Below are positions 1 through 64,000 of a DNA stretch of 64,000 nucleotides, piece by piece. The stretch's first letter is position 1; the number at the start of each line of letters is the position of its first letter. The translations under genes and the position numbers were made by a program. The notes under the pieces are model-generated. The model was not told where the DNA came from, searched no databases, and saw only the letters and a program-made list of their open reading frames with translations. Origin of the DNA: a virus; the IMG/VR virus record IMGVR_UViG_3300035190_000444, positions 1 through 64,000 of that record, one strand, 5' to 3'.

Positions 1-464
1 TGATTTCCGTCTGTAGCAATATTACCAGGTACTGTTAGTATACCATCGTTTCCAAAAGTCCAAGCATGCAACGCAGGATTGTATGTGTTTATAACAACTG
101 CATCATTACTTGATATTGCTACTACACTAGCAAGACCAAATAGTTCACTGCCTTCAATAGACAATTGTGTATCATTAACTTCGGGAAATGTCACAACGCC
201 TGATGAATTTAAAGATACGGTATGTAATCCGTTTACTAACTCATTAGTAGCACCAGCCGGTCCAACATCACCTTGTGGTCCAACATCACCTTGTGGTCCA
301 ATATCCCCAACAAAGAATGATAATGCAGACCAAGTTGATGTGCCGTTGCCAATTTTAATTTTGTCTAATGTAGTATCTAAGCCAAGTTCGCCTTCGCTTA
401 GAATAGGATTTACTGCCGTCCAGTTTGTAGTAGTATCCCTTCTTATTTGTATTTTATTTGCCAT
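1..464 (-). CDS. Tail-fibre/adhesin, N-terminal part (runs off left edge)
   Basis: The frame is open from ATG at 464 to the window edge, so the C-terminus is missing. Residues 1-50 follow the pattern of the phage Mtd-like N-terminal domain (K-I-Q-I-R-R ... NPILSEGELG ... KIGNG ... W), which attaches many fibres to the virion. Residues 54-72 are collagen-like G-x-x triplets (GPQGDVGPQG). The later part resembles the fibre gene at 20773-22146 (WTFGNDG versus WTFNSDG). Its start overlaps the stop of the next upstream gene by one base. Function as a receptor-binding or linker fibre is inferred. Confidence 0.75.
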   Translation of the reverse strand, partial: MANKIQIRRDTTTNWTAVNPILSEGELGLDTTLDKIKIGNGTSTWSALSFFVGDIGPQGDVGPQGDVGPAGATNELVNGLHTVSLNSSGVVTFPEVNDTQLSIEGSELFGLASVVAISSNDAVVINTYNPALHAWTFGNDGILTVPGNIATDGN

Positions 465-823
465 TATGCGGCTCCTCCGTTGATTAGCATATCTGTAAAT
501 GATGATGTAGCAGAATTGCCACCGTCAAAAATTAGATCCTCAAACACTGTAGATGCATATCCGTTATCTACAGTTGCAGATGTATTATATAAATCAAGTG
601 CATTATTTGGGTCATTATAATTAGCAGCAAGGCCAAACAGAGTACCGTTGGCTATCATTTCTGCTATTGTATCTTGTATAAGTTCTTTGAGATTGGCAGT
701 TGTACCGCCGGTGATAGAATACAATTCCGTAAAGTTAGCATTAACTTTATTAAAAGCAGCGAATAAGCTATCGCCAGTTTTATCGTTTGGAACTGTACCT
801 GTTTTAATTAGATGTTGTGACAT
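464..823 (-). CDS. Small tail-fibre-associated structural protein
   Basis: 119 aa. The first 40 residues (GTVPNDKTGDSLFAAFNKVNANFTELY, split here as GTVPNDKTGDSL and FNKVNANFTEL) match a motif common in structural proteins of marine T4-like phages. The C-terminus is rich in small residues. A good Shine-Dalgarno (GAGGATC) and a late-promoter box lie just upstream. It is translated with the fibre gene to its left (stop/start overlap). Its exact place in the virion is unknown. Confidence 0.6.
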   Translation of the reverse strand: MSQHLIKTGTVPNDKTGDSLFAAFNKVNANFTELYSITGGTTANLKELIQDTIAEMIANGTLFGLAANYNDPNNALDLYNTSATVDNGYASTVFEDLIFDGGNSATSSFTDMLINGGAA

Positions 824-841
824 AATTGATCCTCATTCTAA

Positions 842-849
842 TATTTATC
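842..849 (-). promoter_or_regulatory. T4-type late promoter box GATAAATA
   Basis: Minus-strand GATAAATA lies about 13 nt of leader before the ATG at 823, close to the T4 late consensus TATAAATA. Confidence 0.5.
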
Positions 850-876
850 GTAAAATGAGGATCAATACGAATTGAC

Positions 877-1113
877 TTAGTACAAACGTTTGCGATTTGC
901 AGTTACTGCATTTGCTTCTTTTTGAAGTTTCTTACGGTAACGTGCTTTTGCAGCGCCTGCTTCACGTTTTCTAGCAGTAGTTGGTTTTTCGTAAAACTCT
1001 TTTTTACGTAGTGTTTCTAATTTTCCAGAATCTTCAACCTTGCGCTTAAATCGTCTTAACGATTGTGTAATGTTTTCATTTTCGCGCATTGTTACTTTGA
1101 CTCTATTCTGCAT
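877..1113 (-). CDS. rpsU: Phage-encoded 30S ribosomal protein bS21
   Basis: 78 aa from the ATG at 1113 (start MQNRVKV). The bS21 signature is clear: V-x-x-R-E-N-E-N-I, then LRRFKRKVEDSG, a KKEFYEKPT block and a long basic tail. bS21 sits at the 30S platform near the anti-Shine-Dalgarno and aids initiation. Phage-borne copies are known and are thought to replace host S21 so that ribosomes favour phage messages. An upstream ATG at 1134 is possible, but the homologous part starts at 1113. It overlaps the upstream gene by 11 nt. No key region is missing. Confidence 0.9.
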   Translation of the reverse strand: MQNRVKVTMRENENITQSLRRFKRKVEDSGKLETLRKKEFYEKPTTARKREAGAAKARYRKKLQKEANAVTANRKRLY

Positions 1114-1513
1114 TGTTATCATCATCTTCCTCATTGTTAAGTTGTTCTACAATCCAATCTAAATCAAATATTCTATTTTTAGAGATTAAATTGTAAGGTG
1201 TTAGTTCGTCGTTAGTTATATAGTATGCATTAGGGTGTGTAAGCATAAATGTGACAAATGATTTAGTAATCGGATCACAATTATCAACATCAATAATTAC
1301 TACTGCTACTTGATGTGTAACACTTAGTAACCAATCAATGTCTGCTTCATCGGTATCATAAATGAAGATATTAATATCTTCATCGCTTTCACCAATAATA
1401 GCATGAAACTGTTCTAGTACATGCGTTGATGGTTTTACTAACAAATAACCAACATCTAAATTAAAAAACTTATCCGGAGGTGTAATAACCGTAATTTTTC
1501 CTAATGGATTCAT
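1103..1513 (-). CDS. Conserved hypothetical protein, acidic C-terminus
   Basis: 136 aa, not recognised. It has alternating hydrophobic strands and charged turns (VAVVIIDVDNCDP, INIFIYDTDEADID), compatible with a small alpha/beta fold, and ends in an acidic tail (NNEEDDDNNAE). It lies between rlpA and the S21 gene and overlaps the latter by 11 nt, so the two are probably co-translated. Confidence 0.6.
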   Translation of the reverse strand: MNPLGKITVITPPDKFFNLDVGYLLVKPSTHVLEQFHAIIGESDEDINIFIYDTDEADIDWLLSVTHQVAVVIIDVDNCDPITKSFVTFMLTHPNAYYITNDELTPYNLISKNRIFDLDWIVEQLNNEEDDDNNAE

Positions 1514-1521
1514 GTGACCTT

Positions 1522-2028
1522 CTATGTGGTAATTAGTTTTGCCTTGTATTTATCAGAGAAGGACTTGACCGCTAATGATACTTTCTGTACCCCAGCTATT
1601 CCAATTGCTTTTGCTGCAGCCTTTGATAAGTCAATAACTCTACCTTTAACAAACGGTCCACGATCATTAATAGTAACTAACACTGTTTGGTTATTAGCTA
1701 AATTAGTTACTTCTACAACAGTGCCAAACGGTAAAAACTTATGTGCTGCAGTTAATTGCTTTGGATTAAAATATTCGCCACTTGCAGTTTTAGGTCTGCG
1801 TCGATATCTAGGTCCAGATTCGTAACCATACCAACTAGCTATACCTTGCATTTCGTTAGATGTATGTGCTGATCTAAGTCTATGCTTATAATGCAGGTGT
1901 TTAGTTTTTTTATGTACACTGTGTTGTATTGAATGATTGTCAGTCGAATGTTTAGTAGCTGCATCTACTGGAGCTACGGTGGTAATTATTGAGAGGGCAA
2001 GGAGCCCTGATATTAGTGAATTTTTCAT
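1522..2028 (-). CDS. RlpA-like secreted double-psi beta-barrel protein
   Basis: 168 aa from ATG 2028, which has a strong Shine-Dalgarno (AAAGGAG). Residues 1-24 form a signal peptide (K, hydrophobic [14 protein letters not shown], then A-x-A-A). The C-terminal half is the RlpA barrel: [40 protein letters not shown] and [15 protein letters not shown]. RlpA proteins bind or cleave denuded glycan strands in the periplasm. In a phage this could aid lysis or peptidoglycan passage. The His/Lys-rich linker before the barrel is unusual. It would be transcribed from the leftward promoter near 2350. Confidence 0.85.
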
Positions 2029-2084
2029 TTTTTCTCCTTTCACTTGGTGTGCATTAAAACAACTACACATTACATTAAGGGAGT

Positions 2085-2338
2085 AAACTGCACGAGGTTC
2101 TTCGAACCCATTTTGTTCGTGACGTCTTCTCCATCAGCCACAACATTAAACTGCAAATGTTGCACCTTTGGCAAGCCTGGCTTCCCGAATTTCGCGGGTT
2201 TCTACTTTGGCCAAGACTCGCGGGATTGTCAACTGCCCAATCCAACTATCTTAGTTTCTCTCGAAACATATAATATATAGTACAGAAATGCAAAATTCCG
2301 TTTAAAATGTGGATTTTTGCATAGATAAAGTGTACTAT
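2085..2338 (-). ncRNA. Candidate structured RNA / long 5' leader upstream of rlpA
   Basis: This gap has no convincing gene but lies just downstream of a leftward sigma70-type promoter. It contains a series of inverted repeats: an imperfect 12-bp stem (2288-2299 with 2311-2322) inside a 7-bp outer stem (TAGTACA 2278-2284 with TGTACTA 2331-2337); GTTTC/GAAAC with a GAGA loop on the RNA strand (2254-2267); GGATTG/CAATCC (2223-2243); CCCG/CGGG (2184-2198); CAACATT/AATGTTG (2141-2162); and GGTTC/GAACC (2096-2108). Base composition from about 2090 to 2250 is clearly more GC-rich than its surroundings. It could be a free RNA or a regulatory leader. Confidence 0.5.
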
Positions 2339-2344
2339 TAACAC

Positions 2345-2372
2345 ATTATACAGCATTATAGTTAAATGTCAA
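2345..2372 (-). promoter_or_regulatory. Leftward sigma70-type promoter (TTGACA-16-TATAAT)
   Basis: On the minus strand a perfect TTGACA (2372-2367) is followed after 16 nt by TATAAT (2350-2345). It faces the structured leader and rlpA and suggests transcription by unmodified host RNA polymerase. Confidence 0.7.
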
Positions 2373-2417
2373 GCAAAAACTACTAAATACACTATATTAT
2401 TATAAAAAGGATTATCC

Positions 2418-3290
2418 ATGAGAATACAAGAATTAATGGAGGCTAAAGCCGAAGACGTTATTGAACAAATACGTTGGAATGCTGCAGAGCTTGAAAAAAT
2501 ATTTTTGGTAGAATTACCGCATATTTACAACAAATATAAAGAAAAATTAACAGTTAGTGATGATGCTGATGAAGTAGAACGCGGATTGGTAAAAAACTAC
2601 CATGCAGCATTTAGAAGTGAAATTGCTAGACCGCAAAGCATGTGGTTTAAAGACAAATACATGTCAGTATCTGCACGATCTCATTTTGGCCAAGAAGTAG
2701 CAAGAGATGGATTAAAAAATGGGTTATCACAACTAGCAGAAATGGGTGCATTTCGCAATGTGCCATTTTTGAAAGAGCTAGCACACTTGCCAGTACTGAT
2801 GGATCCAAAAACCGGCGGACCAGATACTGCATCATCTAAATTAATGGGCGAAATTGTTTCTAAACTTCCAGAAGTTTTATTTAATATTGGAAGAATAGCA
2901 AATAACAAACGAGTATTTGAATTAGGAAAATCATTAGCTAACAGTATAAAATCATGGGATAAACTATATTCAACTGTACAAGCTGCTCCAACAAGTTCTA
3001 TCAAATTTAAAAAGAAAGGTGATGCTTATATTTCTAATAAGACTAATCCAAATAAAGATGCCTGGAAATCTAATAGTGACATTGTTAAAAGTACTAAGAA
3101 ACCTGTAAAACATGATACACATGCACAAAATATGTCACAAGTGGATGTACTTATCAATCATGCATTATCGCAACTTGATTCAAAAACTGCACATGAAATT
3201 AGAACGGTAATTGCACGAAGTGATAATAAACTAATGGCAATGTCCCAAGAACTTCATAAACGTAATATTCAAATGGAATCAATGTACTAA
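2418..3290 (+). CDS. Putative internal head protein with capsid-targeting-like N-terminus
   Basis: 290 aa, not recognised. The N-terminus MRIQELMEA matches the tag shared by many proteins in this window; L6-M7-E8 followed by A9 would be a T4 gp21-type cleavage site. The body is largely helical and hydrophilic, with a basic Lys/Asn-rich stretch at about residues 190-235. Shine-Dalgarno AAAAGG precedes the ATG, and an intrinsic terminator follows the stop. It is an isolated rightward gene among leftward ones. Packaging into the head is inferred from the tag only. Confidence 0.65.
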   Translation: MRIQELMEAKAEDVIEQIRWNAAELEKIFLVELPHIYNKYKEKLTVSDDADEVERGLVKNYHAAFRSEIARPQSMWFKDKYMSVSARSHFGQEVARDGLKNGLSQLAEMGAFRNVPFLKELAHLPVLMDPKTGGPDTASSKLMGEIVSKLPEVLFNIGRIANNKRVFELGKSLANSIKSWDKLYSTVQAAPTSSIKFKKKGDAYISNKTNPNKDAWKSNSDIVKSTKKPVKHDTHAQNMSQVDVLINHALSQLDSKTAHEIRTVIARSDNKLMAMSQELHKRNIQMESMY

Positions 3291-3304
3291 TAAGTACTCA
3301 TAAG

Positions 3305-3329
3305 AAAAGGGCTAATTAGCCCTTTTTTT
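3305..3329 (+). terminator. Intrinsic terminator after 2418-3290
   Basis: AAAAGGGCTAATTAGCCCTTTTTTT: a GGGCTAATTAGCCC hairpin with an A-tract before and seven T after. Confidence 0.85.
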
Positions 3330-3419
3330 AACGATTGTAAATATACATAGTGACTTCAAAGCCAAAACGTAAATCAACATATGTTGGTGTTTCCCATTTC
3401 ATATCTATTACCTCCTTTT

Positions 3420-3707
3420 TTAACCTGCAAATACGTTACCACTACCAACTGCAACTTTAGATCCACATGCTACTGGATCACCTACTCGTCCGCATTGTTT
3501 ACCATTTATAAACACTTTACTGCTACCTGATGCTAATGTTGAATCATGACATGTTGGTTCTGCATTACAATGGGTAACCCAGTGATCGCCTTCACGGTGT
3601 ACTGCAATGCCGTTTACAAATACATCGCCACTTGCACTATCACTTACCCTTGCAGGCCAACTACCGTGACCTGAACATTTATCACCTAACCTTGTTACTG
3701 CTGGCAT
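3420..3707 (-). CDS. PAAR-domain spike-tip protein
   Basis: 95 aa, the whole of it PAAR-like: MPAVTRLGDKCSGHG at the start, three Gly-rich beta repeats (GDVFVNGIAVHREGD, SSKVFINGKQCGRVGD, GSGNVFAG) and spaced His/Cys residues (H14, H37, H46, C48, C53, H54) that would hold a metal at the cone tip. PAAR proteins cap the central spike (T4 gp5.4 type) and help pierce the outer membrane. The start overlaps the preceding stop by one base (TAATG). Confidence 0.9.
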   Translation of the reverse strand: MPAVTRLGDKCSGHGSWPARVSDSASGDVFVNGIAVHREGDHWVTHCNAEPTCHDSTLASGSSKVFINGKQCGRVGDPVACGSKVAVGSGNVFAG

Positions 3708-4246
3708 TAATATTCACTCCTCGAAACTGCTAATGTAAGTTGGTTAGCAAAATCGTCCCATACATTACTTACTTTTTGTGTTATTGTGTATGAATAATCA
3801 GTCTGAGTAATATGCTCTTGCTGATATGTGTAAGGCACTTGTGTAACTTCACCAGTCTCTGGATCTGTTACACTATTGTAACCAGTTTCGGTAGTATATG
3901 TTTTAATAGTTTCAGTTGTATTAACAATATAAGTAACCAACACAATACTACCAGCTTCTTTCTCCCCTTCAACTACTGTACCAATTTTACTAGGCATAAG
4001 ATCAAAATTAGAGATTGTAACTACATCAACAGAATCAACTGGTATGTATTTCCAAGTTGCTGGACTGTACATATTTTGGTATCTACCGGATATAGTAACT
4101 ACTCTAGTTGAAAATGAAACACTAACTCCGACATGTGGAAATGAAGAAGTTACTGAATTAATAACTTCATGTACGCCGCATGTTGCAGATTTTGAAAATC
4201 TTTCATTTTCGTGTATAATGCCAAAATTAGTAGTTGAAATGCCCAT
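3707..4246 (-). CDS. Putative baseplate/tail structural protein next to PAAR gene
   Basis: 179 aa, not recognised. It is beta-rich, with many Thr/Ser/Val, and has a Tyr/Thr-rich segment around residues 115-155 (TETGYNSVTDPETGEVTQVP). It is coupled to the PAAR gene by a 1-nt overlap, so a baseplate or spike role is likely. A late box CATAAATA lies only 4 nt before the ATG, so the late mRNA would be leaderless or nearly so. Confidence 0.6.
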   Translation of the reverse strand: MGISTTNFGIIHENERFSKSATCGVHEVINSVTSSFPHVGVSVSFSTRVVTISGRYQNMYSPATWKYIPVDSVDVVTISNFDLMPSKIGTVVEGEKEAGSIVLVTYIVNTTETIKTYTTETGYNSVTDPETGEVTQVPYTYQQEHITQTDYSYTITQKVSNVWDDFANQLTLAVSRSEY

Positions 4247-4250
4247 ATCG

Positions 4251-4258
4251 TATTTATG
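4251..4258 (-). promoter_or_regulatory. Late promoter box CATAAATA directly before a start codon
   Basis: Minus-strand CATAAATA ends 4 nt before the ATG at 4246. With the T4 spacing of about 6 nt from box to +1, transcription would begin at the ATG. Confidence 0.45.
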
Positions 4259-4546
4259 CTATAAAATAAGGCTAGTAGTTGCTTCGGTGTATGATTTTGC
4301 TGATTCTCTTTCAGTTGCTTCTAATACTACTACTGTAGCAGCAGCGATTTTAATTGTTTTGTCTTGATCAACAGTAAACAAATAAGGTGCCATTCCAATT
4401 CCACCTTGTGCAGCTGCTAATACACGTGGTTTTGAAACTTTAATGTATTTGTCAGTTTCTTCAACTAATGATGCAATTAGTTCTTCGCCTGAAGTAAGTT
4501 TAATTGTAACTACTTCACCTGGTGATACGCCTTTATCTATAATCAT
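4259..4546 (-). CDS. Small protein, possible Sm-like beta fold
   Basis: 95 aa. It starts KGVSPGEVVTIKLTSGEELIASLVEE, read here as G-E-V-V-T-I-K-L-T-S-G-E-E-L, the kind of strand-turn-strand seen in Sm/LSM-like domains. A hydrophobic middle (GGIGMAPYLFTVD) and a Val-rich strand (AAATVVVLEAT) follow. Similar proteins occur in marine myoviruses without known function. Its start overlaps the end of the glutaredoxin gene by 14 nt. RNA binding is only a fold-based guess. Confidence 0.55.
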   Translation of the reverse strand: MIIDKGVSPGEVVTIKLTSGEELIASLVEETDKYIKVSKPRVLAAAQGGIGMAPYLFTVDQDKTIKIAAATVVVLEATERESAKSYTEATTSLIL

Positions 4547-4775
4547 AATTTGCCTTTAAGTATTGTTGTAATTCTGAAAAACCACCGATGTAATTGTCAT
4601 CAATTTTAATCTGCGGTAATGTTCGTGCTGTTGGTACTTCTTCTAATAGTTGTTCTTTAGTCCATCCACCATTTGAAATGTTTCGTTCTTCAAAGTTGAT
4701 GTTTTTCATTTGCAACAAGCTCTTAGCTTGCACACAGTACGGACATTGGTCTTTTGACCATATAATTGCTGTCAT
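4533..4775 (-). CDS. Glutaredoxin
   Basis: 80 aa from ATG 4775. The dithiol active site C-P-Y-C is at residues 11-14 (WSKDQCPYCVQAK), followed by the family landmarks TLPQIKID and IGGFSEL. It would supply electrons to the phage ribonucleotide reductase encoded just upstream, as T4 NrdC does. The ATG overlaps the TGA of the frameshifted gene (ATGA), supporting that gene's downstream frame. An ATG at 4805 gives ten extra residues without homology. Confidence 0.88.
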   Translation of the reverse strand: MTAIIWSKDQCPYCVQAKSLLQMKNINFEERNISNGGWTKEQLLEEVPTARTLPQIKIDDNYIGGFSELQQYLKANYDYR

Positions 4776-5078
4776 TTTATAAAATCCTTGTACGGTTTTG
4801 ACCAATCTATTTTTGCTATATTGGCCATCATTGCTTTTACTCTCGCTGGTGAATTTAGTGCTATTGCTTGATTTGCATTTCCTGCAGCGCCGTTACCCTT
4901 GCGAGATTTTTTTAAATATCTGTCCGACCGCATTGTTCATAGCCTCTACGTCTGTCTTAGTCCATAATCCATATGATGGTTGTTTTCCTTCTCTAAGCAT
5001 TTCGCATGGACATACAGGATCATCGCCCTGCGGTCCCATGCATGCACAAATGTCGTTACAATGTTGGTAATTCGTCAT
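4772..5078 (-). CDS. Cys-rich small protein, reading frame broken at a 7-A run
   Basis: The first frame (ATG 5078, ending at TAA near 4893) gives 61 aa with eight-Cys-type spacing early (CNDICAC, CPCEML). After the A7 run (T7 on the plus strand, 4907-4913) a second frame continues coherently for about 45 residues (KGNGAAGNANQAIAL, then ANIAKIDWSKPYKDFIK) and stops at TGA 4774-4772, overlapping the glutaredoxin ATG. With six A instead of seven the two halves form one protein of about 101 aa. This may be a sequencing error, a real mutation, or slippage on the homopolymer. Confidence 0.6.
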
Positions 5079-6150
5079 AATCTAATTCGTCACTCATAAC
5101 GCCAATTACATAATTTACACTTTCAGATTCTTGTAAAGCAGTTTGCTTTTTACTTGGATCGGCGTGTTTGTTAAACCATGGAATAGGCGTTGATTTAGGT
5201 GCTTGTTCACGATACTTAATACCTACTTCTTTCAAAGCGTGTACTGCAGTATAGTCAACAAATTCTTTTAAGATGTTAGCATTAAGGCCAATCACTGGAC
5301 CTTTTAAAAATAGGTAATCTGCCCATTCTTTTTCTTCGCGGATCACATCTAAGTACATATTATACACGATTTCGTCACACTCTGCTTTAATTTCGGTAAA
5401 ACGCGGATCATCTTTTATTACTTGATTAATCATATACGCAGTCCACTCTTTGTGTAATAACTCATCTTGTAATATAAGCGCAATGATGTTACCATTACCA
5501 ATAAACAGCCTGTTTTCGACCATTGCTAAACTAGTAGCAAATGATACCATAAAGCGGAATGCTTCTAATGCATAACTTGCGTGTAGTGCAAGCCAAATAG
5601 CTTTAATGTGATCTCTTTCAAGAATTTCAATACCAAGTTCTTTTTGACAGTTAAGTTTATGCAATTTATTGTAGTATTTGCCAACACTGCTTGCCATGTC
5701 AACAATTTCTTTAGTATCATGTATGGTGTTAAATATCTCTTTTGGAATATTATAGATATTACGAATAATATGGCTATAACTACGACTATGAATATTTGAT
5801 TCGTAAAACCCCCAATTAAGCATTAGTAGTTCTGCTTCGGGTACACTTACTACAGGTGTGAACACTTGGGTAGGACCGCGGCCTTGCAAACTATCTAATG
5901 CAGTTTGTCTTAGTAAGTTACTAGTGAATATGTGTTTAACTGCATCACTAGCATCTTTAAAATCGTTAGCATCTTTACTTAATGAAATCTCTTCTGGAGT
6001 CCAAAAGAACCCTCTAGCAGTTGCTTCAAACTTTTGAATACGTGGATAGCGTACTTCTTCAAATCTTTGAATTGTAACTGTTCCGTCTAGAAACAGTTTT
6101 CTAGACAAGTAGTTAGTTTGTTCACCTAAGTTATACTGTTCATCACTCAT
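5056..6150 (-). CDS. nrdB: Ribonucleotide reductase class I, beta subunit
   Basis: 364 aa. The small subunit houses the metal centre and tyrosyl radical that NrdA uses to reduce ribonucleotides to deoxyribonucleotides. Visible motifs are FWTPEEI with following D residues, the IHSRSYSHIIRNIY block carrying the candidate radical Tyr, LEAFRFMVSFA, and LQDELLHKEW with Glu/His ligands. The C-terminus (SDELDYDELPTL) resembles the tail that docks on NrdA. It sits in the cluster nrdA-sod-HNH-nrdB-grx and overlaps the next gene by 23 nt. Confidence 0.95.
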   Translation of the reverse strand: MSDEQYNLGEQTNYLSRKLFLDGTVTIQRFEEVRYPRIQKFEATARGFFWTPEEISLSKDANDFKDASDAVKHIFTSNLLRQTALDSLQGRGPTQVFTPVVSVPEAELLMLNWGFYESNIHSRSYSHIIRNIYNIPKEIFNTIHDTKEIVDMASSVGKYYNKLHKLNCQKELGIEILERDHIKAIWLALHASYALEAFRFMVSFATSLAMVENRLFIGNGNIIALILQDELLHKEWTAYMINQVIKDDPRFTEIKAECDEIVYNMYLDVIREEKEWADYLFLKGPVIGLNANILKEFVDYTAVHALKEVGIKYREQAPKSTPIPWFNKHADPSKKQTALQESESVNYVIGVMSDELDYDELPTL

Positions 6151-6337
6151 CGTCTTTAATCCTTATTGTGCTTTTTTCGTCTAGTGCATACCACGCACTT
6201 TCAAGATATTGTGTTATGTCAGTTAATGTTTCTTCTGGAAGACGCATTACCCATTCGTTAGTGTTAACATCGTGCTTAAGTGGTAATTCAACCTTTAAAT
6301 TATGTCGCATTGATATTACTAATTTTTTATCTTTCAT
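6143..6337 (-). CDS. Hypothetical protein in the nrd cluster
   Basis: 64 aa, not recognised. Charged, with a short motif WVMRLPEETLTDITQYLESAW; probably one beta hairpin plus helices. It overlaps nrdB by 8 nt and the upstream gene by 4 nt, so it is co-translated with them. Confidence 0.55.
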   Translation of the reverse strand: MKDKKLVISMRHNLKVELPLKHDVNTNEWVMRLPEETLTDITQYLESAWYALDEKSTIRIKDDE

Positions 6338-6507
6338 TTTTTAATTATACCTAAATATGCTAAAAACACTAAACAATATATTGTTATTGATAGTTTGATT
6401 TCTTTTACTTTGTTTAATATAGCATTAGTTAAAGAAGTTGCCTTCCACTTATAATATAGAAGGCCTCCGTTGTCTATTGCATGTAACTTTTCTAGTACTT
6501 GTTTCAT
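6334..6507 (-). CDS. Small membrane protein
   Basis: 57 aa from ATG 6507, which overlaps the TGA of the HNH gene. A single C-terminal membrane segment (SITIYCLVFLAYLGII) is followed by KK. An upstream GTG at 6540 would add eleven basic residues and has an AAGG 8 nt before it, so the start is uncertain. No function recognised. Confidence 0.5.
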   Translation of the reverse strand: MKQVLEKLHAIDNGGLLYYKWKATSLTNAILNKVKEIKLSITIYCLVFLAYLGIIKK

Positions 6508-6983
6508 AACTTTTTGTTTACGTGTTCCTTTCTTGGCCACGCACTTGCCTTGCCGTTTTTAATTAATTTTGATATTACGCTATTCAGATGTCTTTGTTTA
6601 TTCTGTTCAGGAGTTAGCGCAAATATGCCTGTTTTGTTTTCCTTAGCAGATTGTCCACCTTTTTTACCGCCAATACTTCCAGCGATAGAAGCGTGTCCTA
6701 GACCAAACCCGCATTTGCCGTCCTTGTTTGCCTTAATAGCAGCAAGAGCACACAATTTACTTCTTTCTTCTTTTGTTAATCCAAGACGTTGTGCTATCCT
6801 ATTTGCAGCGGCAAAATCCCCTTGTGAATAGTGTATATCAAAGTGCTCTTGTAATGATACTGCTTTTAAGTTTGTAGGAGTGTTGTTGCTATGATTACCA
6901 TCAATATGATGGATATCGTATCCTTCCGGAATAGGTCCGTAATTCTTAATAAAAATTTTTCTATGTATTTTAGTTTCAGCCAT
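6504..6983 (-). CDS. HNH endonuclease (probable homing enzyme)
   Basis: 159 aa. The HNH core is plain: YDIHHIDGNHSNNTPTNL followed by HFDIHYSQGD (first His pair, central Asn, last His), preceded by K-N-Y-G-P-I-P-E-G-Y. The C-terminal half has Gly-rich basic repeats (GSIGGKKGGQSAKEN) as in DNA-binding tails of phage homing enzymes. It lies between nrdB and the superoxide dismutase gene; nrd genes are a favoured target of phage homing endonucleases. Confidence 0.85.
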   Translation of the reverse strand: MAETKIHRKIFIKNYGPIPEGYDIHHIDGNHSNNTPTNLKAVSLQEHFDIHYSQGDFAAANRIAQRLGLTKEERSKLCALAAIKANKDGKCGFGLGHASIAGSIGGKKGGQSAKENKTGIFALTPEQNKQRHLNSVISKLIKNGKASAWPRKEHVNKKL

Positions 6984-6995
6984 GCGTGTGCTCCT

Positions 6996-7547
6996 TTACA
7001 TCATAGATTCATTGATATGTTTCCAATTTATAATCTTCCACTGGTTTTCAAGATAACGTTTTTTATCCCATTGATAATCGAGAGAGTAAGAATGTTCCCA
7101 CCAATCAACTAACAATACAATGTCTTTTTTAATAGCATGATTAGTTATTGTTTTGATCTTGCCATCTTTAGCAAGATAAACCCAACCACTGCCTTGTATG
7201 CCCATTGCTACTTTTAAAAACTCTTCTTTAAACTTATCAAAAGTTTTATAATGTGTTTCAATTAAATCTAAAACTTTGCCAACTGGCTTGTTTAAATTGC
7301 CAGTTGACTCTTGATATTGTTGGAATAAGATATTGTGTAAAAATACACCTGCTTCATTAAACACAGGATCACCTTCACCTGCATTATAACGCTTTGCGTA
7401 TGTTTTAGCAAGATGTTCATAATGATAATCTAATGTTGCTTTTGATATAGCAGGGTTTAAATCATCCATTCCGTATGGTAGAGGATCTATTTTTAATGAT
7501 GCAGGTTTACCTTCAGTTATGAATTGCTTAATAAAACTATAGCTCAT
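6996..7547 (-). CDS. Iron/manganese superoxide dismutase with N-terminal extension
   Basis: 183 aa. Family motifs are LPYGMDDLNPAIS, LDYHYEHLAKTY (first ligand His), FLHNILFQQY (second His), GSGWVYLA, and DWWEHSYSLDYQ with the Asp and His ligands. It would convert superoxide to hydrogen peroxide. The normal enzyme starts a few residues before LPY; here about 22 residues precede it, and they read MSYSFIKQFITEGKP. Q-F-I-T-E-G closely resembles E-F-I-A-E-A of the T4 internal-protein targeting tag, with a possible cut after E12. It is flanked by nrdA (4-nt overlap) and the HNH gene. Confidence 0.9.
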   Translation of the reverse strand: MSYSFIKQFITEGKPASLKIDPLPYGMDDLNPAISKATLDYHYEHLAKTYAKRYNAGEGDPVFNEAGVFLHNILFQQYQESTGNLNKPVGKVLDLIETHYKTFDKFKEEFLKVAMGIQGSGWVYLAKDGKIKTITNHAIKKDIVLLVDWWEHSYSLDYQWDKKRYLENQWKIINWKHINESMM

Positions 7548-9859
7548 AGCTTACAGGCCTCGCAGGATTCTTCATCGTCTTCAATAATTGCACTAGGTAA
7601 ATCAACTTCGGCTTCTTCTTTACTACCTTGTTTATTCACTAGGCTGTAATAAAAGGTTTTGATCCCCCATTTAAGTCCTAACATTAAGTTCTTAGCAATT
7701 AGTGTAGTTGGTACTTTTCTACCTTCAAAGTGTGCAGGGTTGTAAAAAGTATCAGTACTAATAGATTGATCAATGTATGCAGCTAATACTGCAGCAGTTT
7801 TTAAATAACCTACGCAATCAGTTTGATCCCACATAAGCTGATATTTGTTTTTCAACTTATGATATTCCGGAACTACTTGTGTAAGTGAACCTGATTTAGA
7901 TTCTTTAGTTTGTATTAAATGCATTGGCATTGCAATGCCGTTAGTTGAGTTAATCACTACACTAGAACTTTCAACTGGAGCAATAGCACCTACTGTAGCA
8001 TTACGTACACCGTACTCTTTCATATCAGCACGCAATGGTTCCCAATCAAGTTCTGGAGTAAAGTCAGTTAATTCATTAACTCCGTCTGCACGTAATTCCC
8101 ACGGAAAAATACCCTGTCCGTACCGTGTTTTAGCACTGTCTCTACATGCACCACGTTCTTTAGCTAATTCAACTGACATTTCTGTTAGGAAGAATGTTTG
8201 ATGTTCTATCCAACTTTTAACTTCAGTTAATGCATCTGCATCGCCGTATTTAAAGTTGCGTTTTGCATGCCAGTATGCTAAGTTAGTAACACCGATACCT
8301 AATGGACGTATTTCTTGATTACTTTCACTACTGTGTACAGATAAGAAATCTTGGTAGTCTAGTATGTTGTTTAAACTACGATGTAAGATACGGCAAGCTC
8401 TACGCATATCTTCTGGGTTACGGAAAGCTCCCCAATTGATACTACCTAGTGTACATAATGCAATTCGGCCAGCTGGATCATCTAAACGCTTAAATGCTTT
8501 GGTCGGAAGTAAAATCTCTTGACATAAATTACTTTGATAAATTGTATGCCATAATGGATCAAACGGTCCTTGCTTAATTACGTTATCTATAAAGACTAAG
8601 TAGATGCGCCCGGTGTCAGTTCGTTCTTTTAGGAGTCCTCCTTTGAATACTTCTTCCGCAGACATGGTCTTCTTCCGAACTCCTGTATTTTTTTCATACT
8701 GTAGGTACAGTTTTTCAAAGAGAGCTGTATCAGTGTAAAACGCTTCGTATAAGTCTGGAACTTCATTAGGATCAAAAAATGTTATGTTTTCTTTGTTTTT
8801 AAATCTACGCCAAAAGAATGCACTTAATACTACACTGTAGTCTAAATGGCGTACCCGTGTTTCGTCTGTGCCTTGATTGTTCTTAAGTACAATTAAGTCA
8901 TCAAACTGATAATGCCAAATTGGATATGTCACAGTAGCACTAGCATTTCTAATTCCACCTTGTGAACAGCAACGTAAGTCACCAAACCATTTCTTTAAAA
9001 ATGGAATCATACCTGTGTGCATAATTTCACCACCGCGTATAGGACTTCCTAATGCGCGTACACGTCCAATTTCTAAACCTATGCCAGCGCGTTTGCTAGC
9101 ATATTTTGCCATCATCTCGCCACTAGCAAATATAGAATCCAAATCGTCATCACTGCGTATGAGAACACAGCTGCTAAATTGTTTAGTTGGAGTTCCGAGC
9201 CCAGCAAGAACAGGAGTAGCAAGAGTAAATAAACCATCAGACGCCGCATTGTAATATTCCTTTATAAATTTCATTCTAGCTGCAGTTGGTTCTTCCCTAT
9301 GGAACACAGTTGCAGCTGCAATTATATATCTAATCTGTGGTGTTTCGTAAATGTCTTTAGTAGAACGATTACGTACTAAGTATTTTTCAATTAACTGCTC
9401 AATAGCAGCAAATGAATAAGTTTCGTCTTTTGAATGATCAAGCATGTCATTCATTTTGGTCCATTCGTCTACAGTATACCATTCTAGTAATTCTGGAGTG
9501 TATAGACCAACTTCAATGTTCTTTTGAACAATTGTATATAGATGTGGCGGCTCGTATTGTCCGTATACATCTTTACGTAGCATAGACAACCGTTGTTTGC
9601 CTGCAACGTATTGGTAATTAGTATGACCTACATCTGGGTTAGCATCAACATCAATTAAGTTAACGATTGCCCGTAGTGTAATTTCGTCAATTTCGGATGT
9701 AGTAATATTATCGTAAAATTGTGGCTGACTTTTAATTTCAATCATAGACTGACTTACATCGGCAATTCCGCTACAAATCTTTGCAATTTGTGCCTGCCAT
9801 TTATCAATCGTAAGCTCTACTTGAGTGCCATTTCTTTTTGTTACTGTTATTTTATTCAT
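7544..9859 (-). CDS. nrdA: Ribonucleotide reductase class I, alpha subunit
   Basis: 771 aa, full length for NrdA. The N-terminal ATP-cone is at residues 1-90 (ITVTKRNGTQVELTIDKW). Active-site parts are FSSCVLI, the radical-site segment SNLCQEILLPT, CTLGSINWG and the substrate loop APVESSSVVINSTNG. The C-terminus ends C-E-A-C-K-L, the shuttle cysteine pair re-reduced by glutaredoxin (gene at 4533-4775). The first gene of the leftward nrd cluster; a late-type box AATAAATA lies about 25 nt upstream of the start. Confidence 0.96.
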   Translation of the reverse strand: MNKITVTKRNGTQVELTIDKWQAQIAKICSGIADVSQSMIEIKSQPQFYDNITTSEIDEITLRAIVNLIDVDANPDVGHTNYQYVAGKQRLSMLRKDVYGQYEPPHLYTIVQKNIEVGLYTPELLEWYTVDEWTKMNDMLDHSKDETYSFAAIEQLIEKYLVRNRSTKDIYETPQIRYIIAAATVFHREEPTAARMKFIKEYYNAASDGLFTLATPVLAGLGTPTKQFSSCVLIRSDDDLDSIFASGEMMAKYASKRAGIGLEIGRVRALGSPIRGGEIMHTGMIPFLKKWFGDLRCCSQGGIRNASATVTYPIWHYQFDDLIVLKNNQGTDETRVRHLDYSVVLSAFFWRRFKNKENITFFDPNEVPDLYEAFYTDTALFEKLYLQYEKNTGVRKKTMSAEEVFKGGLLKERTDTGRIYLVFIDNVIKQGPFDPLWHTIYQSNLCQEILLPTKAFKRLDDPAGRIALCTLGSINWGAFRNPEDMRRACRILHRSLNNILDYQDFLSVHSSESNQEIRPLGIGVTNLAYWHAKRNFKYGDADALTEVKSWIEHQTFFLTEMSVELAKERGACRDSAKTRYGQGIFPWELRADGVNELTDFTPELDWEPLRADMKEYGVRNATVGAIAPVESSSVVINSTNGIAMPMHLIQTKESKSGSLTQVVPEYHKLKNKYQLMWDQTDCVGYLKTAAVLAAYIDQSISTDTFYNPAHFEGRKVPTTLIAKNLMLGLKWGIKTFYYSLVNKQGSKEEAEVDLPSAIIEDDEESCEACKL

Positions 9860-9964
9860 ATAATTTCACTTCTGGTTAGGTTAGTATTTATTTGGCAGAC
9901 TATTCTCTAAAAATAGAATTAGATTGAAAAGAAATACTATATAAAACAATGAGATATAAGGTGT

Positions 9965-10028
9965 AAAAAAGTAGACTTATCTCTTATCATTTAACGTAAT
10001 TATACGTTCTTTTTCCTGATAAGTCTAC
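9965..10028 (-). terminator. Long nested hairpin terminator downstream of the spike gene
   Basis: An 11-bp stem GTAGACTTATC (9971-9981) / GATAAGTCTAC (10018-10028) encloses a second hairpin AACGTA/TACGTT (9993-10008). Read leftward, the outer stem is followed by TTTTTT, so it should end the fibre transcript 9 nt after its stop codon. The inner hairpin followed by CTTTTT could work rightward. Confidence 0.75.
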
Positions 10029-10036
10029 AGTTATGG

Positions 10037-11557
10037 TTAGAATGATGCAACGTACGAATATGTTAGTTGACGTAATGTTGACGTTGCCGCCATATTACGT
10101 GCTGAAATAGTTATTGATTGATAATTTATACTTGCTAAAAAGTCTAGCAACAATGCATTATCATCGTTTCCTGAGACAGTAAAGTCGTCAGATATACTAA
10201 TTTCAGAATTAACAAGATGTGTAGTATCAGCAGCAAATGATATAACTCCGGATCTAACATAAGAATCGCATTTATAAAAATATGTAATCTTGTATGATAC
10301 AGGTATAGTACCAGTTCCTAAACTTGAAATATTAAATGGCAGTCTGCAAATATCATGCCATGCAACATTATCAACTAGTTCTGTAGTAAACGTGCTACTG
10401 CTATACTCGCCAAACCCTGCAACTTCTGGAACATATCGAGTAGTATTACTAGTAGTTGACCCGCGATTTGATTTTAAATTTGTGCATACATTTCCGAAAT
10501 TTGCAAAATATACTTGCGGGTATCTAGCCTGTACGTCATCTTGATCGTTACCAACATGTGTCATAATGCAATTATTAACATAGTTTTTAGTACCCTTAGT
10601 TATAAGGATTGCATTTGCAGTAACGTTTATAAATTTAATATTAGTAATTTGATTTTCGTTAGCGAATCCAGTAGTAATGTTACCTAATACTAATCCGTAT
10701 CCAATTGAATCAAAGTATCCATTGTTAAATTTTAAATTTGTTACACGTTGTCTTGCATCTACTGCAAAACACACATTGCTGATATTTATATTTTCAAATA
10801 TAAGATTTTCTGAATCTTCTAATATTTTTATACCTTTGCTCTCAACACTTAAATTTGTAGAAGTGCGACTACCAAATAGTTTTAAGTTAGTAAATATACT
10901 ATTAGTAGAATGTAAATTTAATAAAGTAGATGCAAGATTACTAGTTGTAGTTATGGTTAAATCTGATATTACGATATCATGGGTAACCTCATCTGCAGTA
11001 GTAATAAATGCAGTTCCGGGGGTAGTACTGCTAGGGTCAGGCACATAGTTAAAGATTGTTTTATCAATACCTGCACCAATAATGGTTGCATAACTTGGTA
11101 CAATAATTGATCCGGAGATTTTATATATCCCAGGTGGAATTGAAAGAGTTACCCGCGCTTTAACGTTGTCACCACCGCTGCCAGTTGCAGGATTTGTAGT
11201 ATTGTTAAACAACGTATTGATTGCAGTTTGGAATGAAGTAGTATCATCTGTAATACCGTTACCTTTAGTTCCAAAGTCTTTTGATGAAACATTTTCTGCT
11301 AATTTACCTTGTAATGATCCATCAGTTGCATCTGAATCGTATGTATATTGTAATGTTTGAATTAGACTTGTTGATAAATCGTGTTCGGTTAATACTTTAG
11401 TGTTTCCTACAGCCGGAGCACCGTCACTAACTGATCCGTTGCCAATAAACAGTTGTCTTTCATCAATTGCCCAGCCTAACTCGCCCGATGAAAGCTGCGG
11501 TAAACTATCTTTTGATCCTCGACGTACTTGAATTTTTGAAATTTGGAACACTGCCAT
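10037..11557 (-). CDS. Tail spike/fibre with pectate-lyase-like beta helix
   Basis: 506 aa. Residues 1-50 are an Mtd-like virion-attachment start (ISKIQVRRG ... LSSGELGWAIDERQLFIGNG). From residue about 90 a pectate-lyase-superfamily pattern begins: KDFGTKGNGITDDTTSFQTAIN, then SIPPGIYKISGSIIVPSYATIIGAG. Repeated short strands typical of a right-handed beta helix continue to about residue 340. The end is a beta-rich tip. A likely receptor-binding or polysaccharide-degrading spike; no catalytic residues can be assigned by eye. Confidence 0.85.
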   Translation of the reverse strand: MAVFQISKIQVRRGSKDSLPQLSSGELGWAIDERQLFIGNGSVSDGAPAVGNTKVLTEHDLSTSLIQTLQYTYDSDATDGSLQGKLAENVSSKDFGTKGNGITDDTTSFQTAINTLFNNTTNPATGSGGDNVKARVTLSIPPGIYKISGSIIVPSYATIIGAGIDKTIFNYVPDPSSTTPGTAFITTADEVTHDIVISDLTITTTSNLASTLLNLHSTNSIFTNLKLFGSRTSTNLSVESKGIKILEDSENLIFENINISNVCFAVDARQRVTNLKFNNGYFDSIGYGLVLGNITTGFANENQITNIKFINVTANAILITKGTKNYVNNCIMTHVGNDQDDVQARYPQVYFANFGNVCTNLKSNRGSTTSNTTRYVPEVAGFGEYSSSTFTTELVDNVAWHDICRLPFNISSLGTGTIPVSYKITYFYKCDSYVRSGVISFAADTTHLVNSEISISDDFTVSGNDDNALLLDFLASINYQSITISARNMAATSTLRQLTYSYVASF

Positions 11558-11596
11558 TAATATATCCTCTTATGTTATATTTATGACTTTTCACCC

Positions 11597-11623
11597 ATAA
11601 AAAAGCCCTAGTTTACTAGGGCT
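11597..11623 (-). terminator. Intrinsic terminator after the 11629-12042 gene
   Basis: Leftward: AGCCCTAG (11623-11616), TAAA loop, CTAGGGCT (11611-11604), then T-rich TTTTTA. It ends the preceding gene just before the spike gene starts. Confidence 0.85.
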
Positions 11624-11628
11624 GTTTG

Positions 11629-12042
11629 TTATACTAATGCAAATGTAACTGTAACTGCATCAACAACTGTAGTTCCACTAATGTCAACTGCATTTGGGCC
11701 AACTGACGTTGTACCATCAGCTTTTAATCCAATTCTACGAATACGTGTTTGTAGTTCAGCAGCACTGTTAATTGCTTTATCCATAACTACATAAATGTAA
11801 CCAGCTGATGCAGCAGGTGTAAACCATGCTAATGGACTAATTTCTTTAACAATGTATTCAACTGTACCATTAACTAATGCAACGTCTGCACCGCCATTGT
11901 CGCTATCTGTACTATCTTCTAATTGTAAGTTAATGTTAGCATTACTTGTATTCTTAACTTGAATAATGTATAAATTTGCATTTTGATTGTATAAGGTTCC
12001 AACTGTAGTTGATGAACCATTTACTCTTGTAACTGTTGCCAT
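11629..12042 (-). CDS. Putative virion surface/structural protein
   Basis: 137 aa, not recognised. Almost entirely beta-forming (Thr, Val, Asn, Ala rich), without charged clusters, in a monocistronic unit with its own late box (12061-12068), Shine-Dalgarno (GGAGATT) and terminator. This organisation suggests strong late expression. It resembles in composition the 164-aa protein at 16926-17420. Could be a decoration or fibre protein. Confidence 0.55.
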   Translation of the reverse strand: MATVTRVNGSSTTVGTLYNQNANLYIIQVKNTSNANINLQLEDSTDSDNGGADVALVNGTVEYIVKEISPLAWFTPAASAGYIYVVMDKAINSAAELQTRIRRIGLKADGTTSVGPNAVDISGTTVVDAVTVTFALV

Positions 12043-12060
12043 AATAATCTCCGTTTGTTG

Positions 12061-12068
12061 TATTTATC
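12061..12068 (-). promoter_or_regulatory. Late promoter box GATAAATA
   Basis: Minus-strand GATAAATA 19 nt before the ATG at 12042. Confidence 0.5.
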
Positions 12069-12783
12069 CGTTCATACTGTAATATGCATCCACCCGATCC
12101 CACCATTTATTAACATATTTGTTAAATTCACTACCTTCTAATATGAACTCTTGATATTGTGGTTCACCCCATACCCATGGTGAAAGTTCAGGTGGTTTAA
12201 CACACATAAGCACAACGCCTTTTTGTATAGAAGTGTTGTGTATATGATTATGTGCAATGGCGTATGCAGCTAGTTGGAGATAATAGTCTTCTATGTATTC
12301 GCGTTTTTTAGGTTTGTTAGATTGTTTATAATCAATAATAGCAGGTTCGCCTAAATGTAAACCTACAGCGTCTGTAGTGCCAGCATATAACCCGGGATAA
12401 TACAATGCAACTTCATTACCCCATACTTCGTTGACATGTTTTAATCCATGATCTATAATGTGTTGAGCCATCTTATGACTTTGCTGACTGTATGGATTAG
12501 ATCCTGCTTCGTTTATATAACCTTGTTCAACAAAATCTTCCAAAAATTTATGCATACGAGTGCCACGACTAGCAGCTTCAGTTGTAATTTGTTGTGCTTT
12601 TTCATAGCCAACAGCTTTACGCCATGCTTGTAGTGCAGCTTTATCTTCTTCGGGTTTAGTTGCTGAAAGGATTGTTGTTACTGAGGGAACTTTTGAACCA
12701 TCGGGGCAAGAATATAATCTCTTGCCCTCAACGGATTGTCTGTTTATTGGTGTATATTGGTATTTTTCTATTAGTAGTTTCAT
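12064..12783 (-). CDS. PD-(D/E)XK nuclease (RecB/Cas4-like exonuclease family)
   Basis: 239 aa from ATG 12783. The RecB-type signature is present: a first block with T-T-I-L-S-A-T and K-A-A-L-Q-A-W-R, then GTRMHKFLED, then the catalytic core YAGTTDAVG ... PAIIDYKQS (D ... D-x-K) and the QLAAYAIAHN helix. Such phage enzymes are exonucleases or processing nucleases in recombination or DNA degradation. An ATG at 12801 adds six residues. No clear Shine-Dalgarno was found. Confidence 0.8.
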   Translation of the reverse strand: MKLLIEKYQYTPINRQSVEGKRLYSCPDGSKVPSVTTILSATKPEEDKAALQAWRKAVGYEKAQQITTEAASRGTRMHKFLEDFVEQGYINEAGSNPYSQQSHKMAQHIIDHGLKHVNEVWGNEVALYYPGLYAGTTDAVGLHLGEPAIIDYKQSNKPKKREYIEDYYLQLAAYAIAHNHIHNTSIQKGVVLMCVKPPELSPWVWGEPQYQEFILEGSEFNKYVNKWWDRVDAYYSMNG

Positions 12784-12818
12784 AACATAATTATAATACA
12801 TTATGTTATAAATGTCAA

Positions 12819-13154
12819 CTAATCTTTATGTTTTCTAGTACCAATTCTAGCTTTTTTAGACCATTTACTCTCAGTGTCAGTTTGCTGAGGGATCGGTTCT
12901 TGAATTGCAGTATCTGTTTTAATTGTTATGCCAAAGTCGTCATAACTAGCAACTAATTCTGGTAAAGTTGGAACTGCAAGCTGTGAATCTTCTTCCCATC
13001 TTGCTTCAAAGCTTTCTTTATCAATATGCCCACCACCTTGTGTATTGCATTCTTTACTAAGGACATCCCAACTTTGTTTAGATGCACACTCTTGATTATT
13101 TGCTGCAGATTGTAATAAATGCAGTGTACTAATCAACGGATCAATGGTTTCCAT
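12819..13154 (-). CDS. Hypothetical protein
   Basis: 111 aa, not recognised. A helical N-terminal half (HLLQSAANNQE), a low-complexity middle and a basic end (WSKKARIGTRKHKD). It overlaps the stop of the next gene upstream by one base, so it belongs to the same transcript as the 330-aa tagged protein. Confidence 0.5.
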   Translation of the reverse strand: METIDPLISTLHLLQSAANNQECASKQSWDVLSKECNTQGGGHIDKESFEARWEEDSQLAVPTLPELVASYDDFGITIKTDTAIQEPIPQQTDTESKWSKKARIGTRKHKD

Positions 13155-14146
13155 TATTTTTTTTTTGAGCTTAACATCATTCCTAATTTACGGCTATATT
13201 CGATACTTTCGCGTTTCATACGTCCTGCATCAGATGGAGGAATTCCGCCTGCTTCTGGGCCTGCTTCTGGGCCTGCTGTAGGAGCACCTGCACCTGGCAT
13301 TCCTTCTGGACCACCAAGATCTAAGTTTTCGCTACCTGTAGGAGCTACGCCTACTTGCGCAGTTTCGCCTTCAACTGGAGCACCTAACATTTCAGGTTCG
13401 TCACCTGCTACAATAGCTAGTCCTTGGTTTAAGCCTTGACGTGATTGTTCTAATGCCGAGTAAATACCATCCATTGCAGGTCTAACTACTGCATCGTATT
13501 GTTGTGCAACTTCTGGACCTGCAACACGTTTAATGTCGTCTACTAGCTCTAAAAATTGTTCTGAACGCATAGCAGCAACATCTTCTAACCAACCAGTGAT
13601 ACGTTGAACAATGTCACGTGTTTGAATAATTACATCTGCACGTTTTTCTTCGTCTTCTAACAAAATCCAACTAGCTTGTGATTCGTTTAAATCATAACGT
13701 GTTTTTAATTCTGCAGACAATTCACGACGATCTGATTCGCCTAATGAAATTCTACGGATTGCACTGTTAATCCAGCTTTCTGGAACTGACAGTTTTTCAG
13801 CACGTTGACGTAATCTAGACTGTGCATAGCCTTCGTCGGTTTTTTGTTTTTTCTTTTTAGGTTGTTCTTCTTCAACATCTACATCGTCGCAGTTTTCACG
13901 TTCAAAAATTTCTTGATTAACTACGTCAAGAAACATGCGAGTTTTTTGATAGTCAGTATTTTCAACTACAGTGCTATAACTTTCGTTCATTTCAAATTGA
14001 CTAATTTTAGTGCGTAATTTGTTACGTGCATCTTCAAGTTGTGCATCTGTAAAGTTTTCTAATTGTATTTTATAACCAAAGTTTTTAACTAAACTTTCGT
14101 TTAGTTTTGAACTAGTCATACGTTGATTTAAATCGTTAATTTGCAT
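13154..14146 (-). CDS. Tagged helical protein, possible head-core component
   Basis: 330 aa, not recognised. It begins MQINDLNQRM, a variant of the shared tag (D5-L6), with L-N-E at residues 15-17. Residues 20-240 are helical and strongly charged, including a KKKKQK stretch near 97. Residues 245-305 are a flexible Gly/Pro/Ala/Glu linker (GPEAGPEAGG). The C-terminus is basic (SSKKK). Such a layout would suit a scaffold-like or internal head protein, but this is inference. A late box lies upstream. Confidence 0.5.
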   Translation of the reverse strand: MQINDLNQRMTSSKLNESLVKNFGYKIQLENFTDAQLEDARNKLRTKISQFEMNESYSTVVENTDYQKTRMFLDVVNQEIFERENCDDVDVEEEQPKKKKQKTDEGYAQSRLRQRAEKLSVPESWINSAIRRISLGESDRRELSAELKTRYDLNESQASWILLEDEEKRADVIIQTRDIVQRITGWLEDVAAMRSEQFLELVDDIKRVAGPEVAQQYDAVVRPAMDGIYSALEQSRQGLNQGLAIVAGDEPEMLGAPVEGETAQVGVAPTGSENLDLGGPEGMPGAGAPTAGPEAGPEAGGIPPSDAGRMKRESIEYSRKLGMMLSSKKK

Positions 14147-14175
14147 ATTGGATTCCTAGGTTATTTCTTATTATG

Positions 14176-14183
14176 TATTTATA
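14176..14183 (-). promoter_or_regulatory. Late promoter box TATAAATA
   Basis: A perfect minus-strand TATAAATA about 29 nt before the ATG at 14146. Confidence 0.55.
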
Positions 14184-14622
14184 TAAATGACTGACGAAAT
14201 AATTTCAAAATCATTTGTTGATATTGATTTGAAAGAGCATTGCTTTCTTCTAATCGTGTTAGCATTATATGATATTTTTCGTCGTCTGTTACTAAACTTA
14301 TATTATTTTTAAATACAATTGCATCATTAGCTACTGATGCATATTTACTATCGAGTAACTTGACTGAATGATATTTTTCGTAATGTCTATGATTGTATTC
14401 CTTAGCAGCGATCAATGCACAGCTTTTAAGATAATACTCATTAATTAAATCTTTTGACTCTATATTATACACGCCCCAGTATGTATTGTCAAGTTGTTTA
14501 ACTAAGAATTTTTTATATAATAGTGAGCCGTCTGGTAACACAGAAATTGGTAATGTAGTCTGTAATTCGTGATCAAAGTATTCAGCAAACTTTTTAATTA
14601 CTTTAGACTGTTGATTTTTCAT
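14179..14622 (-). CDS. Hypothetical protein
   Basis: 147 aa, not recognised. A mixed protein with a possible beta sheet in residues 25-70 (LPDGSLLYKKFLVKQLDNTYWG) and a helical C-terminal half. It overlaps the upstream 69-aa gene by 20 nt and its 3' end overlaps the late box of the next gene. Confidence 0.5.
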   Translation of the reverse strand: MKNQQSKVIKKFAEYFDHELQTTLPISVLPDGSLLYKKFLVKQLDNTYWGVYNIESKDLINEYYLKSCALIAAKEYNHRHYEKYHSVKLLDSKYASVANDAIVFKNNISLVTDDEKYHIMLTRLEESNALSNQYQQMILKLFRQSFI

Positions 14623-14812
14623 TTATAACTACCGTTGGATTATTAAATCCAATTTTTTTTACTAAACTTTTACGAATCATAGTTTCAACTACACATTGAT
14701 CATGGTCAGATAGTTGAGAAAATTTAATCGGATATTTTAATTTTCCTAATAACTGTTTTTCTTCATTAGTAATAAAAATTTTAAAATCAGATATAAGTTC
14801 GTTTATTTTCAT
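14603..14812 (-). CDS. Small tagged protein
   Basis: 69 aa. It starts MKINELISDF, matching the M-K-x-x-E-L tag, but no L-x-E cut site follows within 15 residues. The rest is a short basic alpha/beta sequence. It overlaps the upstream gene by 4 nt (ATGA). Confidence 0.5.
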   Translation of the reverse strand: MKINELISDFKIFITNEEKQLLGKLKYPIKFSQLSDHDQCVVETMIRKSLVKKIGFNNPTVVINEKSTV

Positions 14813-15465
14813 CTTAAACCTGCAATTGTTAACATTGCAATTAGTTCTTCTGATTCATGTACTTGTGTATGTTTTTCTTTGCGAATACTTTTTCCTGCAT
14901 GTTTTTCAAAATCATGATCAGTTACATCGTCAATAAAATCATCAGTTTTGTCACCACCATTAGGTCCGCCAATTGGATCGTTGTGTTTAGATTTCATTAA
15001 ATCACGATCATTAAACTTTTCTGCTAGTTTAATTTCAGCACCAACTTGTGGGGGTTTAGGTGGTTGCTGTCCATTTGCAGGTTGTTGTGCAGTCTGTTGT
15101 CCGTTTGCAGGTTGTTGTCCATTTGCAGGTTGTTGTCCATTTGCAGGTTGTTGTGTACTTGTATCTTGTGCAAATGGTACAGGTTGTTGTGTAGTAGAGT
15201 CTTGTGCAATTGGTGCAGGCGGCTGAGTAGTTTGTCCAGTAGGAGCAACTCCCTCGGGTGCTTGTGCAGGTTGTGATGTAGGTTGACCAGGCAATGCTGT
15301 TGCAATAGTATATTTACTAGGGTCAGTTTGATCAGGTTGCAATTGATTAAGTGGCATTGTTATTTTAAGGTCTGGGTTATTAGGGTCAACTAACTCTGCA
15401 CCTTTAGTTGGGTCAATGCTTGCAATTTTATAATTCTCTTTTAACGTAATTTCTTTAATCTTCAT
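14809..15465 (-). CDS. Tagged Gln/Pro-rich repeat protein
   Basis: 218 aa. The tag is MKIKEITLKEN (L8-K9-E10, then N). Residues 60-145 are low-complexity, with ANGQQP units repeated in tandem and A-P-I-A-Q-D-S-T-T type repeats; the DNA shows matching 18-nt repeats near 15070-15160. The C-terminus is charged. Probably an extended, disordered internal or linker protein. It overlaps its neighbours on both sides (4 and 11 nt). Confidence 0.55.
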   Translation of the reverse strand: MKIKEITLKENYKIASIDPTKGAELVDPNNPDLKITMPLNQLQPDQTDPSKYTIATALPGQPTSQPAQAPEGVAPTGQTTQPPAPIAQDSTTQQPVPFAQDTSTQQPANGQQPANGQQPANGQQTAQQPANGQQPPKPPQVGAEIKLAEKFNDRDLMKSKHNDPIGGPNGGDKTDDFIDDVTDHDFEKHAGKSIRKEKHTQVHESEELIAMLTIAGLR

Positions 15466-16162
15466 TCTGTTCTCCTAGGCTAAGTGCCGAGCTTTGTAAT
15501 TTGTTTATATGGTTGCGTAATTTATCAATCTTACCATGTGCGCGTAGTAATTTAAATGCTAGATTCTCTACACTAAACTCGCCCACATCATCTAACCCTG
15601 ATTTTCGTAATCGTTTAATGTTATCCATTGTATCTTTAGCTAACTTTAATTTAGATGATTTTAATGCTTGATTAATTTGCCCTACGTAATTACGAGCTTT
15701 ATCGTTTACTTCTTGTTCGCTTACTCTAGGTGTTTGATGTTTTGGTTCTTTAATCCATTTGTCATTTACGATACTATAAATGCCTGCAGATTCATGATGT
15801 TGGTTAGTATCTTGTACATACAGCTCAACATCAATGTTTTTAATTTTTATATTGTATGTAAAGTTGTATTGATTCTTTTTAGCATCATATAATTCAACTA
15901 GTTCTGGTTTATCGCTAGGGATATCTACTACAAGGTGCAAGTCTATATCTGAAAACTCAGAATATCCATAACTTGCATTACTTCCGCTAATAGTAATATC
16001 TTTTAAATGTATTGACTGTACATTTAAAAATTCTGTAAAATTCCTAGCGATAAGCAGTAACTGGTAACGTATCTCAGTTTTTAATTGATCATTTGCCCAA
16101 AGTAATGGATTCAGTGTTTCTTGAAATGGTATTGATTGGACAGATAATTCGTTAAATCGCAT
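15455..16162 (-). CDS. Tagged nucleotidyltransferase-like protein
   Basis: 235 aa. It begins MRFNELSVQS. Residues 55-80 hold the nucleotidyltransferase signature G-S-N-A-S-Y-G-Y-S-E-F-S-D-I-D-L-H-L: a Gly-Ser turn then D-x-D metal ligands; a third acidic residue is probably in NIDVELYV. Family members transfer nucleotides to proteins, RNA or small molecules; the target is unknown. The C-terminal 90 residues are helical. If packaged, it could modify a host factor on entry. Confidence 0.72.
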   Translation of the reverse strand: MRFNELSVQSIPFQETLNPLLWANDQLKTEIRYQLLLIARNFTEFLNVQSIHLKDITISGSNASYGYSEFSDIDLHLVVDIPSDKPELVELYDAKKNQYNFTYNIKIKNIDVELYVQDTNQHHESAGIYSIVNDKWIKEPKHQTPRVSEQEVNDKARNYVGQINQALKSSKLKLAKDTMDNIKRLRKSGLDDVGEFSVENLAFKLLRAHGKIDKLRNHINKLQSSALSLGEQNED

Positions 16163-16163
16163 A

Positions 16164-16400
16164 TTAAAATTTTATTAAGATAGTTACTACGGTTGATAAC
16201 AAACCAGCTATAATCGTTGCAGTTGCACCGATTACAACCTTACTCATGCTAGCTTGACTTTCTTGAATCTTTTCAGCAAGTGATTCTACTTTTGATTCAA
16301 TTGTTGTTAAACGGGTTTCTAAATTTTGATAACGTAGTGCGCATAGTTCTACATGGCTTTCTAAGTTATTTTTTTCTATATCTGTAGGTTTTAATGACAT
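16164..16400 (-). CDS. Coiled-coil protein with C-terminal membrane anchor
   Basis: 78 aa. Residues 20-50 form a coiled coil (NLETRLTTIESKVESLAEKI); residues 55-76 are one membrane span (VVIGATATIIAGLLSTVVTIL). Similar small proteins in phages are sometimes called holin-like or spanin-like, but one span and no lysis gene beside it leave this open. Shine-Dalgarno GGAGCGATGAG precedes the ATG. Confidence 0.6.
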   Translation of the reverse strand: MSLKPTDIEKNNLESHVELCALRYQNLETRLTTIESKVESLAEKIQESQASMSKVVIGATATIIAGLLSTVVTILIKF

Positions 16401-16450
16401 CTCATCGCTCCAATGGTCGTTCGTTGAGTTACTACTTGTAACAGTTATAT

Positions 16451-16873
16451 TTATTGCTTTTTATAGAAAACGATATTCTTATTCTTACCTTCAGTTATAA
16501 AAACTGCGTAATTTTGTTCAAGTAACTCGTCTAATCCTTGTATGTACGGTACTAATACAAAATCATCTTTAAGATATCTAACTGGGTCTCCGTTGTCTTC
16601 AAAAACAAATTCACGTTCGGTAAAAAAGTCAAATCTCCAAAGGCGCACAACTTGGTCAGTGTCAAACCCAACTAGACTACCTTTAACTTCGGTAACAATA
16701 GGGTTGTTAGTATAGTAGACATTTGACCTAATTCCAATAGTTTGTAGAATGGTATTAAAATTCTGTTCTTTCCATCGTGCAGATTCCTTTCCAGGTTCTA
16801 CTCGGTATTGTCCAGTGTGTGTTATATCAACATAAGTATAAAGTTTATAGTGCATAGTGTATTTAACAGTCAT
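16451..16873 (-). CDS. Hypothetical protein
   Basis: 140 aa from ATG 16873 (an ATG at 16888 lies inside the terminator stem and is less likely). Beta-rich, with many aromatic residues (MHYKLYTYVDITHTGQYRV). Not recognised. The start codon directly follows the U-run of the upstream terminator, so expression may rely on read-through or an overlooked promoter. Confidence 0.5.
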   Translation of the reverse strand: MTVKYTMHYKLYTYVDITHTGQYRVEPGKESARWKEQNFNTILQTIGIRSNVYYTNNPIVTEVKGSLVGFDTDQVVRLWRFDFFTEREFVFEDNGDPVRYLKDDFVLVPYIQGLDELLEQNYAVFITEGKNKNIVFYKKQ

Positions 16874-16901
16874 AAAAAAAGGGCTCACAAAATGTGAACC
16901 C
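16874..16901 (-). terminator. Intrinsic terminator after the 16926-17420 gene
   Basis: Leftward: GGGTTCACA / TGTGAGCCC stem with one mismatch and an ATTT-type loop, followed by TTTTTTT. Confidence 0.8.
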
Positions 16902-16925
16902 TTTAGTTAGTTAGTTAAACTTAGA

Positions 16926-17420
16926 TTATGCCCAAGCTAATGAAGCACCAGTAAATGCTGCTGATGTAACTACAACAGTTGCACTTGCATTCAAGTTAGC
17001 TGCGATTGCAGCTTCTGTGTCGCCCCATCCGCCAGCTACGTTAGAGTTAGTATCGCTGTCGTTAGCTGTATCATCAGAAACAACTGCAATAAAATCAGTA
17101 GCTGATGGTGTAAATACACCCCATACTTCAACAGTAGTTTGTAATGCACGGATTGCATTTGAATACAAGCTCAAAGAAGCCATATAGTTAGTAGCTGCAG
17201 TTGTAGTTGCATCAGTAGTGTCGATTGCAGTTAAACCGTCTTTTTTAGTTAAATCGTTGTTACCACCAGTAACGTTTACTTTGATGAAACGTAAGTTACG
17301 TGTACCAAAGTTTGTATAGTTAGTACCTTGAGCACCATATGTGTGTTGTGGAACAACACGACCATAGTTAGCTGCAACGTTAATACCTTGTGGATTTGTA
17401 TATGTAAATAATGATGGCAT
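16926..17420 (-). CDS. Putative structural protein (beta-rich, Ala/Thr-rich)
   Basis: 164 aa, not recognised. Few Lys, many Ala/Thr/Asn, with NYGRVVPQHTYGAQGTNYTN near the N-terminus and an Ala/Val-rich end. It has its own Shine-Dalgarno (GGAGAAATATC) and strong terminator, typical of abundant virion proteins. Could be a head decoration, whisker or tail protein. Confidence 0.55.
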   Translation of the reverse strand: MPSLFTYTNPQGINVAANYGRVVPQHTYGAQGTNYTNFGTRNLRFIKVNVTGGNNDLTKKDGLTAIDTTDATTTAATNYMASLSLYSNAIRALQTTVEVWGVFTPSATDFIAVVSDDTANDSDTNSNVAGGWGDTEAAIAANLNASATVVVTSAAFTGASLAWA

Positions 17421-17500
17421 GATATTTCTCCTCTATTACCATAAACTTACTACTCTGTAAGTGTTATAATTATTTAGCTTCAAAACTAAAAATTATAGGT

Positions 17501-17752
17501 TTATCGTTTATTTTCTGATATTCGTTTAATGCTACGTTTGAATTTATTGCAGTCATTCGATTTAATACTATTAATAAATCTACGCTCTAATTCGGCTGCA
17601 GTTTCTATATCGTATTGTTCTCTAATTAATTCTAATAAATTAATTGCACTTTCAATTATGTTAGATCCGCGACTTTCAATTACTAATGCTGGATCTCTGT
17701 TAAGGTTAATATCACTTAGTTCTTGTAAAATAGAACGAGTACTTTTTCTCAT
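17501..17752 (-). CDS. Small basic protein with L-x-E site near N-terminus
   Basis: 83 aa. MRKSTRSILQELSD has L9-Q10-E11, a possible prohead-protease cut site, but not the E5 of the common tag. The rest is helical and basic (NKFKRSIKRISENKR at the end). Overlap-free 2-nt spacing to the metallopeptidase gene upstream suggests co-expression. Function unknown. Confidence 0.5.
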   Translation of the reverse strand: MRKSTRSILQELSDINLNRDPALVIESRGSNIIESAINLLELIREQYDIETAAELERRFINSIKSNDCNKFKRSIKRISENKR

Positions 17753-17754
17753 AG

Positions 17755-18156
17755 TTATTCCACAGCTTGTTGTTTAAATAAATTAGGGTGCATTTTACCC
17801 CATTTACGCATGATAACAGCAGCTTGCGCATTTGCTTCGTTTTCATGATCGCTCCCATCGTTGCCACTGTCTGGAGTTAACTCATTGTTTAAGTCTTGTC
17901 TATAATGCACAAGCTCATGTGCTAACGTTCTACATACATCCATAATATGTCTATTAGATAAGGTAACAGTTATATGTTTATCACCGTATCCGCCAAATGA
18001 TCTAAATTCTACACTACGATCGTTACCGTCTTGCATTTCGATATTTGGTAATTCTTGTAAACCTAATTCAGAAGATGCAAATTTAATAAATTTACTAATT
18101 ATATTAGTAGCGTTATTGCGAGATAACCCTTCTGTTAATATTTCATGTACTTTCAT
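17755..18156 (-). CDS. Tagged zinc metallopeptidase-like protein (HExxH)
   Basis: 133 aa. The tag MKVHEILTEG has L7-T8-E9 before G10. Residues 75-85 hold LAHELVHYRQ, a canonical H-E-x-x-H zinc site, and a downstream E-N-E-A-N-A could supply the third ligand (SprT/WSS-like arrangement). Family members cut proteins, often DNA-bound ones. The short length leaves room for little more than the catalytic fold. If the tag is cleaved the enzyme would be in the head and enter the host with the DNA. Confidence 0.7.
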   Translation of the reverse strand: MKVHEILTEGLSRNNATNIISKFIKFASSELGLQELPNIEMQDGNDRSVEFRSFGGYGDKHITVTLSNRHIMDVCRTLAHELVHYRQDLNNELTPDSGNDGSDHENEANAQAAVIMRKWGKMHPNLFKQQAVE

Positions 18157-18171
18157 AATAATACTTATCTT

Positions 18172-18357
18172 CTACATGATTAACGCTAATATAAATGCAT
18201 CTTCACTACTAATAGCATCAATATTTAGTCTAGCATTTTCTTGTTCAAACAACTCTAACCCTTGATTTGCAGTGTCATACCGTACTGCAGCAACTGTTGG
18301 TTGACCACTGCTTGTACTACTAGTTCCGTTGTTTAAATATGTTGAAAGTTTTATCAT
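18172..18357 (-). CDS. Hypothetical protein
   Basis: 61 aa, not recognised. Ser/Thr-rich N-terminal third and hydrophobic end (ISSEDAFILALIM). A late-type box (AATAAATA) and AAAGGAAT lie upstream of the ATG. Located between the fibre genes and the tagged-protein block. Confidence 0.45.
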   Translation of the reverse strand: MIKLSTYLNNGTSSTSSGQPTVAAVRYDTANQGLELFEQENARLNIDAISSEDAFILALIM

Positions 18358-18380
18358 TGTTATTCCTTTACTATATTTAT

Positions 18381-18830
18381 TTAAATAGGAGTATCCGGAA
18401 ATGTAACATTAAACGGAAAACCTTCTTGTGTAGTAATATCACGTAACGATTGTCTGTATGTAGACCAAGATGTTTTAACTGCTTTAGTAAACGGTGCATC
18501 AGTTACTTGTGTCCAGTCAGACTCTTTTAATAATTGATCGCGTTTTTCTCTAACATTTGCAGATTCAACTGCAATATCAGCTGCAAGATCTTCTTCAGTC
18601 TTATCAGCAACTTCAACAGTAAAGACTTGATTATCTTCAATAACTGGCTCACAACTAACTAATTTTTCAGTACTTTTATTATGAGGTCTCCATACAGTTA
18701 CACCAAGAGCAGAATTTTCTTTCATAAATTCATCGTTTGGGCCAGTTGGCGGAAATGTAGTGTTTGAGAACACCTCCTTATAATGGCCAATTTTTACTAT
18801 TTTATTGTTTTTAATTAATGCTATTTCCAT
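18381..18830 (-). CDS. Tail-fibre assembly chaperone-like protein
   Basis: 149 aa. The C-terminal half fits the phage tail assembly chaperone family: R-D-Q-L-L-K-E-S-D-W-T-Q-V-T-D, then W-S-T-Y-R-Q-S-L-R-D-I-T, then FPFNVTFPDTP. The N-terminal part (MEIALIKNNKIVKIGHY) is usual for such proteins. Members fold or attach the tip of the fibre encoded next door, here the LamG-like adhesin at 18840-20288, which ends 10 nt away. Confidence 0.82.
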   Translation of the reverse strand: MEIALIKNNKIVKIGHYKEVFSNTTFPPTGPNDEFMKENSALGVTVWRPHNKSTEKLVSCEPVIEDNQVFTVEVADKTEEDLAADIAVESANVREKRDQLLKESDWTQVTDAPFTKAVKTSWSTYRQSLRDITTQEGFPFNVTFPDTPI

Positions 18831-18839
18831 GATTATTCC

Positions 18840-20288
18840 TTATGATACAGGCAATTGATATGTTGGGGGAGTAAAGTTAGCAGTGTATCTTGCAGTACCT
18901 TTAGTAACACGAAAGTTATCAATATATCCATTAATATAATCACCATTTGAAGTCTGTCTAACACCAATTGTCCACGGTTGTCCTGCAGAGTCAATAGATG
19001 TTGATGATGTAAAAGTTGATTCTTGTACACCGTTAACAAACATTCTAAATGTAGATCCGGATCTACTTACAGCTACATGATACCATACATTATTTACTAT
19101 GTTAGTTGTACTTGCAACAACTGACCCTGAACCTGGGTTTATATTATATGAATAGAAATTAAATCCAGAGCCACCGCCGGCAGCTTGTACAAATAAATCA
19201 ATGCTGCCAGCTGCCCATCCAATTACACTTGAAGTTGAAAATAATGACGGATAATTTGGAAATCCGGCTACTCTACTAGTTTGATTAAACCACAGCTCAA
19301 TTGTAAAATCAGAAGTTCCAAAATATAAACTAGAATTGGTCGGTATTGTTAAGTAATCTCCTACTCCGTCTAAATAAATGCTTCCGGTTCCTGCTATTTT
19401 TTTACTAGTATTAACTTGTGTATTACCGGAAAGTGTTACTGTTCTAGCATACGTGCTTATATCGGTAATTGATGTACTTCCGTTTGATCCGTCTCCGGTT
19501 AATGCTAATAATACGCTACTCCATAACGGATCAACAGTTGGTGGAACAACAGATGACGCCGTAGGCAACGCTGCAGTTGGAGGCGTAAAGTTAGCAGTGT
19601 ATCGTGCTAATCCTTTAGTAATACGGCAATCATCAACAAATCCATTAAATGACCCGTTATTACTCCATCCAAAATATGCAGGACCTTGTTGATCGTCAAT
19701 TGCTCCAGAGATTGTAAAGCACGGATATCCAACTCCGTTACAATATAATGTAATTTGTGTTCCATATCGTACTACTGCCAAGTGTATCCATGAACCTGCA
19801 GAATATGTGCCGTACCCGCTGGTACTAAGCCAATTAGATCCGCCACTGTTACGAACTAATACATAAAAATTAGAACTACCATTTTGAGTTTCTAATCTTA
19901 GCGAACCGTAGGTAGTACCAGAGTTAATGTTAACCGAAAACACTCCTTGGAATGCAGCAATTGCATTAAAATATGCCCAACATTCTACTGTAAAATCACC
20001 TGATCTAAAATTAAAATCTGGAGAATAAGCTGCTTTAAGATATGACCCACTAGGGACTGAGACGCCTGGTGTACATACCATGCTTCCAGTTCCAAATTTC
20101 TTAGTTGCAGTTGACACAGTTGCATTATTTACAGTAATAGATTTTGGTACCAAACTTAAATCTGAAAATGATGTACTGCCATTAGTCCCGTCACAATTAA
20201 ACATCAATACAACGTTATCAAAATACGGGTCTAACCCGCTAGTACTTGAACTAGTTGATACTGAATTTATAATTTTACGAACAATCAT
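18840..20288 (-). CDS. Adhesin with two LamG/concanavalin-like domains
   Basis: 482 aa. Two similar halves (about residues 22-240 and 250-480) share FDGTNGSTSFSDLS/LTGDGSNGSTSITDIS, GTGSMVC/GTGSIYLDG, F-x-S-G-D-F-T-V-E-C-W / F-G-T-S-D-F-T-I-E-L-W, and NGFVDDCRITKGLARYTANFTPPT / NGYIDNFRVTKGTARYTANFTPPT (each given only in part). This is the Laminin-G-3 pattern, a carbohydrate-binding jelly roll. An internal duplication is evident. Likely a receptor-binding fibre tip. Confidence 0.85.
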   Translation of the reverse strand: MIVRKIINSVSTSSSTSGLDPYFDNVVLMFNCDGTNGSTSFSDLSLVPKSITVNNATVSTATKKFGTGSMVCTPGVSVPSGSYLKAAYSPDFNFRSGDFTVECWAYFNAIAAFQGVFSVNINSGTTYGSLRLETQNGSSNFYVLVRNSGGSNWLSTSGYGTYSAGSWIHLAVVRYGTQITLYCNGVGYPCFTISGAIDDQQGPAYFGWSNNGSFNGFVDDCRITKGLARYTANFTPPTAALPTASSVVPPTVDPLWSSVLLALTGDGSNGSTSITDISTYARTVTLSGNTQVNTSKKIAGTGSIYLDGVGDYLTIPTNSSLYFGTSDFTIELWFNQTSRVAGFPNYPSLFSTSSVIGWAAGSIDLFVQAAGGGSGFNFYSYNINPGSGSVVASTTNIVNNVWYHVAVSRSGSTFRMFVNGVQESTFTSSTSIDSAGQPWTIGVRQTSNGDYINGYIDNFRVTKGTARYTANFTPPTYQLPVS

Positions 20289-20773
20289 TATTTTATATCC
20301 TTACCAACTAATAATCCTGTCCACGTAGCTCCAGCATCGTATGTATAAAACACAAAACTGTCACGGCCTGCAGATGTTAATCCACTCGGAGCTGTGCCGC
20401 TCACCCATTTAACAGTAGAAGTGCCACCAGCAGCCACTGACAATGTCCATGTAATAGTTGCTAATCCAGCATTAGTTAAATCCAACACAAATGAACCAAC
20501 CGTACCAGTAGTTGGAATGTTGCTTACCGTAAATGAAACAGTAGTAGCAGTTAATGTCTTGGTAAAGTATGAACCTAACGACAAATCTATGTCTAATGCA
20601 GCCATTGCTACTTTAGTTTCATAAGAACCTAATGCAGTAATAGTCTTATTAGTTAATGTTTGAGTATCGGTTGTGCCAACAATTGTTCCAGCAGGGTAAC
20701 CTGCTATAGTATCAGTAGTTTGTAATTCTTGTATTGTAGTGCCGTTAAGCACTAATGGATATCTTGCTGTCAT
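20288..20773 (-). CDS. Tail-fibre protein
   Basis: 161 aa. Begins YPLVLNGTTIQELQTTD, with TDTQTLTNKTI, a short repeat motif common in phage fibre shafts. The rest is beta-rich with few charges. It overlaps neighbours by one base on each side, in the continuous fibre operon 18.8-27.7 kb. Confidence 0.7.
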   Translation of the reverse strand: MTARYPLVLNGTTIQELQTTDTIAGYPAGTIVGTTDTQTLTNKTITALGSYETKVAMAALDIDLSLGSYFTKTLTATTVSFTVSNIPTTGTVGSFVLDLTNAGLATITWTLSVAAGGTSTVKWVSGTAPSGLTSAGRDSFVFYTYDAGATWTGLLVGKDIK

Positions 20774-22146
20774 TAAGTTATACTCACCTGTATTGTTGTA
20801 CTAGAACGGTTTAAAACTGCTAGGTATCCAGTAGTTAAAAGGACACTTGAACTTGTAGTTCCGTCTCTTTTTAAAACTTCTACTGTTTTTGAAATTGTTC
20901 CCCAACTAGCAGTAGTACCGTCTGTTGTTAGATATTTAGTAGCATTGCCTGTTTGTGATGGCAATGAAATGGGCGCAGGTTGCGAACTCCAAGTAGTGCC
21001 ATCACTAGTTAATACGTTACCAGTAGTGCCCGGAGCAACAACTTGTAATGCACTGGTGCCATTACCTAATAATACATTGTTTGCAGCTAATTCTGCCCCT
21101 GATTCACCTAACGACCGCCAAGTTGATGTTGCTTCAATGTATATAAATGAAACATATACCCCATTAGTAGATAACACATATGAAGAACTTCCGTCAATAG
21201 TTTTACCACTGCCTGGAATTAATGTAACATTATGTGTAGAAAATGAATTAGTTGAATCAACAATACCAATTATAGATCCGTCAACCGGAGCACTTGGAAA
21301 TGTAATTGAAAAACTAGCAGCAGATGAATCGCATCTAACTAAATCGTTTCCTGAAGCAACATAGTTGTTGGATATAATAGCAGTTGAATTTAATGCACCA
21401 TCATTATGAATAATAGGTGTTTCAAGTATTTTCCAGTTTAAATCTGCTAGCACATAAACAACTGAAATATAAGTACCGCTTATATCTAAAATAACACCAG
21501 TATTATTTTCAATCGTTTTGCCAGTGTTTGGTAAAAGAGTAACTGGATGTTCTGCAAACTTAGAATCTACATCTGTAATACCAATTATTGCCCCATCGGG
21601 CGGGTTTAATGGAAGTGTTACTGAAAAACTGCTAGCAGTTGAATTACATCTAACTAAATCGTTTGCAACTGCAGTATACGCAGAAGTTTTAATTGGTGTT
21701 GGTGATAAACCCCCGCCGCCTCCCCCGCCGCCTCCTAATACACTAGCACCGGAACTATCAACAATGTCGCCACCTGACGGTAATTGTATTTCGCCATCGC
21801 TATTAAATGTCCAAGTATTAGCATTATTGACTATTGTTAAATCGCCATTAATAGTTGCTCCAGCAAACGTAGGACTTGCAGTAGTTTGCAAATCCTGCGG
21901 AGTGCCAATAGTAATAACTGTTCCAACTGTAGTAACAGTTACGCCGTAGTTAGTACTAAATGTTGGAGTATTTATTAAATCTGCATAATCATTACTTATT
22001 GTTACAATCGAGTCAACAGAAGAGACTGTTTTTTTAATAAACAGTCTCCCGTCGTATGTATTAATTGATAACTCACCTGAAGATAAATCACTTACTAATG
22101 GTACCTTTAAATGTGTATTACTTCGTTTATGTAAAATAAGTGTCAT
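20773..22146 (-). CDS. Tail-fibre protein with duplicated domain
   Basis: 457 aa. The N-terminus (HKRSNTHLKVPLVSDLSSGELSINTYDGRLFIKK) is an attachment domain. A Gly run (GGGGGGGG) near residue 142 separates the shaft from two similar units: NDLVRCNSTASSFSVTLP and NDLVRCDSSAASFSITFP, each followed by P-x-D-G-x-I-I-G-I and G-K-T-I. The C-terminal part has TTDGTTASWGT. The repeated units may form stacked trimeric beta modules. Confidence 0.78.
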   Translation of the reverse strand: MTLILHKRSNTHLKVPLVSDLSSGELSINTYDGRLFIKKTVSSVDSIVTISNDYADLINTPTFSTNYGVTVTTVGTVITIGTPQDLQTTASPTFAGATINGDLTIVNNANTWTFNSDGEIQLPSGGDIVDSSGASVLGGGGGGGGGLSPTPIKTSAYTAVANDLVRCNSTASSFSVTLPLNPPDGAIIGITDVDSKFAEHPVTLLPNTGKTIENNTGVILDISGTYISVVYVLADLNWKILETPIIHNDGALNSTAIISNNYVASGNDLVRCDSSAASFSITFPSAPVDGSIIGIVDSTNSFSTHNVTLIPGSGKTIDGSSSYVLSTNGVYVSFIYIEATSTWRSLGESGAELAANNVLLGNGTSALQVVAPGTTGNVLTSDGTTWSSQPAPISLPSQTGNATKYLTTDGTTASWGTISKTVEVLKRDGTTSSSVLLTTGYLAVLNRSSTTIQVSIT

Positions 22147-22156
22147 AATAGCCTTA

Positions 22157-24877
22157 TTAGAAAGTACCGCCGTCTACGTCTGCCCATGATGGAAGACCAC
22201 TGGTTGGATCTAGTAACATTACTTGACCTGGGTTGCCTTTAGCAAGTTTTGATAAAGTATTAGTTGCAGATGCATATAGAATATCACCAGCTGCGTATGT
22301 GCTAAACCCGGTACCGCCGTATGCTGATGCAACTACTGTACCTTGCCAAGTACCAGTTCCAATTGTACCTAATGTAGTAATACTTGTTTGACCAACGTAT
22401 GTGCTAGCAATGTCAATGCTATCAGCATTTATAGTAATTCTGTTTGTAGTACCGCCGATATCAAACACACCGGCGTCAAATGTTAAACCTGCACCAGCTG
22501 CTGATGATGCAATTTGTACATTACCACCGCTTACTGTAAGACCATTTGAAGTGTTTACGCTAAATGAGTTACCAGTTAATGTTAACCCTGCACCTGCAAG
22601 CCACGAACCTTGTCCAGCAAACTGTGTAAATGTAATTTCAGTTGTACCAAAAACTACACCTTCAACTGATTGTACATAACCATAACCTGAGTCATTAACA
22701 TAAACAAAGTCACCACCGCCTAAATCACCATATCCAAATGCAAGGTTAACTGCACCAGTTGTACCGTGGTTAGTAGTTAATGTAATTTGAGTTGGGCTAT
22801 CGATCGATGCAATTTGTGCTCCTGCCCCTAATACACCGGATCCGCCTACTTTGTATGCAGGCATACCAACTCTTAATTTTTCAGTAGTACCGACTGAAAA
22901 TACAATAGTTGCAACACCAGATGTTAACGTAGATGTAAATCCATTTTGTGCATATGACATATCAGCATCGATTGCACGAACAAATGTAGTAGCAGTTGCC
23001 CAAACATAGATACCGTTTTGTTTTTTGTCTGTTTGCCCTATTAACAATACACGTTCACCGCCATGATCGGTAAATGTTGCAGTTTCAGCGCCGCCTAACC
23101 ATGTATATGTAAATGTAGGAGCAGCTGAGAATGTTAAGTATGAACCTGGACCAAAATCGCCTAAGTACGGAGCAGTAGCAGGACCTGCAGTATATGTAGC
23201 TGCCCCGGCATCTGCTAGTAATACAAAGTCAACCGGCGCATGTGTATGTAAGCCTTGTGCTAGTGAATCAACATAATCTTTAGTTACAGCATCTGTTGCA
23301 GCAGTTGGGTCACCTAAGTTTGTAAGTTTATATCCATTTAACGATACTGTACCGTTAAATGATGAAGTACCAATTACATTTAATGTGCCACCAACTTCTG
23401 TATTACCAGTAGCTGATGCAACTGTAAATTTACTAGTAGCAACCGAAAAATCGCCCGAAAATGCACCAGACCCTGCAGTTACTGCAGCTAATGTAGATGT
23501 ACCAGTTACGTTTAATGTACCAGCAACTGCAGTGTTACCTGTTGATGCAGCAACTGTAAATTTGTTAGTGTTTACGTTAAAGTTACCAGTAACGTCAGTT
23601 TGTCCAGTTACGTTTAATGTACCAGCAACTGCAGTATTACCAGTTAATGCTGCAACTGTAAATTTGTTAGTAGCAATTGCAAAGTCACCACCTGCGCTTA
23701 ATGTGCCAGCAGCTGCAGTATTACCCGTAGCCGAAGCAACTGTAAACTTGTTAGTAGCAACTGCAAAGTCACCTGACAAGTTTAATGCAGTTAATGAAGT
23801 TGTACCAGTAACACCTAATGTACCAGCAATTGTAGTATCACCTGTTGCTGCGGCAATTGTAAATTTAGTAGTAGCAACTGCAATGTCACCGGAGAATGTA
23901 GCTGAAGTTGAACTTAACGTACCAGTAGTAGTATTGCCGGCATGTAATGTGCCTGATATAGTAGTGTTGCCTGATGCAGTATCAACTACAAATTTATCAG
24001 TCGACCCGTCAGTAATTTTAAAATATTCAGCCGCAGCAGTCGAGTTACCTGAAATAGTAAGACCATTACTAAATGTAGCCAAGTCAGTAAATGCTGAAGT
24101 ACCAACAACACTTAAATTACCGCCAGTCCAAATATTTCCAGCAATGCCTGCTCCGCCTGCAACTTGTAATGCACCTGAAGTAGCATTGCCTGTATTTGCA
24201 GTAGTTTGTAATAATTTTAAAGCAGCTATGTCTAATTTTGCAACTTCTACTGCAGAAGTGTTGTTACTTGCATAAAAGTGTAATATGTCATCACTTACAC
24301 CAGGTGACGTTTCTGCAATAATATATGTAAGATTATCAACTGATCTTACGCCGCCTAATGATGCCCAGTTACCTGCACCGCTTGTACCAGTATAACCTTC
24401 AAACGAGTTAGTAGTTGTGTTATAACGAATCGCACCTGATATTGCAGGACTTTGCTGTGCAGTAGTACCATTTGGAAGAATAAATGCATTAGTACCGCTA
24501 ATTTGCACATACCCTGTTCCATTTGGAGTAAGTGTAATGTTACCATTTGAATTAGTAGAACTAATAACACCTGTGCTGCCAGTAAGTGTTAAATTGCCAA
24601 CATTGATTACATCAATTTTGCTGTTTGAATCAACAATAAGTGCAGAGCTTGCAGTTAAAGTACCAGCAACATGATCTAACATGTCTGTAAAATATTTACC
24701 ACCAACTACAAACGGAGTAGTACTTGCGTCATCTGCGCCTATCCCGATAAATAATCTGTCACCAGTATTTGACTGGGTACCTAAAAGTGATGAATACCCT
24801 AATTCACCAACTGCAAGTGTACCGGTGGTAATTGCAGTAGTACTGGTTCTTTTAATTCTTATTTTTGAACTTGCCAT
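22157..24877 (-). CDS. Large tail fibre with tandem beta repeats
   Basis: 906 aa. N-terminal attachment domain (SSKIRIKRTSTTAITTGTLA). Residues about 230-520 hold at least seven repeats of 25-35 aa built on x-K-F-T-V-A-x-A-T-G-N-T-x-V-A-G-T-L-N-V-T-G. Around residue 530 the fibre motif GYKLTNLGDPTAATDAVTKDYV occurs (T4 gp34/gp37-like shaft marker). The tip (700-900) is Gly-rich. Repeats are visible in the DNA and create long spurious antisense frames. The likely long-fibre shaft. Confidence 0.85.
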   Translation of the reverse strand: MASSKIRIKRTSTTAITTGTLAVGELGYSSLLGTQSNTGDRLFIGIGADDASTTPFVVGGKYFTDMLDHVAGTLTASSALIVDSNSKIDVINVGNLTLTGSTGVISSTNSNGNITLTPNGTGYVQISGTNAFILPNGTTAQQSPAISGAIRYNTTTNSFEGYTGTSGAGNWASLGGVRSVDNLTYIIAETSPGVSDDILHFYASNNTSAVEVAKLDIAALKLLQTTANTGNATSGALQVAGGAGIAGNIWTGGNLSVVGTSAFTDLATFSNGLTISGNSTAAAEYFKITDGSTDKFVVDTASGNTTISGTLHAGNTTTGTLSSTSATFSGDIAVATTKFTIAAATGDTTIAGTLGVTGTTSLTALNLSGDFAVATNKFTVASATGNTAAAGTLSAGGDFAIATNKFTVAALTGNTAVAGTLNVTGQTDVTGNFNVNTNKFTVAASTGNTAVAGTLNVTGTSTLAAVTAGSGAFSGDFSVATSKFTVASATGNTEVGGTLNVIGTSSFNGTVSLNGYKLTNLGDPTAATDAVTKDYVDSLAQGLHTHAPVDFVLLADAGAATYTAGPATAPYLGDFGPGSYLTFSAAPTFTYTWLGGAETATFTDHGGERVLLIGQTDKKQNGIYVWATATTFVRAIDADMSYAQNGFTSTLTSGVATIVFSVGTTEKLRVGMPAYKVGGSGVLGAGAQIASIDSPTQITLTTNHGTTGAVNLAFGYGDLGGGDFVYVNDSGYGYVQSVEGVVFGTTEITFTQFAGQGSWLAGAGLTLTGNSFSVNTSNGLTVSGGNVQIASSAAGAGLTFDAGVFDIGGTTNRITINADSIDIASTYVGQTSITTLGTIGTGTWQGTVVASAYGGTGFSTYAAGDILYASATNTLSKLAKGNPGQVMLLDPTSGLPSWADVDGGTF

Positions 24878-24889
24878 ATAATTGTCCTG

Positions 24890-25240
24890 TTAAAATACTC
24901 CGCCATCCATATTTTGATTTGATAGTGAAGTTTGAACGTCCCATTGTTCTGTTATTGCGTTATAAATTAATAATGATCCGTCTGCTAAATCCCCGGGAAC
25001 GACATCAGGAATCTCTATAACTTTATTTATCTGTGGACCTGGAATCCCTTGCGGCCCTTGAGGTCCAACAGGTCCTTGTGGTCCTGATGCATACAGCAAA
25101 TCATTCCAGTGCAGTACGCCGTTACCTATTTTAAATTTTTCTGTATCCAATTCTAATGCTAGTTCGCCCTCTGCAAGAATTGGATTTACGTTAGACCATA
25201 ACTGTGCAGATCCTCGACGTATTTGAATTTGAACTGCCAT
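24890..25240 (-). CDS. Small fibre with Mtd-like N-terminus and collagen-like linker
   Basis: 116 aa. Residues 1-50 match the Mtd-like attachment domain (VQIQIRRGSAQLWSNVNPIL, EGELALELDTEKFKIGNG). Residues 53-70 are collagen-like (GPQGPVGPQGPQGIPG). The last 40 residues end NMDGGVF, like the end of the neighbouring fibres (DGGTF, DGGYI), a shared terminal motif. Confidence 0.75.
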   Translation of the reverse strand: MAVQIQIRRGSAQLWSNVNPILAEGELALELDTEKFKIGNGVLHWNDLLYASGPQGPVGPQGPQGIPGPQINKVIEIPDVVPGDLADGSLLIYNAITEQWDVQTSLSNQNMDGGVF

Positions 25241-25902
25241 TAAATATACCCTCCATCAATTGGATTAATTCCACCATAAACTGATCCTGGACCACCACCG
25301 TCTAGGTTTATTCCAATTGCTATTCCGCTAATATCAACTGTTACATCATTGCCAACTGTAGTTGTAGTTACACTGTCACCTGTAAAATTAATACTCGATG
25401 TTTGTGTAGTAATAGACGTACCATTAGACTTAATTGTTAATGGTGTTGCTGTTATTGAAGATACATCAACGCTAATAGTGCCGTCGAGACTAATAGCTAT
25501 TCCAGCTCCAATTTTAATACCACCTAATACACTAGGTGATGCAATTGGTAACGTATAATCTGATCCTGAACCTGTACCAAATGTAACTTCACTCCAATTT
25601 GATTCAGCATTAGGTACTGCGCCAGTTGAACTATTTCTAGATTCTCCAGTTTGCAGTTTATATGTATAGTATCGATCACCTGTCCTAGTATACAAACCAG
25701 ATATATAACTGTTTTTAACATAAACTAACATACCTTCTTGTATACGCTGTCCGTGTATATTAGTTAATCGATCATTTGTATCTCCAGTAATACTTTGTAA
25801 TGTACCACGAAGTTCTGTGTCTAATGCTATTGGCGCAGCAGTAGCAGGGCTCCACGTTCCTGGCCAAATATTCCTTGTTAACCCATCATAGTTAGATGCC
25901 AT
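25240..25902 (-). CDS. Tail-fibre protein
   Basis: 220 aa. Starts with N-Y-D-G-L-T-R-N-I-W-P-G-T-W-S-P, then QRIQEGMLVYVKNSYISG. The middle has LPIASPSVLGGIKIGAGIAI, a fibre motif also seen in the 603-aa neighbour ([11 protein letters not shown]). It ends N-P-I-D-G-G-Y-I. Probably a short linking fibre between 24890-25240 and 25902-27713; coupled to both by 1-nt overlaps. Confidence 0.7.
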   Translation of the reverse strand: MASNYDGLTRNIWPGTWSPATAAPIALDTELRGTLQSITGDTNDRLTNIHGQRIQEGMLVYVKNSYISGLYTRTGDRYYTYKLQTGESRNSSTGAVPNAESNWSEVTFGTGSGSDYTLPIASPSVLGGIKIGAGIAISLDGTISVDVSSITATPLTIKSNGTSITTQTSSINFTGDSVTTTTVGNDVTVDISGIAIGINLDGGGPGSVYGGINPIDGGYI

Positions 25903-27713
25903 TATGAAATACTCACGTAAGTTGAACCTGATTGTAAGGTAAATCCGTACAATTGATAATTTTCAGCAACGTAGTTAGGTAACGGCGAATCAGGTGCTAA
26001 TGCAACAGTTCCGCCATTTGTATATGCTACATCACTTAATAATCCAGCACTTGCACCAGTTTTAAATACTGTTGGTTGTGATGCTGAACTTCTTACTACA
26101 AACCAAAATGCTCTTGGATTTGCACTTGAATTAGTTATTGATTGTGTTGCTAATGTTTTAACTTGATCTCCTAAAACAGTAACACCTGTTTCTACTGTAA
26201 TGTTATTAATTATATCAGCCCTTGTTGGTATAATTAACACACTATCAGACCATAACCAAAAAGATGGATATGTAAAACTAGCAGATGCAGCAACATCATT
26301 TGTATTAGTAGGCCCAAGTGTAACATTGTATGCTGTTCCTGTTACAGCAGCTGGTCTAGATGCAGTAGTAGTTAATGTTACATATCTAGCAGTAGACTTA
26401 TTGCTATGATTAATCGGATCAGTAAATGTTAATGTGCCGCTTGCAGTAGTTGACGATACTGTTCCATTTGTACCACTAATTAAAAACGTTCTGTTACCTG
26501 CCGAAATATAAGATGTAGATGGCGTATATGTAGTAGATGCATACGAATCAAGAAACGTTTTTCCTGTTAATGCAGCAATTGATATTGAATGCAACACCGT
26601 AAGCCAGCTAACTGAAAATGTTGCAGTAGTTCCCCAACTAGCAAGGGTCGTGCCGTTATAGTAATTAAATGCAACAACTCCACTTGCAGCGCCGCCTGCT
26701 GTAGTAGTGGATAACGATCTAATATACGATGTTGAGTTATTTGTAGTAAAACTTTGAGTCCAGTCTACACCACCTGCAGGAATGTTACTATATAAACCTG
26801 CAGAATAATTTCCAAGTACGGTAGACACTGATCCACTTAATTGTGTAATTGCTATAACATTATTAATATATTGGTCAGTGATGTCGGTTGGATTGTCTAC
26901 AGTAACAGTAAAACCAGTTGCAGGGACATCCCAATTTAATGTTGATCCTGCAGACGATGTTACAGTTACAGTTGGAGTAAACGTTGCTAATGTTAATCGT
27001 AACGTATTTCCTGCAAATTCTGCAACTCTAACAGTATTTGTAATATCGTTTTCTTTGTATCCGGTAAGAGTGCGATAACTGCCGCTAGTTGACCAAACTA
27101 ATGTTTCGCTACCAGTAACAGACACTCCCGGAATCCCTTGAGGTCCAGTATCACCTGTATCGCCTTTAAGTCCTTGAGGTCCAGTATCACCAGTATCGCC
27201 TTTAAGTCCTTGAGGTCCAGTATCACCAGTATCGCCTTTAAGTCCTTGAATGCCCTGTGCGCCAGTATCGCCTTTAAGTCCTTGAGGTCCAGTATCACCA
27301 GTATCACCTTTTGGTCCTTGAGTATATTGTACACTAATGGTTCCGTCGGGATCTACAATTATACCATTACCAATTTTAACTACACCTTTCACAGTAGCTG
27401 ATGCAGTAGGTACTAAGGTAGCTGCATGCCATATACCGCTATATCGTACATATAAGTTAGATCGTACAGTATCCCACCACATTGTTCCGGGAACATTAGT
27501 TGCCGGGGGAGTAGGTGAAACAATCATTGTAGCGTTACCACCGCCTCCTGACCCACCTCCACCAAGAACTAACGGAATACCACCGAGTGATACACCGTCA
27601 GATAACCGCAGATCGCCTATGTCTTGATTGTAAAATATTGTGCCAATTTCACCAACATATGCATCTGCAACTACTGTGTTAATACGACCTGATTTAATTT
27701 TTTGAATTGTCAC
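25902..27713 (-). CDS. Tail fibre with collagen-like repeats
   Basis: 603 aa. N-terminal domain with a Gly linker ([12 protein letters not shown]) near residue 55; a Trp-rich module follows ([20 protein letters not shown]). Residues about 130-197 are collagen-like repeats ([12 protein letters not shown] several times), matched by 27-nt DNA repeats around 27120-27320. The C-terminal 400 residues are a beta-rich Ser/Thr adhesin. The collagen repeats are a site for length change by recombination. Confidence 0.8.
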
Positions 27714-27725
27714 CCGGTGTCCTTA

Positions 27726-28022
27726 TTATTTTCGAATAAGTTCTAGTATTCTTTTTAATTGATTAGTATGATCAGACACATCATCGTCAGTGGTGTCTTC
27801 TTCGGCGCCAACATCTTCAGGTTCTGTTATTTTATCAATTACTGCGCTGTCTTTGCCAGCATCAGCTTTTTTAAGTTCTAACTCTTGTTGTAACGGCGAT
27901 ACGAAGATTGGGTTTTCGTCGGGTTCTTCTGAATCGTTGCCTGCAACATCGATCTCAGGATCTCCGTCACCGTTTATTTTAATGTTTATTGGCACATTGA
28001 TTGTAAATTCTTTTGCTCTCAT
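27726..28022 (-). CDS. Small acidic tagged protein
   Basis: 98 aa from ATG 28022 (Shine-Dalgarno AAAGGA). It starts MRAKEFTINVPI, matching the M-R-x-x-E-F tag but lacking a nearby L-x-E. The rest is acidic (PEIDVAGNDSEEPDENP, then EPEDVGAEEDTTDDDVSD) and ends with a basic helix (LKRILELIRK). Not recognised. Confidence 0.5.
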   Translation of the reverse strand: MRAKEFTINVPINIKINGDGDPEIDVAGNDSEEPDENPIFVSPLQQELELKKADAGKDSAVIDKITEPEDVGAEEDTTDDDVSDHTNQLKRILELIRK

Positions 28023-28054
28023 TATAAATCCTTTAGCTATACTATACTTATCTT

Positions 28055-30151
28055 TTATATATGCTCTTGCCAAGTGACCACGCCTACAGCACGATCGTTA
28101 TTAGTAGTGGCAATAGCAGCCAAACACCATATATCTGATACTCCGGCAATAGTGCGTCCTAGTTGTTGACTAAAGTCTACGTCATTCGAAGTAATAGAGG
28201 CTGATCCTCCTTTGTTTGATCCTACAAATATTCCTTGATCAATCACAGTTCCACCTGACAATCCGGTAGCAGAAAGGTCATACTCTACTGAACTGTCTGC
28301 GCTAGCACTAGTCCAACTAGCATTAGTTAATGTTGGATTTATAATTAACTGATAGACAAATGCAGCCTGTTGTAGACCAAAAAGATCAAACTTAACAGGG
28401 ACTACAACCGATTCAAGATTAGCTGCTTTGAGTCTAATACATACTAGAGGTCTATATACTGTGTTGCTGAGAGCCTTTCCTGTTAGACTAGTTCCGATAC
28501 TTCGACTAACACTACGATTTATGTAGCCACCTTCGGATATTACAGTTGAGCATATAGCTCGCATAGTGCCTGCGGCTCCGGTGCTTGTTAGTTCATATCT
28601 AACAGGTAATGTAGCAGTGGTCATGTAAACTTTATTAACGCCGATTTGGTTAGCGTGATGGAATGTATGACAGACTATAAACTGTCCATTAATAACAAAT
28701 CCAGCACGAACTGTTCCTACACCTAACCATTCAATATCACACCAAAAAATCTGTGCTCTACTTACAACTAACGTGATGCCGCTTGGCCCGGTTCCATTAA
28801 GTTTATCACCATTCCAATTTGTTTGAGCAAACTTTTCTGTAGTATCGTCTACAGATCCTGATGTATATTTTCTAATCACAAGATTTAATGTATTACCATC
28901 TACTTCAAAGTATACACCGTTCTGTGCTCCAAACAATCCTACCCGCTGACGCAAGCCTGCGGTAGGTGTGGTCATAACAAAAGTAGCCAACGTTAGCAAA
29001 CTCTTGCCAGGCTGATAAGCAAACACTGATTTGGTTTGTCTCAAACTTTCATCGCCGTTGCCTGATACCGACATTAATATTGAACTTTCGTTAGTTACAA
29101 ATACAGATGTAGCAGCACCAGTGTCTAGTTGATCCCATTTGAATGGGTTATCACTGTATCGTTGAGCACCATCAAACAAAGTAAACGGATTACTAACTCG
29201 TAATCTGCCAAACGCATCTAAATTTGCTCCACCAAACGATACAACAGGTGTACCTGTAATCGTAGCATTAACATTTCCACTAATAGGAACTGGATTGCCA
29301 CTGTCGTTCTTAATCTCTACTTCAGGTATAGTACCGATGTTAACTGTAGGTGTTCCACTAATAGTAACTGTGGTATTCTCTAAGGCTGATAATGTACTAG
29401 CACCTAGTTCTACTGTGCCACTCACAGTTGCTGATACTGTACCATCTACTGTTATGCTACCACCGCCATCTTGTACTGTAACTGTGCCAGTAACACCTAC
29501 ATTTTCTAATGCTGTTAATGTTGTACTACCTAACTCAACTGTACCGCTTACTATGGCATTGATGTTTTCAAGTGCTGACAAACTTCCGCTGTCTAACGTA
29601 ACTGTGCCACTTACTTGTTGGGTAGTTGGGAATGTTACATTAGCTGTTACAGTTCCGCTAACTGGTTGTGTAGTTTGCCAAAATGTTCCTGTAACCGGAG
29701 TAGTTGGCATGCTTGCAATAGATACTGGTTGGGTAGTTTGCCAAAATGTTCCAGTTACTGCAATTGGATTAGTATTAGAAACATTAGCATCAACATATAT
29801 ACGATTATTTACAGTGTTGTCATTACTATCTTTAGATACTTTGATTAATGTTGGAAATGCTGGGAAGTTACCTACATCAATACTAGTTGGAAATGCTGGG
29901 AAGTTACCTACATCAATACTAGTTGGAAATGCTGGGAAGTTACCTACATCGATATCACTTGTTAAATGAACTGGAATACTTTGTAACTCAGTATTATTAA
30001 TTTTAATTTCAGATGCAATGTTAACATTTCCAGTTACTGTAATATTATCAGATCCTAACGTAACGCGAACATGTGGTATTTCGTCAACGAGTTCCATTGC
30101 ATGATGCAAGTTGTTTATATTAGTATCACTGCGATCGTGTATATAAGGCAT
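28055..30151 (-). CDS. Large structural/tail protein with tandem repeats
   Basis: 698 aa. Residues about 70-105 contain three copies of IDVGNFPAFPT (identical 33-nt DNA repeats, 29850-29948). Residues 130-310 hold shorter repeats (VTGTFWQTTQPVS; SGTVELGSTTLTALEN). The C-terminal 390 residues are a non-repetitive domain beginning GANLDAFGRLRVSNPFTLFD, a block seen in tail proteins of marine T4-like phages. Probably a baseplate-attached adhesin or tape-like fibre. Confidence 0.75.
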   Translation of the reverse strand: MPYIHDRSDTNINNLHHAMELVDEIPHVRVTLGSDNITVTGNVNIASEIKINNTELQSIPVHLTSDIDVGNFPAFPTSIDVGNFPAFPTSIDVGNFPAFPTLIKVSKDSNDNTVNNRIYVDANVSNTNPIAVTGTFWQTTQPVSIASMPTTPVTGTFWQTTQPVSGTVTANVTFPTTQQVSGTVTLDSGSLSALENINAIVSGTVELGSTTLTALENVGVTGTVTVQDGGGSITVDGTVSATVSGTVELGASTLSALENTTVTISGTPTVNIGTIPEVEIKNDSGNPVPISGNVNATITGTPVVSFGGANLDAFGRLRVSNPFTLFDGAQRYSDNPFKWDQLDTGAATSVFVTNESSILMSVSGNGDESLRQTKSVFAYQPGKSLLTLATFVMTTPTAGLRQRVGLFGAQNGVYFEVDGNTLNLVIRKYTSGSVDDTTEKFAQTNWNGDKLNGTGPSGITLVVSRAQIFWCDIEWLGVGTVRAGFVINGQFIVCHTFHHANQIGVNKVYMTTATLPVRYELTSTGAAGTMRAICSTVISEGGYINRSVSRSIGTSLTGKALSNTVYRPLVCIRLKAANLESVVVPVKFDLFGLQQAAFVYQLIINPTLTNASWTSASADSSVEYDLSATGLSGGTVIDQGIFVGSNKGGSASITSNDVDFSQQLGRTIAGVSDIWCLAAIATTNNDRAVGVVTWQEHI
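29850..29948. repeat. Three tandem 33-bp repeats
   Basis: Three nearly perfect 33-bp units inside the 698-aa gene encode three 11-aa repeats (IDVGNFPAFPT). Confidence 0.9.
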
Positions 30152-30412
30152 CTATGTAGTCCAAGGCCGGCCAACAACAAGTCCGCCTACATTAGGATTG
30201 TCAGTAATTCCGTCACCGTTATATTTTGTTGGTAATTGCGTAATATCATAATTGTTTCTATCACGATAGTATTGTTTAGTAGGATCTATACTTCCAGTAA
30301 CTGTACCATCAGCTGCTACAGTTTTACCTTGACGTTTAGCTTTTGCTAACGCAAGTTTAGCTGCTTGTTTTGCTTCTTTGGTTGATAACCATGCGATTCC
30401 GTTAGCTGACAT
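30152..30412 (-). CDS. Conserved small structural-region protein
   Basis: 86 aa. A basic Ala/Lys helix (TKEAKQAAKLALAKAKRQGK) is followed by YYRDRNNYDITQLPTKY and GLVVGRPWTT. The second block matches a conserved protein found beside structural genes of marine myoviruses, function unknown. It overlaps the stop/start of its neighbour by one base. Confidence 0.6.
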   Translation of the reverse strand: MSANGIAWLSTKEAKQAAKLALAKAKRQGKTVAADGTVTGSIDPTKQYYRDRNNYDITQLPTKYNGDGITDNPNVGGLVVGRPWTT

Positions 30413-30786
30413 TATTGCCCCCTCATTGCTTTAATCATTACAATATGTTCAGGATGATCGTCTGTTGGTTCAAATTCTGTATCAATTAAATGCGGATACG
30501 CACTTGGATCTTTAACTCGTATATCAGCAGGATGTTTTGGACCATTCATTCCGCCACCTGCATGTATTGTAACTGAATCTAAATCTGCATACGCCGGATT
30601 AGGTTCATTAATAAATCTGTGTCTTTCTGGACTATCTGCCAAATCAACAATTTGCTTAAATCTGTTAATGTCATCACCTGCTGTTACTTTATGATCAGGT
30701 TTAAGTATAAACTCTGGTTCAATGGGTTCTTGTTCTCCGCCATCAATCAAGTTTAACATGTTTCTAATAATATCTTGAACTCTCAT
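30412..30786 (-). CDS. Tagged hypothetical protein
   Basis: 124 aa. The start [10 protein letters not shown] is a D5-I6 variant of the shared tag. The body contains [16 protein letters not shown] and a His/Gly stretch ([13 protein letters not shown]). Not recognised. Good Shine-Dalgarno (GAGGACAC) and a late box upstream. Confidence 0.5.
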
Positions 30787-30804
30787 TTTTGTGTCCTCTT
30801 ATCA

Positions 30805-30812
30805 TATTTATG
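30805..30812 (-). promoter_or_regulatory. Late promoter box CATAAATA (divergent region)
   Basis: Minus-strand CATAAATA 18 nt before the ATG at 30786. On the other strand TTTAAATA (30813-30820) ends 4 nt before the ALA synthase ATG. Confidence 0.45.
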
Positions 30813-30824
30813 TTTAAATACGGT

Positions 30825-32048
30825 ATGACTATAAACATTGAACCCTTTAAACAAACTATTCAAACGTTAAAAGACTCTGGTAACTACCGTGTGTTTAACG
30901 ATATATTACGAGAAAACGGTAAGTTCCCAACTGCAATTTGGTACGGTCCGTATAATATTAAAAATATTATAAACTGGTGTAGTAACGATTATTTAGGAAT
31001 GGGACAACATAAAGTTGTTCTTGATGCTATGCGTACTGCATTAGACATGACCGGTGCAGGAAGTGGCGGTACTAGAAACATATCCGGAACTAGTCATTAT
31101 CATGTTGCATTAGAATATGAACTAGCATTATTACATAAGAAAGATAGAGCTTTGTTATTCAGCTCTGCATATGTTGCTAATGAATGGAGTTTAATTGCAT
31201 TATCTAAAATTGTAAAAGATATTGAATTTATAAGCGACAGTAAAAATCACAATAGTTTAATAGTTGGCATGTCACACAGCAGAGCACCAAAACAGATATT
31301 TAAACATAATGATTTAATTGATTTAGAAGAATGTTTAATTAGATCAAAAGAAAACAATCATACACCTTGTATTGTGTTTGAAAGTGTATACTCAATGGAC
31401 GGTGATATAAGTCTAATAGCTGATATTTGTGATTTAGCAGATAAATACCACGCTATAACCTATATAGACGAAGTACACGCCGTTGGACTTTATGGCACAT
31501 GTGGAGCTGGGAAGCTAGAAGAACTACAATTACAGGGGAGAGTCGACATAGTCAACGGTACTCTTGGTAAAGCGTTTGGAGTCCAGGGCGGATATATCGC
31601 AGCAACTGCAGCCGTAATTGATGCAATACGATCAGTAGCAGCAGGTTTTATATTTACAACATCAATGAGTCCGGTAACATGTGCCGGAGCATTAGCCGCA
31701 GTTAAATATCTTAAAGATCATAATGAGTTAAGATTAAAACATCAACAACAAGCAAATAAATTAAAAGAACGATTGATAGAAGCAGGGTTACCTGTTATGC
31801 AAAGTGATACACACATTGTTCCAGTTCTAGTAGGCGATGCTAAAAGATGCAAAACAATGAGTGACATGCTATTAAATGATTTTAATATCTATTCACAAGC
31901 AATAAATTCACCAACTGTCCCAGTAGGAACAGAGCGTTTGCGATTTGCACCTACTCCATTGCATACTGATGGGATGATTGACGATTTAGTTAATGCACTT
32001 GTTATCGTGTTTGATCTGTGTACTTGTCATAACACAGATTTGCCATAA
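30825..32048 (+). CDS. hemA: 5-aminolevulinate synthase (C4 haem pathway)
   Basis: 407 aa from ATG 30825. It condenses glycine and succinyl-CoA to 5-aminolevulinate with PLP, the first and limiting step of haem synthesis in alphaproteobacteria. Conserved blocks are [12 protein letters not shown] (51-62), [14 protein letters not shown] (76-89), [10 protein letters not shown] (185-194), [12 protein letters not shown] (213-224, PLP Asp and His) and NGTLGKAFG (244-252) with PLP Lys249. The C-terminus ([17 protein letters not shown]) is intact and the length equals bacterial ALAS, so it should be active. No clear Shine-Dalgarno; the message may be leaderless. Its 3' end overlaps denV convergently by 22 nt. 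Confidence 0.95.
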
Positions 32049-32446
32049 TATTTGTACCAAGATGGCTTCATAGCTATCTTTTCCTTAATACGCTGTTCTA
32101 ATACAGCATCATCTGCAGGGGTTGCAGACCAATCATTAAAAAACGTAGAAGGTATACCATTTAGATCAAGTACACGACCTTGATCTAAGTTGTATCCTCT
32201 GTTGTGTAATTCGTTAACTAACCGATCATATCTATTCCTAAGGAATGTTAGCTTGTTGTAAAAGAACAACACATGACCCTTATTCAGTGTAAATTTAGGA
32301 GGAATTTTTTTAAGAACTTCTCTTTCTGATTGTGTCTTCAACGACCGACGAAGAGATGCAAGCACCATTGGTAATTCTCTGTATTCTGCCATAAGGTGTT
32401 GATCCATTAATTTCTTAGGGTCTACATTTGAATTAATTCTTGTCAT
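32027..32446 (-). CDS. denV: Endonuclease V, pyrimidine-dimer DNA glycosylase/AP lyase
   Basis: 139 aa, T4 DenV-like throughout: MTRIN start with catalytic Thr2, [13 protein letters not shown] with Glu24 (equals T4 Glu23, shifted by one residue), [19 protein letters not shown], and the C-terminal [10 protein letters not shown] that binds the dimer. It removes UV-induced pyrimidine dimers and nicks the site. A sigma70-type promoter (TTTACA-17-TATAAT) precedes it on the minus strand, so it can be expressed early, before repair is needed. Confidence 0.96.
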
Positions 32447-32475
32447 ACATACTCCTTGCTAGTTAATATGTATAT

Positions 32476-32504
32476 ATTATACAATAAATACAATAAGATG
32501 TAAA
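32476..32504 (-). promoter_or_regulatory. Sigma70-type promoter of denV
   Basis: Minus strand TTTACA (32504-32499), 17 nt, TATAAT (32481-32476). A rightward late-type box AATAAATA overlaps the same spacer and faces the next gene. Confidence 0.75.
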
Positions 32505-32523
32505 GTAAAGTGAGAGGACAACT

Positions 32524-32667
32524 ATGGATTTAATTAGAAGTATTATTCATAATGTATTAGTGCATCCTATTCTACCATTCCTACCTCGTAGACTAGCAAG
32601 AACAATACACGAAAAGAATGCGCTGTGGGCGTACGGAAAAGAAGGTCCGTTTAACGGATTAGACTAG
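32524..32667 (+). CDS. Small basic protein
   Basis: 47 aa, starting MDLIRSIIHNVLVHPILPFLP, an amphipathic/hydrophobic helix, then a basic part (RRLARTIHEKNALW) and GKEGPFNG. Shine-Dalgarno GAGAGGAC precedes the ATG; 9 nt separate it from the lipase gene. Might be membrane-associated. Confidence 0.55.
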   Translation: MDLIRSIIHNVLVHPILPFLPRRLARTIHEKNALWAYGKEGPFNGLD

Positions 32668-32676
32668 GAGCTTGAT

Positions 32677-33414
32677 ATGATATCAGATTTAACCTTTGAA
32701 CAAAAATCATTAACAATGGCAACAATGAGCAGTCTTGCATATAATGACGATCAAGAATTTAAAGAATTAGGATATGACAGTAAATTTATAAGCCATGGTG
32801 GGTCAGACTTGTATGTATTATGGGACAACGATGATTTAATAGTAGTGTGTCGTGGGACACAACCAACTCACTTTAATGATGTTGCACATGACATAGAATT
32901 TGCACTAGTACCGAGTAGATCAGGACACGGGTTAGTGCATCATGGATTTAGAACAAGTGTAGATCTTATTTGGGTTGACTTATTAAAGATGTTACAAAAA
33001 TACGGTGCTAATCGTAAAGTATGGTGTACAGGTCATAGTTTAGGTGCAGCAATGGCAACCCTTATAACTGCAAGATGTGCGCGTACAGAAAAATTAACTA
33101 CGCCGTTTTTATATACATACGGTAGTCCGCGTGTTGGTGATATGACATTTATTAAACACATGAATAGCTTAAACATCGAACATCATAGATGGGTAAACAA
33201 TGCAGATGCAGTTACACGGAATCCAATATTTCCATATAAGCATCATGGTCAGCTACACTACTTTGATCATCATGGCAATGTAAGAGTTTTTACAAGATGG
33301 CAGACAATCAAAGATAGAGTAAAAGGTTTTTATATCGGACTTAAAAAAGGTAAGATTAATTTCTTTGTTAATCACGATATTGGAAATTACATTAAAAACT
33401 TAGGAAGGTTATAA
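32677..33414 (+). CDS. Class 3 lipase-like alpha/beta hydrolase
   Basis: 245 aa. The nucleophile elbow is CTGHSLGAAMA with Ser121; upstream VVCRGTQP forms the oxyanion region and HHGFRTSVDLIW the helix before it. The probable acid is Asp177 (NNADAVTRNP) and the base lies in the following His-rich segment (KHHGQLHYFDHHG). No signal peptide, so it should act inside the cell or from the virion. Substrate unknown; host membrane lipid breakdown at lysis or lipid remodelling are possible. Confidence 0.82.
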   Translation: MISDLTFEQKSLTMATMSSLAYNDDQEFKELGYDSKFISHGGSDLYVLWDNDDLIVVCRGTQPTHFNDVAHDIEFALVPSRSGHGLVHHGFRTSVDLIWVDLLKMLQKYGANRKVWCTGHSLGAAMATLITARCARTEKLTTPFLYTYGSPRVGDMTFIKHMNSLNIEHHRWVNNADAVTRNPIFPYKHHGQLHYFDHHGNVRVFTRWQTIKDRVKGFYIGLKKGKINFFVNHDIGNYIKNLGRL

Positions 33415-34164
33415 ACCTTTCCACAAGTCACGATTAATAGTTTGTTCAATTGGACTAGTGCCAAGTGCCGGAAAGAAGTTAATGTTTACTACGTTTTGTA
33501 ACTGCTCAACAGTTAAAATAAACTTAGGTAACTCTCTAGCAGAAATTCCGTCATTTGGTATTAAGAATGCAATTGTTTGATTATTAGTTGCATCATAAAT
33601 TGCCTTCCATAAGTAATCAGGAATAGCTACACCTTTACCAATTGTTTTAATTTGTTTACCAGGTTGATAATAAGTTCCAGAAGTTACATAAATATCACGC
33701 CCTTCCCCTGCCCAGTTACGAACAGTTGATTCTAACTTATTCCAAATACCTCTGTTGTTGGCAGGTACTTGTGGAACCATATTAGTAAGTGCAAAACTTT
33801 CACTCATAATTTCTTTAGTTTGAGTACTGTCACCTGCAGGAACTAGGTGTCCTCTGTCATATGGATGACCTGCATAGTCGTGCAGTGTTGCTCTAAATTG
33901 TTCTGGTACATCTAAGTCTGGATGAAAGTCGTCTTGACGACGAACTACTCCACTCATATCTTCAGGAGAAACATGTTCAACTACATACTCTGCAGTTTTT
34001 GTATCATATCGATAATGAATAGCATAGTTTTGTTTACACAAGTATTGTGAAGCAGTAAGTTGCGACACTGGAGCACCGTGTATAGAAAACTGTGGACATT
34101 TGTCATCAATGGGATTTGCTGCTACCGTAAAAGGTAACAGGAGTAATAATAAAAATTTCTTCAT
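33409..34164 (-). CDS. Secreted DNA/RNA non-specific endonuclease (NUC1 type)
   Basis: 251 aa. A signal peptide (MKKFLLLLLLPFTVAANP) is followed by the beta-beta-alpha-Me nuclease: DRGHLVPAGDS with catalytic His106 and NNRGIWNKLES with the metal-binding Asn. It would act in the periplasm or outside, degrading nucleic acid, for example host DNA after lysis or competing DNA during entry. It overlaps the lipase gene tail-to-tail by 6 nt and the DUF454 gene by 4 nt. Confidence 0.9.
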   Translation of the reverse strand: MKKFLLLLLLPFTVAANPIDDKCPQFSIHGAPVSQLTASQYLCKQNYAIHYRYDTKTAEYVVEHVSPEDMSGVVRRQDDFHPDLDVPEQFRATLHDYAGHPYDRGHLVPAGDSTQTKEIMSESFALTNMVPQVPANNRGIWNKLESTVRNWAGEGRDIYVTSGTYYQPGKQIKTIGKGVAIPDYLWKAIYDATNNQTIAFLIPNDGISARELPKFILTVEQLQNVVNINFFPALGTSPIEQTINRDLWKGL

Positions 34165-34577
34165 TTAAGCCAGCCTATTCGTTTGTTGTTGTTAATACGA
34201 TATTCATAAACTTCTACACTTCCTGGAAAGCGCCATGCCCAAATAGCAACAAGTGCCATGAACCCGCCTGAACCAAGTATAGCATGTAAGTTATGTGTTG
34301 TGAACCATAATGCTACTAATGAACTACTCATTACAAGTAACATCATGTATTTCATTTTAGTTGGGAAAACTTGTTTGCCCACCCAATTTGTTAAGAATGG
34401 GCCAAAATACTTGTGATTGTAAATCCATGCATGCATTGTTGGGCTGCCTTTACTAAAACTAAATGCAGCACCTACTAGGAATGGACTAAATGGTAGTCCA
34501 GGAGTAACTACGCCAATGTAAGCTATTCCTAGTAAGATAAATCCTAATATTTTCCAAAGTGCTTGTTTTAATTTCAT
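34161..34577 (-). CDS. DUF454 (YbaN-like) inner-membrane protein
   Basis: 138 aa. Family marks are ILGFILLGIAYIGVVTPGLP (first span with the G-V-x-x-P-G-L-P turn), FSKGSPTMHAWIYNHKYFGP, and two further spans near 75-115. Members are inner-membrane proteins of unknown function. Rare in phages. Overlaps both neighbours by 4 nt, forming a unit with YqgE-like and nuclease genes. Confidence 0.82.
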   Translation of the reverse strand: MKLKQALWKILGFILLGIAYIGVVTPGLPFSPFLVGAAFSFSKGSPTMHAWIYNHKYFGPFLTNWVGKQVFPTKMKYMMLLVMSSSLVALWFTTHNLHAILGSGGFMALVAIWAWRFPGSVEVYEYRINNNKRIGWLK

Positions 34578-35125
34578 ATCATAAAGTTCCGTGCAAACTC
34601 ATTACTACATCTTTCTAATGCAACGTCCCATACATCTTCAAGGTCAGTATCAAACACTAGTTCCGGATCGCATGAAGACGTACACCAGCTAATGCTAGAT
34701 TTAGATGATCCTAACCCGGTTACTTCGTTGTCAAGTTGACCTGGCTCCCAAGTACACATTCCAAGGAACATTCTCCATTGTAATGGTTCATCACCTTTCT
34801 CAAACTTTTTAAGTACATCGTCGTCGGAACTAATTGCAAAATGATTGTTAACTTTAAATGTATTTTTACTACTCCATTCTAGCGAATGCAACAAACAAAA
34901 ACTAGTTTGTTTATCAGTGCCGCCTATGTGTAGCATACCCGGTACATGATCTAAATCATATCCTAATCTTTCACCAAATTCAGCAATTGTCATTCGACTT
35001 TCTCTGTTTAATATCAATCCGGTAGTACCTAGTGAAGTAATGTCAGTAACTAAAATAGTTGCTGATCCCCATAATTGGTGCTGTACGTGTGGCGGAGCTA
35101 TTAATAATGTTCCTGGTATATTCAT
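34574..35125 (-). CDS. YqgE/AlgH-family (UPF0301) protein
   Basis: 183 aa. It begins IPGTLLIAPPHVQ, then TGLILNRES, HIGGTDKQTSFCLLHS and MFLGMCTWEPGQLDNEV, all UPF0301 landmarks. The bacterial role is unsettled (linked to alginate regulation in some species). Presence with DUF454 in one translationally coupled unit suggests an acquired host module. Confidence 0.82.
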   Translation of the reverse strand: MNIPGTLLIAPPHVQHQLWGSATILVTDITSLGTTGLILNRESRMTIAEFGERLGYDLDHVPGMLHIGGTDKQTSFCLLHSLEWSSKNTFKVNNHFAISSDDDVLKKFEKGDEPLQWRMFLGMCTWEPGQLDNEVTGLGSSKSSISWCTSSCDPELVFDTDLEDVWDVALERCSNEFARNFMI

Positions 35126-35131
35126 ATAGTG

Positions 35132-36100
35132 TTATGCTTGGTAATGTTTAAAATAGTCAATTACGTCACCTTTAGTGTAGTAATCGCGTCCTTGAGCAGC
35201 TGCCCATTTTGCAAATGGAGGGTTATCTTTCCATAATTCATTTTTTGAAATGTTAATGTTAGGTGCTAGTCTGCCGCCGCCTTTTTGACCAATTACAGTG
35301 TTTCGATCTTTATTCTTAGCCCACGGCACAAATGTAAGCATATAAATTTCACCTTGAGTCATTCCTGGTTGTACACCTACTTTCTTATAGTATTTGTAAA
35401 CTAAATCCATTTGTGAAATTGCATCCATTTTTCTAATAGTTGATCTTGGAATACCAACTGTATCATCATGACAGAATTGTATTAATCCAACACACCCGTT
35501 ATCGTTAATTGCAGTTGGCTTTAATCCGGATTCGTGTTGCATAATTTTCATTAAAATATTTGGGTCAACACCTAACTTACTTGCAACTTCGTCTACCTTT
35601 GCTAAAAATTTAGAATCTGTTGCAAGTTTAGATGTTGATTTAACTGGTTTAATTTTTTCAGTGCCATGCTGGTTAGTTACAGGTATGTTACTTACTATGT
35701 TGTTAGCAGGTGGCGTACTGCTAGCCACGTTACTAGCAGGAGCAGCTCCAGCAATTGCTGGAGCAACTGCACCTGCTAATTTATCCGAATCAGATTTTGC
35801 GGATTTCATTGCATTTGCAATATAGTCAGATAACCCAGGAATTGATGGTATTGACATATTTAATGCGCTAATAAAATTAGAATCAGGTTTGCCTGTAACT
35901 GTTAATCCAAAATTTTGTTGTGCAGCTGCAATTGCTTTCATAGTACGTTCGTCGACTATGCTAGTATCATGTACATCATAATTAAGTGCAGCTAATGCTT
36001 TTTGCATTGCAGATACAATCTTGCTCCGATATGGACCAGGCACAGGAATTTCTAATGTTCCAATGTTTTCATTTAATGGTTTAAATTCTAAAAATCTCAT
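35132..36100 (-). CDS. Tagged lytic transglycosylase with peptidoglycan-binding domain
   Basis: 322 aa. The tag MRFLEFKPLNEN has L9-N10-E11. Residues 25-85 form a PG_binding_1 domain (AMQKALAALNYDVHD, DERTMKAIAAAQQNFGLTVTG). An Ala/Pro linker follows to about 150. The transglycosylase domain (about 165-320) has the catalytic Glu in MKIMQHESGL and GLIQFCHD. A head-packaged or tail-released wall hydrolase that opens peptidoglycan during entry fits both tag and domains. Confidence 0.85.
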   Translation of the reverse strand: MRFLEFKPLNENIGTLEIPVPGPYRSKIVSAMQKALAALNYDVHDTSIVDERTMKAIAAAQQNFGLTVTGKPDSNFISALNMSIPSIPGLSDYIANAMKSAKSDSDKLAGAVAPAIAGAAPASNVASSTPPANNIVSNIPVTNQHGTEKIKPVKSTSKLATDSKFLAKVDEVASKLGVDPNILMKIMQHESGLKPTAINDNGCVGLIQFCHDDTVGIPRSTIRKMDAISQMDLVYKYYKKVGVQPGMTQGEIYMLTFVPWAKNKDRNTVIGQKGGGRLAPNINISKNELWKDNPPFAKWAAAQGRDYYTKGDVIDYFKHYQA

Positions 36101-36108
36101 AAGGGTTC

Positions 36109-36441
36109 CTACGAATAGTCAGGTAACGGACCGCCGTATTTAGAACTTTTAACTGTTTTACCATCAAGTTTAACACGTTTTTTACCAATCTTTTGCGATT
36201 TGCCAGTTTTACGAGCCATAAAGCCTTGTGCTTTACAACTTGATTCGTCACTAGCACCTTTTTTCTTATTACTTAGACATAGTTCTTTACTAGCTTTGCC
36301 ACGTTCGTCTAAATGTGTATCAGCAGTTACTTTATATCTAGATTCGGCTGCATGCCCGCGAGCAGGACGATCACTTTTACGCCCTGGACGTTTAGCACTA
36401 GTGCCAATTTTTTCTTCTTTAATAAACTCTTGAGCTCTCAT
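36109..36441 (-). CDS. Small very basic tagged protein
   Basis: 110 aa from ATG 36441 (AGGA 7 nt before). The tag MRAQEFIKEE has I7-K8-E9, close to T4 E-F-I-A-E. The rest is strongly basic (KRPGRKSDRPARGH, KKKGASDESSC, GKSQKIGKKRVKLDGKTVKSS). It is a good candidate for a DNA-associated internal head protein. The 80-aa protein at 45285-45527 has a comparable layout. Confidence 0.65.
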   Translation of the reverse strand: MRAQEFIKEEKIGTSAKRPGRKSDRPARGHAAESRYKVTADTHLDERGKASKELCLSNKKKGASDESSCKAQGFMARKTGKSQKIGKKRVKLDGKTVKSSKYGGPLPDYS

Positions 36442-36452
36442 TTTAATTCCTA

Positions 36453-37262
36453 TCATCTGTTAATGTATTCAAATACATTAAGCCATTGACGTTTTCCAAT
36501 TGTAGCTTTTAACAATGTTAAATTGGCACACGTCTTGTAGCGTACATCATGTCCATTTGATTCTACTACTTTTATTACTGCATTTTCTTGTTCTGCTACA
36601 GCCTCTGCAATGTCTAAATAGCTGTGTGCTAGACCTGCACCTACATTCCAAATGCCTGATCCGTGTACGGTTTTAATAAAGTCAATGTGTAACTTACATA
36701 CATCACCTACCCACACCCAATCACGTTTAACTTGGTCAGCAGTATTCCATACTGTAATTTGGTTTGTCTTACGTGCTTCTTCTTGCCACTTATGTATAAT
36801 GTTAGCTTGATTACCTCGTAAGTGCATGTACTTGCCGTATACATTAAAGTATCTAAACCCTTGTACAAACGACGTATGTGCAGGTTGTCTAAACGCCCAC
36901 CGGTCAAATAAGTATTTGCTTAACGCATACGGTGTTAGTGGTGTACATTCGGCAGTTTCACTAAAATCCTTACCATACCCGTATACAGAACTTGTACTAG
37001 CATATTGTAAGTGTACTTCGTTTAGTTGGCATTCGTTGAATAGCCATTGACTAAATTCATAATTTTGAATCATAAATTTGTCAATGTTTGTTTCGGACTT
37101 GTTAGTTAATGCTCCTAGATGTATCACCCATTGATATTGTTTAATATCAGGTAAATTATCAGGATCATAATCCCATCCTTCTACATGCCATCCTTCGGCC
37201 GATATCCATTCGACCATATTACGACCAATAAATCCATTATGGCCTGTAACTAGAATATTCAT
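36453..37262 (-). CDS. NAD-dependent sugar epimerase, HldD-like
   Basis: 269 aa. Extended short-chain dehydrogenase: Rossmann GHNGFIGRN (7-15), VIHLGALTN, ASTSSVYGYG (Ser/Thr of the triad near 90), YALSK (Tyr112, Lys116), and a C-terminal substrate part with GFRYFNVYGKYMHLRGNQA. The last block resembles ADP-L-glycero-D-manno-heptose 6-epimerase, which is about 40 aa longer. It could alter host LPS sugar. A perfect late box lies 5 nt before the ATG. Confidence 0.82.
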   Translation of the reverse strand: MNILVTGHNGFIGRNMVEWISAEGWHVEGWDYDPDNLPDIKQYQWVIHLGALTNKSETNIDKFMIQNYEFSQWLFNECQLNEVHLQYASTSSVYGYGKDFSETAECTPLTPYALSKYLFDRWAFRQPAHTSFVQGFRYFNVYGKYMHLRGNQANIIHKWQEEARKTNQITVWNTADQVKRDWVWVGDVCKLHIDFIKTVHGSGIWNVGAGLAHSYLDIAEAVAEQENAVIKVVESNGHDVRYKTCANLTLLKATIGKRQWLNVFEYINR

Positions 37263-37267
37263 AGTAG

Positions 37268-37275
37268 TATTTATA
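37268..37275 (-). promoter_or_regulatory. Perfect late promoter box TATAAATA 5 nt from an ATG
   Basis: Minus-strand TATAAATA; with T4 geometry the +1 would be the A of the epimerase ATG at 37262, giving a leaderless late transcript. Confidence 0.55.
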
Positions 37276-37474
37276 AGTCGTCTTCGTGAATGATTAAAGA
37301 ATATTGTACACTTGGCAGTGGGTACAATATATATTCTTCAGCTTCTTCTCTAACATCAAACGACTCAAGTTCGCAACGGTCGGTAGTACATTTAAACACG
37401 TGATATATTCCATTATCGTCTAAATTAACTGATACTGAATGAGTACTAAATTGAATTGTGCATATACTAGACAT
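37271..37474 (-). CDS. Hypothetical protein
   Basis: 67 aa, not recognised. Two or three beta strands (ICTIQFSTHSVSVNLDDNGIYHVF) and an acidic C-terminus. Shine-Dalgarno AAGGAGCAGG precedes the ATG. The stop codon overlaps the late box of the epimerase gene. Confidence 0.5.
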   Translation of the reverse strand: MSSICTIQFSTHSVSVNLDDNGIYHVFKCTTDRCELESFDVREEAEEYILYPLPSVQYSLIIHEDDL

Positions 37475-37511
37475 AGACCTGCTCCTTTATTATAATATTT
37501 ATGTGTTACAT

Positions 37512-38006
37512 CTAAGACTTCGGTAACAAAATTGCTTCAAGCCATGCCTTACAATCGGTCCAGTTTTTATATTGATAGCCAACACCCCCAGCTTCATTCC
37601 ACTCAGTAATGTTGCTTAATCGATCGTCAATAAGGATATCTCCAAACTTGCAACGTTTAACTTTTTCATGACTACGCGGTCCGATAAACACTGGAATACC
37701 TGGAAAATACTTCTGACACCATTCAACCTTATCCATGATTGCATACGGGATATCATTATTTCTAGGAATCGCTGTTAGAAAAAACAGTCCAACGTTATGT
37801 TCATGACAATACACTCTTAGCCAATTAATAAGTGAGTAGCCACCCTCTCTTACTTGTAGATCACGATATAATCTTTCACAACTTGCTAATCGCTCCCATT
37901 CTTCAGGTGGAAGTCGTTCTCTATTATCTAGATTTCTTTGAAAGAATTCTTCAGCAAACCCTTTAAAATCTGCTACTACCTCATCCATATCTACGTATAT
38001 ATTCAT
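37512..38006 (-). CDS. HAD-family 5'-nucleotidase (5'(3')-deoxyribonucleotidase-like)
   Basis: 164 aa. HAD motif I is VDMDEVVADF with the nucleophile Asp6 and Asp8; motif II FFLTAIPRN; motif III Lys around EKVKRCKFGDILIDDR, which also holds the motif IV acidic pair. This fits the NT5C subgroup that dephosphorylates pyrimidine (deoxy)nucleotides. With RNR it may tune the dNTP pool. Overlaps upstream membrane-protein gene by 4 nt. Confidence 0.82.
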   Translation of the reverse strand: MNIYVDMDEVVADFKGFAEEFFQRNLDNRERLPPEEWERLASCERLYRDLQVREGGYSLINWLRVYCHEHNVGLFFLTAIPRNNDIPYAIMDKVEWCQKYFPGIPVFIGPRSHEKVKRCKFGDILIDDRLSNITEWNEAGGVGYQYKNWTDCKAWLEAILLPKS

Positions 38007-38350
38007 GATGCCTCTACTTGTTGTACGATTACTTCTTTACTCGGGAATCGAGCTTCAACCGCAGCAACTGCTTCGTCTAAACTTTTACCTTGTCCTGCAA
38101 AGATATTAGTTGATACATCATACAAATACCAATGTGTGTTAACTTTTTCAAAAGAAACTACAATTGTATCTTTGCCATCAATGTCTTCGTCGTCATTATC
38201 AAGATCATCTTGATATGATGCATGGAATTGTCGAATACCATCAATTAATGCGTCCGGAGCATGTCGCATTGCACTTCTATACATCGTAATGTTTAACCAT
38301 AAACCTGATAATACACCAACTACAAAAGTTCCAATAATAATACCAATCAT
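38003..38350 (-). CDS. Single-span membrane protein, acidic domain
   Basis: 115 aa. N-terminal span (IIIGTFVVGVLSGLWLNITMY), then an acidic loop (DDLDNDDEDIDGKD) and a small alpha/beta part (VSFEKVNTHWYLYDV, SLDEAVAAVEARFP). Conserved-looking but function unknown. Confidence 0.55.
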   Translation of the reverse strand: MIGIIIGTFVVGVLSGLWLNITMYRSAMRHAPDALIDGIRQFHASYQDDLDNDDEDIDGKDTIVVSFEKVNTHWYLYDVSTNIFAGQGKSLDEAVAAVEARFPSKEVIVQQVEAS

Positions 38351-38362
38351 ACATTTCTCCTA

Positions 38363-38713
38363 TTAAATTAGAATTGATTCATCTATATAGATGAACATGT
38401 TTGCATACGACTTACTTTCTGATAGTTTAACTATGCAGTAATGTCCGTCTTTTATTAATTGTTCTTCAATATACAGTAGAGTTTCTTGAAAGTCGCTTAT
38501 TTTATCATGACCAATAAGTGCAACTGATGCAGGTTGTGTTGCTGAAGGTTGACTTGTTACACCAATAGGTGTTACTAGTAAAATACAATGTTCATTGTGT
38601 TTACGTCGTTCAATTACTGCCTCTAGTACTTTATTTAATAATCGCTCTCTTGGCGATATAATTAACTTAGGCTTTTGAAAAAATCGTGTTATGTTCTTTA
38701 TTAATCCTGTCAT
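38363..38713 (-). CDS. Hypothetical protein
   Basis: 116 aa from ATG 38713, which has AAAGGAG 6 nt before it (an ATG at 38740 lacks one). A basic helical N-terminus and a C-terminal alpha/beta part (HCILLVTPIGV, YCIVKLSESKSYANMFIYID). Not recognised. Confidence 0.5.
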   Translation of the reverse strand: MTGLIKNITRFFQKPKLIISPRERLLNKVLEAVIERRKHNEHCILLVTPIGVTSQPSATQPASVALIGHDKISDFQETLLYIEEQLIKDGHYCIVKLSESKSYANMFIYIDESILI

Positions 38714-38714
38714 A

Positions 38715-39071
38715 TTACTCCTTTGGTAGTGTGTCAACATGTTTTATATAATCAAACAAACCACGTTTGTATTTAGGATACCATAATAATGCTTGTGGTC
38801 CACAGAACGACCTATCAAGACGAGCAACCGTGCATGCTCCTAACTTTTCTGGAGTAGTGTTACCTAATACCGGATCATACTTTGCTGGTGTGATATATTT
38901 TGTACAATTATATCCATATTGGTTTCTAATTAGTTTTGAAAACCAACTAGCATGTGAATGAATACAATCTTTACACTTTAGTTCTGACTGTTCCATATAT
39001 TCTCCTAATAGTTGGAAACATGGTGAAAATTGTAACATTACGTCATTAATAATGTTATTAGTTGTTTGCAT
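38715..39071 (-). CDS. Cys-containing small protein, two possible starts
   Basis: 118 aa from ATG 39071 (AGGAGTTAT before it). A second in-frame ATG at 38996 also has a Shine-Dalgarno (AGGAGAATAT) and begins MEQSELKCKDCIHSH, right at a Cys-rich part (C-x-x-C, later C in NCTKY, ACTVAR, FCGP) that may bind metal. Either or both may be used. Preceded by a sigma70-type promoter. Not recognised. Confidence 0.5.
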   Translation of the reverse strand: MQTTNNIINDVMLQFSPCFQLLGEYMEQSELKCKDCIHSHASWFSKLIRNQYGYNCTKYITPAKYDPVLGNTTPEKLGACTVARLDRSFCGPQALLWYPKYKRGLFDYIKHVDTLPKE

Positions 39072-39101
39072 ATAACTCCTATATACATAAGTTATGTGTA
39101 T

Positions 39102-39129
39102 ATTATACACGTATTTAAATAAAAGTCAA
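39102..39129 (-). promoter_or_regulatory. Leftward sigma70-type promoter (TTGACT-16-TATAAT)
   Basis: Minus strand TTGACT (39129-39124), 16 nt, TATAAT (39107-39102); drives the leftward small-gene cluster from 39071. Confidence 0.65.
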
Positions 39130-39143
39130 AGACAATTTCATCA

Positions 39144-39151
39144 TATAAATA
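39144..39151 (+). promoter_or_regulatory. Perfect late promoter box TATAAATA
   Basis: TATAAATA 28 nt before the ATG of the amidoligase-like gene, placing it in the late class. Confidence 0.65.
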
Positions 39152-39179
39152 CACTATTATATAAACTAAAGGAATTGTT

Positions 39180-40706
39180 ATGCGTTATACAGAATTCAAA
39201 CCGTTACTCAATGAAGTAAACATGAGTCCGGGTTCTCTACAAAATTGGTTACAAGGTCCTGCATCTGCAGGTATGACTATGGGATTTGAAGCAGAAATGT
39301 GCGTACCATGTCAAAATATGCCGCCAATGGTAGATGACATTGAAAGCATTATTGAATTCTTTGGTAACGGTGATCCTAAGTTAGAAATTAAAATAGGTAA
39401 AGCATTAGCATCTGCATATAAGCATTGGGTTACTGCAAAATATAACAAATACCTTAAGGATAACCCCGACTTTAAATACGATGTAGAAGAACGTGTATTT
39501 AAAGAACTATCTAAAGAATACGGTGAAGACGAAGCATATCAAATGATTGATTATGCAACTGATGAATACACCGCAGAATACGAAAGAGTAATTGCCGAAC
39601 ATAAAAAATATTTCTTTAAAATGAAAATTCATTCAACATCATATTGGTTATCATCATTAGATGTTAATAATATGTTAGATATTGCAGGATTAGACATAGG
39701 CGGTAAACAAGAGCTTGAATTACCTCCTGAATATAATCCGTTGACAAATTTGCTTGATGGGTTTAAGAAAGCAGTTAAAACAGATGTTGTTCAAAGTAAT
39801 TTAATTTATCACGGAGTTGAACGGTCTGCAGCTAGTTATGAAAATTGGATTATTGAACCAGATGTTACTATACAACCAGCTAAAGGGCAAGCAGCAGTTG
39901 GATTAGAATTTATTAGTCCTGCTAAACCAATTGCTGAAACATTAGCTAACTTAGAAAATACAGTTGCATGGGCTAATGCATATGGATGCACCACAAATGA
40001 ATCCACTGGATTGCATGTAAATGTTTCTATTCCAGACTTTGATCGGTCTAAACTTGACTATATTAAATTAGCGTTGTTCTTAGGTGATGAGTATATTTTA
40101 AGTCAATTTAATCGTTTATATAACTCGCAATGTGATAGTGTGTTACGATCATTAAGAAACGATCCAGAGCGATTTGATGTTTCTGATGAAAATGGATCTA
40201 TGTTGTTAAATCAAATGCGTCAGAACATGACTACACGAGTAAGCCAGTTCTTTCATAATAGTATTACCGATAAGTATGTGTCAATCAATGCTAAGGAAAA
40301 TTGGGTAGAGTTTCGTGGACCAGGTGGTAATTATTTAAAACACGATATTAGATCGTTAATCAGTGTTGCAATACGTACTGCAATGGCATTACAAATTGCA
40401 TGTAATGAACAGTTATATAGAAAAGAATACCTTAGAAAACTATACACATTAGTTAATCCAGAGTTAGGAACAAGTGCAGTTGAACTGTTTGCAAAATCAG
40501 CAGCTAATGAGTTAAACAAATCAGAATTAAAATCATTATTGAAAGATTTGAAAAAGGTAAAAGAAATAGAAAAACAATATGTAGCGCCTACTGTAGATCC
40601 TGCAAAACCTATTTCTAAAAAGCCATTACCTGTATATAACAAACCAGCTGTGCAACAACCAATTGAACCGCAAGTAGTTACTCCAGAAGATATAACGGAA
40701 TACTAA
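39180..40706 (+). CDS. Tagged amidoligase-like enzyme
   Basis: 508 aa. The tag MRYTEFKPLLNEV has L10-N11-E12. The middle fits the putative amidoligase (COOH-NH2 ligase, glutamine-synthetase fold) pattern: T-M-G-F-E-A-E-M early, W-I-I-E-P-D-V-T-I, VGLEFISPAKP, a helix with L-x-N-T-V-A-W-A, and ESTGLHVNVSIP carrying the His. Such enzymes join amines to carboxylates, for example on peptides or glycans. The C-terminus is a Pro/Val-rich tail. Late promoter and AAAGGAA Shine-Dalgarno. Substrate unknown. Confidence 0.72.
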   Translation: MRYTEFKPLLNEVNMSPGSLQNWLQGPASAGMTMGFEAEMCVPCQNMPPMVDDIESIIEFFGNGDPKLEIKIGKALASAYKHWVTAKYNKYLKDNPDFKYDVEERVFKELSKEYGEDEAYQMIDYATDEYTAEYERVIAEHKKYFFKMKIHSTSYWLSSLDVNNMLDIAGLDIGGKQELELPPEYNPLTNLLDGFKKAVKTDVVQSNLIYHGVERSAASYENWIIEPDVTIQPAKGQAAVGLEFISPAKPIAETLANLENTVAWANAYGCTTNESTGLHVNVSIPDFDRSKLDYIKLALFLGDEYILSQFNRLYNSQCDSVLRSLRNDPERFDVSDENGSMLLNQMRQNMTTRVSQFFHNSITDKYVSINAKENWVEFRGPGGNYLKHDIRSLISVAIRTAMALQIACNEQLYRKEYLRKLYTLVNPELGTSAVELFAKSAANELNKSELKSLLKDLKKVKEIEKQYVAPTVDPAKPISKKPLPVYNKPAVQQPIEPQVVTPEDITEY

Positions 40707-42022
40707 TGTTATTAAGGGAATTATTTTTAGTTGACGGCTATAAAGAAGCTCAAGCAGAGTTTTCAAAGTTAGGAAGACCGGAAAGTGTAAAAGATATGAT
40801 TAGCAAGTTTAGACAGCTTGTTGATCGCAATCAAGTACAAGGTGAACAACGTAATATTGATGCATGGCGTAAAAAAGGCTGGTTTGAATTTCAAAGATTT
40901 GTATTTGATAAATCACAAGAACAAAGTAAAACACAGAAAAAGAAATTAGTAAAAAAAGAACAAGATTCAGTAACTGTGTATGATCATAATAACATTACTG
41001 GAGTTATGCCATTAAACAAAAATGCTAGCGTTAACATTGGTAGACATAGTGATTGGTGTACTACTAAAGCAGAACAGCAGCATTGGGAAGAATACACCGG
41101 AAAAGGTGTAGTTCTAATTTATTGTTTCCTTAATTATCGAGGCGACGGTGACGGTGATGACAGGTGGGCAATTGCATTTTACAGAAATCAACCAAATAGT
41201 TTTGAATTGTTTACTGGCGCTGATGATAAAATGTCCAACGAGCAGTTTTTAGAAGAAACTGGAGTAGCAGCAACTGATATCATTCGTGCTGCGCTTGCTA
41301 ATCCTAATATTGATAATGTTGAATCAGAACCGCCTAAAGAACAAAAACCAACAACATATCTTGATACAATTGCTGATATGTTGACAATTAATCAACATAA
41401 CTATCGTGGTAAACGTAATCCAGAAATTGAATATGCGTTGCTTAATTTCTTTGATAGAAATCATAATGCATATTCTATAAATGATGAATATTCAGGAAGA
41501 AGTTTTAAGAGATTACTTAGAACGTATACTGCAGATATTAAACCAGCAGATATGAAAGAGATGGATATTCTATTTCAAACAGATTACTTGCAAGTGCATC
41601 CTGATTTTATAAAGCATATTAGTAATCCAACAGATCAACAGATCAAGGCTGCAGTTAGAGGTAACCCAAGACTTATTAAAAAAATACCAAATCCATCGAG
41701 AGAGCAAATTGAAATGGCAATATGGACATATCCTAAAATATTTTATGATATTAGTGAAAATCCTATTGCACAAGATGTTTATGCTGATATGGTAATATCA
41801 TCAAAAAATGGAGTACAAACTTTATTTAACGCATTAAATCCCCAAACACTTGATCCAAGTGTTGAGATGAAACTTGCAAAAGCATTCCCGTATAACATGC
41901 ATATGCTAGGGTACCTTAGACCAGAAACAATTGAATATATAAAAGCAACTAATCCTAGAGATTTACAATTTGTTAAAGGTCAAAACATAAATGGTGTCTT
42001 GCAACCATTTACCCAAACTTAA
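40706..42022 (+). CDS. Tagged large protein with D-W-C-T-T motif
   Basis: 438 aa, not recognised. MLLRELFLVDGY keeps E5-L6. Residues 95-165 contain NIGRHSDWCTTKAEQ, then GVVLIYCFLNY and RWAIAFYRNQ, an arrangement seen in uncharacterised phage proteins. The C-terminal third has helical repeats (HPDFIKHISNPTDQQIKAAVRGNPRLIKKI in part: ISNPTDQQIKAAV, IPNPSREQIEMAI). It overlaps the amidoligase-like gene by 1 nt and shares its late promoter, so both are probably co-packaged. Confidence 0.6.
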   Translation: MLLRELFLVDGYKEAQAEFSKLGRPESVKDMISKFRQLVDRNQVQGEQRNIDAWRKKGWFEFQRFVFDKSQEQSKTQKKKLVKKEQDSVTVYDHNNITGVMPLNKNASVNIGRHSDWCTTKAEQQHWEEYTGKGVVLIYCFLNYRGDGDGDDRWAIAFYRNQPNSFELFTGADDKMSNEQFLEETGVAATDIIRAALANPNIDNVESEPPKEQKPTTYLDTIADMLTINQHNYRGKRNPEIEYALLNFFDRNHNAYSINDEYSGRSFKRLLRTYTADIKPADMKEMDILFQTDYLQVHPDFIKHISNPTDQQIKAAVRGNPRLIKKIPNPSREQIEMAIWTYPKIFYDISENPIAQDVYADMVISSKNGVQTLFNALNPQTLDPSVEMKLAKAFPYNMHMLGYLRPETIEYIKATNPRDLQFVKGQNINGVLQPFTQT

Positions 42023-42233
42023 GAATTACATACGTAGTCCACTTCCCTTCTTTAAATGAAAATCTAATATGATCGTATTGCGGAGTATTAAAGTCATCGT
42101 ACTCCGCAACTGCTACATATTTAAAATCAAAGTCTTCCCCACTCTGTAACCCCTTTGAACGTAAGTCACGTATAACTTCTAAAGTTTCAGTTAATGGAAT
42201 TACTATGTTAGCAACGTGTTCAAACCGGCTCAT
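42009..42233 (-). CDS. Hypothetical protein
   Basis: 74 aa, not recognised. Possible ferredoxin-like alpha/beta order (VANIVIPLTETLEVIRDLRS, KYVAVAEYDD, HIRFSFKEGKWTTYVIL). Overlaps the thioesterase gene by 14 nt and meets the 438-aa gene tail-to-tail. Confidence 0.5.
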   Translation of the reverse strand: MSRFEHVANIVIPLTETLEVIRDLRSKGLQSGEDFDFKYVAVAEYDDFNTPQYDHIRFSFKEGKWTTYVILKFG

Positions 42234-42579
42234 TTAACTCACGTTTGTTACCATTTTTATCAATACTTACAAATGTAATATTAGTGCTAAATGCATGCTC
42301 ACGTGGGTTTGATCTATCATCGCAGTATACATCAATTTTAAATGTAACCGATGATTTACCTTTACGTGTAAGTACCGCATCAAACTCTAAGATGGATCCG
42401 GCAGGTACACGTTTAGTAAATGATACACTGTCTAATCCTCGGGTAACAAACTCATATCCCGGAAACTCGTAGTTTGCAGATACATAGCCAACTGAGTCAA
42501 TCCAATGGAGCATTTGCCCCCCGAATAAAAATCCGTAATGATTAAGATGACTGGTTAAAACTAATTTGTGGTGTTTCAT
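42220..42579 (-). CDS. Acyl-CoA thioesterase, hotdog fold (YciA-like)
   Basis: 119 aa. Hotdog features are LNHYGFLFGGQMLHWIDSVGYVSA (catalytic helix region) and the sheet with SFTKRVPAGSILEFDAVL and SSVTFKIDVYCDD; the end is FVSIDKNGNKREL. It hydrolyses acyl-CoA and would change CoA or fatty-acid pools; substrate range unknown. Short by a few residues but complete. A rare cargo gene in myoviruses. Confidence 0.85.
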   Translation of the reverse strand: MKHHKLVLTSHLNHYGFLFGGQMLHWIDSVGYVSANYEFPGYEFVTRGLDSVSFTKRVPAGSILEFDAVLTRKGKSSVTFKIDVYCDDRSNPREHAFSTNITFVSIDKNGNKRELNEPV

Positions 42580-42586
42580 AAATTCC

Positions 42587-42594
42587 TATAAATA
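42587..42594 (+). promoter_or_regulatory. Perfect late promoter box TATAAATA
   Basis: TATAAATA 18 nt before the ATG of the kinase-like gene. Confidence 0.6.
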
Positions 42595-42612
42595 TATTAA
42601 ATTGGGCACAAC

Positions 42613-43329
42613 ATGAAAATTAAAGAATTATTAAGTGAAATAAAATTTAAACCACGTATATCAAATAAATCTACTAGTGGTGTAATACAGTCACCTAAGT
42701 TGCAATTTATTGCAGCTGGATGTCAAGCAATCGCATACTATCATAAAACACATCCTAATACAGTAGTTAAAGTAGCTGCAGTATCGGGAGAGGATGATCC
42801 AATATGGCAGTTCTTACGGGTATGTATTAATCATCCTAACAACCCATATTTCCCAAAAGTATTTAATCATAAAGTGTTTAACTTAAAAAATATAACACCT
42901 GAAGAAGAAGATTATTTAGAAACACACCCTGAATTTGAATATCTTCCAATACACGATAATAGAAAATTGCAAATCTTAATAGTAACCGAGCGACTACAAG
43001 AAACTGACGCTGATCAGTTTGAAGCAGTGTTAAAACAGCTTGGATTACTCGAGTATATTACACGTTACCAATCAGGACTAAAACCTATCGCAAGACACCC
43101 TATTACAACAGAATTTGCATGGGCGCACATGATGGATACTCCAAAGTTCCGTCGTGATATACGAAACCTTGCGACTGATAAACATTTTAAAGATGCGATG
43201 AGATTGCTTGAACCATTGTTTGCGCATGCAGGGTTTTATGCAGATGTCCATCTTGCTAACATGATGTCACGCCCTAATGGACATCTAGTGTTTAATGATC
43301 CGTTAGCAATTGCGTTATCAGTGGACTAA
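42613..43329 (+). CDS. Tagged protein-kinase-like protein
   Basis: 238 aa. The tag MKIKELLSEI has L7-S8-E9. The rest looks like a compact kinase fold: a Gly/Ala loop (FIAAGCQAIAYY), a Lys strand (TVVKVAAVS), a hinge-like LQILIVTERLQE, and a catalytic-loop-like GFYADVHLANMMSRPNGHLVFNDPLA, where D-x-H-x-x-N and N-D-P stand for HRD-N and DFG. Whether it phosphorylates proteins is unknown. Late expression plus tag suggest it enters the host in the virion. Confidence 0.62.
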   Translation: MKIKELLSEIKFKPRISNKSTSGVIQSPKLQFIAAGCQAIAYYHKTHPNTVVKVAAVSGEDDPIWQFLRVCINHPNNPYFPKVFNHKVFNLKNITPEEEDYLETHPEFEYLPIHDNRKLQILIVTERLQETDADQFEAVLKQLGLLEYITRYQSGLKPIARHPITTEFAWAHMMDTPKFRRDIRNLATDKHFKDAMRLLEPLFAHAGFYADVHLANMMSRPNGHLVFNDPLAIALSVD

Positions 43330-43557
43330 GTAAGTTGATCCATCTTCAGTTTGTTTTGGTAAACTATCACACCAACGTAAAATAAACCAGTTACGTTTCT
43401 TTTCGCTTTTAAAGCTCCAAAGAGTATCTGTCATCTTAGTTCCGCAATTGTTTTCTTTACACCAGTCTTCCATTTCTTTAATTAGTTCTTTACTAAGTTG
43501 TCCTCTTTCAAATGTAAGGCCAGGTAATTTGAACATTCCGACTAAACAATTTTTCAT
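43318..43557 (-). CDS. Hypothetical protein
   Basis: 79 aa, not recognised. Two parts: a helix (SKELIKEMEDWCKENNCGTKM) and a Trp-rich beta part (TLWSFKSEKKRNWFILRWCD). Shine-Dalgarno TAGGAGATAT before the ATG. Overlaps the kinase-like gene tail-to-tail by 12 nt. Confidence 0.5.
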   Translation of the reverse strand: MKNCLVGMFKLPGLTFERGQLSKELIKEMEDWCKENNCGTKMTDTLWSFKSEKKRNWFILRWCDSLPKQTEDGSTYLVH

Positions 43558-43565
43558 TATATCTC

Positions 43566-43829
43566 CTAATTTGAATTTGCCATAATATACGCAGTAACAT
43601 GTGCGCCTTCTATAATAACAACATCATCCGGTGGACGTTGATATGCAGTTTGCTTAAACCATCTGTTTGGATCATGTGCAGTAATACGATTAATCTTAAC
43701 ACGTCTTGGTGTTAACTTAGTTATCTTACCAACATACTGCGATCCGCTTTCTGCAAACGCAACAATGTCACCTACTGCTATTTTTTTATTAAGTAAGTCT
43801 CTATGTTCTATTGGCTCTTTCTTACTCAT
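43566..43829 (-). CDS. Small SH3/KOW-like protein
   Basis: 87 aa. IAVGDIVAFAESGSQYVGKITKLTPRRVKINRI has the spacing of a KOW/SH3-type barrel (G-D-I-V ... G-x-I-x-x-L ... R-V-x-I), often nucleic-acid binding. The remainder is not recognised. Overlaps the upstream gene by 8 nt. Confidence 0.5.
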   Translation of the reverse strand: MSKKEPIEHRDLLNKKIAVGDIVAFAESGSQYVGKITKLTPRRVKINRITAHDPNRWFKQTAYQRPPDDVVIIEGAHVTAYIMANSN

Positions 43830-44112
43830 AATCGTATTCAGTCCATGTGTTATTTTTGTAACTCCAATGTCTACTATCGTACATGTTTATGTTTAATTCA
43901 AAACATAATAATCCAATGCGTAAACATGGACCTGCGTGATCAGACCCCCATAAGTGTGTGCCTAGTTCAAACCCTGCTATAATATCTTTATTAAATATAC
44001 CTTCTATTTCCCAGTGTTTGTGTTTAGTAAACGATCCATGCAAGTTAAACAGATCACGAAATCCATTGTGTGTTACAAATGGATTAGTTACTCCTATACT
44101 TATTTCAAGCAT
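43822..44112 (-). CDS. Hypothetical protein
   Basis: 96 aa from ATG 44112, which has AGGAG 6 nt before it. Aromatic and His-rich (GSFTKHKHWEIEG, THLWGSDHAGP). Not recognised. First gene of a three-gene leftward unit under a consensus sigma70 promoter. Confidence 0.5.
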   Translation of the reverse strand: MLEISIGVTNPFVTHNGFRDLFNLHGSFTKHKHWEIEGIFNKDIIAGFELGTHLWGSDHAGPCLRIGLLCFELNINMYDSRHWSYKNNTWTEYDYE

Positions 44113-44142
44113 TGTTGCTCCTGTAGTTAAAAATGTTTGCAT

Positions 44143-44171
44143 ATTATAAACTATTATATACAGTGTGTCAA
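44143..44171 (-). promoter_or_regulatory. Perfect-consensus leftward sigma70 promoter
   Basis: Minus strand TTGACA (44171-44166), 17 nt, TATAAT (44148-44143), 30 nt before the ATG at 44112. Confidence 0.85.
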
Positions 44172-44205
44172 GCAAATAAATACAGTTGTTACACTACGAG
44201 GACAT

Positions 44206-44370
44206 ATGAAACCAAAACTCTTTAAACAAAACAATACCTGGTACTGCAAACTAGGACAAACCCTAGGTCAAGGCCAATCACCTAAACGCGCTTACACAAA
44301 CTTTTACACACTATATAATAAGTGTAAAGTTGTTATTTCAGACGACTTAATACATTATTATAAACAATGA
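44206..44370 (+). CDS. Small basic protein
   Basis: 54 aa, MKPKLFKQNNTWYCKLGQ onwards, with a G-Q-S-P-K-R-A-Y segment and LIHYYKQ end. GAGGAC precedes the ATG and AATAAATA (late-type) lies about 25 nt upstream. The layout (W-Y-C-K-L-G ... G-x-S-P-K-x-A-Y) suggests a double-stranded-RNA-binding-like or single-strand-binding beta hairpin, but this is weak. Confidence 0.5.
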   Translation: MKPKLFKQNNTWYCKLGQTLGQGQSPKRAYTNFYTLYNKCKVVISDDLIHYYKQ

Positions 44371-44439
44371 TTACGATAATGTAATAATGTTAGCTTGATT
44401 GTTTACTAAATGTAGATAGTCATTTTACTGTTTAGCTAC

Positions 44440-44468
44440 TTGTTTTTCATGTTAAAATAGCATAAAAT
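44440..44468 (+). promoter_or_regulatory. Possible sigma70-type promoter (TTGTTT-17-TAAAAT)
   Basis: Weak match 33 nt before the 51-aa gene. Confidence 0.35.
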
Positions 44469-44500
44469 ACTATGTAGACATTAACAAAGGAGACTACACT

Positions 44501-44656
44501 ATGATTAACACTATTACAACTTACACTGCTTCACGAAGTACAAACGACATCTTAATTGACGTATTGCATGTTGCAAGCGTAGTATGTTTTGCAACACTAG
44601 TATGGGTAATGTTCTGCGGATACATTATAACACCTCCAGTCTGGTGGCATGCGTAA
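44501..44656 (+). CDS. 51-aa membrane protein
   Basis: MINTITTYTASRSTND, then one span (VLHVASVVCFATLVWVMFCG) and TPPVWWHA. AAAGGAG lies 8 nt before the ATG and a strong terminator follows, so this is a separate short transcription unit. Short phage membrane proteins of this kind often modify host envelope or respiration, but nothing specific is recognisable. Confidence 0.65.
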   Translation: MINTITTYTASRSTNDILIDVLHVASVVCFATLVWVMFCGYIITPPVWWHA

Positions 44657-44668
44657 TCCAATCCAGTA

Positions 44669-44707
44669 GCCTGCGCATACTACAATACTTGCGCAGGCAC
44701 TTCTTTC
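44669..44707 (+). terminator. Strong hairpin terminator
   Basis: A perfect 9-bp stem GCCTGCGCA (44669-44677) / TGCGCAGGC (44690-44698) with a 12-nt loop, followed by ACTTCTTTC. The U-run is imperfect. Confidence 0.6.
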
Positions 44708-44721
44708 AAGTCAGTTGACTT
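44708..44721. promoter_or_regulatory. Operator-like palindrome over a -35 box
   Basis: AAGTCAGTTGACTT: 6-bp arms AAGTCA/TGACTT overlapping TTGACT of the promoter at 44715-44743. A repressor could bind here. Confidence 0.35.
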
Positions 44722-44743
44722 GTCCTACACAACTTGTTATACT
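44715..44743 (+). promoter_or_regulatory. Sigma70 promoter of the first mini-DUF1566 pair
   Basis: TTGACT (44715-44720), 17 nt, TATACT (44738-44743), 32 nt before the ATG at 44775. Confidence 0.7.
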
Positions 44744-44774
44744 TTATTAAATTAAATTAACTTATAAGTATAAT

Positions 44775-45035
44775 ATGAGCATTGAAATATCCCCAAAAGA
44801 CTATTGGAAAGCAATGTGCCGAGATGAAGCACAGATGTATTGTTTATTCTTAGTAATAGACGGCAAGAAAGGATGGCGATTCCCTACTTATCGAGAATTA
44901 ATTGGACACGAGTCTACATATCATATAAGTATGTTAGGAGAATGGTATGAAGACGATTTAGTTGATACTAATTTATGCGATACTGACGATTTGTACTGTA
45001 TAGTACCAGTAAGGGATAGAAAAGATGACGATTGA
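44775..45035 (+). CDS. Mini-DUF1566 paralogue 1
   Basis: 86 aa. The family core is RDEAQMYC (16-23), an LVIDGKKGWRFPT segment (26-38), a Trp/Asp-rich variable middle and a terminal IVPVRD. This core equals the start (WDEA-YC, GWRLPT-EL) and end (VR) of DUF1566/Lcl C-terminal domains, a C-type-lectin-like fold, with most of the usual Y-W-S-S ... A-W ... G middle removed. No signal peptide or membrane segment. Twenty-one such genes lie between here and 61.8 kb. Role unknown. Confidence 0.75.
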   Translation: MSIEISPKDYWKAMCRDEAQMYCLFLVIDGKKGWRFPTYRELIGHESTYHISMLGEWYEDDLVDTNLCDTDDLYCIVPVRDRKDDD

Positions 45036-45276
45036 AATTTCACCAAGAGAAACATGGAAAAAACCACTTCCAAAAGATCAAGCACAAATGTATTGTTTAT
45101 TTTTTGAACACAACGGCAGAGGGTGGAGATTTCCTACTCTAGAAGAATGTCTAACTAACATGAGTGGAATTCCAACGATTGTTGGATGGTGTTGGAACAA
45201 AGAACGCATGGAAAGTGATGATTATAATACTGCAATTTGTGACGTAATTCTAGTTCGAGATGTTAAAAATGCATAA
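45025..45276 (+). CDS. Mini-DUF1566 paralogue 2
   Basis: 83 aa. It shares the N-terminal ten residues pattern with paralogue 1 (IEISPRETWKKPLPKDQAQMYC) and has GRGWRFPTLEE. The middle is W-rich (VGWCWNKERM). The end, VILVRDVKNA, follows the family ending. Overlaps paralogue 1 by 11 nt; the pair looks like a direct duplication. Confidence 0.72.
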   Translation: MTIEISPRETWKKPLPKDQAQMYCLFFEHNGRGWRFPTLEECLTNMSGIPTIVGWCWNKERMESDDYNTAICDVILVRDVKNA

Positions 45277-45279
45277 ATA
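45272..45279 (+). promoter_or_regulatory. Late-type box CATAAATA 5 nt before an ATG
   Basis: CATAAATA overlaps the stop of paralogue 2 and ends 5 nt before ATG 45285, which would give a leaderless late mRNA. Confidence 0.45.
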
Positions 45280-45284
45280 GTTTT

Positions 45285-45527
45285 ATGAAAATAGAAGAAC
45301 TTTTAAACGAACTAACCTTTCACGGCTCGCAATGCACTAAAGACTGTAGCGGACATCGCGCAGGATGGTCATGGGGTAAAAAGTATCCCAATCGTGCTAC
45401 TACTAACAGAGCTACTCATCAAAGTTTCAACAATGGTGTTGATATTGCTAATGCTAATACCAAAGTCGTTATGATGCCAAATGCACGTGGTGCAGGTGGT
45501 AAGTTTGTTAAGAAGCCTAAACCATAA
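45285..45527 (+). CDS. Small basic tagged protein
   Basis: 80 aa. The tag MKIEELLNEL has L7-N8-E9. It then reads SQCTKDCSGHRAGWSWGKKYP, a basic His/Cys/Gly part, Asn/Thr-rich repeats and a C-terminus GAGGKFVKKPKP. No Shine-Dalgarno but a late box 5 nt before the ATG, unlike its early-promoter neighbours: a late internal-protein gene embedded in the early region. Confidence 0.62.
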   Translation: MKIEELLNELTFHGSQCTKDCSGHRAGWSWGKKYPNRATTNRATHQSFNNGVDIANANTKVVMMPNARGAGGKFVKKPKP

Positions 45528-45529
45528 AA

Positions 45530-45542
45530 GGCCCCGCTGTAA
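45530..45542 (+). repeat. GGCCCCGCTGTAA motif, copy 1
   Basis: Directly after the stop of 45285-45527, in the context TAAAAGGCCCCGCTGTAAAC. Confidence 0.8.
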
Positions 45543-45606
45543 ACTCTGCATTACACACATTTTCACACGAGTATAATTACATAAACATGTAATACGCTCA
45601 TACACA

Positions 45607-45635
45607 TTGACAACACACATATACACTTATATACT
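45607..45635 (+). promoter_or_regulatory. Sigma70 promoter TTGACA-17-TATACT
   Basis: Near-consensus; drives 45713-45919 with a leader containing motif copy 2. Confidence 0.75.
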
Positions 45636-45662
45636 ATACGCATAACACGTTATATGCAAATA

Positions 45663-45675
45663 GGCCCCGCTGTAA
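45663..45675 (+). repeat. GGCCCCGCTGTAA motif, copy 2
   Basis: In the 5' leader of 45713-45919, about 38 nt before its ATG. Confidence 0.8.
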
Positions 45676-45712
45676 CACATACACTAAATAATTTATCAAC
45701 CGGAGTAATACC

Positions 45713-45919
45713 ATGGAAACCATTTATACTGACAGAAGAATAGTAGAAACTGGATGTATGTTGTACATGCGGATAATATCAATCGATTCTAGCATTACTG
45801 TTTATGCTTTTAAACATGACGAGTTTCGTTGCGAGATGGAAATCTTTACTGGCGATAACTATACAGGTAACTTAGAAGAATGGTTGTTACTTCCTGTTAG
45901 TACAGCTGCATCGTACTAA
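45713..45919 (+). CDS. Hypothetical protein
   Basis: 68 aa, not recognised. Beta-rich (MLYMRIISIDSSITVYAFKHD) with an acidic C-terminal half. Flanked on both sides by GGCCCCGCTGTAA motifs, one in the leader and one 2 nt after the stop. Confidence 0.55.
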   Translation: METIYTDRRIVETGCMLYMRIISIDSSITVYAFKHDEFRCEMEIFTGDNYTGNLEEWLLLPVSTAASY

Positions 45920-45921
45920 AA

Positions 45922-45934
45922 GGCCCCGCTGTAA
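45922..45934 (+). repeat. GGCCCCGCTGTAA motif, copy 3
   Basis: Immediately after the stop of 45713-45919 in the context TAAAAGGCCCCGCTGTAACA, the same 5' context as copies 1 and 5. Confidence 0.8.
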
Positions 45935-45945
45935 CATAATAACAC

Positions 45946-45974
45946 TTGACATACGTGTGCATATACTGTATAGT
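45946..45974 (+). promoter_or_regulatory. Sigma70 promoter TTGACA-17-TATAGT
   Basis: Points into a 480-nt stretch without a convincing gene, suggesting that the product is an RNA. Confidence 0.75.
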
Positions 45975-45981
45975 GTACGCA

Positions 45982-46340
45982 TAACTACAGCAGGTGTCGC
46001 GCAAACTGTATTATCTATGCGCCCTATAACTGGACAGATGTATCACAGTGATGGAATTGTTGAACTGTAGCAACGACATAACCACCTACCCATTTGGATG
46101 AACATGAGATGTACCTTTACAAAACTCATTACAGGTTATGGCCCCGCTGTACACATAAGGTTAAAAGAAAGGATAACACCCTTACGACTGATTATATAGT
46201 TAGCATTGTATAATTAGTCCGCCGTCATATAAAAACCAGGACGGAGCTCGAGGTACCGGATGACCGCCTCTGTAATGCTCTAATGCTAAGACATGAAGAA
46301 ACTCAACAAATGTTCCATTGGCCTTTGCGGGCCAATATGA
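45982..46340 (+). ncRNA. Candidate non-coding RNA in a 540-nt gene-free region
   Basis: Between 45919 and 46464 no frame longer than about 30 codons with a good start is seen. A near-consensus promoter lies at its head. The segment 46210-46340 is GC-richer than its surroundings and forms hairpins: CCGTC/GACGG (46222-46226 with 46240-46244) and ATTGGCC-TTTGCG-GGCCAAT (46317-46336), a 7-bp stem that could be a 3' end. It contains motif copy 4. A 31-codon frame at 46104 (MRCTFTKLITGYGPAV) is possible. Beyond 46370 lie two copies of ATAAAATTAT-like AT-rich sequence and an AGGACTTTAGTCCT hairpin just before the next gene. Confidence 0.45.
46140..46151 (+). repeat. GGCCCCGCTGTA motif, copy 4
   Basis: Inside the gene-free region, followed by CACATAAGG. 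Confidence 0.8.
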
Positions 46341-46463
46341 CTTCTAAATCTAACAAAATATTCAAAGAAAGAAAATAAAATTATAATAATTGATATGAGT
46401 GCCAACGAATATAAAATTATTATAATTTAGGACTTTAGTCCTTTATACCTAATAGGAGAAATT

Positions 46464-46682
46464 ATGATTGAACTAGCACCACTATCTGATTATAAGATGT
46501 CATATGACGAAGCTTGGTTGTACTGTGCTACTCTAACTCATAATAACAAATATGATTGGCGTATTCCAACTGATTACGAGTTTACATACAACGACGAAAT
46601 TGATGAAGAATCCTTTGATCAATCAGACGAACCACGTCCTAGCCATTGGCGTGTACAACCAGTGAGAACTAAAGATGCTTGA
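46464..46682 (+). CDS. Mini-DUF1566 paralogue 3
   Basis: 72 aa. Core YDEAWLYCATLTHNNKYDW then RIPTDYE, ending VQPVRTKDA. This is the N-K-Y-D-W-R-I-P-T subtype. TAGGAGAAATT precedes the ATG. The last codons and start of the next gene (AAAGATGCTTGAGATTGC) recur at the next junction, evidence of unit duplication. Confidence 0.72.
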   Translation: MIELAPLSDYKMSYDEAWLYCATLTHNNKYDWRIPTDYEFTYNDEIDEESFDQSDEPRPSHWRVQPVRTKDA

Positions 46683-46944
46683 GATTGCACCTATATTAAA
46701 TGAATATCTAAATTACGACGAAGCATGGCTATACTGCGCTACCTGTATACACGATAACAAATACGATTGGCGTATTCCAACTTATGACGAATATGAAGAT
46801 ATTGATGGAATTTCAATATCAGCATATGATGACTCGGATGAAGATGATTTTAGAGATAGCAATCTAAACAGCTTACCAACGGTAAAAAGTTTAAAATTCT
46901 TATCAATAAGAGTTGTACAACCAGTGAGGACTAAAGATGCTTGA
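46675..46944 (+). CDS. Mini-DUF1566 paralogue 4
   Basis: 89 aa. LEIAPILNEYLNYDEAWLYC start; NKYDWRIPTYDE; a longer acidic middle (SAYDDSDEDDFRDSN); end VVQPVRTKDA identical in pattern to paralogue 3. Overlaps both neighbours by 8 nt (ATGCTTGA). Confidence 0.72.
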   Translation: MLEIAPILNEYLNYDEAWLYCATCIHDNKYDWRIPTYDEYEDIDGISISAYDDSDEDDFRDSNLNSLPTVKSLKFLSIRVVQPVRTKDA

Positions 46945-47161
46945 GATTGCCCCAATGCCCGCCGGCCGGTTCTCATTTGATGATGCCTGGTTATATTGTG
47001 CTACACTAACATATAATAACAAGTATGACTGGCGCATACCAACTGAAGAAGAATTTTGTGATTACGAAGCAATTGATTGCGATGCGTTTGATCAGAATGA
47101 TGAAGGTCTTAAGATAGCTAAAGTAACACATAAAATATGTCCAGTGCGCACTGCTGATTAA
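46937..47161 (+). CDS. Mini-DUF1566 paralogue 5
   Basis: 74 aa. LEIAPMPAGRFSFDDAWLYC; NKYDWRIPTEEEF; end ICPVRTAD. Last of the first three-gene array. The first Tyr of YDEA is Phe here. Same 8-nt overlap as its neighbour. Confidence 0.72.
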   Translation: MLEIAPMPAGRFSFDDAWLYCATLTYNNKYDWRIPTEEEFCDYEAIDCDAFDQNDEGLKIAKVTHKICPVRTAD

Positions 47162-47169
47162 AATACCAT

Positions 47170-47198
47170 TTGTAAAGTCCTAAGTTTTGCGCTATAAT
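47170..47198 (+). promoter_or_regulatory. Sigma70 promoter of the 47.2-49.2 kb operon
   Basis: TTGTAA (47170-47175), 17 nt, TATAAT (47193-47198). Confidence 0.65.
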
Positions 47199-47220
47199 AA
47201 TGTTTTATGTAAGGAGCCAT

Positions 47221-47511
47221 ATGCTAGTAGCCACTTGTCAATCAAAATTTATAACGTATGCCGAAGCTGTTATGTATTGTTTGTTTTTAGATCACCAAGG
47301 AAAGAAAGGCTGGCGGTTGCCAACTTTACTTGAATGGGCAGATACTGCAGATGGCAGACTTACAACTAATACATGGTATCGAGAGAGTACGAATGAAGAA
47401 CGAGCATTGCTTGCAAAACAATACAACCATACCCAGCAAGCTATAGAAGCTATGATTGAACCATATGAAAATCGTAAAACAGGTATAGCAGTTGCAGTGA
47501 GAGACAAATGA
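47221..47511 (+). CDS. Mini-DUF1566 paralogue 6
   Basis: 96 aa from ATG 47221 (AAGGAG before it). YAEAVMYCLFLDHQGKKGWRLPT is the G-K-K-G-W-R-L-P-T subtype. The middle is longer and charged (WYRESTNEERALLAKQYNHT), and it ends AVAVRDK. First gene of a run of six paralogues plus one basic protein linked by 4-20 nt overlaps. Confidence 0.72.
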   Translation: MLVATCQSKFITYAEAVMYCLFLDHQGKKGWRLPTLLEWADTADGRLTTNTWYRESTNEERALLAKQYNHTQQAIEAMIEPYENRKTGIAVAVRDK

Positions 47512-47735
47512 TAGAAATATTATCTAATCCACCTGGGATCAGTCGGAAATTATATAATCGCGATGCAGCTTTTTTGTATGTAATTACTCTAGTCCATGAT
47601 GGGCATGCAGACTGGCGATTTCCTACTCCAGACGAATGGGTTGAAGGTCCTTTAGCGTATATGGCATGGCATCAAGGAAGAATTGATAACGATAGATTTT
47701 TCAGCTATCACATATACCCAGTGAGAGATTTATGA
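47508..47735 (+). CDS. Mini-DUF1566 paralogue 7
   Basis: 75 aa. RDAAFLYVITLVHDGHADWRFPTPDEW: the usual Cys after Y is Val here. Middle MAWHQGRIDNDRFF, end IYPVRDL. ATGA overlaps on both sides. Confidence 0.7.
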   Translation: MIEILSNPPGISRKLYNRDAAFLYVITLVHDGHADWRFPTPDEWVEGPLAYMAWHQGRIDNDRFFSYHIYPVRDL

Positions 47736-48031
47736 AATATCATAAACCATTAAGTGTACATTATCTACCAGTAGATCCAAATCCTAACAGGATGTCTTTA
47801 CATGAAGCAGTTATGTATTGTACATTCTTAGAGTTTGAAGGAAAGAAAGGATGGCGATTACCCACTAGTAGTGAAGTAGATGAGATTTATGCTCTCAGAG
47901 AAGCAACTCGGTGTAATTCGTTTATATACAAACCAAAGTATGTGTGGACACAAGATGATTTAGACAATCCGTCATCACACGATCCTCACAATCGCGGACG
48001 TGTATTGGCAGTAAGGACTAAGCATGATTGA
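47732..48031 (+). CDS. Mini-DUF1566 paralogue 8
   Basis: 99 aa. A 25-residue N-terminal lead (HKPLSVHYLPVDPNPNR), core LHEAVMYCTFLEFEGKKGW then RLPTSSE, a 35-residue middle with TRCNSFIYKPKYVW, end VLAVRTKHD. Confidence 0.7.
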   Translation: MKYHKPLSVHYLPVDPNPNRMSLHEAVMYCTFLEFEGKKGWRLPTSSEVDEIYALREATRCNSFIYKPKYVWTQDDLDNPSSHDPHNRGRVLAVRTKHD

Positions 48032-48275
48032 GCATGCAAACGAATCGCCGCACAAGATAACATGTGACGAATCATGGTTGTACTGTGCTACCCTAACTCA
48101 TAATAACAAGTATGATTGGAGGATGCCAACATATGACGAACGAATGAAATTAGAATTCTTTGATACATGGGATATAGTTGACTATATTGGTAGGCCTAAC
48201 GCTGCGTGGTTAAACTATAATGCAACCTGTTTTATTATACCAGTGAGGGATATAAATGAAAAAAACAAAGTATAA
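48024..48275 (+). CDS. Mini-DUF1566 paralogue 9
   Basis: 83 aa. CDESWLYCATLTHNNKYDW then RMPTYDE, almost identical in core to paralogue 3. Middle AAWLNYN, end FIIPVRDI plus a Lys/Asn tail. Overlaps the next gene by 20 nt. Confidence 0.7.
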   Translation: MIEHANESPHKITCDESWLYCATLTHNNKYDWRMPTYDERMKLEFFDTWDIVDYIGRPNAAWLNYNATCFIIPVRDINEKNKV

Positions 48276-48609
48276 ATCAGCTGAAGAAAAGCGTAAAGCA
48301 TTAGAAGCTGAGAAGCAATGGTTAGCTATGGCAAAGCAACACGGATTATCTACCAAACCATCTAGTTCTAAATCTCTTAAAGACGCACTTAAGAAACAGT
48401 CATATACTCCGCCTGCACCAACATATAGAGGTAGTGATAGTAAACCTCCCAGTTTAGTTACAACTACTAAAGGTGGCGGCAGTCGTATTGAACCTCCTAA
48501 GTATACAGGTACTTTGATTAAAGGATGTGCGCAAATGCACAAAAGTAATTTAGTTCCTGTTATCAACCAAGAGCAAGCAACTGAGATTTCACGGATGCGT
48601 AGAGGATGA
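48256..48609 (+). CDS. Basic Ser/Lys-rich protein inside the paralogue operon
   Basis: 117 aa, not of the DUF1566 type. A helical basic start (KYKSAEEKRKALEAEKQWL), a Pro/Ser/Gly-rich middle (YTPPAPTYRGSDSKPP) and a C-terminal KGCAQMHKSNLVPVINQEQA. Resembles small phage proteins of unknown role. Coupled on both sides by overlaps, so its product is made together with the paralogues. Confidence 0.6.
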   Translation: MKKTKYKSAEEKRKALEAEKQWLAMAKQHGLSTKPSSSKSLKDALKKQSYTPPAPTYRGSDSKPPSLVTTTKGGGSRIEPPKYTGTLIKGCAQMHKSNLVPVINQEQATEISRMRRG

Positions 48610-48815
48610 TAGAATTCGCCCCAACGTTCTTCCCTCAGCTAACATATGACGAAGCATGGGTATACTGTCTTATATTAGAACATAATGGGCACAAGGATTG
48701 GCGCATGCCAACTCATAAAGAATGGGCTAGCAGAAATGAATTACTTGGTTGGTATGAAAACGCAAAAACTGTAAAGAAGTTTCGAATTGTTTGTCCAGTA
48801 AGGGAACAAATATGA
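48606..48815 (+). CDS. Mini-DUF1566 paralogue 10
   Basis: 69 aa, one of the shortest. YDEAWVYCLILEHNGHKDW then RMPTHKEW, middle LLGWYENAKT, end IVCPVREQI. Confidence 0.72.
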   Translation: MIEFAPTFFPQLTYDEAWVYCLILEHNGHKDWRMPTHKEWASRNELLGWYENAKTVKKFRIVCPVREQI

Positions 48816-49225
48816 AATGGTTTAACCGAATATTCAATTGTAATGTATATTTAAAATTTGACGTACCTACGAATCCTTATGGCGACAACAGAGTGCGTTA
48901 TGTTGTAGGAGTCCCGGTTAATCACTATGAGAAAAAAATCATTGAAATCGTTTATACTGGACTATTATGTTCTAGTGCTGATGAAGCAACGATGCATTTG
49001 TTTATGCTGAGTAAGCATGATGGAAAGAGAGGATGGCGACTACCTACAATGAATGAAGCTATATACTGTTCGAACCTATCAGTAATTAGACATTTCTCTG
49101 ATTGGAATTCACTCAGAGCTCCATTAGAATTAGTTTTAGTAAGAGATGTTACAGAAGATGAGTATAACTATTACAATGGACCTATAACACGTTTCTTTAA
49201 GCAGTTTGCGCAGTGGACTTATTGA
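48812..49225 (+). CDS. Mini-DUF1566 paralogue 11 with long N-terminal extension
   Basis: 137 aa from ATG 48812. About 55 extra residues precede the core (KWFNRIFNCNVYLKFDVPTN ...). Core ADEATMHLFMLSKHDGKRGW then RLPTMNE: the usual Tyr-Cys is His-Leu. It ends VLVRDVTEDE plus a 20-residue tail. Last gene of the operon. Confidence 0.65.
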   Translation: MKWFNRIFNCNVYLKFDVPTNPYGDNRVRYVVGVPVNHYEKKIIEIVYTGLLCSSADEATMHLFMLSKHDGKRGWRLPTMNEAIYCSNLSVIRHFSDWNSLRAPLELVLVRDVTEDEYNYYNGPITRFFKQFAQWTY

Positions 49226-49256
49226 TAGCTAAATAGCAGACAATAAGGAGAGTGTT

Positions 49257-50336
49257 ATGTCAAAAGAAGAAGTAGGTACAGGTGTAAGCCAAGAAGAGTC
49301 AGTTACGCTTAATGGCGTAACAATAACAGAAGAATCACATGCTGATGTATATGCCGAAGCACACGCAGGTGCAAGTGCGGAAGTAACTGATACAAGCGCA
49401 TCAGCAGAAGCACACGCAGGTGCAAGTATTGGCGCAGAAGCCGGTGCAAGTGTTACAGTAGGTGATGTTACATTAGAAGCTGAAGCACACGCTACTGCAG
49501 AAGTTGAAGCTACTGCTGAAGCAAGTGCAGGATGGACAGGTACAGATGTAGTTGTTGAAGCTAGTGCAAGTGTTGAAGCTCGTGCTGAAGTTGGAGCAAG
49601 TGCATCAGTTGGTAATGAAGATGTTGGTACAGTTAGTGTTTCGGGTGGCGCGTATGCTGAAGCTCATGCCGGTGTTGAAGCCGAAGCATCAGTCGGGTTA
49701 CATGGCGCAGAAGGACACGCAGGAGCATCAGTAGGTGCAAGTGTTGGTGTAGAAGCTAATGCAGTAGCAGAAAGCCATGGCGTGTCTGCTGAAGCAGGTG
49801 CAGGTGTTAGCATTGGATTACAAGCCGGTGCAGAAGTTGGAGGTGGTGCAACTGTACACGGCAATACCGTTAGCATAGGTGTAGAAGGTGAAATAGAGTT
49901 ATTAGCTGGTGTAGAATTTAATGCTGAATTATCAGTTGATACTACTCCAGTTGTAGACGCAGTTGATCAAGCAGCATTAGAGTCAGCTCGTTTTGCGCAT
50001 GAGCAAGCGGAAATTGTTGCTAAAGAAGCTCAAGAAGCTGCCCGCATTGCTAATGAAGAAGCTAATCGTATTGCAAGAGAAGCTCAAGAACAAGCAGATC
50101 GTGCAGCTAGAGAAGCACTTGAGCAAGCACAACGCGCAGCTAGAGAAGCACAAGAAGCATCTGAAAGAGCAATTAGAGAAGCACAAGAAGCATCTGAACG
50201 AGCAACTAGAGCAGCACAAGAAGCCGCAGAAAGCGCAGCTAGAGAAGCAGATCGTGTAGCTAACGAAGCTAGAGAAGCAGCCAATCGCGCAGCAAATGAA
50301 ATGAATAAAGCACTTAAAAAAGTAAAGTTCTGGTAA
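49257..50336 (+). CDS. Large Ala/Glu/His-rich repetitive protein with coiled-coil end
   Basis: 359 aa. Residues 30-235 are built of irregular repeats of E-A-H-A-G-A-S-A / A-E-A-x-A-S-V type, alternating small and polar residues, suggesting a beta-solenoid-like or collagen-like rod. Residues 250-348 are a long helix with many R-E-A-Q-E-A-S-E-R-A repeats (11-residue periodicity) ending ALKKVKFW. No signal peptide. AAGGAG before the ATG and a late-type TAAATA nearby. Motif copy 5 follows the stop. Not recognised; possibly a structural rod or LEA-like protectant. Confidence 0.6.
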   Translation: MSKEEVGTGVSQEESVTLNGVTITEESHADVYAEAHAGASAEVTDTSASAEAHAGASIGAEAGASVTVGDVTLEAEAHATAEVEATAEASAGWTGTDVVVEASASVEARAEVGASASVGNEDVGTVSVSGGAYAEAHAGVEAEASVGLHGAEGHAGASVGASVGVEANAVAESHGVSAEAGAGVSIGLQAGAEVGGGATVHGNTVSIGVEGEIELLAGVEFNAELSVDTTPVVDAVDQAALESARFAHEQAEIVAKEAQEAARIANEEANRIAREAQEQADRAAREALEQAQRAAREAQEASERAIREAQEASERATRAAQEAAESAAREADRVANEAREAANRAANEMNKALKKVKFW

Positions 50337-50338
50337 AA

Positions 50339-50351
50339 GGCCCCGCTGTAA
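50339..50351 (+). repeat. GGCCCCGCTGTAA motif, copy 5
   Basis: After the stop of the repetitive protein in the context TAAAAGGCCCCGCTGTAACA. Confidence 0.8.
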
Positions 50352-50361
50352 CATGTATAGA

Positions 50362-50394
50362 GTAAACTTTCAGTTGACAAATTGTAAAGTTTAC
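50362..50394. promoter_or_regulatory. Operator-like inverted repeat around a -35 box
   Basis: GTAAACTTT (50362-50370) and AAAGTTTAC (50386-50394) are perfect 9-bp inverted arms flanking TTGACA of the next promoter. Confidence 0.5.
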
Positions 50395-50402
50395 TTTATA
50401 CT
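50374..50402 (+). promoter_or_regulatory. Sigma70 promoter TTGACA-17-TATACT
   Basis: Near-consensus, 42 nt before the ATG at 50444. Confidence 0.8.
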
Positions 50403-50443
50403 TTAATTTGTTTTAAACATTCACACAGTAAAAAGGAGAAGTT

Positions 50444-50704
50444 ATGCAAAAAATTATCTTATCTGCACTTCAATCTGGTGCAAAGACTCCAATAGAACTT
50501 TATGACCTGTGTAGATGTGATCCATATGATTTTGCAAGGATGCTAACTGATTTAGCAGATTCTGAAAAGATCGAACGACGCATTATCATTCCTAATCATG
50601 ATCAAATATACCGCTCACTAACATTAATCCCTAATAATGTAATTGACGGATTGCCTTGGGACGCTATTCGGATAGAATACCGTTTGACAAATAAAACACA
50701 CTAA
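50444..50704 (+). CDS. Small winged-helix-like protein
   Basis: 86 aa. MQKIILSALQSGAKTPIELYD then FARMLTDLADSEKIERRIIIP has the helix-turn-helix-wing order of small DNA-binding or regulatory domains (I-L-x-A-L ... T-P-I-E-L ... L-x-x-L-x-x-x-x-K-I-E-R). AAAAGGAG before the ATG. An operator-like repeat sits on its own promoter, so autoregulation is possible but unproven. Confidence 0.55.
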   Translation: MQKIILSALQSGAKTPIELYDLCRCDPYDFARMLTDLADSEKIERRIIIPNHDQIYRSLTLIPNNVIDGLPWDAIRIEYRLTNKTH

Positions 50705-50712
50705 TATATAAT
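50684..50712 (+). promoter_or_regulatory. Consensus sigma70 promoter TTGACA-17-TATAAT
   Basis: Perfect -35 and -10 hexamers, 31 nt before ATG 50743; the -35 lies inside the end of the previous gene. Confidence 0.85.
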
Positions 50713-50742
50713 AAACACTTTACAACAACACAAGGAGTTACA

Positions 50743-50958
50743 ATGCTAATTGGAACAAATCCGCAAGGAGATAATGTAATGGTTATTGATGATATGATTT
50801 TAAATTATTCATATTGGGATTGTGATTGCTCACATGCATATCTAAGATCAGTAAAACAACACCATTGCAATGAATGTGGAGCAGATAGAGATGACAGCGA
50901 AGTATCTCAAGAAGCAGAAGTACAACTTTTTATCTATAACCATACCTCACAGGAGTAA
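50743..50958 (+). CDS. Small zinc-ribbon-like protein
   Basis: 71 aa. C-D-C (at about 27-29), H, then H-H-C-N-E-C-G-A-D form two Cys/His pairs fit for one zinc. The rest is acidic. Not otherwise recognised. Good Shine-Dalgarno (AAGGAG). Confidence 0.55.
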   Translation: MLIGTNPQGDNVMVIDDMILNYSYWDCDCSHAYLRSVKQHHCNECGADRDDSEVSQEAEVQLFIYNHTSQE

Positions 50959-50960
50959 CT

Positions 50961-52007
50961 ATGACAGCAGAAATAACCATTTTTGATAACGTACACGGCG
51001 ATATAAAATCATTGCCATCAGACATGCAAGCTTCAGTTATTAAAGAGTTAGCTCAACAAGTACATGATAATCCTAAATTATCAAATAAGTTTATTACATT
51101 CTTACAGACTAATCTTGATCCTGTTATGGCAGTATACGGTTATTACTATTCAATTGACGAAGGATTACTGCAGCCAACTGCTCGTAACTTTCAAACAACT
51201 ATGTTATTTGAACAAGAGTTTAATCATTTAATCAAATATCTTACGCCTAGCAAAAAGGCAACACTCTATGAATCGGTTGCAGATGGAATTGGCTTAACTC
51301 AGATTGAGCTAGAACTAACTAGTCCATTCGAATTACAACCTGAAGATGAGATTGGCACTGGTACATGGGAATACGTTGAACCTGAGTTACCTGAAATCGA
51401 TGATGACGATACAGCAAATCCAGCTACTACGACAATAACAAGTACTCCAGGTACTATTAAGATTCCATTAAAAGATATTCTTGATACTGCCGCTAAAAAG
51501 GTATTTGGTGTAGGTGTTAAAAAGACTGATGCTGAAAAAGATCAAGAACAAGATGATCGTGATGCCTACCATGTATACACTCAGTATCTATATCAGTTCA
51601 CTGGTGCATGGTTCCCTAACGACGCTCCTACTATTAATGTAGTATCGCAAAAGTTTTGGGATGAACATGAATGTATTGATGATCAACACATTTCAGAGTA
51701 CTTAGAATCGATTATTCCAGATTGGTCTAATAACTGGTGTGAAACTACGGACAGTGTATTTGAATACACTGGCGGTTCAACTAAAGCAGAAGCTATTGCT
51801 TATTTAAAAGCAACAGGGTTCTTTAAACAAAAAGAACTATTTGATGTTGAATTTAGTAAAGCAGGTATCTTACTAAGTTATCTTGAAGGTCAACCTGAAG
51901 AAGTAATTTCTAAGTTTCTCAAAGAGGCACTTACACATCTTGATGATAGCCAAATTCAAGACTTAATTCAAAAGTATGAAGACGCTTGGCACGAAGAGGA
52001 TGAATAA
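50961..52007 (+). CDS. Hypothetical acidic protein
   Basis: 348 aa, not recognised. N-terminal half helical (SDMQASVIKELAQQVHDN). A Thr/Pro linker near 160-175 (PATTTITSTPGTIKIP). C-terminal part with aromatic residues (YHVYTQYLYQFTGAWFPND). Long for this region. It follows the zinc-ribbon gene by 2 nt with AGGAG overlapping that gene's end. Confidence 0.55.
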   Translation: MTAEITIFDNVHGDIKSLPSDMQASVIKELAQQVHDNPKLSNKFITFLQTNLDPVMAVYGYYYSIDEGLLQPTARNFQTTMLFEQEFNHLIKYLTPSKKATLYESVADGIGLTQIELELTSPFELQPEDEIGTGTWEYVEPELPEIDDDDTANPATTTITSTPGTIKIPLKDILDTAAKKVFGVGVKKTDAEKDQEQDDRDAYHVYTQYLYQFTGAWFPNDAPTINVVSQKFWDEHECIDDQHISEYLESIIPDWSNNWCETTDSVFEYTGGSTKAEAIAYLKATGFFKQKELFDVEFSKAGILLSYLEGQPEEVISKFLKEALTHLDDSQIQDLIQKYEDAWHEEDE

Positions 52008-52015
52008 ATAACTGC

Positions 52016-52044
52016 TTGCACATCCGCGTGTAGTTTGTTATAAT
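52016..52044 (+). promoter_or_regulatory. Sigma70 promoter TTGCAC-17-TATAAT
   Basis: 33 nt before ATG 52077. The -10 lies between inverted arms CCGCGTGT and ACACGCGG. Confidence 0.7.
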
Positions 52045-52068
52045 ATGTTTTTACTTACTAACACGCGG
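52024..52068. promoter_or_regulatory. Inverted repeat spanning a -10 box
   Basis: CCGCGTGT (52024-52031) and ACACGCGG (52061-52068), 8-bp perfect arms with the -10 between them; a possible operator or 5' hairpin. Confidence 0.45.
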
Positions 52069-52076
52069 AGCTTACA

Positions 52077-52781
52077 GTGTTTCTTTTACTATCAACTAGC
52101 AACATCAAAACACAAAAAGGTGTTAAATTAGGATATGCTACTTATGTCTTACACTTATCACCATCTGATCTCAGTGGTGTTATCAACACTTGCCCAAAAG
52201 CAACACTAGGTTGCAAAATAGGTTGCCTAAACACTTCAGGTCACGGCGGCATGTACACTGACATTGAAGACAGTGTAGTTCAACAAGCTCGCATACGCAA
52301 AACAAAATGGTTTGCTACCGGACGCGACAGCTTCTTAGAAGCTCTAGTGCTTGACATCCAACGCGCAATCAAACAAGCTACGAAGAAAGGTCTTATTCCT
52401 GTATTTCGCCTCAATGGCACAAGTGATCTCTCATGGGAGAAATACAAAATTAACGGTAAGAATATCTTTGAACTATTTCCAACTGTTCAATTCTACGACT
52501 ACACTAAGGTGTTGCATCGTAAAGTTGGACACATCCATAACTATCATTTAACATTCTCTAGAGGCGAGTCTAATCAAGCAGAGGTTGATTATGCTATTGC
52601 TAACGGTATGAATGTTGCTTATGTATTTGATAAAACTCCAGCAACATACGATGGTATGACTGTATTTGATGGCGACGACACTGACTTACGATTCCTTGAT
52701 CCGACAGGTGTAATTGTAGGTCTTAAGGCAAAAGGTCGCGCACGTAAAGACACTAGTGGGTTTGTAATTAGAACAAAATAG
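52077..52781 (+). CDS. GP88-like phage protein
   Basis: 234 aa. Conserved blocks of the phage gp88 family: T-C-P-K-A-T-L-G-C-K-I-G-C-L-N-T-S-G-H (a C-x-7-C-x-3-C cluster), VQQARIRKTKWF, VFRLNGTSDLSWE and FPTVQFYDYTKVLHR. The Cys cluster could hold a metal or an iron-sulphur cluster. Function not established in any phage as far as I know. First gene of an operon with three mini-DUF1566 genes. Confidence 0.78.
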   Translation: MFLLLSTSNIKTQKGVKLGYATYVLHLSPSDLSGVINTCPKATLGCKIGCLNTSGHGGMYTDIEDSVVQQARIRKTKWFATGRDSFLEALVLDIQRAIKQATKKGLIPVFRLNGTSDLSWEKYKINGKNIFELFPTVQFYDYTKVLHRKVGHIHNYHLTFSRGESNQAEVDYAIANGMNVAYVFDKTPATYDGMTVFDGDDTDLRFLDPTGVIVGLKAKGRARKDTSGFVIRTK

Positions 52782-52788
52782 GATTATT

Positions 52789-53001
52789 ATGATTGAATCA
52801 GGAATAGGTTCTGATCATTTTCTAACATACGATGAAGCCTGGCTCTTTTGTATCACTACTACTCTCTACAATAAGTATGATTGGAGAATGATGACACGAC
52901 GTGAGTTTATAGAGTATAAACCAAGAGAAAAATGGTTCGAAGTCACCGGCGTGTCGCATTTAATAGCCCAGGTACTACCAGTGAGAGATGTAAATGATTA
53001 G
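52789..53001 (+). CDS. Mini-DUF1566 paralogue 12
   Basis: 70 aa. YDEAWLFCITTTLYNKYDWRMMTRREF: the Pro of R-x-P-T is Met here. End QVLPVRDVND. 7 nt after the gp88-like gene. Confidence 0.7.
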   Translation: MIESGIGSDHFLTYDEAWLFCITTTLYNKYDWRMMTRREFIEYKPREKWFEVTGVSHLIAQVLPVRDVND

Positions 53002-53245
53002 AAGAGATTTAGCTTACAATACACACTTAGAATACTTAGATTATTCTAACTATAAAATGGATTGGGACAGCGCATGGTTATACTGTGCTACCTGTACATA
53101 TAAAGACATGTATGATTGGCGAATGCTTACTCCATATGAATTTCGTAATGATCCATACATACACAGCTGGCATGCCGCTTCACGGAAGAATAACTTTCCA
53201 GCATTTGTATTACCAGTTCGAGATAGAGGCCCCGCTGTAACATGA
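52994..53245 (+). CDS. Mini-DUF1566 paralogue 13, ends within motif copy 6
   Basis: 83 aa. WDSAWLYCATCTYKDMYDW then RMLTPYEF, end VLPVRDRGPAVT. The last four residues G-P-A-V are encoded by the GGCCCCGCTGTA motif, so the motif has been taken into the 3' end of the gene. 4-nt overlap with the next gene. Confidence 0.7.
   Translation: MIRRDLAYNTHLEYLDYSNYKMDWDSAWLYCATCTYKDMYDWRMLTPYEFRNDPYIHSWHAASRKNNFPAFVLPVRDRGPAVT
53228..53240 (+). repeat. GGCCCCGCTGTAA motif, copy 6 (intragenic)
   Basis: In frame as G-P-A-V at the end of paralogue 13, directly before the ATG of paralogue 14. Confidence 0.8.
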
Positions 53246-53460
53246 GAATAGAAATATCACCAACAACTAATAAAGAATTTACATACGATGAAGCAATAAT
53301 GTACTGCTTTTTTCTTATTATAGACGGCAAAAAAGGATGGAGACTACCTACAAGAGAAGAATATAATTCTTCTGTCAAAATATGGGGATGGCATCAAGAT
53401 GATGATAGATCATCAACATCTGATCTTTTCAAAGTAACCCCAGTGCGGGACTCTGACTAA
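53242..53460 (+). CDS. Mini-DUF1566 paralogue 14
   Basis: 72 aa. IEISPTTNKEFTYDEAIMYC, then IDGKKGWRLPTREEY, middle WGWHQDDDRSS, end VTPVRDSD. The G-K-K-G-W subtype. Translation may depend on coupling, as the expected Shine-Dalgarno position holds the GC-rich motif. Confidence 0.72.
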   Translation: MRIEISPTTNKEFTYDEAIMYCFFLIIDGKKGWRLPTREEYNSSVKIWGWHQDDDRSSTSDLFKVTPVRDSD

Positions 53461-53468
53461 ATTATCAT

Positions 53469-53497
53469 TTGCTTACCAATAAATATTTTGCTATAAT
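53469..53497 (+). promoter_or_regulatory. Sigma70 promoter TTGCTT-17-TATAAT
   Basis: 37 nt before ATG 53534; drives the 53.5-55.1 kb operon. Confidence 0.65.
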
Positions 53498-53533
53498 ATA
53501 TTTTTATTTACAAACCTTACGGAGTACATAACT

Positions 53534-53740
53534 ATGGCACACGTAGAACATGGACCAAGATCCGAAAACAAAATGACTTATGATGAAGCAATAATGTATT
53601 GCTTCTGGTTCACTCACAATGGCAAGAAAGGATGGCGTCTTCCAACCTTTCATGAATTTCTAGACGGGAACTCGTGGTATAAGGATGCTGAGATTACTAA
53701 ACGCAAGTGGTACGTAAAACCTGTGAGGGACATAAAATGA
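53534..53740 (+). CDS. Mini-DUF1566 paralogue 15
   Basis: 68 aa. YDEAIMYCFWFTHNGKKGW then RLPTFHEF, middle NSWYKDAEITKRK, end VKPVRDIK. Confidence 0.72.
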   Translation: MAHVEHGPRSENKMTYDEAIMYCFWFTHNGKKGWRLPTFHEFLDGNSWYKDAEITKRKWYVKPVRDIK

Positions 53741-54054
53741 ACTTTGAAATAGCACCACGCGACAAATGGTTAGCAGAAACTCCTTACGACCAAGGAGCAA
53801 TGTATTGTTTATTCCTTGAAATTGATGGAAAGAAAGGATGGCGATTGCCAACTAATGAAGAAGCTGACATGTTAGTAAACACAGTAGATCCGGGTAATGA
53901 TTTTGAGAATCCCGAAGTCCTTCCAGAGTTAGAGGAGTTTAATTCCTATTGGTTTGATGCTGATCATTGGGGGTTTTGGACACACGAAGATACAGTTGAC
54001 GACTATGATCTTGACGAATTGTTTACTGCAATTCCAGTAAGGGACATAATATGA
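53737..54054 (+). CDS. Mini-DUF1566 paralogue 16
   Basis: 105 aa from ATG 53737, which overlaps the previous stop (ATGA). NFEIAPRDKW start, YDQGAMYCLFLEIDGKKGW then RLPTNEEA, a long acidic middle (FNSYWFDADHWGFWTHED) and end AIPVRDII. The D-E-A triplet is D-Q-G here. Confidence 0.72.
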   Translation: MNFEIAPRDKWLAETPYDQGAMYCLFLEIDGKKGWRLPTNEEADMLVNTVDPGNDFENPEVLPELEEFNSYWFDADHWGFWTHEDTVDDYDLDELFTAIPVRDII

Positions 54055-54344
54055 ACTTTGAAATAGCACCAAAAACAACGGAGATACAAGCCACGTGGGA
54101 TGAAGCAGTTATGTATTGTTTTTTTCTTGAAATAGATGGAAAGAAAGGATGGAGACTGCCTACTAAAGAGGAATTAGATTATATCTACCATTCAAAAAAT
54201 GATTTCATTGATGCCTACTACTGGTCCTCTACTGAGTACAATGGCAGCAGCGCCTGGGGTCAGGTTTTCACCAGTGGCACCCAGTTCAGCTCCAGTAAGA
54301 ACGGCGGCAGCTACTACGTTAGAGCAATAAGGGACATAATATGA
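54051..54344 (+). CDS. Full-length DUF1566-type protein with candidate variable region
   Basis: 97 aa (paralogue 17). NFEIAP start; WDEAVMYC (16-23); GWRLPTKEELDYIY (33-46); then the complete DUF1566 middle lost in most paralogues: YYWSSTE (56-62), SSAW (66-69), F73, G76, and YYVRAIRD (88-95). From about 54213 the codons switch to GC-rich forms, mostly AAC-derivable (TAC, GGC, AGC, ACC, TTC, TCC), unlike the 5' half. This is what a diversity-generating retroelement variable region looks like in lectin-fold targets. Confidence 0.78.
   Translation: MNFEIAPKTTEIQATWDEAVMYCFFLEIDGKKGWRLPTKEELDYIYHSKNDFIDAYYWSSTEYNGSSAWGQVFTSGTQFSSSKNGGSYYVRAIRDII
54213..54335 (+). other. Possible DGR variable region (VR-like)
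   Basis: GC-rich 3' segment of the 97-aa gene, ending in TACTACGTTAGAGCAATAAGGGAC. A related end (TACGTTAGACCAGTAAGGGAC) occurs at 54868-54888 in the next paralogue. Variable codons can be read as A-substituted forms of AAC while Trp, Gln and Lys codons remain. No template repeat or reverse transcriptase is seen in this window. Confidence 0.4.
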
Positions 54345-54418
54345 ACTTTGAAGTCGCACCTAACGGTGCTCGAACTGATAATTGCCATATGCAAAACTTA
54401 ACTGGAGAACTACGATGA
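54341..54418 (+). pseudogene. Truncated mini-DUF1566 stub
   Basis: 25 codons: MNFEVAPNGARTDN ... then stop. The first seven residues copy the start of paralogues 16 and 17 (NFEIAP), but the core is gone. ATGA overlaps on both sides keep translation coupled to the next gene, which may explain why the stub remains. Confidence 0.55.
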
Positions 54419-54891
54419 GAAAATCCCTATCACATAAAGAAATCCTAATACTAAAACTCAATAATCTTTTAGCTACTTCTGAATCACTCGAAGACAAACT
54501 TGTAACCGAGAATAATCAATGGCAATGCCGTGCAACAGTCCTACGCAGCGATATTCAAAATTTGATTGACTATGTAGAATGGTCGGTAGAAGAGAATAGT
54601 ATGAATATTGAAATAGCACCAAAATCTGCCGAGGAGTCATGTAGTTGGGATACTGCACGAACATATTGTTTATTTCTTAACTTTGATGAAAAAACTGATT
54701 GGAGACTTCCAACAAAAGAAGAACTAAATCAAATCTATGAATCAGATAATGATTTTCGTAGTGGTCGATACTGGGCTTCTAATGAACAAAGTGTAGATAC
54801 TGCTTGGAGTCAGAGTTTTGAAAATGGTAGCAGATACCCTAACTTTAAGTTCCACGGTGGCCTCTACGTTAGACCAGTAAGGGACTTATGA
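54415..54891 (+). CDS. DUF1566-type protein fused to a helical N-terminal domain
   Basis: 158 aa. Residues 1-62 are helical (SHKEILILKLNNLLATSESLEDKL) and unlike any paralogue. From M63 (ATG 54601) the family pattern starts: MNIEIAPKSAEE, WDTARTYC, DWRLPTKEELNQIY, then a full middle (RYWASNE, TAWSQSFENGS) and GGLYVRPVRDL. Either one fused protein or two products with an internal start. The 3' third has GC-richer codons, like its neighbour. Confidence 0.68.
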   Translation: MRKSLSHKEILILKLNNLLATSESLEDKLVTENNQWQCRATVLRSDIQNLIDYVEWSVEENSMNIEIAPKSAEESCSWDTARTYCLFLNFDEKTDWRLPTKEELNQIYESDNDFRSGRYWASNEQSVDTAWSQSFENGSRYPNFKFHGGLYVRPVRDL

Positions 54892-55133
54892 TTATTGATT
54901 ATATGATTGATCGTGCTCCGCCACGTATAGTAAACAACTATGAAGAGGCTTGGCTGTATTGCCTTACCTGTAATCATGATGGGCATAATGATTGGAGGTT
55001 ACCTACGGTAGACGAATGGCAATATTCGTCTACAACCTCAATGCCTTTAGAAGCTTATTATGAAAACAATTATTTCTTTAAAGTTGAACCGGCTATGCAG
55101 AATAAGGCAGTTCCGGTACGTGAAGTAAAATAG
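54888..55133 (+). CDS. Mini-DUF1566 paralogue 19
   Basis: 81 aa. YEEAWLYCLTCNHDGHNDW then RLPTVDEW, middle LEAYYENNYFF, end AVPVREVK. Last gene of the operon, joined by a 4-nt overlap. Confidence 0.72.
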   Translation: MIIDYMIDRAPPRIVNNYEEAWLYCLTCNHDGHNDWRLPTVDEWQYSSTTSMPLEAYYENNYFFKVEPAMQNKAVPVREVK

Positions 55134-55135
55134 TC

Positions 55136-55164
55136 TTTACAAATCAACAAATAATTGTTATACT
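55136..55164 (+). promoter_or_regulatory. Sigma70 promoter TTTACA-17-TATACT
   Basis: 57 nt before ATG 55221; motif copy 7 lies in the leader between them. Confidence 0.7.
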
Positions 55165-55192
55165 ATATTTTTTTAAACACTACAGCAAGCAA

Positions 55193-55204
55193 GGCCCCGC
55201 TGTA
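55193..55204 (+). repeat. GGCCCCGCTGTA motif, copy 7
   Basis: In the 5' leader of 55221-55808, 7 nt before GGAG. Confidence 0.8.
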
Positions 55205-55220
55205 TATACAGGAGAATAAC

Positions 55221-55808
55221 ATGGCAACACGTAGCGCAATTGGTTATATGAGAAACGATGGTACTGTTCGGGCAGTGTACGTGCATTGGGACGGTTACTT
55301 ATCACATGTTGGTAAAACACTTATTGAGAACTATGACTTAATTGGTGTAGGCGATTTATGTGATTTAGGTGACATAAGCTCATTAGGCGAAACAATTGAA
55401 GATACTGAGTTTTACGGACGCGATCGCAACGAAGATGATATTGAAGCACATGAGTTTGCATCTGAACATGAGTTTGTAGATTGGTATGATGATTCTGAGT
55501 TTTTCTATTTAATAAAAGATGACACATGGTATGTGTCAGAACATTGCGCAGAGTTCTTGTTACTTGCAGATCGTTTAAAAGCTACAAAAGTTGAGTATAC
55601 CGATTATATTCGCCCAGATGAAACAACAACATCCTACAGTGCAAGAGATGCAGTAGTAGCAATGGTAGCTGATGGTGTAGTTGAACCAGTGTATATGATT
55701 AAGTTGTTACTTGATCGCATTGATCCAGAAACATTAGAAGAACTGTTGAAAGAAGAATTCAACATTGACGATATGATTCCAGAATGTTACTTTGAGGAGA
55801 ACGAATAA
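55221..55808 (+). CDS. Conserved phage protein (ATRSAIGY type)
   Basis: 195 aa from ATG 55221 (AGGAGAATAAC). It begins ATRSAIGYMRNDGTVRAVYV then HWDGYLSHVGKTLIENY, a block seen in uncharacterised proteins of many large phages. The rest is acidic, with WYDDSEFFYLIKDDTW. No catalytic motif recognised. TAATG overlap with the next gene. Confidence 0.65.
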   Translation: MATRSAIGYMRNDGTVRAVYVHWDGYLSHVGKTLIENYDLIGVGDLCDLGDISSLGETIEDTEFYGRDRNEDDIEAHEFASEHEFVDWYDDSEFFYLIKDDTWYVSEHCAEFLLLADRLKATKVEYTDYIRPDETTTSYSARDAVVAMVADGVVEPVYMIKLLLDRIDPETLEELLKEEFNIDDMIPECYFEENE

Positions 55809-56068
55809 TGGCAGACGCTAAAGTTAAAAAGCCAGTTGTAAAGAAACGTATTGTAGAAGTTGACAACTACAAGATTCGTATTGCCGAAACAGACTTACCT
55901 CACAATGGTAAAGTAACATTAGATGGACCTCATATGCAAGAACGTGGTCCTAATTTAGAACTTATCGTATACGCAACTGCTAACAGTGACACATATGAAC
56001 CAGGTAGGCGATATGCGTGTTTCTATACACTAAAAGGTAAACGTACTGGATATTTTACAATCAATTAG
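55808..56068 (+). CDS. Small basic beta-rich protein
   Basis: 86 aa, not recognised. A Lys-rich start (KVKKPVVKKRIVEVDNYKIRI) and beta strands ending YFTIN. Coupled to the upstream gene by one base. Confidence 0.55.
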   Translation: MADAKVKKPVVKKRIVEVDNYKIRIAETDLPHNGKVTLDGPHMQERGPNLELIVYATANSDTYEPGRRYACFYTLKGKRTGYFTIN

Positions 56069-56076
56069 GAGGCCCT

Positions 56077-56238
56077 GTGCTCAAGAGCGAAGTATTTGAA
56101 AACAATGTAATTAAGGCACTTGAAGATTACATAAATTACAACAATCAGATAACTCCTCTTAGTGAGGATTTCTTTCATCGGATTGAAGCACTGAAACAAA
56201 AAGCACAGGAGTTACAGAATGAAGCTAACAAATCATGA
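56077..56238 (+). CDS. 53-aa helical protein, GTG start
   Basis: Starts at GTG 56077, 5 nt after a strong TTAGGAGG Shine-Dalgarno. Helical and charged (EVFENNVIKALEDYINYNN, RIEALKQKAQELQNEANKS). Its end overlaps the next gene by 20 nt. Confidence 0.55.
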   Translation: MLKSEVFENNVIKALEDYINYNNQITPLSEDFFHRIEALKQKAQELQNEANKS

Positions 56239-56452
56239 TATGATTTTAGTTGCCTTACAACCATATAAAGGCCAAGAACTATCGTATGCCAAGATAAAAG
56301 AATTAGTGTCGGCAAGATTTCCTGATTTTAACTTAGGTAGTCTCCAGCCAAATGATCATTCTCAACTTGGTAACAAGAATTGTTGCAGATGTGTAGGTTC
56401 AAATCGGCAGCTATTTATTAATCGAGGTCGTGCCACCTATCAAGTTTTATAG
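56219..56452 (+). CDS. Hypothetical small protein
   Basis: 77 aa. MKLTNHDMILVALQPYKGQELS, then IKELVSARFPDF and NKNCCRCVGSNRQLFINRGRATYQV. The order helix-helix-beta hairpin suggests a winged-helix domain; a related layout occurs in some restriction-associated proteins, but this is weak. Confidence 0.5.
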   Translation: MKLTNHDMILVALQPYKGQELSYAKIKELVSARFPDFNLGSLQPNDHSQLGNKNCCRCVGSNRQLFINRGRATYQVL

Positions 56453-56459
56453 GACTAAC

Positions 56460-56804
56460 ATGAAAATTACATTTGCAGGTTTAAAGACAACTGGTAAAGT
56501 AGATACCGTTTGGGTTGTTATTGAGTTAGGTAAACATCGACAACAAGAATGGTATTCTGATTATGTAATTGCCTGGGGCAGACGAGGCGGCAAGTTGCAA
56601 TCTATGACTCGATTAGGATATTATCCACCATCGTTAGACTATAACTCTGATCGTTACAGTAGGTTTAGTACTATTGGCAAACTAATCAATAAGAAACTTA
56701 ACAAAGAGTATGAAAGTATCGATGAAACTCGGTTAGCTGAAGTATATCCAGAGTTTAAACAAGATTTAGATAAACTTGCATTTTGGGAAACATTGAAACT
56801 ATGA
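56460..56804 (+). CDS. Tandem paralogue A (T-F-A-x-L-K-T-T-G-K type)
   Basis: 114 aa from ATG 56460. Shares with the next gene KITFAGLKTTGKVDTVWVVI, DYVIAWGRRGGKLQSM, I-x-K-K-L-x-x-x-Y and AEVYPEFKQDLDKLAFWE. The R-R-G-G-K-L turn is suggestive of a WGR-like or nucleic-acid-binding domain (W-G-R-x-G). Function unknown. 4-nt overlap with its copy. Confidence 0.62.
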   Translation: MKITFAGLKTTGKVDTVWVVIELGKHRQQEWYSDYVIAWGRRGGKLQSMTRLGYYPPSLDYNSDRYSRFSTIGKLINKKLNKEYESIDETRLAEVYPEFKQDLDKLAFWETLKL

Positions 56805-57214
56805 ACATAACATTTGCAAGTTTAAAGACAACTGGAAAAGTTGATACTGTGTGGGCAGTAATTAGTATGGGACAGCCATCTGACAAATCATTATTAACAC
56901 GATTTTCCTCAATTAAGTTTACTGACTATATCATTGTGTGGGGTAAGCGTGGTGGCAAGCTAAGATCTATTAGAGTAATGAATGATTATGTGTCAACAGT
57001 AAGCGACCGTGCATACGAAATCAAAGAGAAAGGTATCCCAACTCGGGCTAGTTGGATTGTAAGAACTGGGTATTGCGGTGAAGCAATACAACGTATTCAC
57101 AAAAAGCTAAAAGCCGGTTACCGTCCAGTTAGAGCTGAGAACTTAGCTGATGTATATCCTGAGTTTGAAAAAGACTTAGCGAAGATTAACTTTTGGGAAC
57201 AATTTAAAACATGA
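56801..57214 (+). CDS. Tandem paralogue B
   Basis: 137 aa from ATG 56801. NITFASLKTTGKVDTVWAVI, DYIIVWGKRGGKLRSI and ADVYPEFEKDLAKINFWE align along the whole of paralogue A, with an insert of about 20 residues in the middle. The gene pair arose by duplication. The end of this gene is the start of a 64-bp repeat. Confidence 0.62.
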   Translation: MNITFASLKTTGKVDTVWAVISMGQPSDKSLLTRFSSIKFTDYIIVWGKRGGKLRSIRVMNDYVSTVSDRAYEIKEKGIPTRASWIVRTGYCGEAIQRIHKKLKAGYRPVRAENLADVYPEFEKDLAKINFWEQFKT

Positions 57215-57274
57215 GTAACAAACCATTTGCACACCAGTAAGTAATTTGCTATAATATATTTTTAGTTAAACAAC
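57211..57274. repeat. 64-bp promoter-bearing direct repeat, copy 1
   Basis: Identical over 64 bp to 57764-57827; it includes the 3' codons of the preceding gene, a full sigma70 promoter and the leader up to AAACAAC. Confidence 0.9.
57227..57255 (+). promoter_or_regulatory. Sigma70 promoter TTGCAC-17-TATAAT (repeat copy 1)
   Basis: 34 nt before ATG 57289. Confidence 0.75.
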
Positions 57275-57288
57275 ATTAGGAGTACATT

Positions 57289-57771
57289 ATGTCAGTTAAA
57301 GTTAATGTAAGTGAGACCCGATCTAAACACACATTTCCGTGTATTGGGCTTGATGAATATGGTTCAGTAATCTTATTTTTAAGCCATAACAGATGCGGCA
57401 CTCACCCATTAAAGGGATTTGCGTTGCAACTTGGCAAAAATGCGCCGTCGTATCACAGAATAGGCGCACCATTATACTGGAAAACAATGACTCCTATTAA
57501 TGGAGGTAGCATAACGATCAATAATGAAATATTTGGAAGTGATAGCAACAATAGTAAAGACAAATGGAAGTATCCGTGTCTTGTAGAATTAACAGACGGC
57601 TCAATTGTACTGTTTAACGGATTTAGAGTTGGAACATTATTAAAACCTGGAAAATATCGAGGAGACTTGTATATGGGATATGATCGTAATGGGTATCCAG
57701 ACGGGCGCCAACCCTATTGGCCATGGGATTATAAATTATTTAATGGGTCAGTTACTATTACAAATGAGTAA
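57289..57771 (+). CDS. Hypothetical beta-rich protein
   Basis: 160 aa, not recognised. Two similar halves: PCIGLDEYGSVILFLSHN and PCLVELTDGSIVLFNG, each followed by a K-G/K-P-G-K segment and N-G-G-S-I-T-I-N-N / F-N-G-S-V-T-I-T-N. The 79-aa protein at 58740 is a one-half version. AGGAG before the ATG. Confidence 0.6.
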   Translation: MSVKVNVSETRSKHTFPCIGLDEYGSVILFLSHNRCGTHPLKGFALQLGKNAPSYHRIGAPLYWKTMTPINGGSITINNEIFGSDSNNSKDKWKYPCLVELTDGSIVLFNGFRVGTLLKPGKYRGDLYMGYDRNGYPDGRQPYWPWDYKLFNGSVTITNE

Positions 57772-57827
57772 CAAACCATTTGCACACCAGTAAGTAATTT
57801 GCTATAATATATTTTTAGTTAAACAAC
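57764..57827. repeat. 64-bp promoter-bearing direct repeat, copy 2
   Basis: Second identical copy, again starting inside the last codons of the upstream gene (ATGAGTAAC). A shorter related cassette (ATTTGCTATAATAT to GGAGCACATTATG) recurs at 60534-60581. Confidence 0.9.
57780..57808 (+). promoter_or_regulatory. Sigma70 promoter TTGCAC-17-TATAAT (repeat copy 2)
   Basis: 33 nt before ATG 57841. Confidence 0.75.
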
Positions 57828-57840
57828 TGCGGAGCACATT

Positions 57841-58014
57841 ATGGACCAAATACAACAATTTGAAGTAGACCAAATCACAGCAAGCCTTGCAGCTCAAGGC
57901 GTTACTAATTTTACAATGAAACGTGGTAACAACTGTGTTTGGGTTTCACATGGTAGAGTAGATTCTTACTACATTTTTCGCGATGAGAAATTAGTTGATG
58001 TGCAAATTGACTAA
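57841..58014 (+). CDS. 57-aa hypothetical protein
   Basis: MDQIQQFEVDQITASLAAQG, then NFTMKRGNNCVWVSHGRVDSYY. One helix and a beta hairpin. GGAG 7 nt before the ATG. Ends 17 nt inside the next gene. Confidence 0.55.
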   Translation: MDQIQQFEVDQITASLAAQGVTNFTMKRGNNCVWVSHGRVDSYYIFRDEKLVDVQID

Positions 58015-58231
58015 ACTTAATATGGCAGTAGGTATTAAATCACCTCAACGGATGCCATATGATGAAGCATTTCTTTATTGTATGACATCTAACGAGAATG
58101 GATACAAAGATTGGCGGTTACCATTTGAACACGAAACTAGAGACTTAACAACTTTACTCATTTGGTGTAATGAAGATATTTTTAAAGATACTGACCATCA
58201 ATATTATGCGATCCCAGTAAGAACGGTTTAA
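57998..58231 (+). CDS. Mini-DUF1566 paralogue 20
   Basis: 77 aa from ATG 57998 (or 69 aa from ATG 58022). YDEAFLYCMTSNENGYKDW then RLPFEHET: the Thr of R-L-P-T is Phe. Middle LLIWCNEDIFKDTD, end AIPVRTV. A solitary member outside the arrays. Confidence 0.68.
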   Translation: MCKLTKLNMAVGIKSPQRMPYDEAFLYCMTSNENGYKDWRLPFEHETRDLTTLLIWCNEDIFKDTDHQYYAIPVRTV

Positions 58232-58238
58232 AAACCAT

Positions 58239-58267
58239 TTGCAATCCAGCTTACACTTTGTTATAAT
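58239..58267 (+). promoter_or_regulatory. Sigma70 promoter TTGCAA-17-TATAAT
   Basis: 36 nt before ATG 58303. Confidence 0.7.
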
Positions 58268-58302
58268 ATATTTTTACTTACACAACATTAGGAGCGTACA
58301 AC

Positions 58303-58725
58303 ATGGCTTATGTATCAAAAGAAGATAAAGACTCAAAAGCACCACGCTTAAGAGCATTGGCTAAACAATATGGGTTGACTGCTACAGTAGCAGTTCGCCA
58401 TCACAGCACCTTGCAGTTGAATGTATCAAAAGGTAAGATTGATTTCATTACTAATCATGCAGATCGTGTAGCAGAACTTAATCATTGGTCAGCTGACAAA
58501 GAAAAAGACTACAATCAAAATAAAGATCGCAAGTATATGCAAGTGTCGCATCACTGGACTGATCACTTTGATGGCAAAGCTAAAGAGTTTTTAGATAAAG
58601 CATTTGAGATCATGTTGGAAGGGTACTATAATAATAGCGACGCGATGATTGATTATTTTGATACTGCGTTCTATGTTGACATCAATATTGGCAAATGGGA
58701 TCGTCCCTATACCGTTACAGCTTAA
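58303..58725 (+). CDS. Conserved phage protein
   Basis: 140 aa. APRLRALAKQYGLTATVAVR, HHSTLQLNVSKGKIDF, SHHWTDHFDGKAKEFLDKA, and DYFDTAFYVDINIGKWDRPY are blocks of a protein family common in large phages. No enzymatic signature; the repeated H-H pairs might bind metal. Good AGGAG. Confidence 0.65.
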   Translation: MAYVSKEDKDSKAPRLRALAKQYGLTATVAVRHHSTLQLNVSKGKIDFITNHADRVAELNHWSADKEKDYNQNKDRKYMQVSHHWTDHFDGKAKEFLDKAFEIMLEGYYNNSDAMIDYFDTAFYVDINIGKWDRPYTVTA

Positions 58726-58739
58726 GAGGAGATTAGACA

Positions 58740-58979
58740 ATGGCAATTACAGTAACAACAAATCAAACAGAGTCTGTTGAAAAAATTAAGTATCCAATAC
58801 TCGGAATTTTCCCAAATGGTACTATTGTTTTGTTTTCTTCTGAAACGTCTAGCACTATCTTGAAAGGAGAATCAAAAGACTATATAGGTCTTGATTGGAA
58901 TCTCCAAAAAAACCGTTATATGCCCAATACCTGGGTGCCTTACCATGGCACTATAACATTATCTAATGAGACCTTATGA
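58740..58979 (+). CDS. Half-length relative of 57289-57771
   Basis: 79 aa. YPILGIFPNGTIVLFSSETS, then GLDWNLQ and WVPYHGTITLSNETL correspond to one half of the 160-aa protein. Unknown role. 4-nt overlap (ATGA) with the next gene. Confidence 0.58.
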   Translation: MAITVTTNQTESVEKIKYPILGIFPNGTIVLFSSETSSTILKGESKDYIGLDWNLQKNRYMPNTWVPYHGTITLSNETL

Positions 58980-59191
58980 ACGATTTTAATTTTGATTTAG
59001 ACAAGATGAAAGCTGCTGTTGAGTCCGGACGCGCTTCAATTCCTAAAGAAGCCTTAGAGAGTTTTGAGGCATTTGATAAATGGTTAAATGAGGACAACGA
59101 ACATGTTGTAAAAAAAGTTTGCGATCAAAAAGTAAACGGTGTTTGTCCATTACATAATCTATTTTGTCAATATCCTGAATGTGAGAACTAA
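58976..59191 (+). CDS. Small acidic protein with Cys tail
   Basis: 71 aa. Helical (FDLDKMKAAVESGRASIPKE) with C-terminal CDQKVNGVCPLHNLFCQYPEC, four Cys and one His that could bind zinc. Not recognised. Confidence 0.55.
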   Translation: MNDFNFDLDKMKAAVESGRASIPKEALESFEAFDKWLNEDNEHVVKKVCDQKVNGVCPLHNLFCQYPECEN

Positions 59192-59195
59192 CACG

Positions 59196-59411
59196 ATGTT
59201 AGAATTTAAATTAATCGGCTCTGTTCTTACTGTCATTGAACGACTTTATTCTTTTACCGAAACTCGTACTAGCTTTTGGTACTATAATATTGATACATGG
59301 TGTAAAAATCGTAACGGTAAAGAAAACGAACCAATGGATTTTCAATGCGACCAAGGCACTATTGACTGGGTGAGAAAATACTACTTCCCAAAAGTTGGAT
59401 TAACAAGTTAA
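59196..59411 (+). CDS. Hypothetical protein
   Basis: 71 aa from ATG 59196, 4 nt after the previous stop. Aromatic-rich (TSFWYYNIDTWCKN, KYYFPKVG). Not recognised. No obvious Shine-Dalgarno; translation may be coupled. Confidence 0.5.
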   Translation: MLEFKLIGSVLTVIERLYSFTETRTSFWYYNIDTWCKNRNGKENEPMDFQCDQGTIDWVRKYYFPKVGLTS

Positions 59412-59426
59412 CCTGAGGACCAAATA

Positions 59427-59654
59427 ATGAACAAACAAATTAGAGATTTTGCAATAGAAGCCGGCTATGAGCCATATACTCCAACTGCAGAGGCGTTTAA
59501 CGAATTTAGAATTGAGAAATTCGCTAATTTGATTATTAGTGAAGCATTGCGTATTTGCGACGAAGTATCAGAACCAGTTGATGAAGACGACCCTATGGTA
59601 AAAGGTGCGATTGTGTGTGCTGAAATGATTAGAGAAAACTTTGGTGTATCATGA
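59427..59654 (+). CDS. Small helical protein
   Basis: 75 aa. QIRDFAIEAGYEPYTPTAEAFNEF, then KFANLIISEALRICDEV. This layout recurs in small phage proteins next to T4-like nucleotide genes, with no known role. Ends in an ATGA overlap with the DUF3307 fragment. Confidence 0.55.
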   Translation: MNKQIRDFAIEAGYEPYTPTAEAFNEFRIEKFANLIISEALRICDEVSEPVDEDDPMVKGAIVCAEMIRENFGVS

Positions 59655-59734
59655 TAGATCCGATAGTTTGGCTATTACTATTTTTATTCACAAAACACTT
59701 TATTGTTGACTTTCCATTACAAGGAGAAATATAA
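59651..59734 (+). pseudogene. N-terminal fragment of a DUF3307-like membrane protein
   Basis: 27 codons: MIDPIVWLLLFLFTKHFIVDFPLQ then stop. The D-F-P-L-Q ending after a hydrophobic helix is the hallmark start of DUF3307 proteins, which are normally over 100 aa. Here the gene stops at once, and GGAGAAATATAATG of the next gene is formed by its last codons. Likely a remnant, possibly kept for coupling. Confidence 0.45.
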
Positions 59735-60009
59735 TGACATATACCGTAGAAAGAGTTGAAACACCAGACGGAATTTTTTACACATCACGTAAAGATAATA
59801 GAACTTCTGATGAAGTAGTAGCACATGGTATCGAAGGCTACAACAACGGCAGTCGTAGTCCGATATACGAGAGTCTTAATCGACATAGAACTTGTACAGT
59901 ATTGCAAGTATCAACTGGTTTAGATAAAATCTCTGCTGATGCTCTTAAAAAGAAATGCATCATCGATGCAAGAACAAATGGCGAACCTGTACTTAATGTA
60001 AGATTGTAA
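59734..60009 (+). CDS. Hypothetical protein
   Basis: 91 aa, not recognised. YTVERVETPDGIFYTSRKDN, then RHRTCTVLQVSTGLDKIS; alpha/beta. AGGAG before the ATG. The 125 nt after its stop hold a promoter but no gene. Confidence 0.55.
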   Translation: MTYTVERVETPDGIFYTSRKDNRTSDEVVAHGIEGYNNGSRSPIYESLNRHRTCTVLQVSTGLDKISADALKKKCIIDARTNGEPVLNVRL

Positions 60010-60075
60010 TTATAGCGTCACACTCGCAACAACACTTGTCTTTTGATGAGGCATGATTTGAGAGTAAATTATCAC

Positions 60076-60104
60076 TTGTATAACCATCTAAAGTTTGCTA
60101 TAAT
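60076..60104 (+). promoter_or_regulatory. Sigma70 promoter TTGTAT-17-TATAAT
   Basis: 31 nt before ATG 60135. Confidence 0.6.
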
Positions 60105-60134
60105 ATATTTTTACACACAACATGGAATTAACAA

Positions 60135-60512
60135 ATGAAAATCTCACGATTTAGCAAACAACGATTAGAAACATTATTTAAGACTGAGCATGTATCGGAA
60201 GAGTACTCGCTTCCATTGTTTAACTATCTGGTACATGGATTTAAACCTGGCAGTTTTTGGGAAAGTGTGTTAGCTAATGATTTTTTAGGTGCGATGATGT
60301 CTAGCCATCCAAGTAATCAAATTGTACATCTCAAGTATGCATCTATTTGGATCTATCATCGTGCTCCAGATGTAGCATTTGGTAGTTACGAGAAAGTAGA
60401 CAATTGGTTAAAGCTATCGGAAGATGAGCGCAGAACTATTTTAGAAGAGTGTGAGTTAATCTATACATCAAAAGAAGACACTTGGTTAGCACTTACTGAA
60501 GTTGAGCAATAA
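60135..60512 (+). CDS. Conserved hypothetical protein
   Basis: 125 aa. RFSKQRLETLFKTEHVSEEY, then YLVHGFKPGSFWESVLANDF and SSHPSNQIVHLKYASIWIYH. The H-G-F-x-P-G-S-F-W-x-A/S-x-L-x-N-D segment is a conserved-looking phage block. Function unknown. Confidence 0.55.
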   Translation: MKISRFSKQRLETLFKTEHVSEEYSLPLFNYLVHGFKPGSFWESVLANDFLGAMMSSHPSNQIVHLKYASIWIYHRAPDVAFGSYEKVDNWLKLSEDERRTILEECELIYTSKEDTWLALTEVEQ

Positions 60513-60517
60513 ATATC

Positions 60518-60546
60518 TTTACAATCCAATAGCAATTTGCTATAAT
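60518..60546 (+). promoter_or_regulatory. Sigma70 promoter TTTACA-17-TATAAT
   Basis: 32 nt before ATG 60579; its -10-to-ATG segment nearly copies that at 57803-57843. Confidence 0.75.
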
Positions 60547-60578
60547 ATGTTTTTAGTTAAACAACTGCGGAGCACATT

Positions 60579-60770
60579 ATGTTATCAAAAGTTATTAGTA
60601 AAACTAACTGGGAATTGTTACGCAACCAAAAAGAATGGTTGTGGAATCAGGGATCCGATGAAGCAATGGGACTTGCTCATTACTTAGATGCTATCCAAGA
60701 CGCGGCAGTTGAAGATGGTATTGCTTCTAAGTTAGAAGTGTTTGGAGAGTTAACAGATGAGCAGATATAG
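60579..60770 (+). CDS. Small helical protein
   Basis: 63 aa. LSKVISKTNWELLRNQKEWL, then QGSDEAMGLAHYLDAIQDAA. Not recognised. GGAG before the ATG; 14-nt overlap with the next gene. Confidence 0.55.
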   Translation: MLSKVISKTNWELLRNQKEWLWNQGSDEAMGLAHYLDAIQDAAVEDGIASKLEVFGELTDEQI

Positions 60771-60993
60771 AATCTTAGAAAAACCAACATATGATTATTC
60801 CGGCGAGCTTTCTGTGGAATATTTTCCACAGTATAAATTGTGGGGATTGTTTTGGGTAGGCATAGACAATGATACCGGTCATGCTTCGTCATATTTTGAA
60901 AATACTGCTCGTGAGACAATAAAAGCTCACAAAGCAAGAAAGGTTGCAAAGCATCGTAAAGTTAGGATTATTGAGGTAGCAGATGATGATTGA
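60757..60993 (+). CDS. Small basic protein
   Basis: 78 aa. YRILEKPTYDYSGELSVEYF, then QYKLWGLFWVGIDNDTGHAS and a basic end (HKARKVAKHRKVRIIEV). Not recognised. Overlaps the next gene by 11 nt. Confidence 0.55.
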   Translation: MSRYRILEKPTYDYSGELSVEYFPQYKLWGLFWVGIDNDTGHASSYFENTARETIKAHKARKVAKHRKVRIIEVADDD

Positions 60994-61108
60994 AATTGGC
61001 CCACAACTTTTTCAAATAATGCACGAACTGATTATATCAGTATCGGCATTACTAATTTTGTATGGTTTGTATCGCCTAACTGACAAAGTGTTAGAGCGAA
61101 TAATGTGA
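60983..61108 (+). CDS. 41-aa membrane protein
   Basis: MMIEIGPQLFQIMHE, then one span (LIISVSALLILYGLY) and RLTDKVLERIM. The stop overlaps a GTG start of the next gene (GTGA). Confidence 0.5.
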   Translation: MMIEIGPQLFQIMHELIISVSALLILYGLYRLTDKVLERIM

Positions 61109-61248
61109 GAGCAGATCGCTATTTAATGTATCGCCAAACAGGCATTAAGTTCACTAATGCAGAAAAAGCACGATTGGCGCAACTTAAAAATAAAGATCGT
61201 AAGAATAATGGAATGTGGTATGCACCAGCTGGTACACGACGTAATTAG
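61105..61248 (+). CDS. Small basic protein
   Basis: 47 aa from GTG 61105 (or 40 aa from ATG 61126). YRQTGIKFTNAEKARLAQLKN, then RKNNGMWYAPAGTRRN. Basic, perhaps nucleic-acid binding. Too short for family assignment. Confidence 0.45.
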   Translation: MRADRYLMYRQTGIKFTNAEKARLAQLKNKDRKNNGMWYAPAGTRRN

Positions 61249-61251
61249 TTC

Positions 61252-61280
61252 TTTACAAATCAACAGCATTTTGCTATAAT
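61252..61280 (+). promoter_or_regulatory. Sigma70 promoter TTTACA-17-TATAAT
   Basis: 33 nt before ATG 61313. Confidence 0.75.
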
Positions 61281-61312
61281 ATATTTTTACTTAAACAACA
61301 AAGGAGCGCGTT

Positions 61313-61528
61313 ATGCCTACTGTTACTGTTACTGATGAAAAGTTAATTGAAATGTTTAGCGAAGCTAAAATCCTTGTACAAGGTGATGACTCCTATGTAA
61401 TTGATTTTGCAGATGCTGAAGAGATCCATGTACATCACGAAGACACTGGCGAGGAGTTTGTATTGTCATATGACGACATTGATCTTGAACATGACTTAGT
61501 ATATGGCTTAACTCTTTTAAATAGATGA
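61313..61528 (+). CDS. Small acidic protein
   Basis: 71 aa. PTVTVTDEKLIEMFSEAKIL, then DSYVIDFADAEEIHVHHEDT; acidic, beta-rich. Acidic small phage proteins can mimic DNA, but nothing further supports that. 4-nt overlap with the next gene. Confidence 0.55.
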   Translation: MPTVTVTDEKLIEMFSEAKILVQGDDSYVIDFADAEEIHVHHEDTGEEFVLSYDDIDLEHDLVYGLTLLNR

Positions 61529-61788
61529 TTAAGTACGCAGACAATTTGACCACTGAACCTTTTCGAAAAGGTTCATTTAAACCCAAACACAAGATGTCTC
61601 TTGACGAAGCAGTAATGTTTGTTACGTTTTATGAGGAAGACGGCATTAAAGGTTGGCGTCTTCCAACAGAACAAGAGTCTATAAACAACCCAGACCTTAT
61701 AGGTTGTTGGCATCAAGAAGATTTAAACACCAGCTGGCCACCCGATGAGCATTACTATGTACGTCCAGTTAAGGACATTACTCCTTAG
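61525..61788 (+). CDS. Mini-DUF1566 paralogue 21
   Basis: 87 aa. A 25-residue lead, then LDEAVMFVTFYEEDGIKGW and RLPTEQES; the Tyr-Cys is Phe-Val. Middle LIGCWHQEDLN, end VRPVKDITP (K instead of R). The lead contains the T-E-P-F-R-K-G-S-F segment encoded by a 20-bp palindrome. Convergent overlap of 11 nt with the HNH gene. Confidence 0.68.
   Translation: MIKYADNLTTEPFRKGSFKPKHKMSLDEAVMFVTFYEEDGIKGWRLPTEQESINNPDLIGCWHQEDLNTSWPPDEHYYVRPVKDITP
61555..61574. repeat. Perfect 20-bp palindrome inside paralogue 21
   Basis: GAACCTTTTCGAAAAGGTTC, 10-bp arms; could be a protein-binding site or RNA hairpin near the 5' end of the gene. Confidence 0.8.
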
Positions 61789-62485
61789 CTGTGTTAAACT
61801 CTAAAATAATTTTACGAATTGCGCTAGGTTTGTAAAATGAACCTAGCGTTTCTAAGATTTGTTTACGAGTGTAATTTTGCTGATATAAATCAATAACTGC
61901 TTGCTTATGGTTTTCGTTATATTTTTTATTAGGACTAAGTTCTGTCATGCGTTGAGACATGTATTTACGAAATTCAATTGAATGAGATTTTCCGTAAAAA
62001 GGATTAGTTTCGCCAGTTAGTTTACCTTTTTTACTTGCTGATAGGTTTGCTGATTTTTGAGCAGATTGTTCTTCTGTAAGAACAATTTTACGACGAGTTT
62101 TGAATCCGGCTCTCATATTTGCTAATGCTTCTGCAGATACCGGTCCTCGTTTAAGTCCAGTATAAGTTTTAGATAATTGTTTGCGTAAAGTTTCGTAAGT
62201 GCGACTTGTTATCTTAACATCTTTATGTTTAGACGGGCGACTTTGTTGCCAAGCAGCGAATACTAATTTATGCTTAACTGAGGGATCGACCATCTTAGTT
62301 AGCATACGATGACACACGAAATGTTCACGTGCAGTTAAGTGTACAAGATTAGTAGAACTATTATCGCCACCTAAACATTTTGGAATAATGTGATGTTTTT
62401 CAGTATAACCTGAGATAGATCTTGTTTGTGCTTTTGAGATGAGATTAAAATACCAAGTGGTATATTTGTTATTGATAAATATCAT
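61778..62485 (-). CDS. HNH homing-type endonuclease with NUMOD3-like repeat
   Basis: 235 aa. HNH core: YTEKHHIIPKCLGGDNSSTN then LTAREHFVCHRML. Mid-protein basic linker, and GETNPFYGKSHS, the NUMOD3 DNA-binding motif of phage homing enzymes. The C-terminus has a helix-turn-helix-like KQAVIDLYQQNYTRKQILETLG. It is the only leftward gene in the right third, placed between paralogue 21 and that operon's terminator, as expected for a mobile insertion. Confidence 0.85.
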   Translation of the reverse strand: MIFINNKYTTWYFNLISKAQTRSISGYTEKHHIIPKCLGGDNSSTNLVHLTAREHFVCHRMLTKMVDPSVKHKLVFAAWQQSRPSKHKDVKITSRTYETLRKQLSKTYTGLKRGPVSAEALANMRAGFKTRRKIVLTEEQSAQKSANLSASKKGKLTGETNPFYGKSHSIEFRKYMSQRMTELSPNKKYNENHKQAVIDLYQQNYTRKQILETLGSFYKPSAIRKIILEFNTAKE

Positions 62486-62511
62486 GCTGAGAGTTCCTTA
62501 ATAACTGTTAG

Positions 62512-62549
62512 TGCCGTTAGATATCCCCATATCGTGAACGGCATTTTTA
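62512..62549 (+). terminator. Intrinsic terminator
   Basis: TGCCGTT (62512-62518) / AACGGCA (62537-62543) followed by TTTTTATTT; ends the rightward operon beyond the inserted HNH gene. Confidence 0.65.
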
Positions 62550-62584
62550 TTTATCAAAATATCAACAAGTGGATTAAAAACCAT

Positions 62585-62613
62585 TTGCATTCCGCAACAT
62601 ACTTTGTTATAAT
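62585..62613 (+). promoter_or_regulatory. Sigma70 promoter TTGCAT-17-TATAAT
   Basis: 34 nt before ATG 62647. Confidence 0.7.
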
Positions 62614-62646
62614 ATATTTTTATTTACAACAACACAGGAGTAAGTT

Positions 62647-63156
62647 ATGTCTACATTAGAAAATCGCTATTGGAACAGTACTGGAAAACATCAAGCTGCC
62701 TATGAAGAACTATGCAAATTAGTTCCGTCAAGTGGTCCTGCAGGTACAGTTGAAGGAGAGATGTTAAGAGCTGCGACACGCTTATATTATGATTTCTATA
62801 ATAATGGAATGGTGAATAACACCTCGGGTGCTGTGAACTATCTTACACGTTGCGATGAACTATTTAACTTAGATATTGCTGAAGAGTTAGAGATTGTTGA
62901 ACCTGAATGCAACACACCATACTACACTAATTTGCCGTTAGCAGGCCCATTAGAAACGATTGCTGACGTAGTAATTGAGTATGTGATTAGCAAAGACGGC
63001 TTGTACACTGAAAGTGGTGACAACTTGTTTGACTATGCTGATCCAGATGCAACTGATGACGATGATATATACGATTTTGACGACGATGACTACTCATGGG
63101 AAACAGATGACGTGCTTTCTGATCTCGAGTATGACGAATTAAGATTTGAAGATTAA
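62647..63156 (+). CDS. Hypothetical acidic protein
   Basis: 169 aa. The first 100 residues are globular (NRYWNSTGKHQAAYEELCKL, TRLYYDFYNNGMVNNT); similar blocks occur in uncharacterised phage proteins. The last 40 residues are extremely acidic (DPDATDDDDIYDFDDDDY). Unknown function. It is followed by a terminator. Confidence 0.6.
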   Translation: MSTLENRYWNSTGKHQAAYEELCKLVPSSGPAGTVEGEMLRAATRLYYDFYNNGMVNNTSGAVNYLTRCDELFNLDIAEELEIVEPECNTPYYTNLPLAGPLETIADVVIEYVISKDGLYTESGDNLFDYADPDATDDDDIYDFDDDDYSWETDDVLSDLEYDELRFED

Positions 63157-63166
63157 TACACTCAAC

Positions 63167-63197
63167 AGCGCGTAGCAATACGCGCTTTCTCTTTTTA
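63167..63197 (+). terminator. Intrinsic terminator after 62647-63156
   Basis: AGCGCGTA / TACGCGCT stem with GCAA loop, then TTCTCTTTTT. Confidence 0.85.
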
Positions 63198-63207
63198 GGA
63201 GTATCGC

Positions 63208-63426
63208 ATGAAATTAGATAGAATCGCAGTAATTGAAAACCATATTGCAACCTTAGACAACTTAGCAAGGAACGCTTCTGTAAAATTCAATAATGAAGAA
63301 AATTGGGCATTCATATATGGGTACACACAGTCTGACATTCGTCATATGCTTGAGTCACTTTCACTTACACAAAAACAATTAAACATCCTTAACACACGAT
63401 TAGCAGGATACGAGAAATATGTCTAA
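63208..63426 (+). CDS. Small helical protein
   Basis: 72 aa. LDRIAVIENHIATLDNLARN, then YTQSDIRHMLESLSLTQKQL; probable antiparallel coiled coil. AGGAG before the ATG; 8-nt overlap with the next gene. Confidence 0.55.
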   Translation: MKLDRIAVIENHIATLDNLARNASVKFNNEENWAFIYGYTQSDIRHMLESLSLTQKQLNILNTRLAGYEKYV

Positions 63427-63625
63427 CATCACATACGAACGCGCTATTGCAAGACATGCCGGCGTACTACCATCACAACTTCGTAAGCTATCAGAAGGCA
63501 AGTATTTCGTTGATTTAAATGTTCCACTTGAACCGTTACGCGATACACGTTATGATTTCACAGTTGAGTTTTCGCAAATACTCATAGGCAGTATTGCCAG
63601 CGTAGGCCCCGCTGTTAGTGCGTAG
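63419..63625 (+). CDS. Small protein ending within motif copy 8
   Basis: 68 aa. ITYERAIARHAGVLPSQLRK, then GKYFVDLNVPLEPL. The C-terminal V-G-P-A-V-S-A is encoded by the GGCCCCGCTGT motif, as in paralogue 13. Not recognised. Confidence 0.55.
   Translation: MSNITYERAIARHAGVLPSQLRKLSEGKYFVDLNVPLEPLRDTRYDFTVEFSQILIGSIASVGPAVSA
63605..63616 (+). repeat. GGCCCCGCTGTT motif, copy 8 (intragenic)
   Basis: In frame as G-P-A-V near the end of 63419-63625; last base differs from the other copies. Confidence 0.7.
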
Positions 63626-63758
63626 CATTGCAAGCAACAACAAAAAATGTAATTTGAAATCCACGCAAAACTTGCGGACTACAGCATTTTAAATGTTTTT
63701 TAATGCTACACTAAGCAACAACAAAAACGCGCTACAACACAAATATTTGGAGGTTATT

Positions 63759-64000
63759 TTGGGATTAGATATGTCTGTGTACGCTGTTTCAGCAAATCAA
63801 GTACGCGAAGAAGATAAAGATAAAGAAGTAGATTTCGCACCATATTACGAAGAAGACCCTACTGAGATTTGGTATTGGCGCAAGCATCCAAACTTACATG
63901 GGTGGATGGAAAACTTGTATCGACGTAAAGGTGGAACTATTGAGGACTTTAATGGTGTTCCATTAAAGCTTACCGAACACGATCTAATGCGACTGGAAAA
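63759..64000 (+). CDS. GLDM-type conserved phage protein (runs off right edge)
   Basis: About 80 aa visible from TTG 63759, 5 nt after TTTGGAGG. The start G-L-D-M-S-V-Y is the conserved opening of a phage family beginning M-G-L-D-M-Y; later EIWYWRKHPNLHGWMENLY fits the same family. An ATG at 63771 would cut into that opening, so the TTG is preferred. C-terminus outside the window. Function unknown. Confidence 0.65.
   Translation, partial: MGLDMSVYAVSANQVREEDKDKEVDFAPYYEEDPTEIWYWRKHPNLHGWMENLYRRKGGTIEDFNGVPLKLTEHDLMRLE

Follow-up and report, generated by a model that had tools for sequence, protein, structure and literature searches.

A conserved, structured RNA, probably a cis-regulatory leader, precedes a cell-wall hydrolase gene cluster in large phages

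The rlpA locus and its upstream region

The window analysed here is a stretch of 64,000 nucleotides from a virus (positions 1 to 64,000 of IMG/VR record IMGVR_UViG_3300035190_000444). On its minus strand, a folded and conserved RNA of about 235 nt lies 5' of the peptidoglycan hydrolase gene rlpA, which is followed by ORF136 and the gene for ribosomal protein bS21 (Table 1). For rlpA, the ATG at 2028-2026 was preferred over the start of a longer ORF at 2070. An initial annotation had described a structured RNA candidate downstream of a minus-strand TTGACA-16-TATAAT promoter. This promoter-like pair could be read directly, the stretch downstream of it contains no convincing gene, and several of the hairpins described there were recovered, including GUUUC-GAGA-GAAAC. 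Its placement just before rlpA also stood, but its limits (2085-2372) had to be redrawn, with the conserved RNA extending from about 2267 to the Shine-Dalgarno (SD) sequence at 2034. The 3' limit at 2085 was too short, given that conservation continues through helix G to the SD, and an AU-rich hairpin further upstream (about 2285-2335) falls outside the conserved family.

Table 1. Coordinates of the RNA elements, upstream signals and genes at the rlpA locus of the window
Feature	Position	Strand	Remarks
sigma70-like promoter TTGACA-16-TATAAT	2345..2372	-	TTGACA at 2372-2367, TATAAT at 2350-2345; about 77 nt before helix A; read directly
TATATA box	2274..2279	-	Spans -12 to -7 relative to helix A; conservation >90% among aligned copies
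Helix A, GUUUC-GAGA-GAAAC	2254..2267	-	GNRA-type loop; 5' edge; 99.6% of cells paired, nearly invariant
AAG strand	2250..2252	-	Can pair with CUU (2077-2079), closing the domain
Helix B	2223..2243	-	Hairpin of variable length; 94.5% paired; two-sided changes at 4/5 counted pairs
Helix C (GCGAGUC..GGCUUGC)	2171..2221	-	97.0% of counted cells paired; changes mostly one-sided
Hairpin D	2184-2198	-	Enclosed by helix C
Helix E	2132..2170	-	Invariant base, internal loop, strongly covarying variable stem
Helix F	2081..2131	-	Base is internal GGAG with CUC(C), 99.6% paired, nearly invariant
Anti-SD strand CUCC	2080..2083	-	Proposed switching strand; can pair with the GGAG of helix F or, in register, with that of the SD
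Helix G	2048..2069	-	Hairpin immediately 5' of the SD region; 98.2% paired; two-sided changes at 4/6 pairs
SD of rlpA, AAAGGAG	2034..2040	-	GGAG end 14 nt after hairpin G; near-universal among copies
rlpA	1522..2028	-	168 aa; DPBB_1, E 8e-24; SD directly upstream
ORF136	1103..1513	-	Second cluster gene; no Pfam or PHROGs match
bS21 gene	877..1134	-	Third cluster gene; Ribosomal_S21, E 1.3e-14

Conservation sets in sharply at 2267, reaching 2.0 bits per base over the first five bases of helix A, while conservation 5' of this helix in the alignment is limited to the TATATA box and a few bases beside it. Since these five bases are invariant and little is conserved before them, the 5' edge of the RNA was placed at about 2267. 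The TATATA box is possibly a -10 or late-promoter-like element with a start site at 2267. Its participation in the RNA fold was considered and rejected, as no compensated partner was seen. Perfect or near-perfect TTGACA-16-TATAAT sequences were observed upstream of most sampled rlpA-type copies of the RNA and were absent upstream of the SleB-type copies described below.

In all 19 loci with enough flanking sequence (at least 6.5 kb downstream in each; some are overlapping or near-identical contigs), the bS21 gene follows the RNA on the same strand at a distance of 0.8-4.2 kb. A membrane protein (13/19) and a relative of ORF136 (12/19) are encoded between the two, and lipoproteins are frequent. 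A homologue of this membrane protein follows a putative glucosaminidase gene in Pelagibacter phage Mosig (4289-5921), an arrangement which hints that the protein belongs to a lysis-type cassette.

Elsewhere on the plus strand of the window, positions 45994-46138 match the Rfam family Polynucleobacter-1 RNA, itself a candidate RNA (59.6 bits; threshold 37); the match precedes a tandem array of small genes related to one another. Arrays of short related ORFs with a W-R-x-P-T-like motif (DWRIPT, GWRLPT) occupy 44775-48275 and 52789-55133 and apparently constitute a tandem gene family.

Distribution and conserved fold of the RNA

Querying IMG/VR with rlpA gave 31 loci, in which the sequence immediately preceding the gene is strongly conserved. 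Further copies, some of them before SleB-type hydrolase genes, came from two pattern scans of the same database. The SleB-type hydrolase (Pfam Hydrolase_2) is unrelated to the RlpA family (Pfam DPBB_1) and is grouped with endolysins in PHROGs. A SleB query matched 374 loci, 80 of which were kept, and the RNA was found directly upstream of the SleB-type gene in 78 of the 79 new loci among them. At least 93 distinct full copies were extracted from IMG/VR. In 11 phage contigs, the covariance model R1 detected a single strong copy apiece. Of 10 contigs tested, 5 have a T4-type major capsid protein, and the one capsid protein that was compared resembles most closely its counterparts in cultured jumbo myoviruses, among them Sinorhizobium phage Phosso, a Vibrio phage and GAP32-like phages.

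No Rfam 15 family matched the element at the gathering threshold; only sub-threshold chance matches were obtained, with E up to 10, and the small loci of relatives likewise gave no Rfam match over it. Among cultured phages, 50,697 phage records gave no match in nucleotide searches that used the RNAs of relatives as queries, and model R1 found nothing in seven large phages, although diverged versions could escape both searches. Three pattern matches in bacterial genomes were set aside as chance, model R1 finding nothing in them. Full-text searches of open-access papers returned no description of the RNA. Judged by these comparisons, it appears to be an undescribed family within a known kind, the structured cis-regulatory leaders, and we do not claim riboswitch status for it.

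The initial annotation had proposed compensatory changes and conservation in relatives as the check on its candidate, and on both the RNA held up. In an alignment of 92 copies, the tested structure of 47 pairs was paired in 94.5% of cells and showed 426 two-sided changes, where shuffles gave 139.7 +/- 13.5. Relatedness is not taken into account by shuffling; it is preserved in a second control, in which partners were slid by 1-3 columns, and this control agrees, with pairing falling to 34-43%. The clearest covariation was observed in helix G, next to the SD, where one pair occurs as all four Watson-Crick types and is paired in 92/92 copies. Helices B and E also covary well. Helix E shows two-sided changes at 6 counted pairs, in agreement with folds of single sequences, and the middle segment of helix F does so at 3 pairs. 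Compensation cannot prove pairing where the sequence hardly varies, as in helix A, at the bases of helices E and F and in the SD; the base of helix F has a predicted base-pair probability of 0.997 in the window. The AAG/CUU pairing that would close the domain is possible in 91-92 of the 92 copies, with an A-U/G-U change at one pair, and counts as weak evidence because it is nearly invariant. Helices C, E and F are contiguous, with zero unpaired bases between them. One covariation rank prompted the consideration of a pseudoknot between the loop of helix D and the strand before the GGGUUC of helix F, which was rejected because the native pairing was no better than permuted ones (p 0.22 for run length; 0.72 for energy).

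Comparison of folding energy with shuffled sequence, also suggested by the initial annotation, gave a divided outcome. The 341-nt stretch folded better than all 100 shuffles (z -3.09), whereas the 234-nt core gave z -1.56, with 16 of 200 shuffles folding as well. As the core is unremarkable, the folding energy of a single sequence was not used as evidence; single-sequence folding lends modest, not decisive, support to RNA structure.

Two readings had been offered at the outset, a regulatory leader of rlpA and bS21 or an independent small RNA, and the comparison favours the former. Wherever its 3' end is present, the RNA runs into the hydrolase SD, and it heads the same-strand cluster with bS21. 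In the loci examined it stands immediately 5' of, and contiguous with, the rlpA or SleB-type gene. A small RNA encoded independently upstream of rlpA could draw on its own promoter-like sequences, but conservation reaches straight into the SD, which the best-covarying hairpin abuts, and the RNA is always found at the hydrolase operon, with one strong copy per contig; we regard this reading as extremely improbable. The covarying fold and constant position support a structured cis-regulatory leader, whose regulatory effect is predicted. At the level of sequence comparison, the conserved fold, the fixed position relative to the SD and the conserved gene cluster are established.

A proposed translational switch and its possible triggers

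We propose that the leader, comprising helices A to G, controls translation initiation of the hydrolase gene and probably that of the lysis-type late cluster too, a proposal for which we judge the chances evenly balanced. Translational control is, as we infer it, the most likely mechanism. The presence of the same RNA before two non-homologous hydrolases counts in favour of a hydrolase leader.

In the proposed ON fold, the A-F domain would occupy the sequence CUCCCUU: the base of helix F would be closed by CUC(C) and the internal GGAG, CUU would bind the AAG (or GAG) that follows helix A, and the real SD would thereby remain accessible. In the OFF fold, the base of helix F would open or fail to form, and CUCC would pair with the identical GGAG of the SD, in a register set by hairpin G and the two 14-nt spacers. 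The resting state would be ON, and a signal acting on the A-F domain, which could be a metabolite or else a protein of phage or host, would drive the leader OFF; this direction of switching is itself a proposal. It was chosen because the SD of the window is predicted to be open (0.92 unpaired) and the second helix has a near-zero predicted probability there, two predictions that count against the switch. The opposite arrangement, an SD blocked at rest, is not supported, as its predicted accessibility is no lower than that of other genes.

Several observations are consistent with a CUCC strand that may switch between partners. The spacing of CUCC and SD around hairpin G is 14/14 nt in 84 of the 92 copies, and the alternative SD helix could pair in 99.3% of cells. 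The facing columns 273 and 327 underwent 9 and 11 changes, 9 of them on the same branch of a tree built from the other columns; these co-changes support closeness of the two sides, although they run from A.G to U.C/U.U and are not Watson-Crick. RNAalifold drew part of the second helix in 3 of 5 subgroups. Both competing CUCC pairings are nearly invariant, so that compensation proves neither of them. For a possible short hairpin at the SD, between an AAGUG-type arm and a downstream CACUU or ACUU, the mean run was 4.71, compared with 4.38 in shuffles and 4.51 when the arms were swapped; relatedness was uncontrolled, and the hairpin is suggestive only. The evidence for switching should be read as hypothesis-generating, since tests were chosen as the work went on and several pairings were tried.

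A leader of this kind could also act as a constitutive 5' structure that protects the mRNA end or raises translation of the late operon without switching. The predicted accessibility of the SD would fit such a role, as would the onset of conservation at a hairpin exactly at the possible transcription start. However, conservation of both sequence and structure over about 235 nt, together with the in-register second partner of the SD, exceeds what a stabiliser needs, which makes this reading rather unlikely.

If the leader does switch, the A-F domain might be the aptamer of a metabolite riboswitch, responding to a small molecule that reports the state of the infected cell. Its size, the many invariant loop and junction bases, the linker-free packing of several helices and a junction-to-SD layout like that typically seen in translational riboswitches all point this way. 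Like those riboswitches with an anti-SD platform, the leader presents a folded 5' UTR domain before the SD and an anti-SD strand with a competing partner; it differs in having no assigned ligand or Rfam family and in that the SD core itself is duplicated in the competing partner. There is also precedent among T4-like aquatic phages, in the glutamine riboswitch of OM43 phage Melnitz and Pelagibacter phage Mosig, for which a link to lysis control was speculated by the authors (PMC9004378). That element belongs to an aptamer type already known and is associated with a tmRNA gene; model R1 finds nothing in Mosig. Against a riboswitch, no similarity to any Rfam riboswitch was found, the first gene, a hydrolase, gives no clue to the ligand, and the RNA was not seen outside phages in the searches made. 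We consider a riboswitch unlikely, if a serious candidate.

Alternatively, phage or host bS21 could bind the SD/anti-SD-like duplex that forms the base of helix F and thereby feed back on, or time, its own late cluster. The presence of the bS21 gene in all 19 loci with enough flank favours this idea, as does the near-invariance of the GGAG/CUC duplex. Phage bS21 has been tied to late expression in another phage group (PMC9723584), and in OLE RNA bS21 binds an SD/anti-SD mimic and changes the fold (PMC12054373). Paired GGAG-type and CUCC-type strands within a conserved helix, as in the OLE mimic, recur at the base of helix F. Both are conserved structured RNAs with such a duplex and a connection to bS21, which for the leader is hypothesis only. 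OLE RNA, however, is about 600 nt long, bacterial and part of an RNA-protein particle, not an mRNA leader, and shows no homology to it. Synthesis of bS21 is also tied to SD:anti-SD pairing in Flavobacterium, where bS21 is autoregulated (PMC9976891); that system differs in that it involves no structured leader and acts through an extended SD of rpsU itself. On the other side, one contig (IMGVR_UViG_3300012347_000482) encodes no bS21 in any of its 145,656 bases but has the RNA together with the membrane protein, a gene of the SleB type and one resembling ORF136; host bS21 could substitute there. In addition, 43 of 80 bS21 loci are without this RNA, though many have another leader. CUCCCUU resembles the 16S tail only in part, perhaps by chance. 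Because of the bS21-less contig and these 43 loci, we hold bS21 to be an improbable trigger, and a small molecule or a different protein could serve equally well. The leader could even represent a new RNA class, in which one anti-SD strand would be contested by the SD and by the leader's own GGAG decoy, and the SD:anti-SD-like duplex would be read by a translation factor, phage bS21 for instance, co-timing lysis and late ribosome takeover; we rate this as quite improbable.

Related leaders and significance

The leader described here (RNA-1) shares with the manA, wcaG and PhotoRC-II motifs, candidate structured RNAs of cyanophages (PMC2864571), that all are conserved structured RNA candidates of aquatic T4-like phages proposed to act in cis. 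Their sequences, structures and genes are different, those motifs being associated with host metabolism and RNA-1 with a cell-wall hydrolase operon.

In many phages with the same cluster but without RNA-1, a different conserved leader, RNA-2, occupies the same place. Its first part is a GGNNCUAGCGANNCC-type hairpin that shows two-sided changes; an invariant GCGUA/UACGC stem follows and encloses the SD and start codon in 30/30 aligned copies. The occurrence of RNA-2 was counted in favour of leader control. RNA-2 was found just upstream of the hydrolase gene in L230 (about 2400-2530), L234, L241, L248 and about 26 other loci, and it has no credible Rfam match in the four loci tested. In two further loci with the same gene cluster, L224 and L225, neither RNA-1 nor RNA-2 was recognised upstream of the rlpA-like gene. 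As RNA-2 stands at the same place as RNA-1, control of the cluster by leaders is apparently a repeated theme with interchangeable leaders.

To our knowledge, phage-borne cis-regulatory RNAs are rarely reported in large T4-like phages of lakes and seas. RNA-1 adds to these phages a widespread and apparently undescribed leader RNA family. It marks one cluster, comprising the hydrolase, membrane protein, lipoproteins and bS21, as probably leader-controlled, with a second leader in related phages. If the decoy-SD switch is true, it would provide a concrete, mutable system for studying the timing of lysis in jumbo phages and the purpose of their bS21.

Follow-up and report, generated by a model that had tools for sequence, protein, structure and literature searches.

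A short N-terminal leader shared by unrelated late proteins of a T4-type giant phage

Tagged genes in the window

The stretch of DNA analyzed here, referred to as the window, comprises 64,000 nucleotides (positions 1 to 64,000) of the virus record IMGVR_UViG_3300035190_000444, and its source is a T4-type giant phage from fresh water. An original prediction, made from the sequence, listed 14 genes of the window whose proteins share an N-terminal tag, M[KRQL]xx[ED][LIF]. All 14 are real ORFs at their listed positions and all match the pattern (Table 1); for genes on the minus strand, the number quoted was the right-hand, 5' end. Among 179 called genes, these 14 compare with a mean of 2.2 and a maximum of 8 in 2000 shuffles of the N-terminal columns, and with 1.7 expected from the internal methionines of the same proteins. 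Chance and composition are ruled out as the source of the tag by these two controls. A stricter form, M[KR][IVLAF]x[ED][LIFM], begins 11 genes of the record and none of 322 internal methionine segments. Equal frequency of the tag in early genes had been named as a reason to abandon the prediction; over the 88,585-base record the broader pattern is instead found in 14 of the 72 genes of the late block, left of 45.6 kb, versus none of the 107 genes of the early block at 45.6-88.6 kb (Fisher p=1.3e-6).

Many of the tags were said to be followed closely by L-x-E or I-x-E, and this was borne out. A hydrophobic-x-E lies within residues 6-11 of 7 of the 14 tagged proteins versus 16 of 165 untagged ones (p=4e-4), and within residues 6-25 of 10 of the 14; it ends at residue 15 in the 15455 gene and at residue 17 in the 13154 gene, and is absent from the genes at 14603, 27726, 30412 and 40706. 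Clustering by homology puts each of the 14 bodies in a cluster of its own, so the claim that the proteins share nothing beyond the tag is right.

Table 1. Tagged genes and T4-type late promoters in the window. A slash marks the position after the E of the putative cleavage site.
Positions	Strand	Feature	Remarks
2418..3290	+	Tagged protein MRIQELME/AK, 290 aa	Body of no assigned kind; tag kept in two long relatives
6996..7547	-	Fe/Mn superoxide dismutase, ~16-aa N-terminal extension MSYSFIKQFITE/G	Candidate 15th member, absent from earlier list
13154..14146	-	Tagged protein MQINDLNQ...KLNE/S, 330 aa	Conserved in 79 loci
14176..14183	-	Late promoter TATAAATA	Upstream of tagged gene 13154-14146 (distance 29 nt)
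14603..14812	-	Tagged protein MKINELISD, 69 aa	No LxE near tag
14809..15465	-	Tagged protein MKIKEITLKE/N, 218 aa	Q/P-rich repetitive body
15455..16162	-	Tagged MRFNEL protein, 235 aa, nucleotidyltransferase-like	Carries GSNASYGYSEFSDIDLHLVV motif; phrog_36119 match begins at residue 13
17755..18156	-	Tagged HExxH metallopeptidase-like protein MKVHEILTE/G, 133 aa	Conserved motif and fold
27726..28022	-	Tagged protein MRAKEFTINVP, 98 aa	No LxE near tag
30412..30786	-	Tagged protein MRVQDIIRN, 124 aa	Preceded at 18 nt by CATAAATA
35132..36100	-	Tagged SLT transglycosylase MRFLEFKPLNE/N, 322 aa, peptidoglycan-binding domain	Pfam PF01471, PF01464
36109..36441	-	Tagged small basic protein MRAQEFIKE/E, 110 aa
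39144..39151	+	Late promoter TATAAATA	Upstream of tagged amidoligase gene (distance 28 nt)
39180..40706	+	Tagged amidoligase-like protein MRYTEFKPLLNE/V, 508 aa	Pfam PF12224
40706..42022	+	Tagged protein MLLRELF, 438 aa	phrog_17056/28193 (no function assigned)
42587..42594	+	Late promoter TATAAATA	Upstream of tagged kinase-like gene (distance 18 nt)
42613..43329	+	Tagged kinase-like protein MKIKELLSE/I, 238 aa	phrog_15752, E=3e-5; tag kept in two relatives
45285..45527	+	Tagged protein MKIEELLNE/L, 80 aa

Several of the tagged bodies resemble enzymes. Pfam matches support the identities predicted for the transglycosylase and the amidoligase; a homologue of the latter in Atu_ph07 (30% identity over 245 aa) is differently tagged and lies two genes from the portal gene. 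The HExxH protein keeps E5, E9 and G10 invariant across 21 orthologues while the residues around the site vary, and its structure model places a disordered tag region outside the folded body. The nucleotidyltransferase-like reading comes from the motif, read directly. From residue 34 on, the kinase-like protein weakly matches the T7 gp0.7 protein kinase family; its single-sequence structure prediction (pLDDT 40) gave no usable fold, so the kinase assignment rests on the PHROG match, and a PDB sequence search with this protein returned nothing useful. Beyond these five enzyme-like proteins, the tagged bodies are small, disordered or without assignment, and some look like head-core components. 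The 13154-14146 protein, for example, retains LNES in 5 of 5 genomes and is probably a head-core or structural part and not cargo. The term "enzyme set" used in the original prediction thus holds for several bodies but is overstated, about half of the 14 having no enzyme assignment.

The list of 14 is probably incomplete. In the candidate 15th member, the superoxide dismutase, the Pfam Sod_Fe_N match begins at residue 19, and the preceding extension, which resembles that of T4 internal proteins (FITE), is kept in relatives and missing from the Vibrio phage 2.275 homologue. The PA5oct homologue, with the extension ISIAE/A, was found in virions.

The tag in related phages

The comparison took in about ninety related sequences and two virion proteomes, the genome of Phosso being covered to 300 kb. 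The strict tag is present on 12-25 genes per genome in four long relatives (G001-G004; internal-methionine control 0.2-1.1). Across 84 related loci it occurs on 176 of 1853 genes, compared with 1.2 expected, and is joined to 43 unrelated bodies. In an unsupervised search for N-terminal correlations, the tag motif ranked first or near the top in G001-G004 and first in PA5oct. Within residues 6-10, [LIVMF]xE occurs in 108 of 186 tagged proteins (58%) versus 212 of 2454 untagged ones (9%), and the residue following it in tagged proteins is mostly G, A or N. Homologous bodies bear the MRAxEF or MKIxEL version interchangeably. HicA, GNAT, M23, tail-lysozyme, GH19 and HAD domains are among the tagged bodies of the relatives. 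DNA comparison of the window at 20-44 kb, and tblastn of two tagged proteins, gave no match to known phages.

Head genes, late promoters and virion proteomes

The original prediction proposed looking for the tag next to a gp21-like protease gene and comparing with relatives. In relatives the tag does occur beside a prohead protease, and an S77 prohead protease is present in five of them. A direct search of the window's own record found none, this record being fragmentary and lacking the head genes; evidence for the protease thus comes from relatives only. Their major capsid protein carries an LxE/S site (...RKYL[MLV]E/S). The protein in the gp67 position, after the portal, has a tag-like leader in seven jumbo phages, was detected by mass spectrometry (MS) in PA5oct, and looks like a head-core component. 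A gp55-like sigma protein is present in four relatives, and the T4-type late promoter TATAAATA lies upstream of 14 of 101 tagged genes versus 27 of 1631 others (p=2e-8). Late expression of the tagged genes is predicted from this enrichment together with the sigma protein.

In PA5oct, 5 of the 6 strict-tag proteins are in the virion MS list (p=0.007), six proteins being few; with the broader pattern the count is 4 of 8 (p=0.22, not significant), and detected and undetected proteins are not set apart by a graded tag score, so that the enrichment is seen with the strict tag only. The list also holds the likely cytosolic contaminants NrdA, NrdB and thymidylate synthase, and it does not tell head from tail. 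In Atu_ph07 the tag is a different one, M[KR]WxQLxE. Ten paralogues carry it without variation, and the identity of their bodies to the first is 16-39%. Most of these paralogues lie at CDS 53-63, within a cluster (CDS 31-76) from which 29 virion proteins were found by MS (PMC6102473). Pfam gave no match for the array members tested, and a PDB sequence search with the array gave nothing useful; the reading of these proteins as ADP-ribosyltransferase-like therefore rests on a YRG...E pattern and one weak ART-PolyVal match on another tagged protein. The virion list of CBB (PMC5259590) is uninformative because this phage is nearly tag-free.

Comparison with known systems

The tag has close parallels in T4. 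In IPI, IPII, IPIII and Alt, as here, a short N-terminal leader is common to unrelated proteins (MKTYQEFIAE in IPII and IPIII, MELITELFDE in Alt), and the two systems also share a hydrophobic-x-E protease site, an S77 protease (gp21 in T4) and a gp55/TATAAATA late class. The T4 gp24 propeptide, MAKINELLRE/S, contains KINELLRE, which is nearly the KIxELLxE form of the present tag, and the gene in the position of T4 gp67, a prohead core protein, is itself tagged. The capsid-targeting sequence (CTS) of T4 is alone enough to package foreign proteins (PMC3012670, PMC5694885), and T4 internal proteins are injected anti-restriction proteins (PMC12373910). Compared with the T4 CTS, the present leader usually has one residue fewer separating M from the acidic residue. 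T4 has four or so such proteins, whereas strict members number 11-25 per genome here, and the leader of assembly proteins such as gp24 and gp67 is here spread across many bodies. These differ from T4 internal proteins, many having enzyme domains, and among those tagged window proteins that were scanned against PHROG and Pfam, none matched the T4 IP or Alt families. What is already known is a system of the T4 internal-protein kind; what is new is its scale and enzyme variety.

In SPN3US and phiKZ, which belong to another phage lineage, head proteins likewise carry propeptides that can be cleaved off, and a bolus of proteins is ejected (PMC5694885), but these propeptides are mostly >100 residues, with A-x-E sites and no common short leader. 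Rak2-like phages and their T4-type jumbo relatives (GAP32, CBB, PA5oct, Atu_ph07, Phosso) have the same head gene order and major capsid proteins 64-75% identical. Strict tags number ~3 each in CBB and Vibrio 2.275 and 6 in PA5oct, and Atu_ph07 spells its tag differently; with so few tags in CBB and Vibrio 2.275, both cousins, the expansion is not a general feature.

Interpretation

That the tag is a capsid-targeting signal is well supported. The best explanation, which we hold with good confidence, is a CTS of the T4 kind that would load proteins into the head core, be cleaved where a site follows, and leave the non-core bodies to be delivered with the DNA. We infer the following course. The tagged proteins would be made late, from T4-type late promoters, and the tag would bind the scaffold core within the growing prohead. 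Where [LI]-x-E follows, the S77 prohead protease would cut after E at maturation, and the tag-free body would then stay with the packaged DNA. Head-core bodies would act in assembly, while the transglycosylase, superoxide dismutase, kinase-like, peptidase-like, amidoligase and nucleotidyltransferase bodies would exit together with the DNA and be active from time zero in the next host, as would the HicA, GNAT, M23, tail-lysozyme, GH19 and HAD bodies of relatives. The "targeted virion cargo" of the original prediction is favoured by the CTS-like tag, the late genes, the protease in relatives and the PA5oct virion MS, and must be qualified in that some of the tagged proteins probably belong to the head core.

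The tag might instead be a core-binding leader for head assembly only, its bearers being scaffold or core proteins, or passively trapped ones that are degraded, expelled or inert, and not effectors. The gp67-position protein and the conserved 13154-14146 protein do look like core parts, and several tagged bodies are small or disordered. Many others, however, are enzyme or toxin domains without an assembly role, variable between genomes and freely swapped, and the T4 precedents with the same kind of leader are injected (PMC12373910, PMC9391042); we consider this reading unlikely. Somewhat less likely still is docking onto the tail, baseplate or whiskers. It would suit the many tagged window genes that sit among fibre-like genes and the several murein hydrolases, which are usually tail-located and could equally be tail or lysis proteins, and the PA5oct MS list is blind to the difference. 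Against it, the LxE site matches that of the major capsid protein, the protease works in proheads, a head gene in the gp67 position is tagged in seven phages, and the leader resembles those of T4 gp24 and the internal proteins.

A preference in translation initiation or codon use for A-rich starts, combined with chance, is very improbable as the source of the likeness. AGA is indeed favoured at codon 2 (0.81 versus 0.37 genome-wide), but the remaining tag codons follow genome-average usage and one peptide has many DNA spellings, so that, AGA excepted, selection acts on the peptide. Moreover, the early genes of the same genome are tag-free and E5, E9 and G10 are invariant among diverged orthologues. 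A translation-start artefact is ruled out by the codon test.

Beyond the capsid-targeting reading itself, we give about even chances to a wider proposal: that throughout the freshwater T4-type giant-phage clade one exchangeable N-terminal address loads 20-30 unrelated proteins per head, many of them enzymes (among them murein hydrolases, superoxide dismutase, kinase-like proteins, metallopeptidases, amidoligase, and HicA and GNAT domains), to reach the next host as a time-zero effector arsenal, and that sister lineages spell the address differently (M[KR]WxQLxE in Atu_ph07, with its expanded ADP-ribosyltransferase-like array). If true, the tag would be a sequence rule for reading the virion cargo of these phages directly from the genome. 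Dozens of late proteins without known role would become candidate injected effectors or counter-defence proteins, and many "structural proteins of unknown function" in jumbo-phage proteomes would have a simple explanation. The T4 internal-protein system would be extended several-fold in cargo, and to enzymes, and the tag could provide a delivery signal for protein transport into bacteria. Polyvalent proteins, in which one large injected polypeptide carries several effector domains, are not matched here, the window bodies being single- or two-domain. Domains related to the metallopeptidase and the amidoligase do exist as fusions in other phages.

A common leader on unrelated late proteins

The window belongs to a virus record of 88,585 bases. 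All 14 genes named in the original prediction exist with the N-termini reported for them, and their common pattern, M[KRQL]xx[ED][LIF], matches 14 of 179 genes, where shuffling the N-terminal columns gives 2.2 and the internal methionines predict 1.7; a single gene caller was used throughout for these gene counts. All 14 are among the 72 genes left of 45.6 kb, a fibre- and enzyme-rich late part, and none is among the 107 small early-type genes of the following 43 kb (p=1.3e-6), so the tag is not equally frequent in early genes; late and early are assigned by gene content and late promoters. The tagged bodies share nothing, as had been claimed, and form 14 separate homology clusters.

The description of these proteins as an enzyme set is too strong: enzyme-like bodies are recognised by Pfam, PHROG or motif (see table), but other tagged bodies are small or disordered, and some tagged proteins are likely core parts. 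E5, E9 and G10 of the HExxH protein are unchanged in all 21 orthologues, although residues 3, 4 and 11-22 vary. Its predicted structure has residues 1-8 disordered, followed by a folded metallopeptidase-like domain with IrrE/SprT/selecase-like matches, although only matches to viral proteins pass E 0.001. If a T7 gp0.7-type kinase is made late, it could do little in the infection that produces it, which would fit delivery to the next host.

Features bearing the tag, and other features of the records, with their coordinates
Feature	Source	Coordinates	Basis or remark
SLT transglycosylase with peptidoglycan-binding domain	window		Pfam
Amidoligase	window		Pfam
Kinase-like protein	window		PHROG E=3e-5
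Nucleotidyltransferase-like protein	window		motif
HExxH metallopeptidase-like protein	window
Superoxide dismutase	window	6996-7547	candidate 15th tagged member
Tandem array of M[KR]WxQLxE-tagged YRG...E proteins	Atu_ph07 (L209, L210)	39484-50592	annotated hypothetical; cluster rich in MS-proven virion proteins
Tagged HicA toxin domain	G001; G002	L099:6143-6382; 276173-276415
Tagged protein with GRFNPPHKGH motif	G003	L114:9311-10402	NMN adenylyltransferase-like by motif; Pfam sub-threshold only
Tiny tagged proteins	G001; G004	171343; 167906
Tandem small ORFs, one family	window and rest of record	44775-64000, on to 83.9 kb	DUF1566-like by eye

The tag in related phages

Through the conserved tagged protein at 13154-14146, 79 loci were located on viral contigs of environmental origin, some of them in records of 259 to 372 kb; four of these long records (G001-G004) were read whole. 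Since their major capsid proteins (MCPs) are 66-70% identical to those of Phosso, Vibrio phage 2.275, GAP32, CBB and PA5oct, the relatives are a branch of the T4-type jumbo phages, which we infer from metagenomic origin and lack of isolates to be a freshwater one. The strict tag, M-[KR]-[IVLAF]-x-[ED]-[LIFM], begins 25, 23, 14 and 12 genes in G001, G002, G003 and G004 (0.2 to 1.1 expected from the internal-Met control) and 176 of 1853 genes in 84 related loci (1.2 expected). In a model-free search for over-represented N-terminal triples, basic-2/acidic-5/hydrophobic combinations ranked first in PA5oct and first or among the highest in G001 to G004. Distinct tagged proteins number 186 and form 43 body clusters, and tagged genes are often neighbours of one another. 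In the relatives, tagged bodies include GNAT-like, M23 peptidase, phage tail lysozyme with LysM, GH19, DUF4116, DUF6267 and HicA toxin domains, with weak matches to cell-wall hydrolase and HAD. The tagged HicA is possibly a packaged mRNA interferase, and the GRFNPPHKGH protein might, from its motif, be an injected NAD enzyme.

The tag has two main spellings, MRAxEF(I/L)xE and MK(I/V)xE(L/I)(L/I)xE, and homologous bodies carry either. Codons at its positions follow genome usage, except AGA at codon 2, and therefore the peptide is what is kept. Of the tagged proteins, 58% have [LIVMF]xE within residues 6-10, compared with 9% of the untagged, and the commonest residues behind the E are G, A and N. 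The capsid-targeting leaders in the T4 record, MKTYQEFIAE (IPII, IPIII), MELITELFDE (Alt) and MAKINELLRE (gp24), have the same shape, although the acidic residue stands one position earlier in the tag.

Head genes and late promoters

Five relatives have an S77 prohead protease (the T4 gp21 kind) between a scaffold-like gene and the gp67/portal side, as arranged in T4. Directly after portal, the position of T4 gp67, a gene in seven phages has a tag-like leader (for example MILRELF, MKLVELF, MKINDIITEG, MKLTELF, MRYNEF) and then a common TRK/LTLR/LNxLRK-type body. The relatives' MCPs begin ...TRKYL[MLV]ES-P-[TS]-AGATSAG, with an LxE at the place of the T4 gp23 cut; by likeness to gp23, they are presumably cleaved there. 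The tiny tagged proteins have a presumed post-cleavage sequence, [AT]AGATS[SA]ANIGTV, that copies the mature MCP N-terminus. A gp55-like late sigma was found in four relatives. Of 101 tagged genes, 14 have TATAAATA no more than 70 nt upstream, against 27 of the 1631 others (p=2e-8). In the window this motif stands before 13154-14146, the amidoligase gene and the kinase-like gene.

Evidence from virions

PA5oct virion proteins were taken as those marked as found by ESI-MS/MS in its GenBank record, a list that also holds likely contaminants such as NrdA. Five of six strict-tag proteins are marked, versus 86 of 325 others (p=0.007); for the broader pattern of the original prediction the count is 4 of 8, which is not significant (p=0.22). 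The PA5oct superoxide dismutase is marked present and its N-terminal extension ends IAE/A; the window enzyme has a conserved T4-IP-like extension, MSYSFIKQFITE/G, and the Vibrio phage 2.275 homologue is without one.

In Agrobacterium phage Atu_ph07, 14 proteins start M[KR]Wx[QED][LIFMT]x[EDS]. Ten are paralogues, nine of them in tandem, whose bodies share only 16-39% identity with the first one. M1, W3, Q5, L6 and E8 are nevertheless invariant, as are Y-R-G and an E late in the protein, a motif pattern that appears ADP-ribosyltransferase-like. Most are CDS 53-63 (record order, anchored by the gp70 primase/helicase), inside the cluster CDS 31-76. Virions were found to contain 29 proteins of this cluster (PMC6102473), a count for the whole cluster and not per tagged paralogue. 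A tagged amidoligase, 30% identical to that of the window, lies two genes from the portal gene.

Proposed mechanism

The tag is most likely a T4-type capsid-targeting sequence. Tagged proteins would be synthesized late, bind the prohead core and be cut behind LxE where that site is present, and their bodies would be retained with the DNA and then ejected. For the predicted targeted cargo delivered with the DNA, the first half of this mechanism is well supported by comparison, whereas interior location, cutting and injection are suggested by analogy with T4 (PMC3012670, PMC5694885, PMC9391042, PMC12373910). Capsid-targeting leaders as a kind are already known; in the open-licence full texts searched we found no description of so many tagged proteins, of such a variety of enzymes among them or of the exchangeable spelling.

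Other features of the record

The several dozen tandem small ORFs share the motif ...DEAxxYCxTxxHNxKYDWRxPT / GKKGWRLPT, and many overlap start-stop, with a common 'CCAGTGAGAGAT' junction. Between 60 and 88 kb of the record (stretches L001, L002), a repeated leader around 'TTTGCTATAATATG...GGAGCG..ATG' precedes many early genes, for example those at 67097, 67461, 68079 and 68501, and is perhaps a conserved early promoter plus leader.
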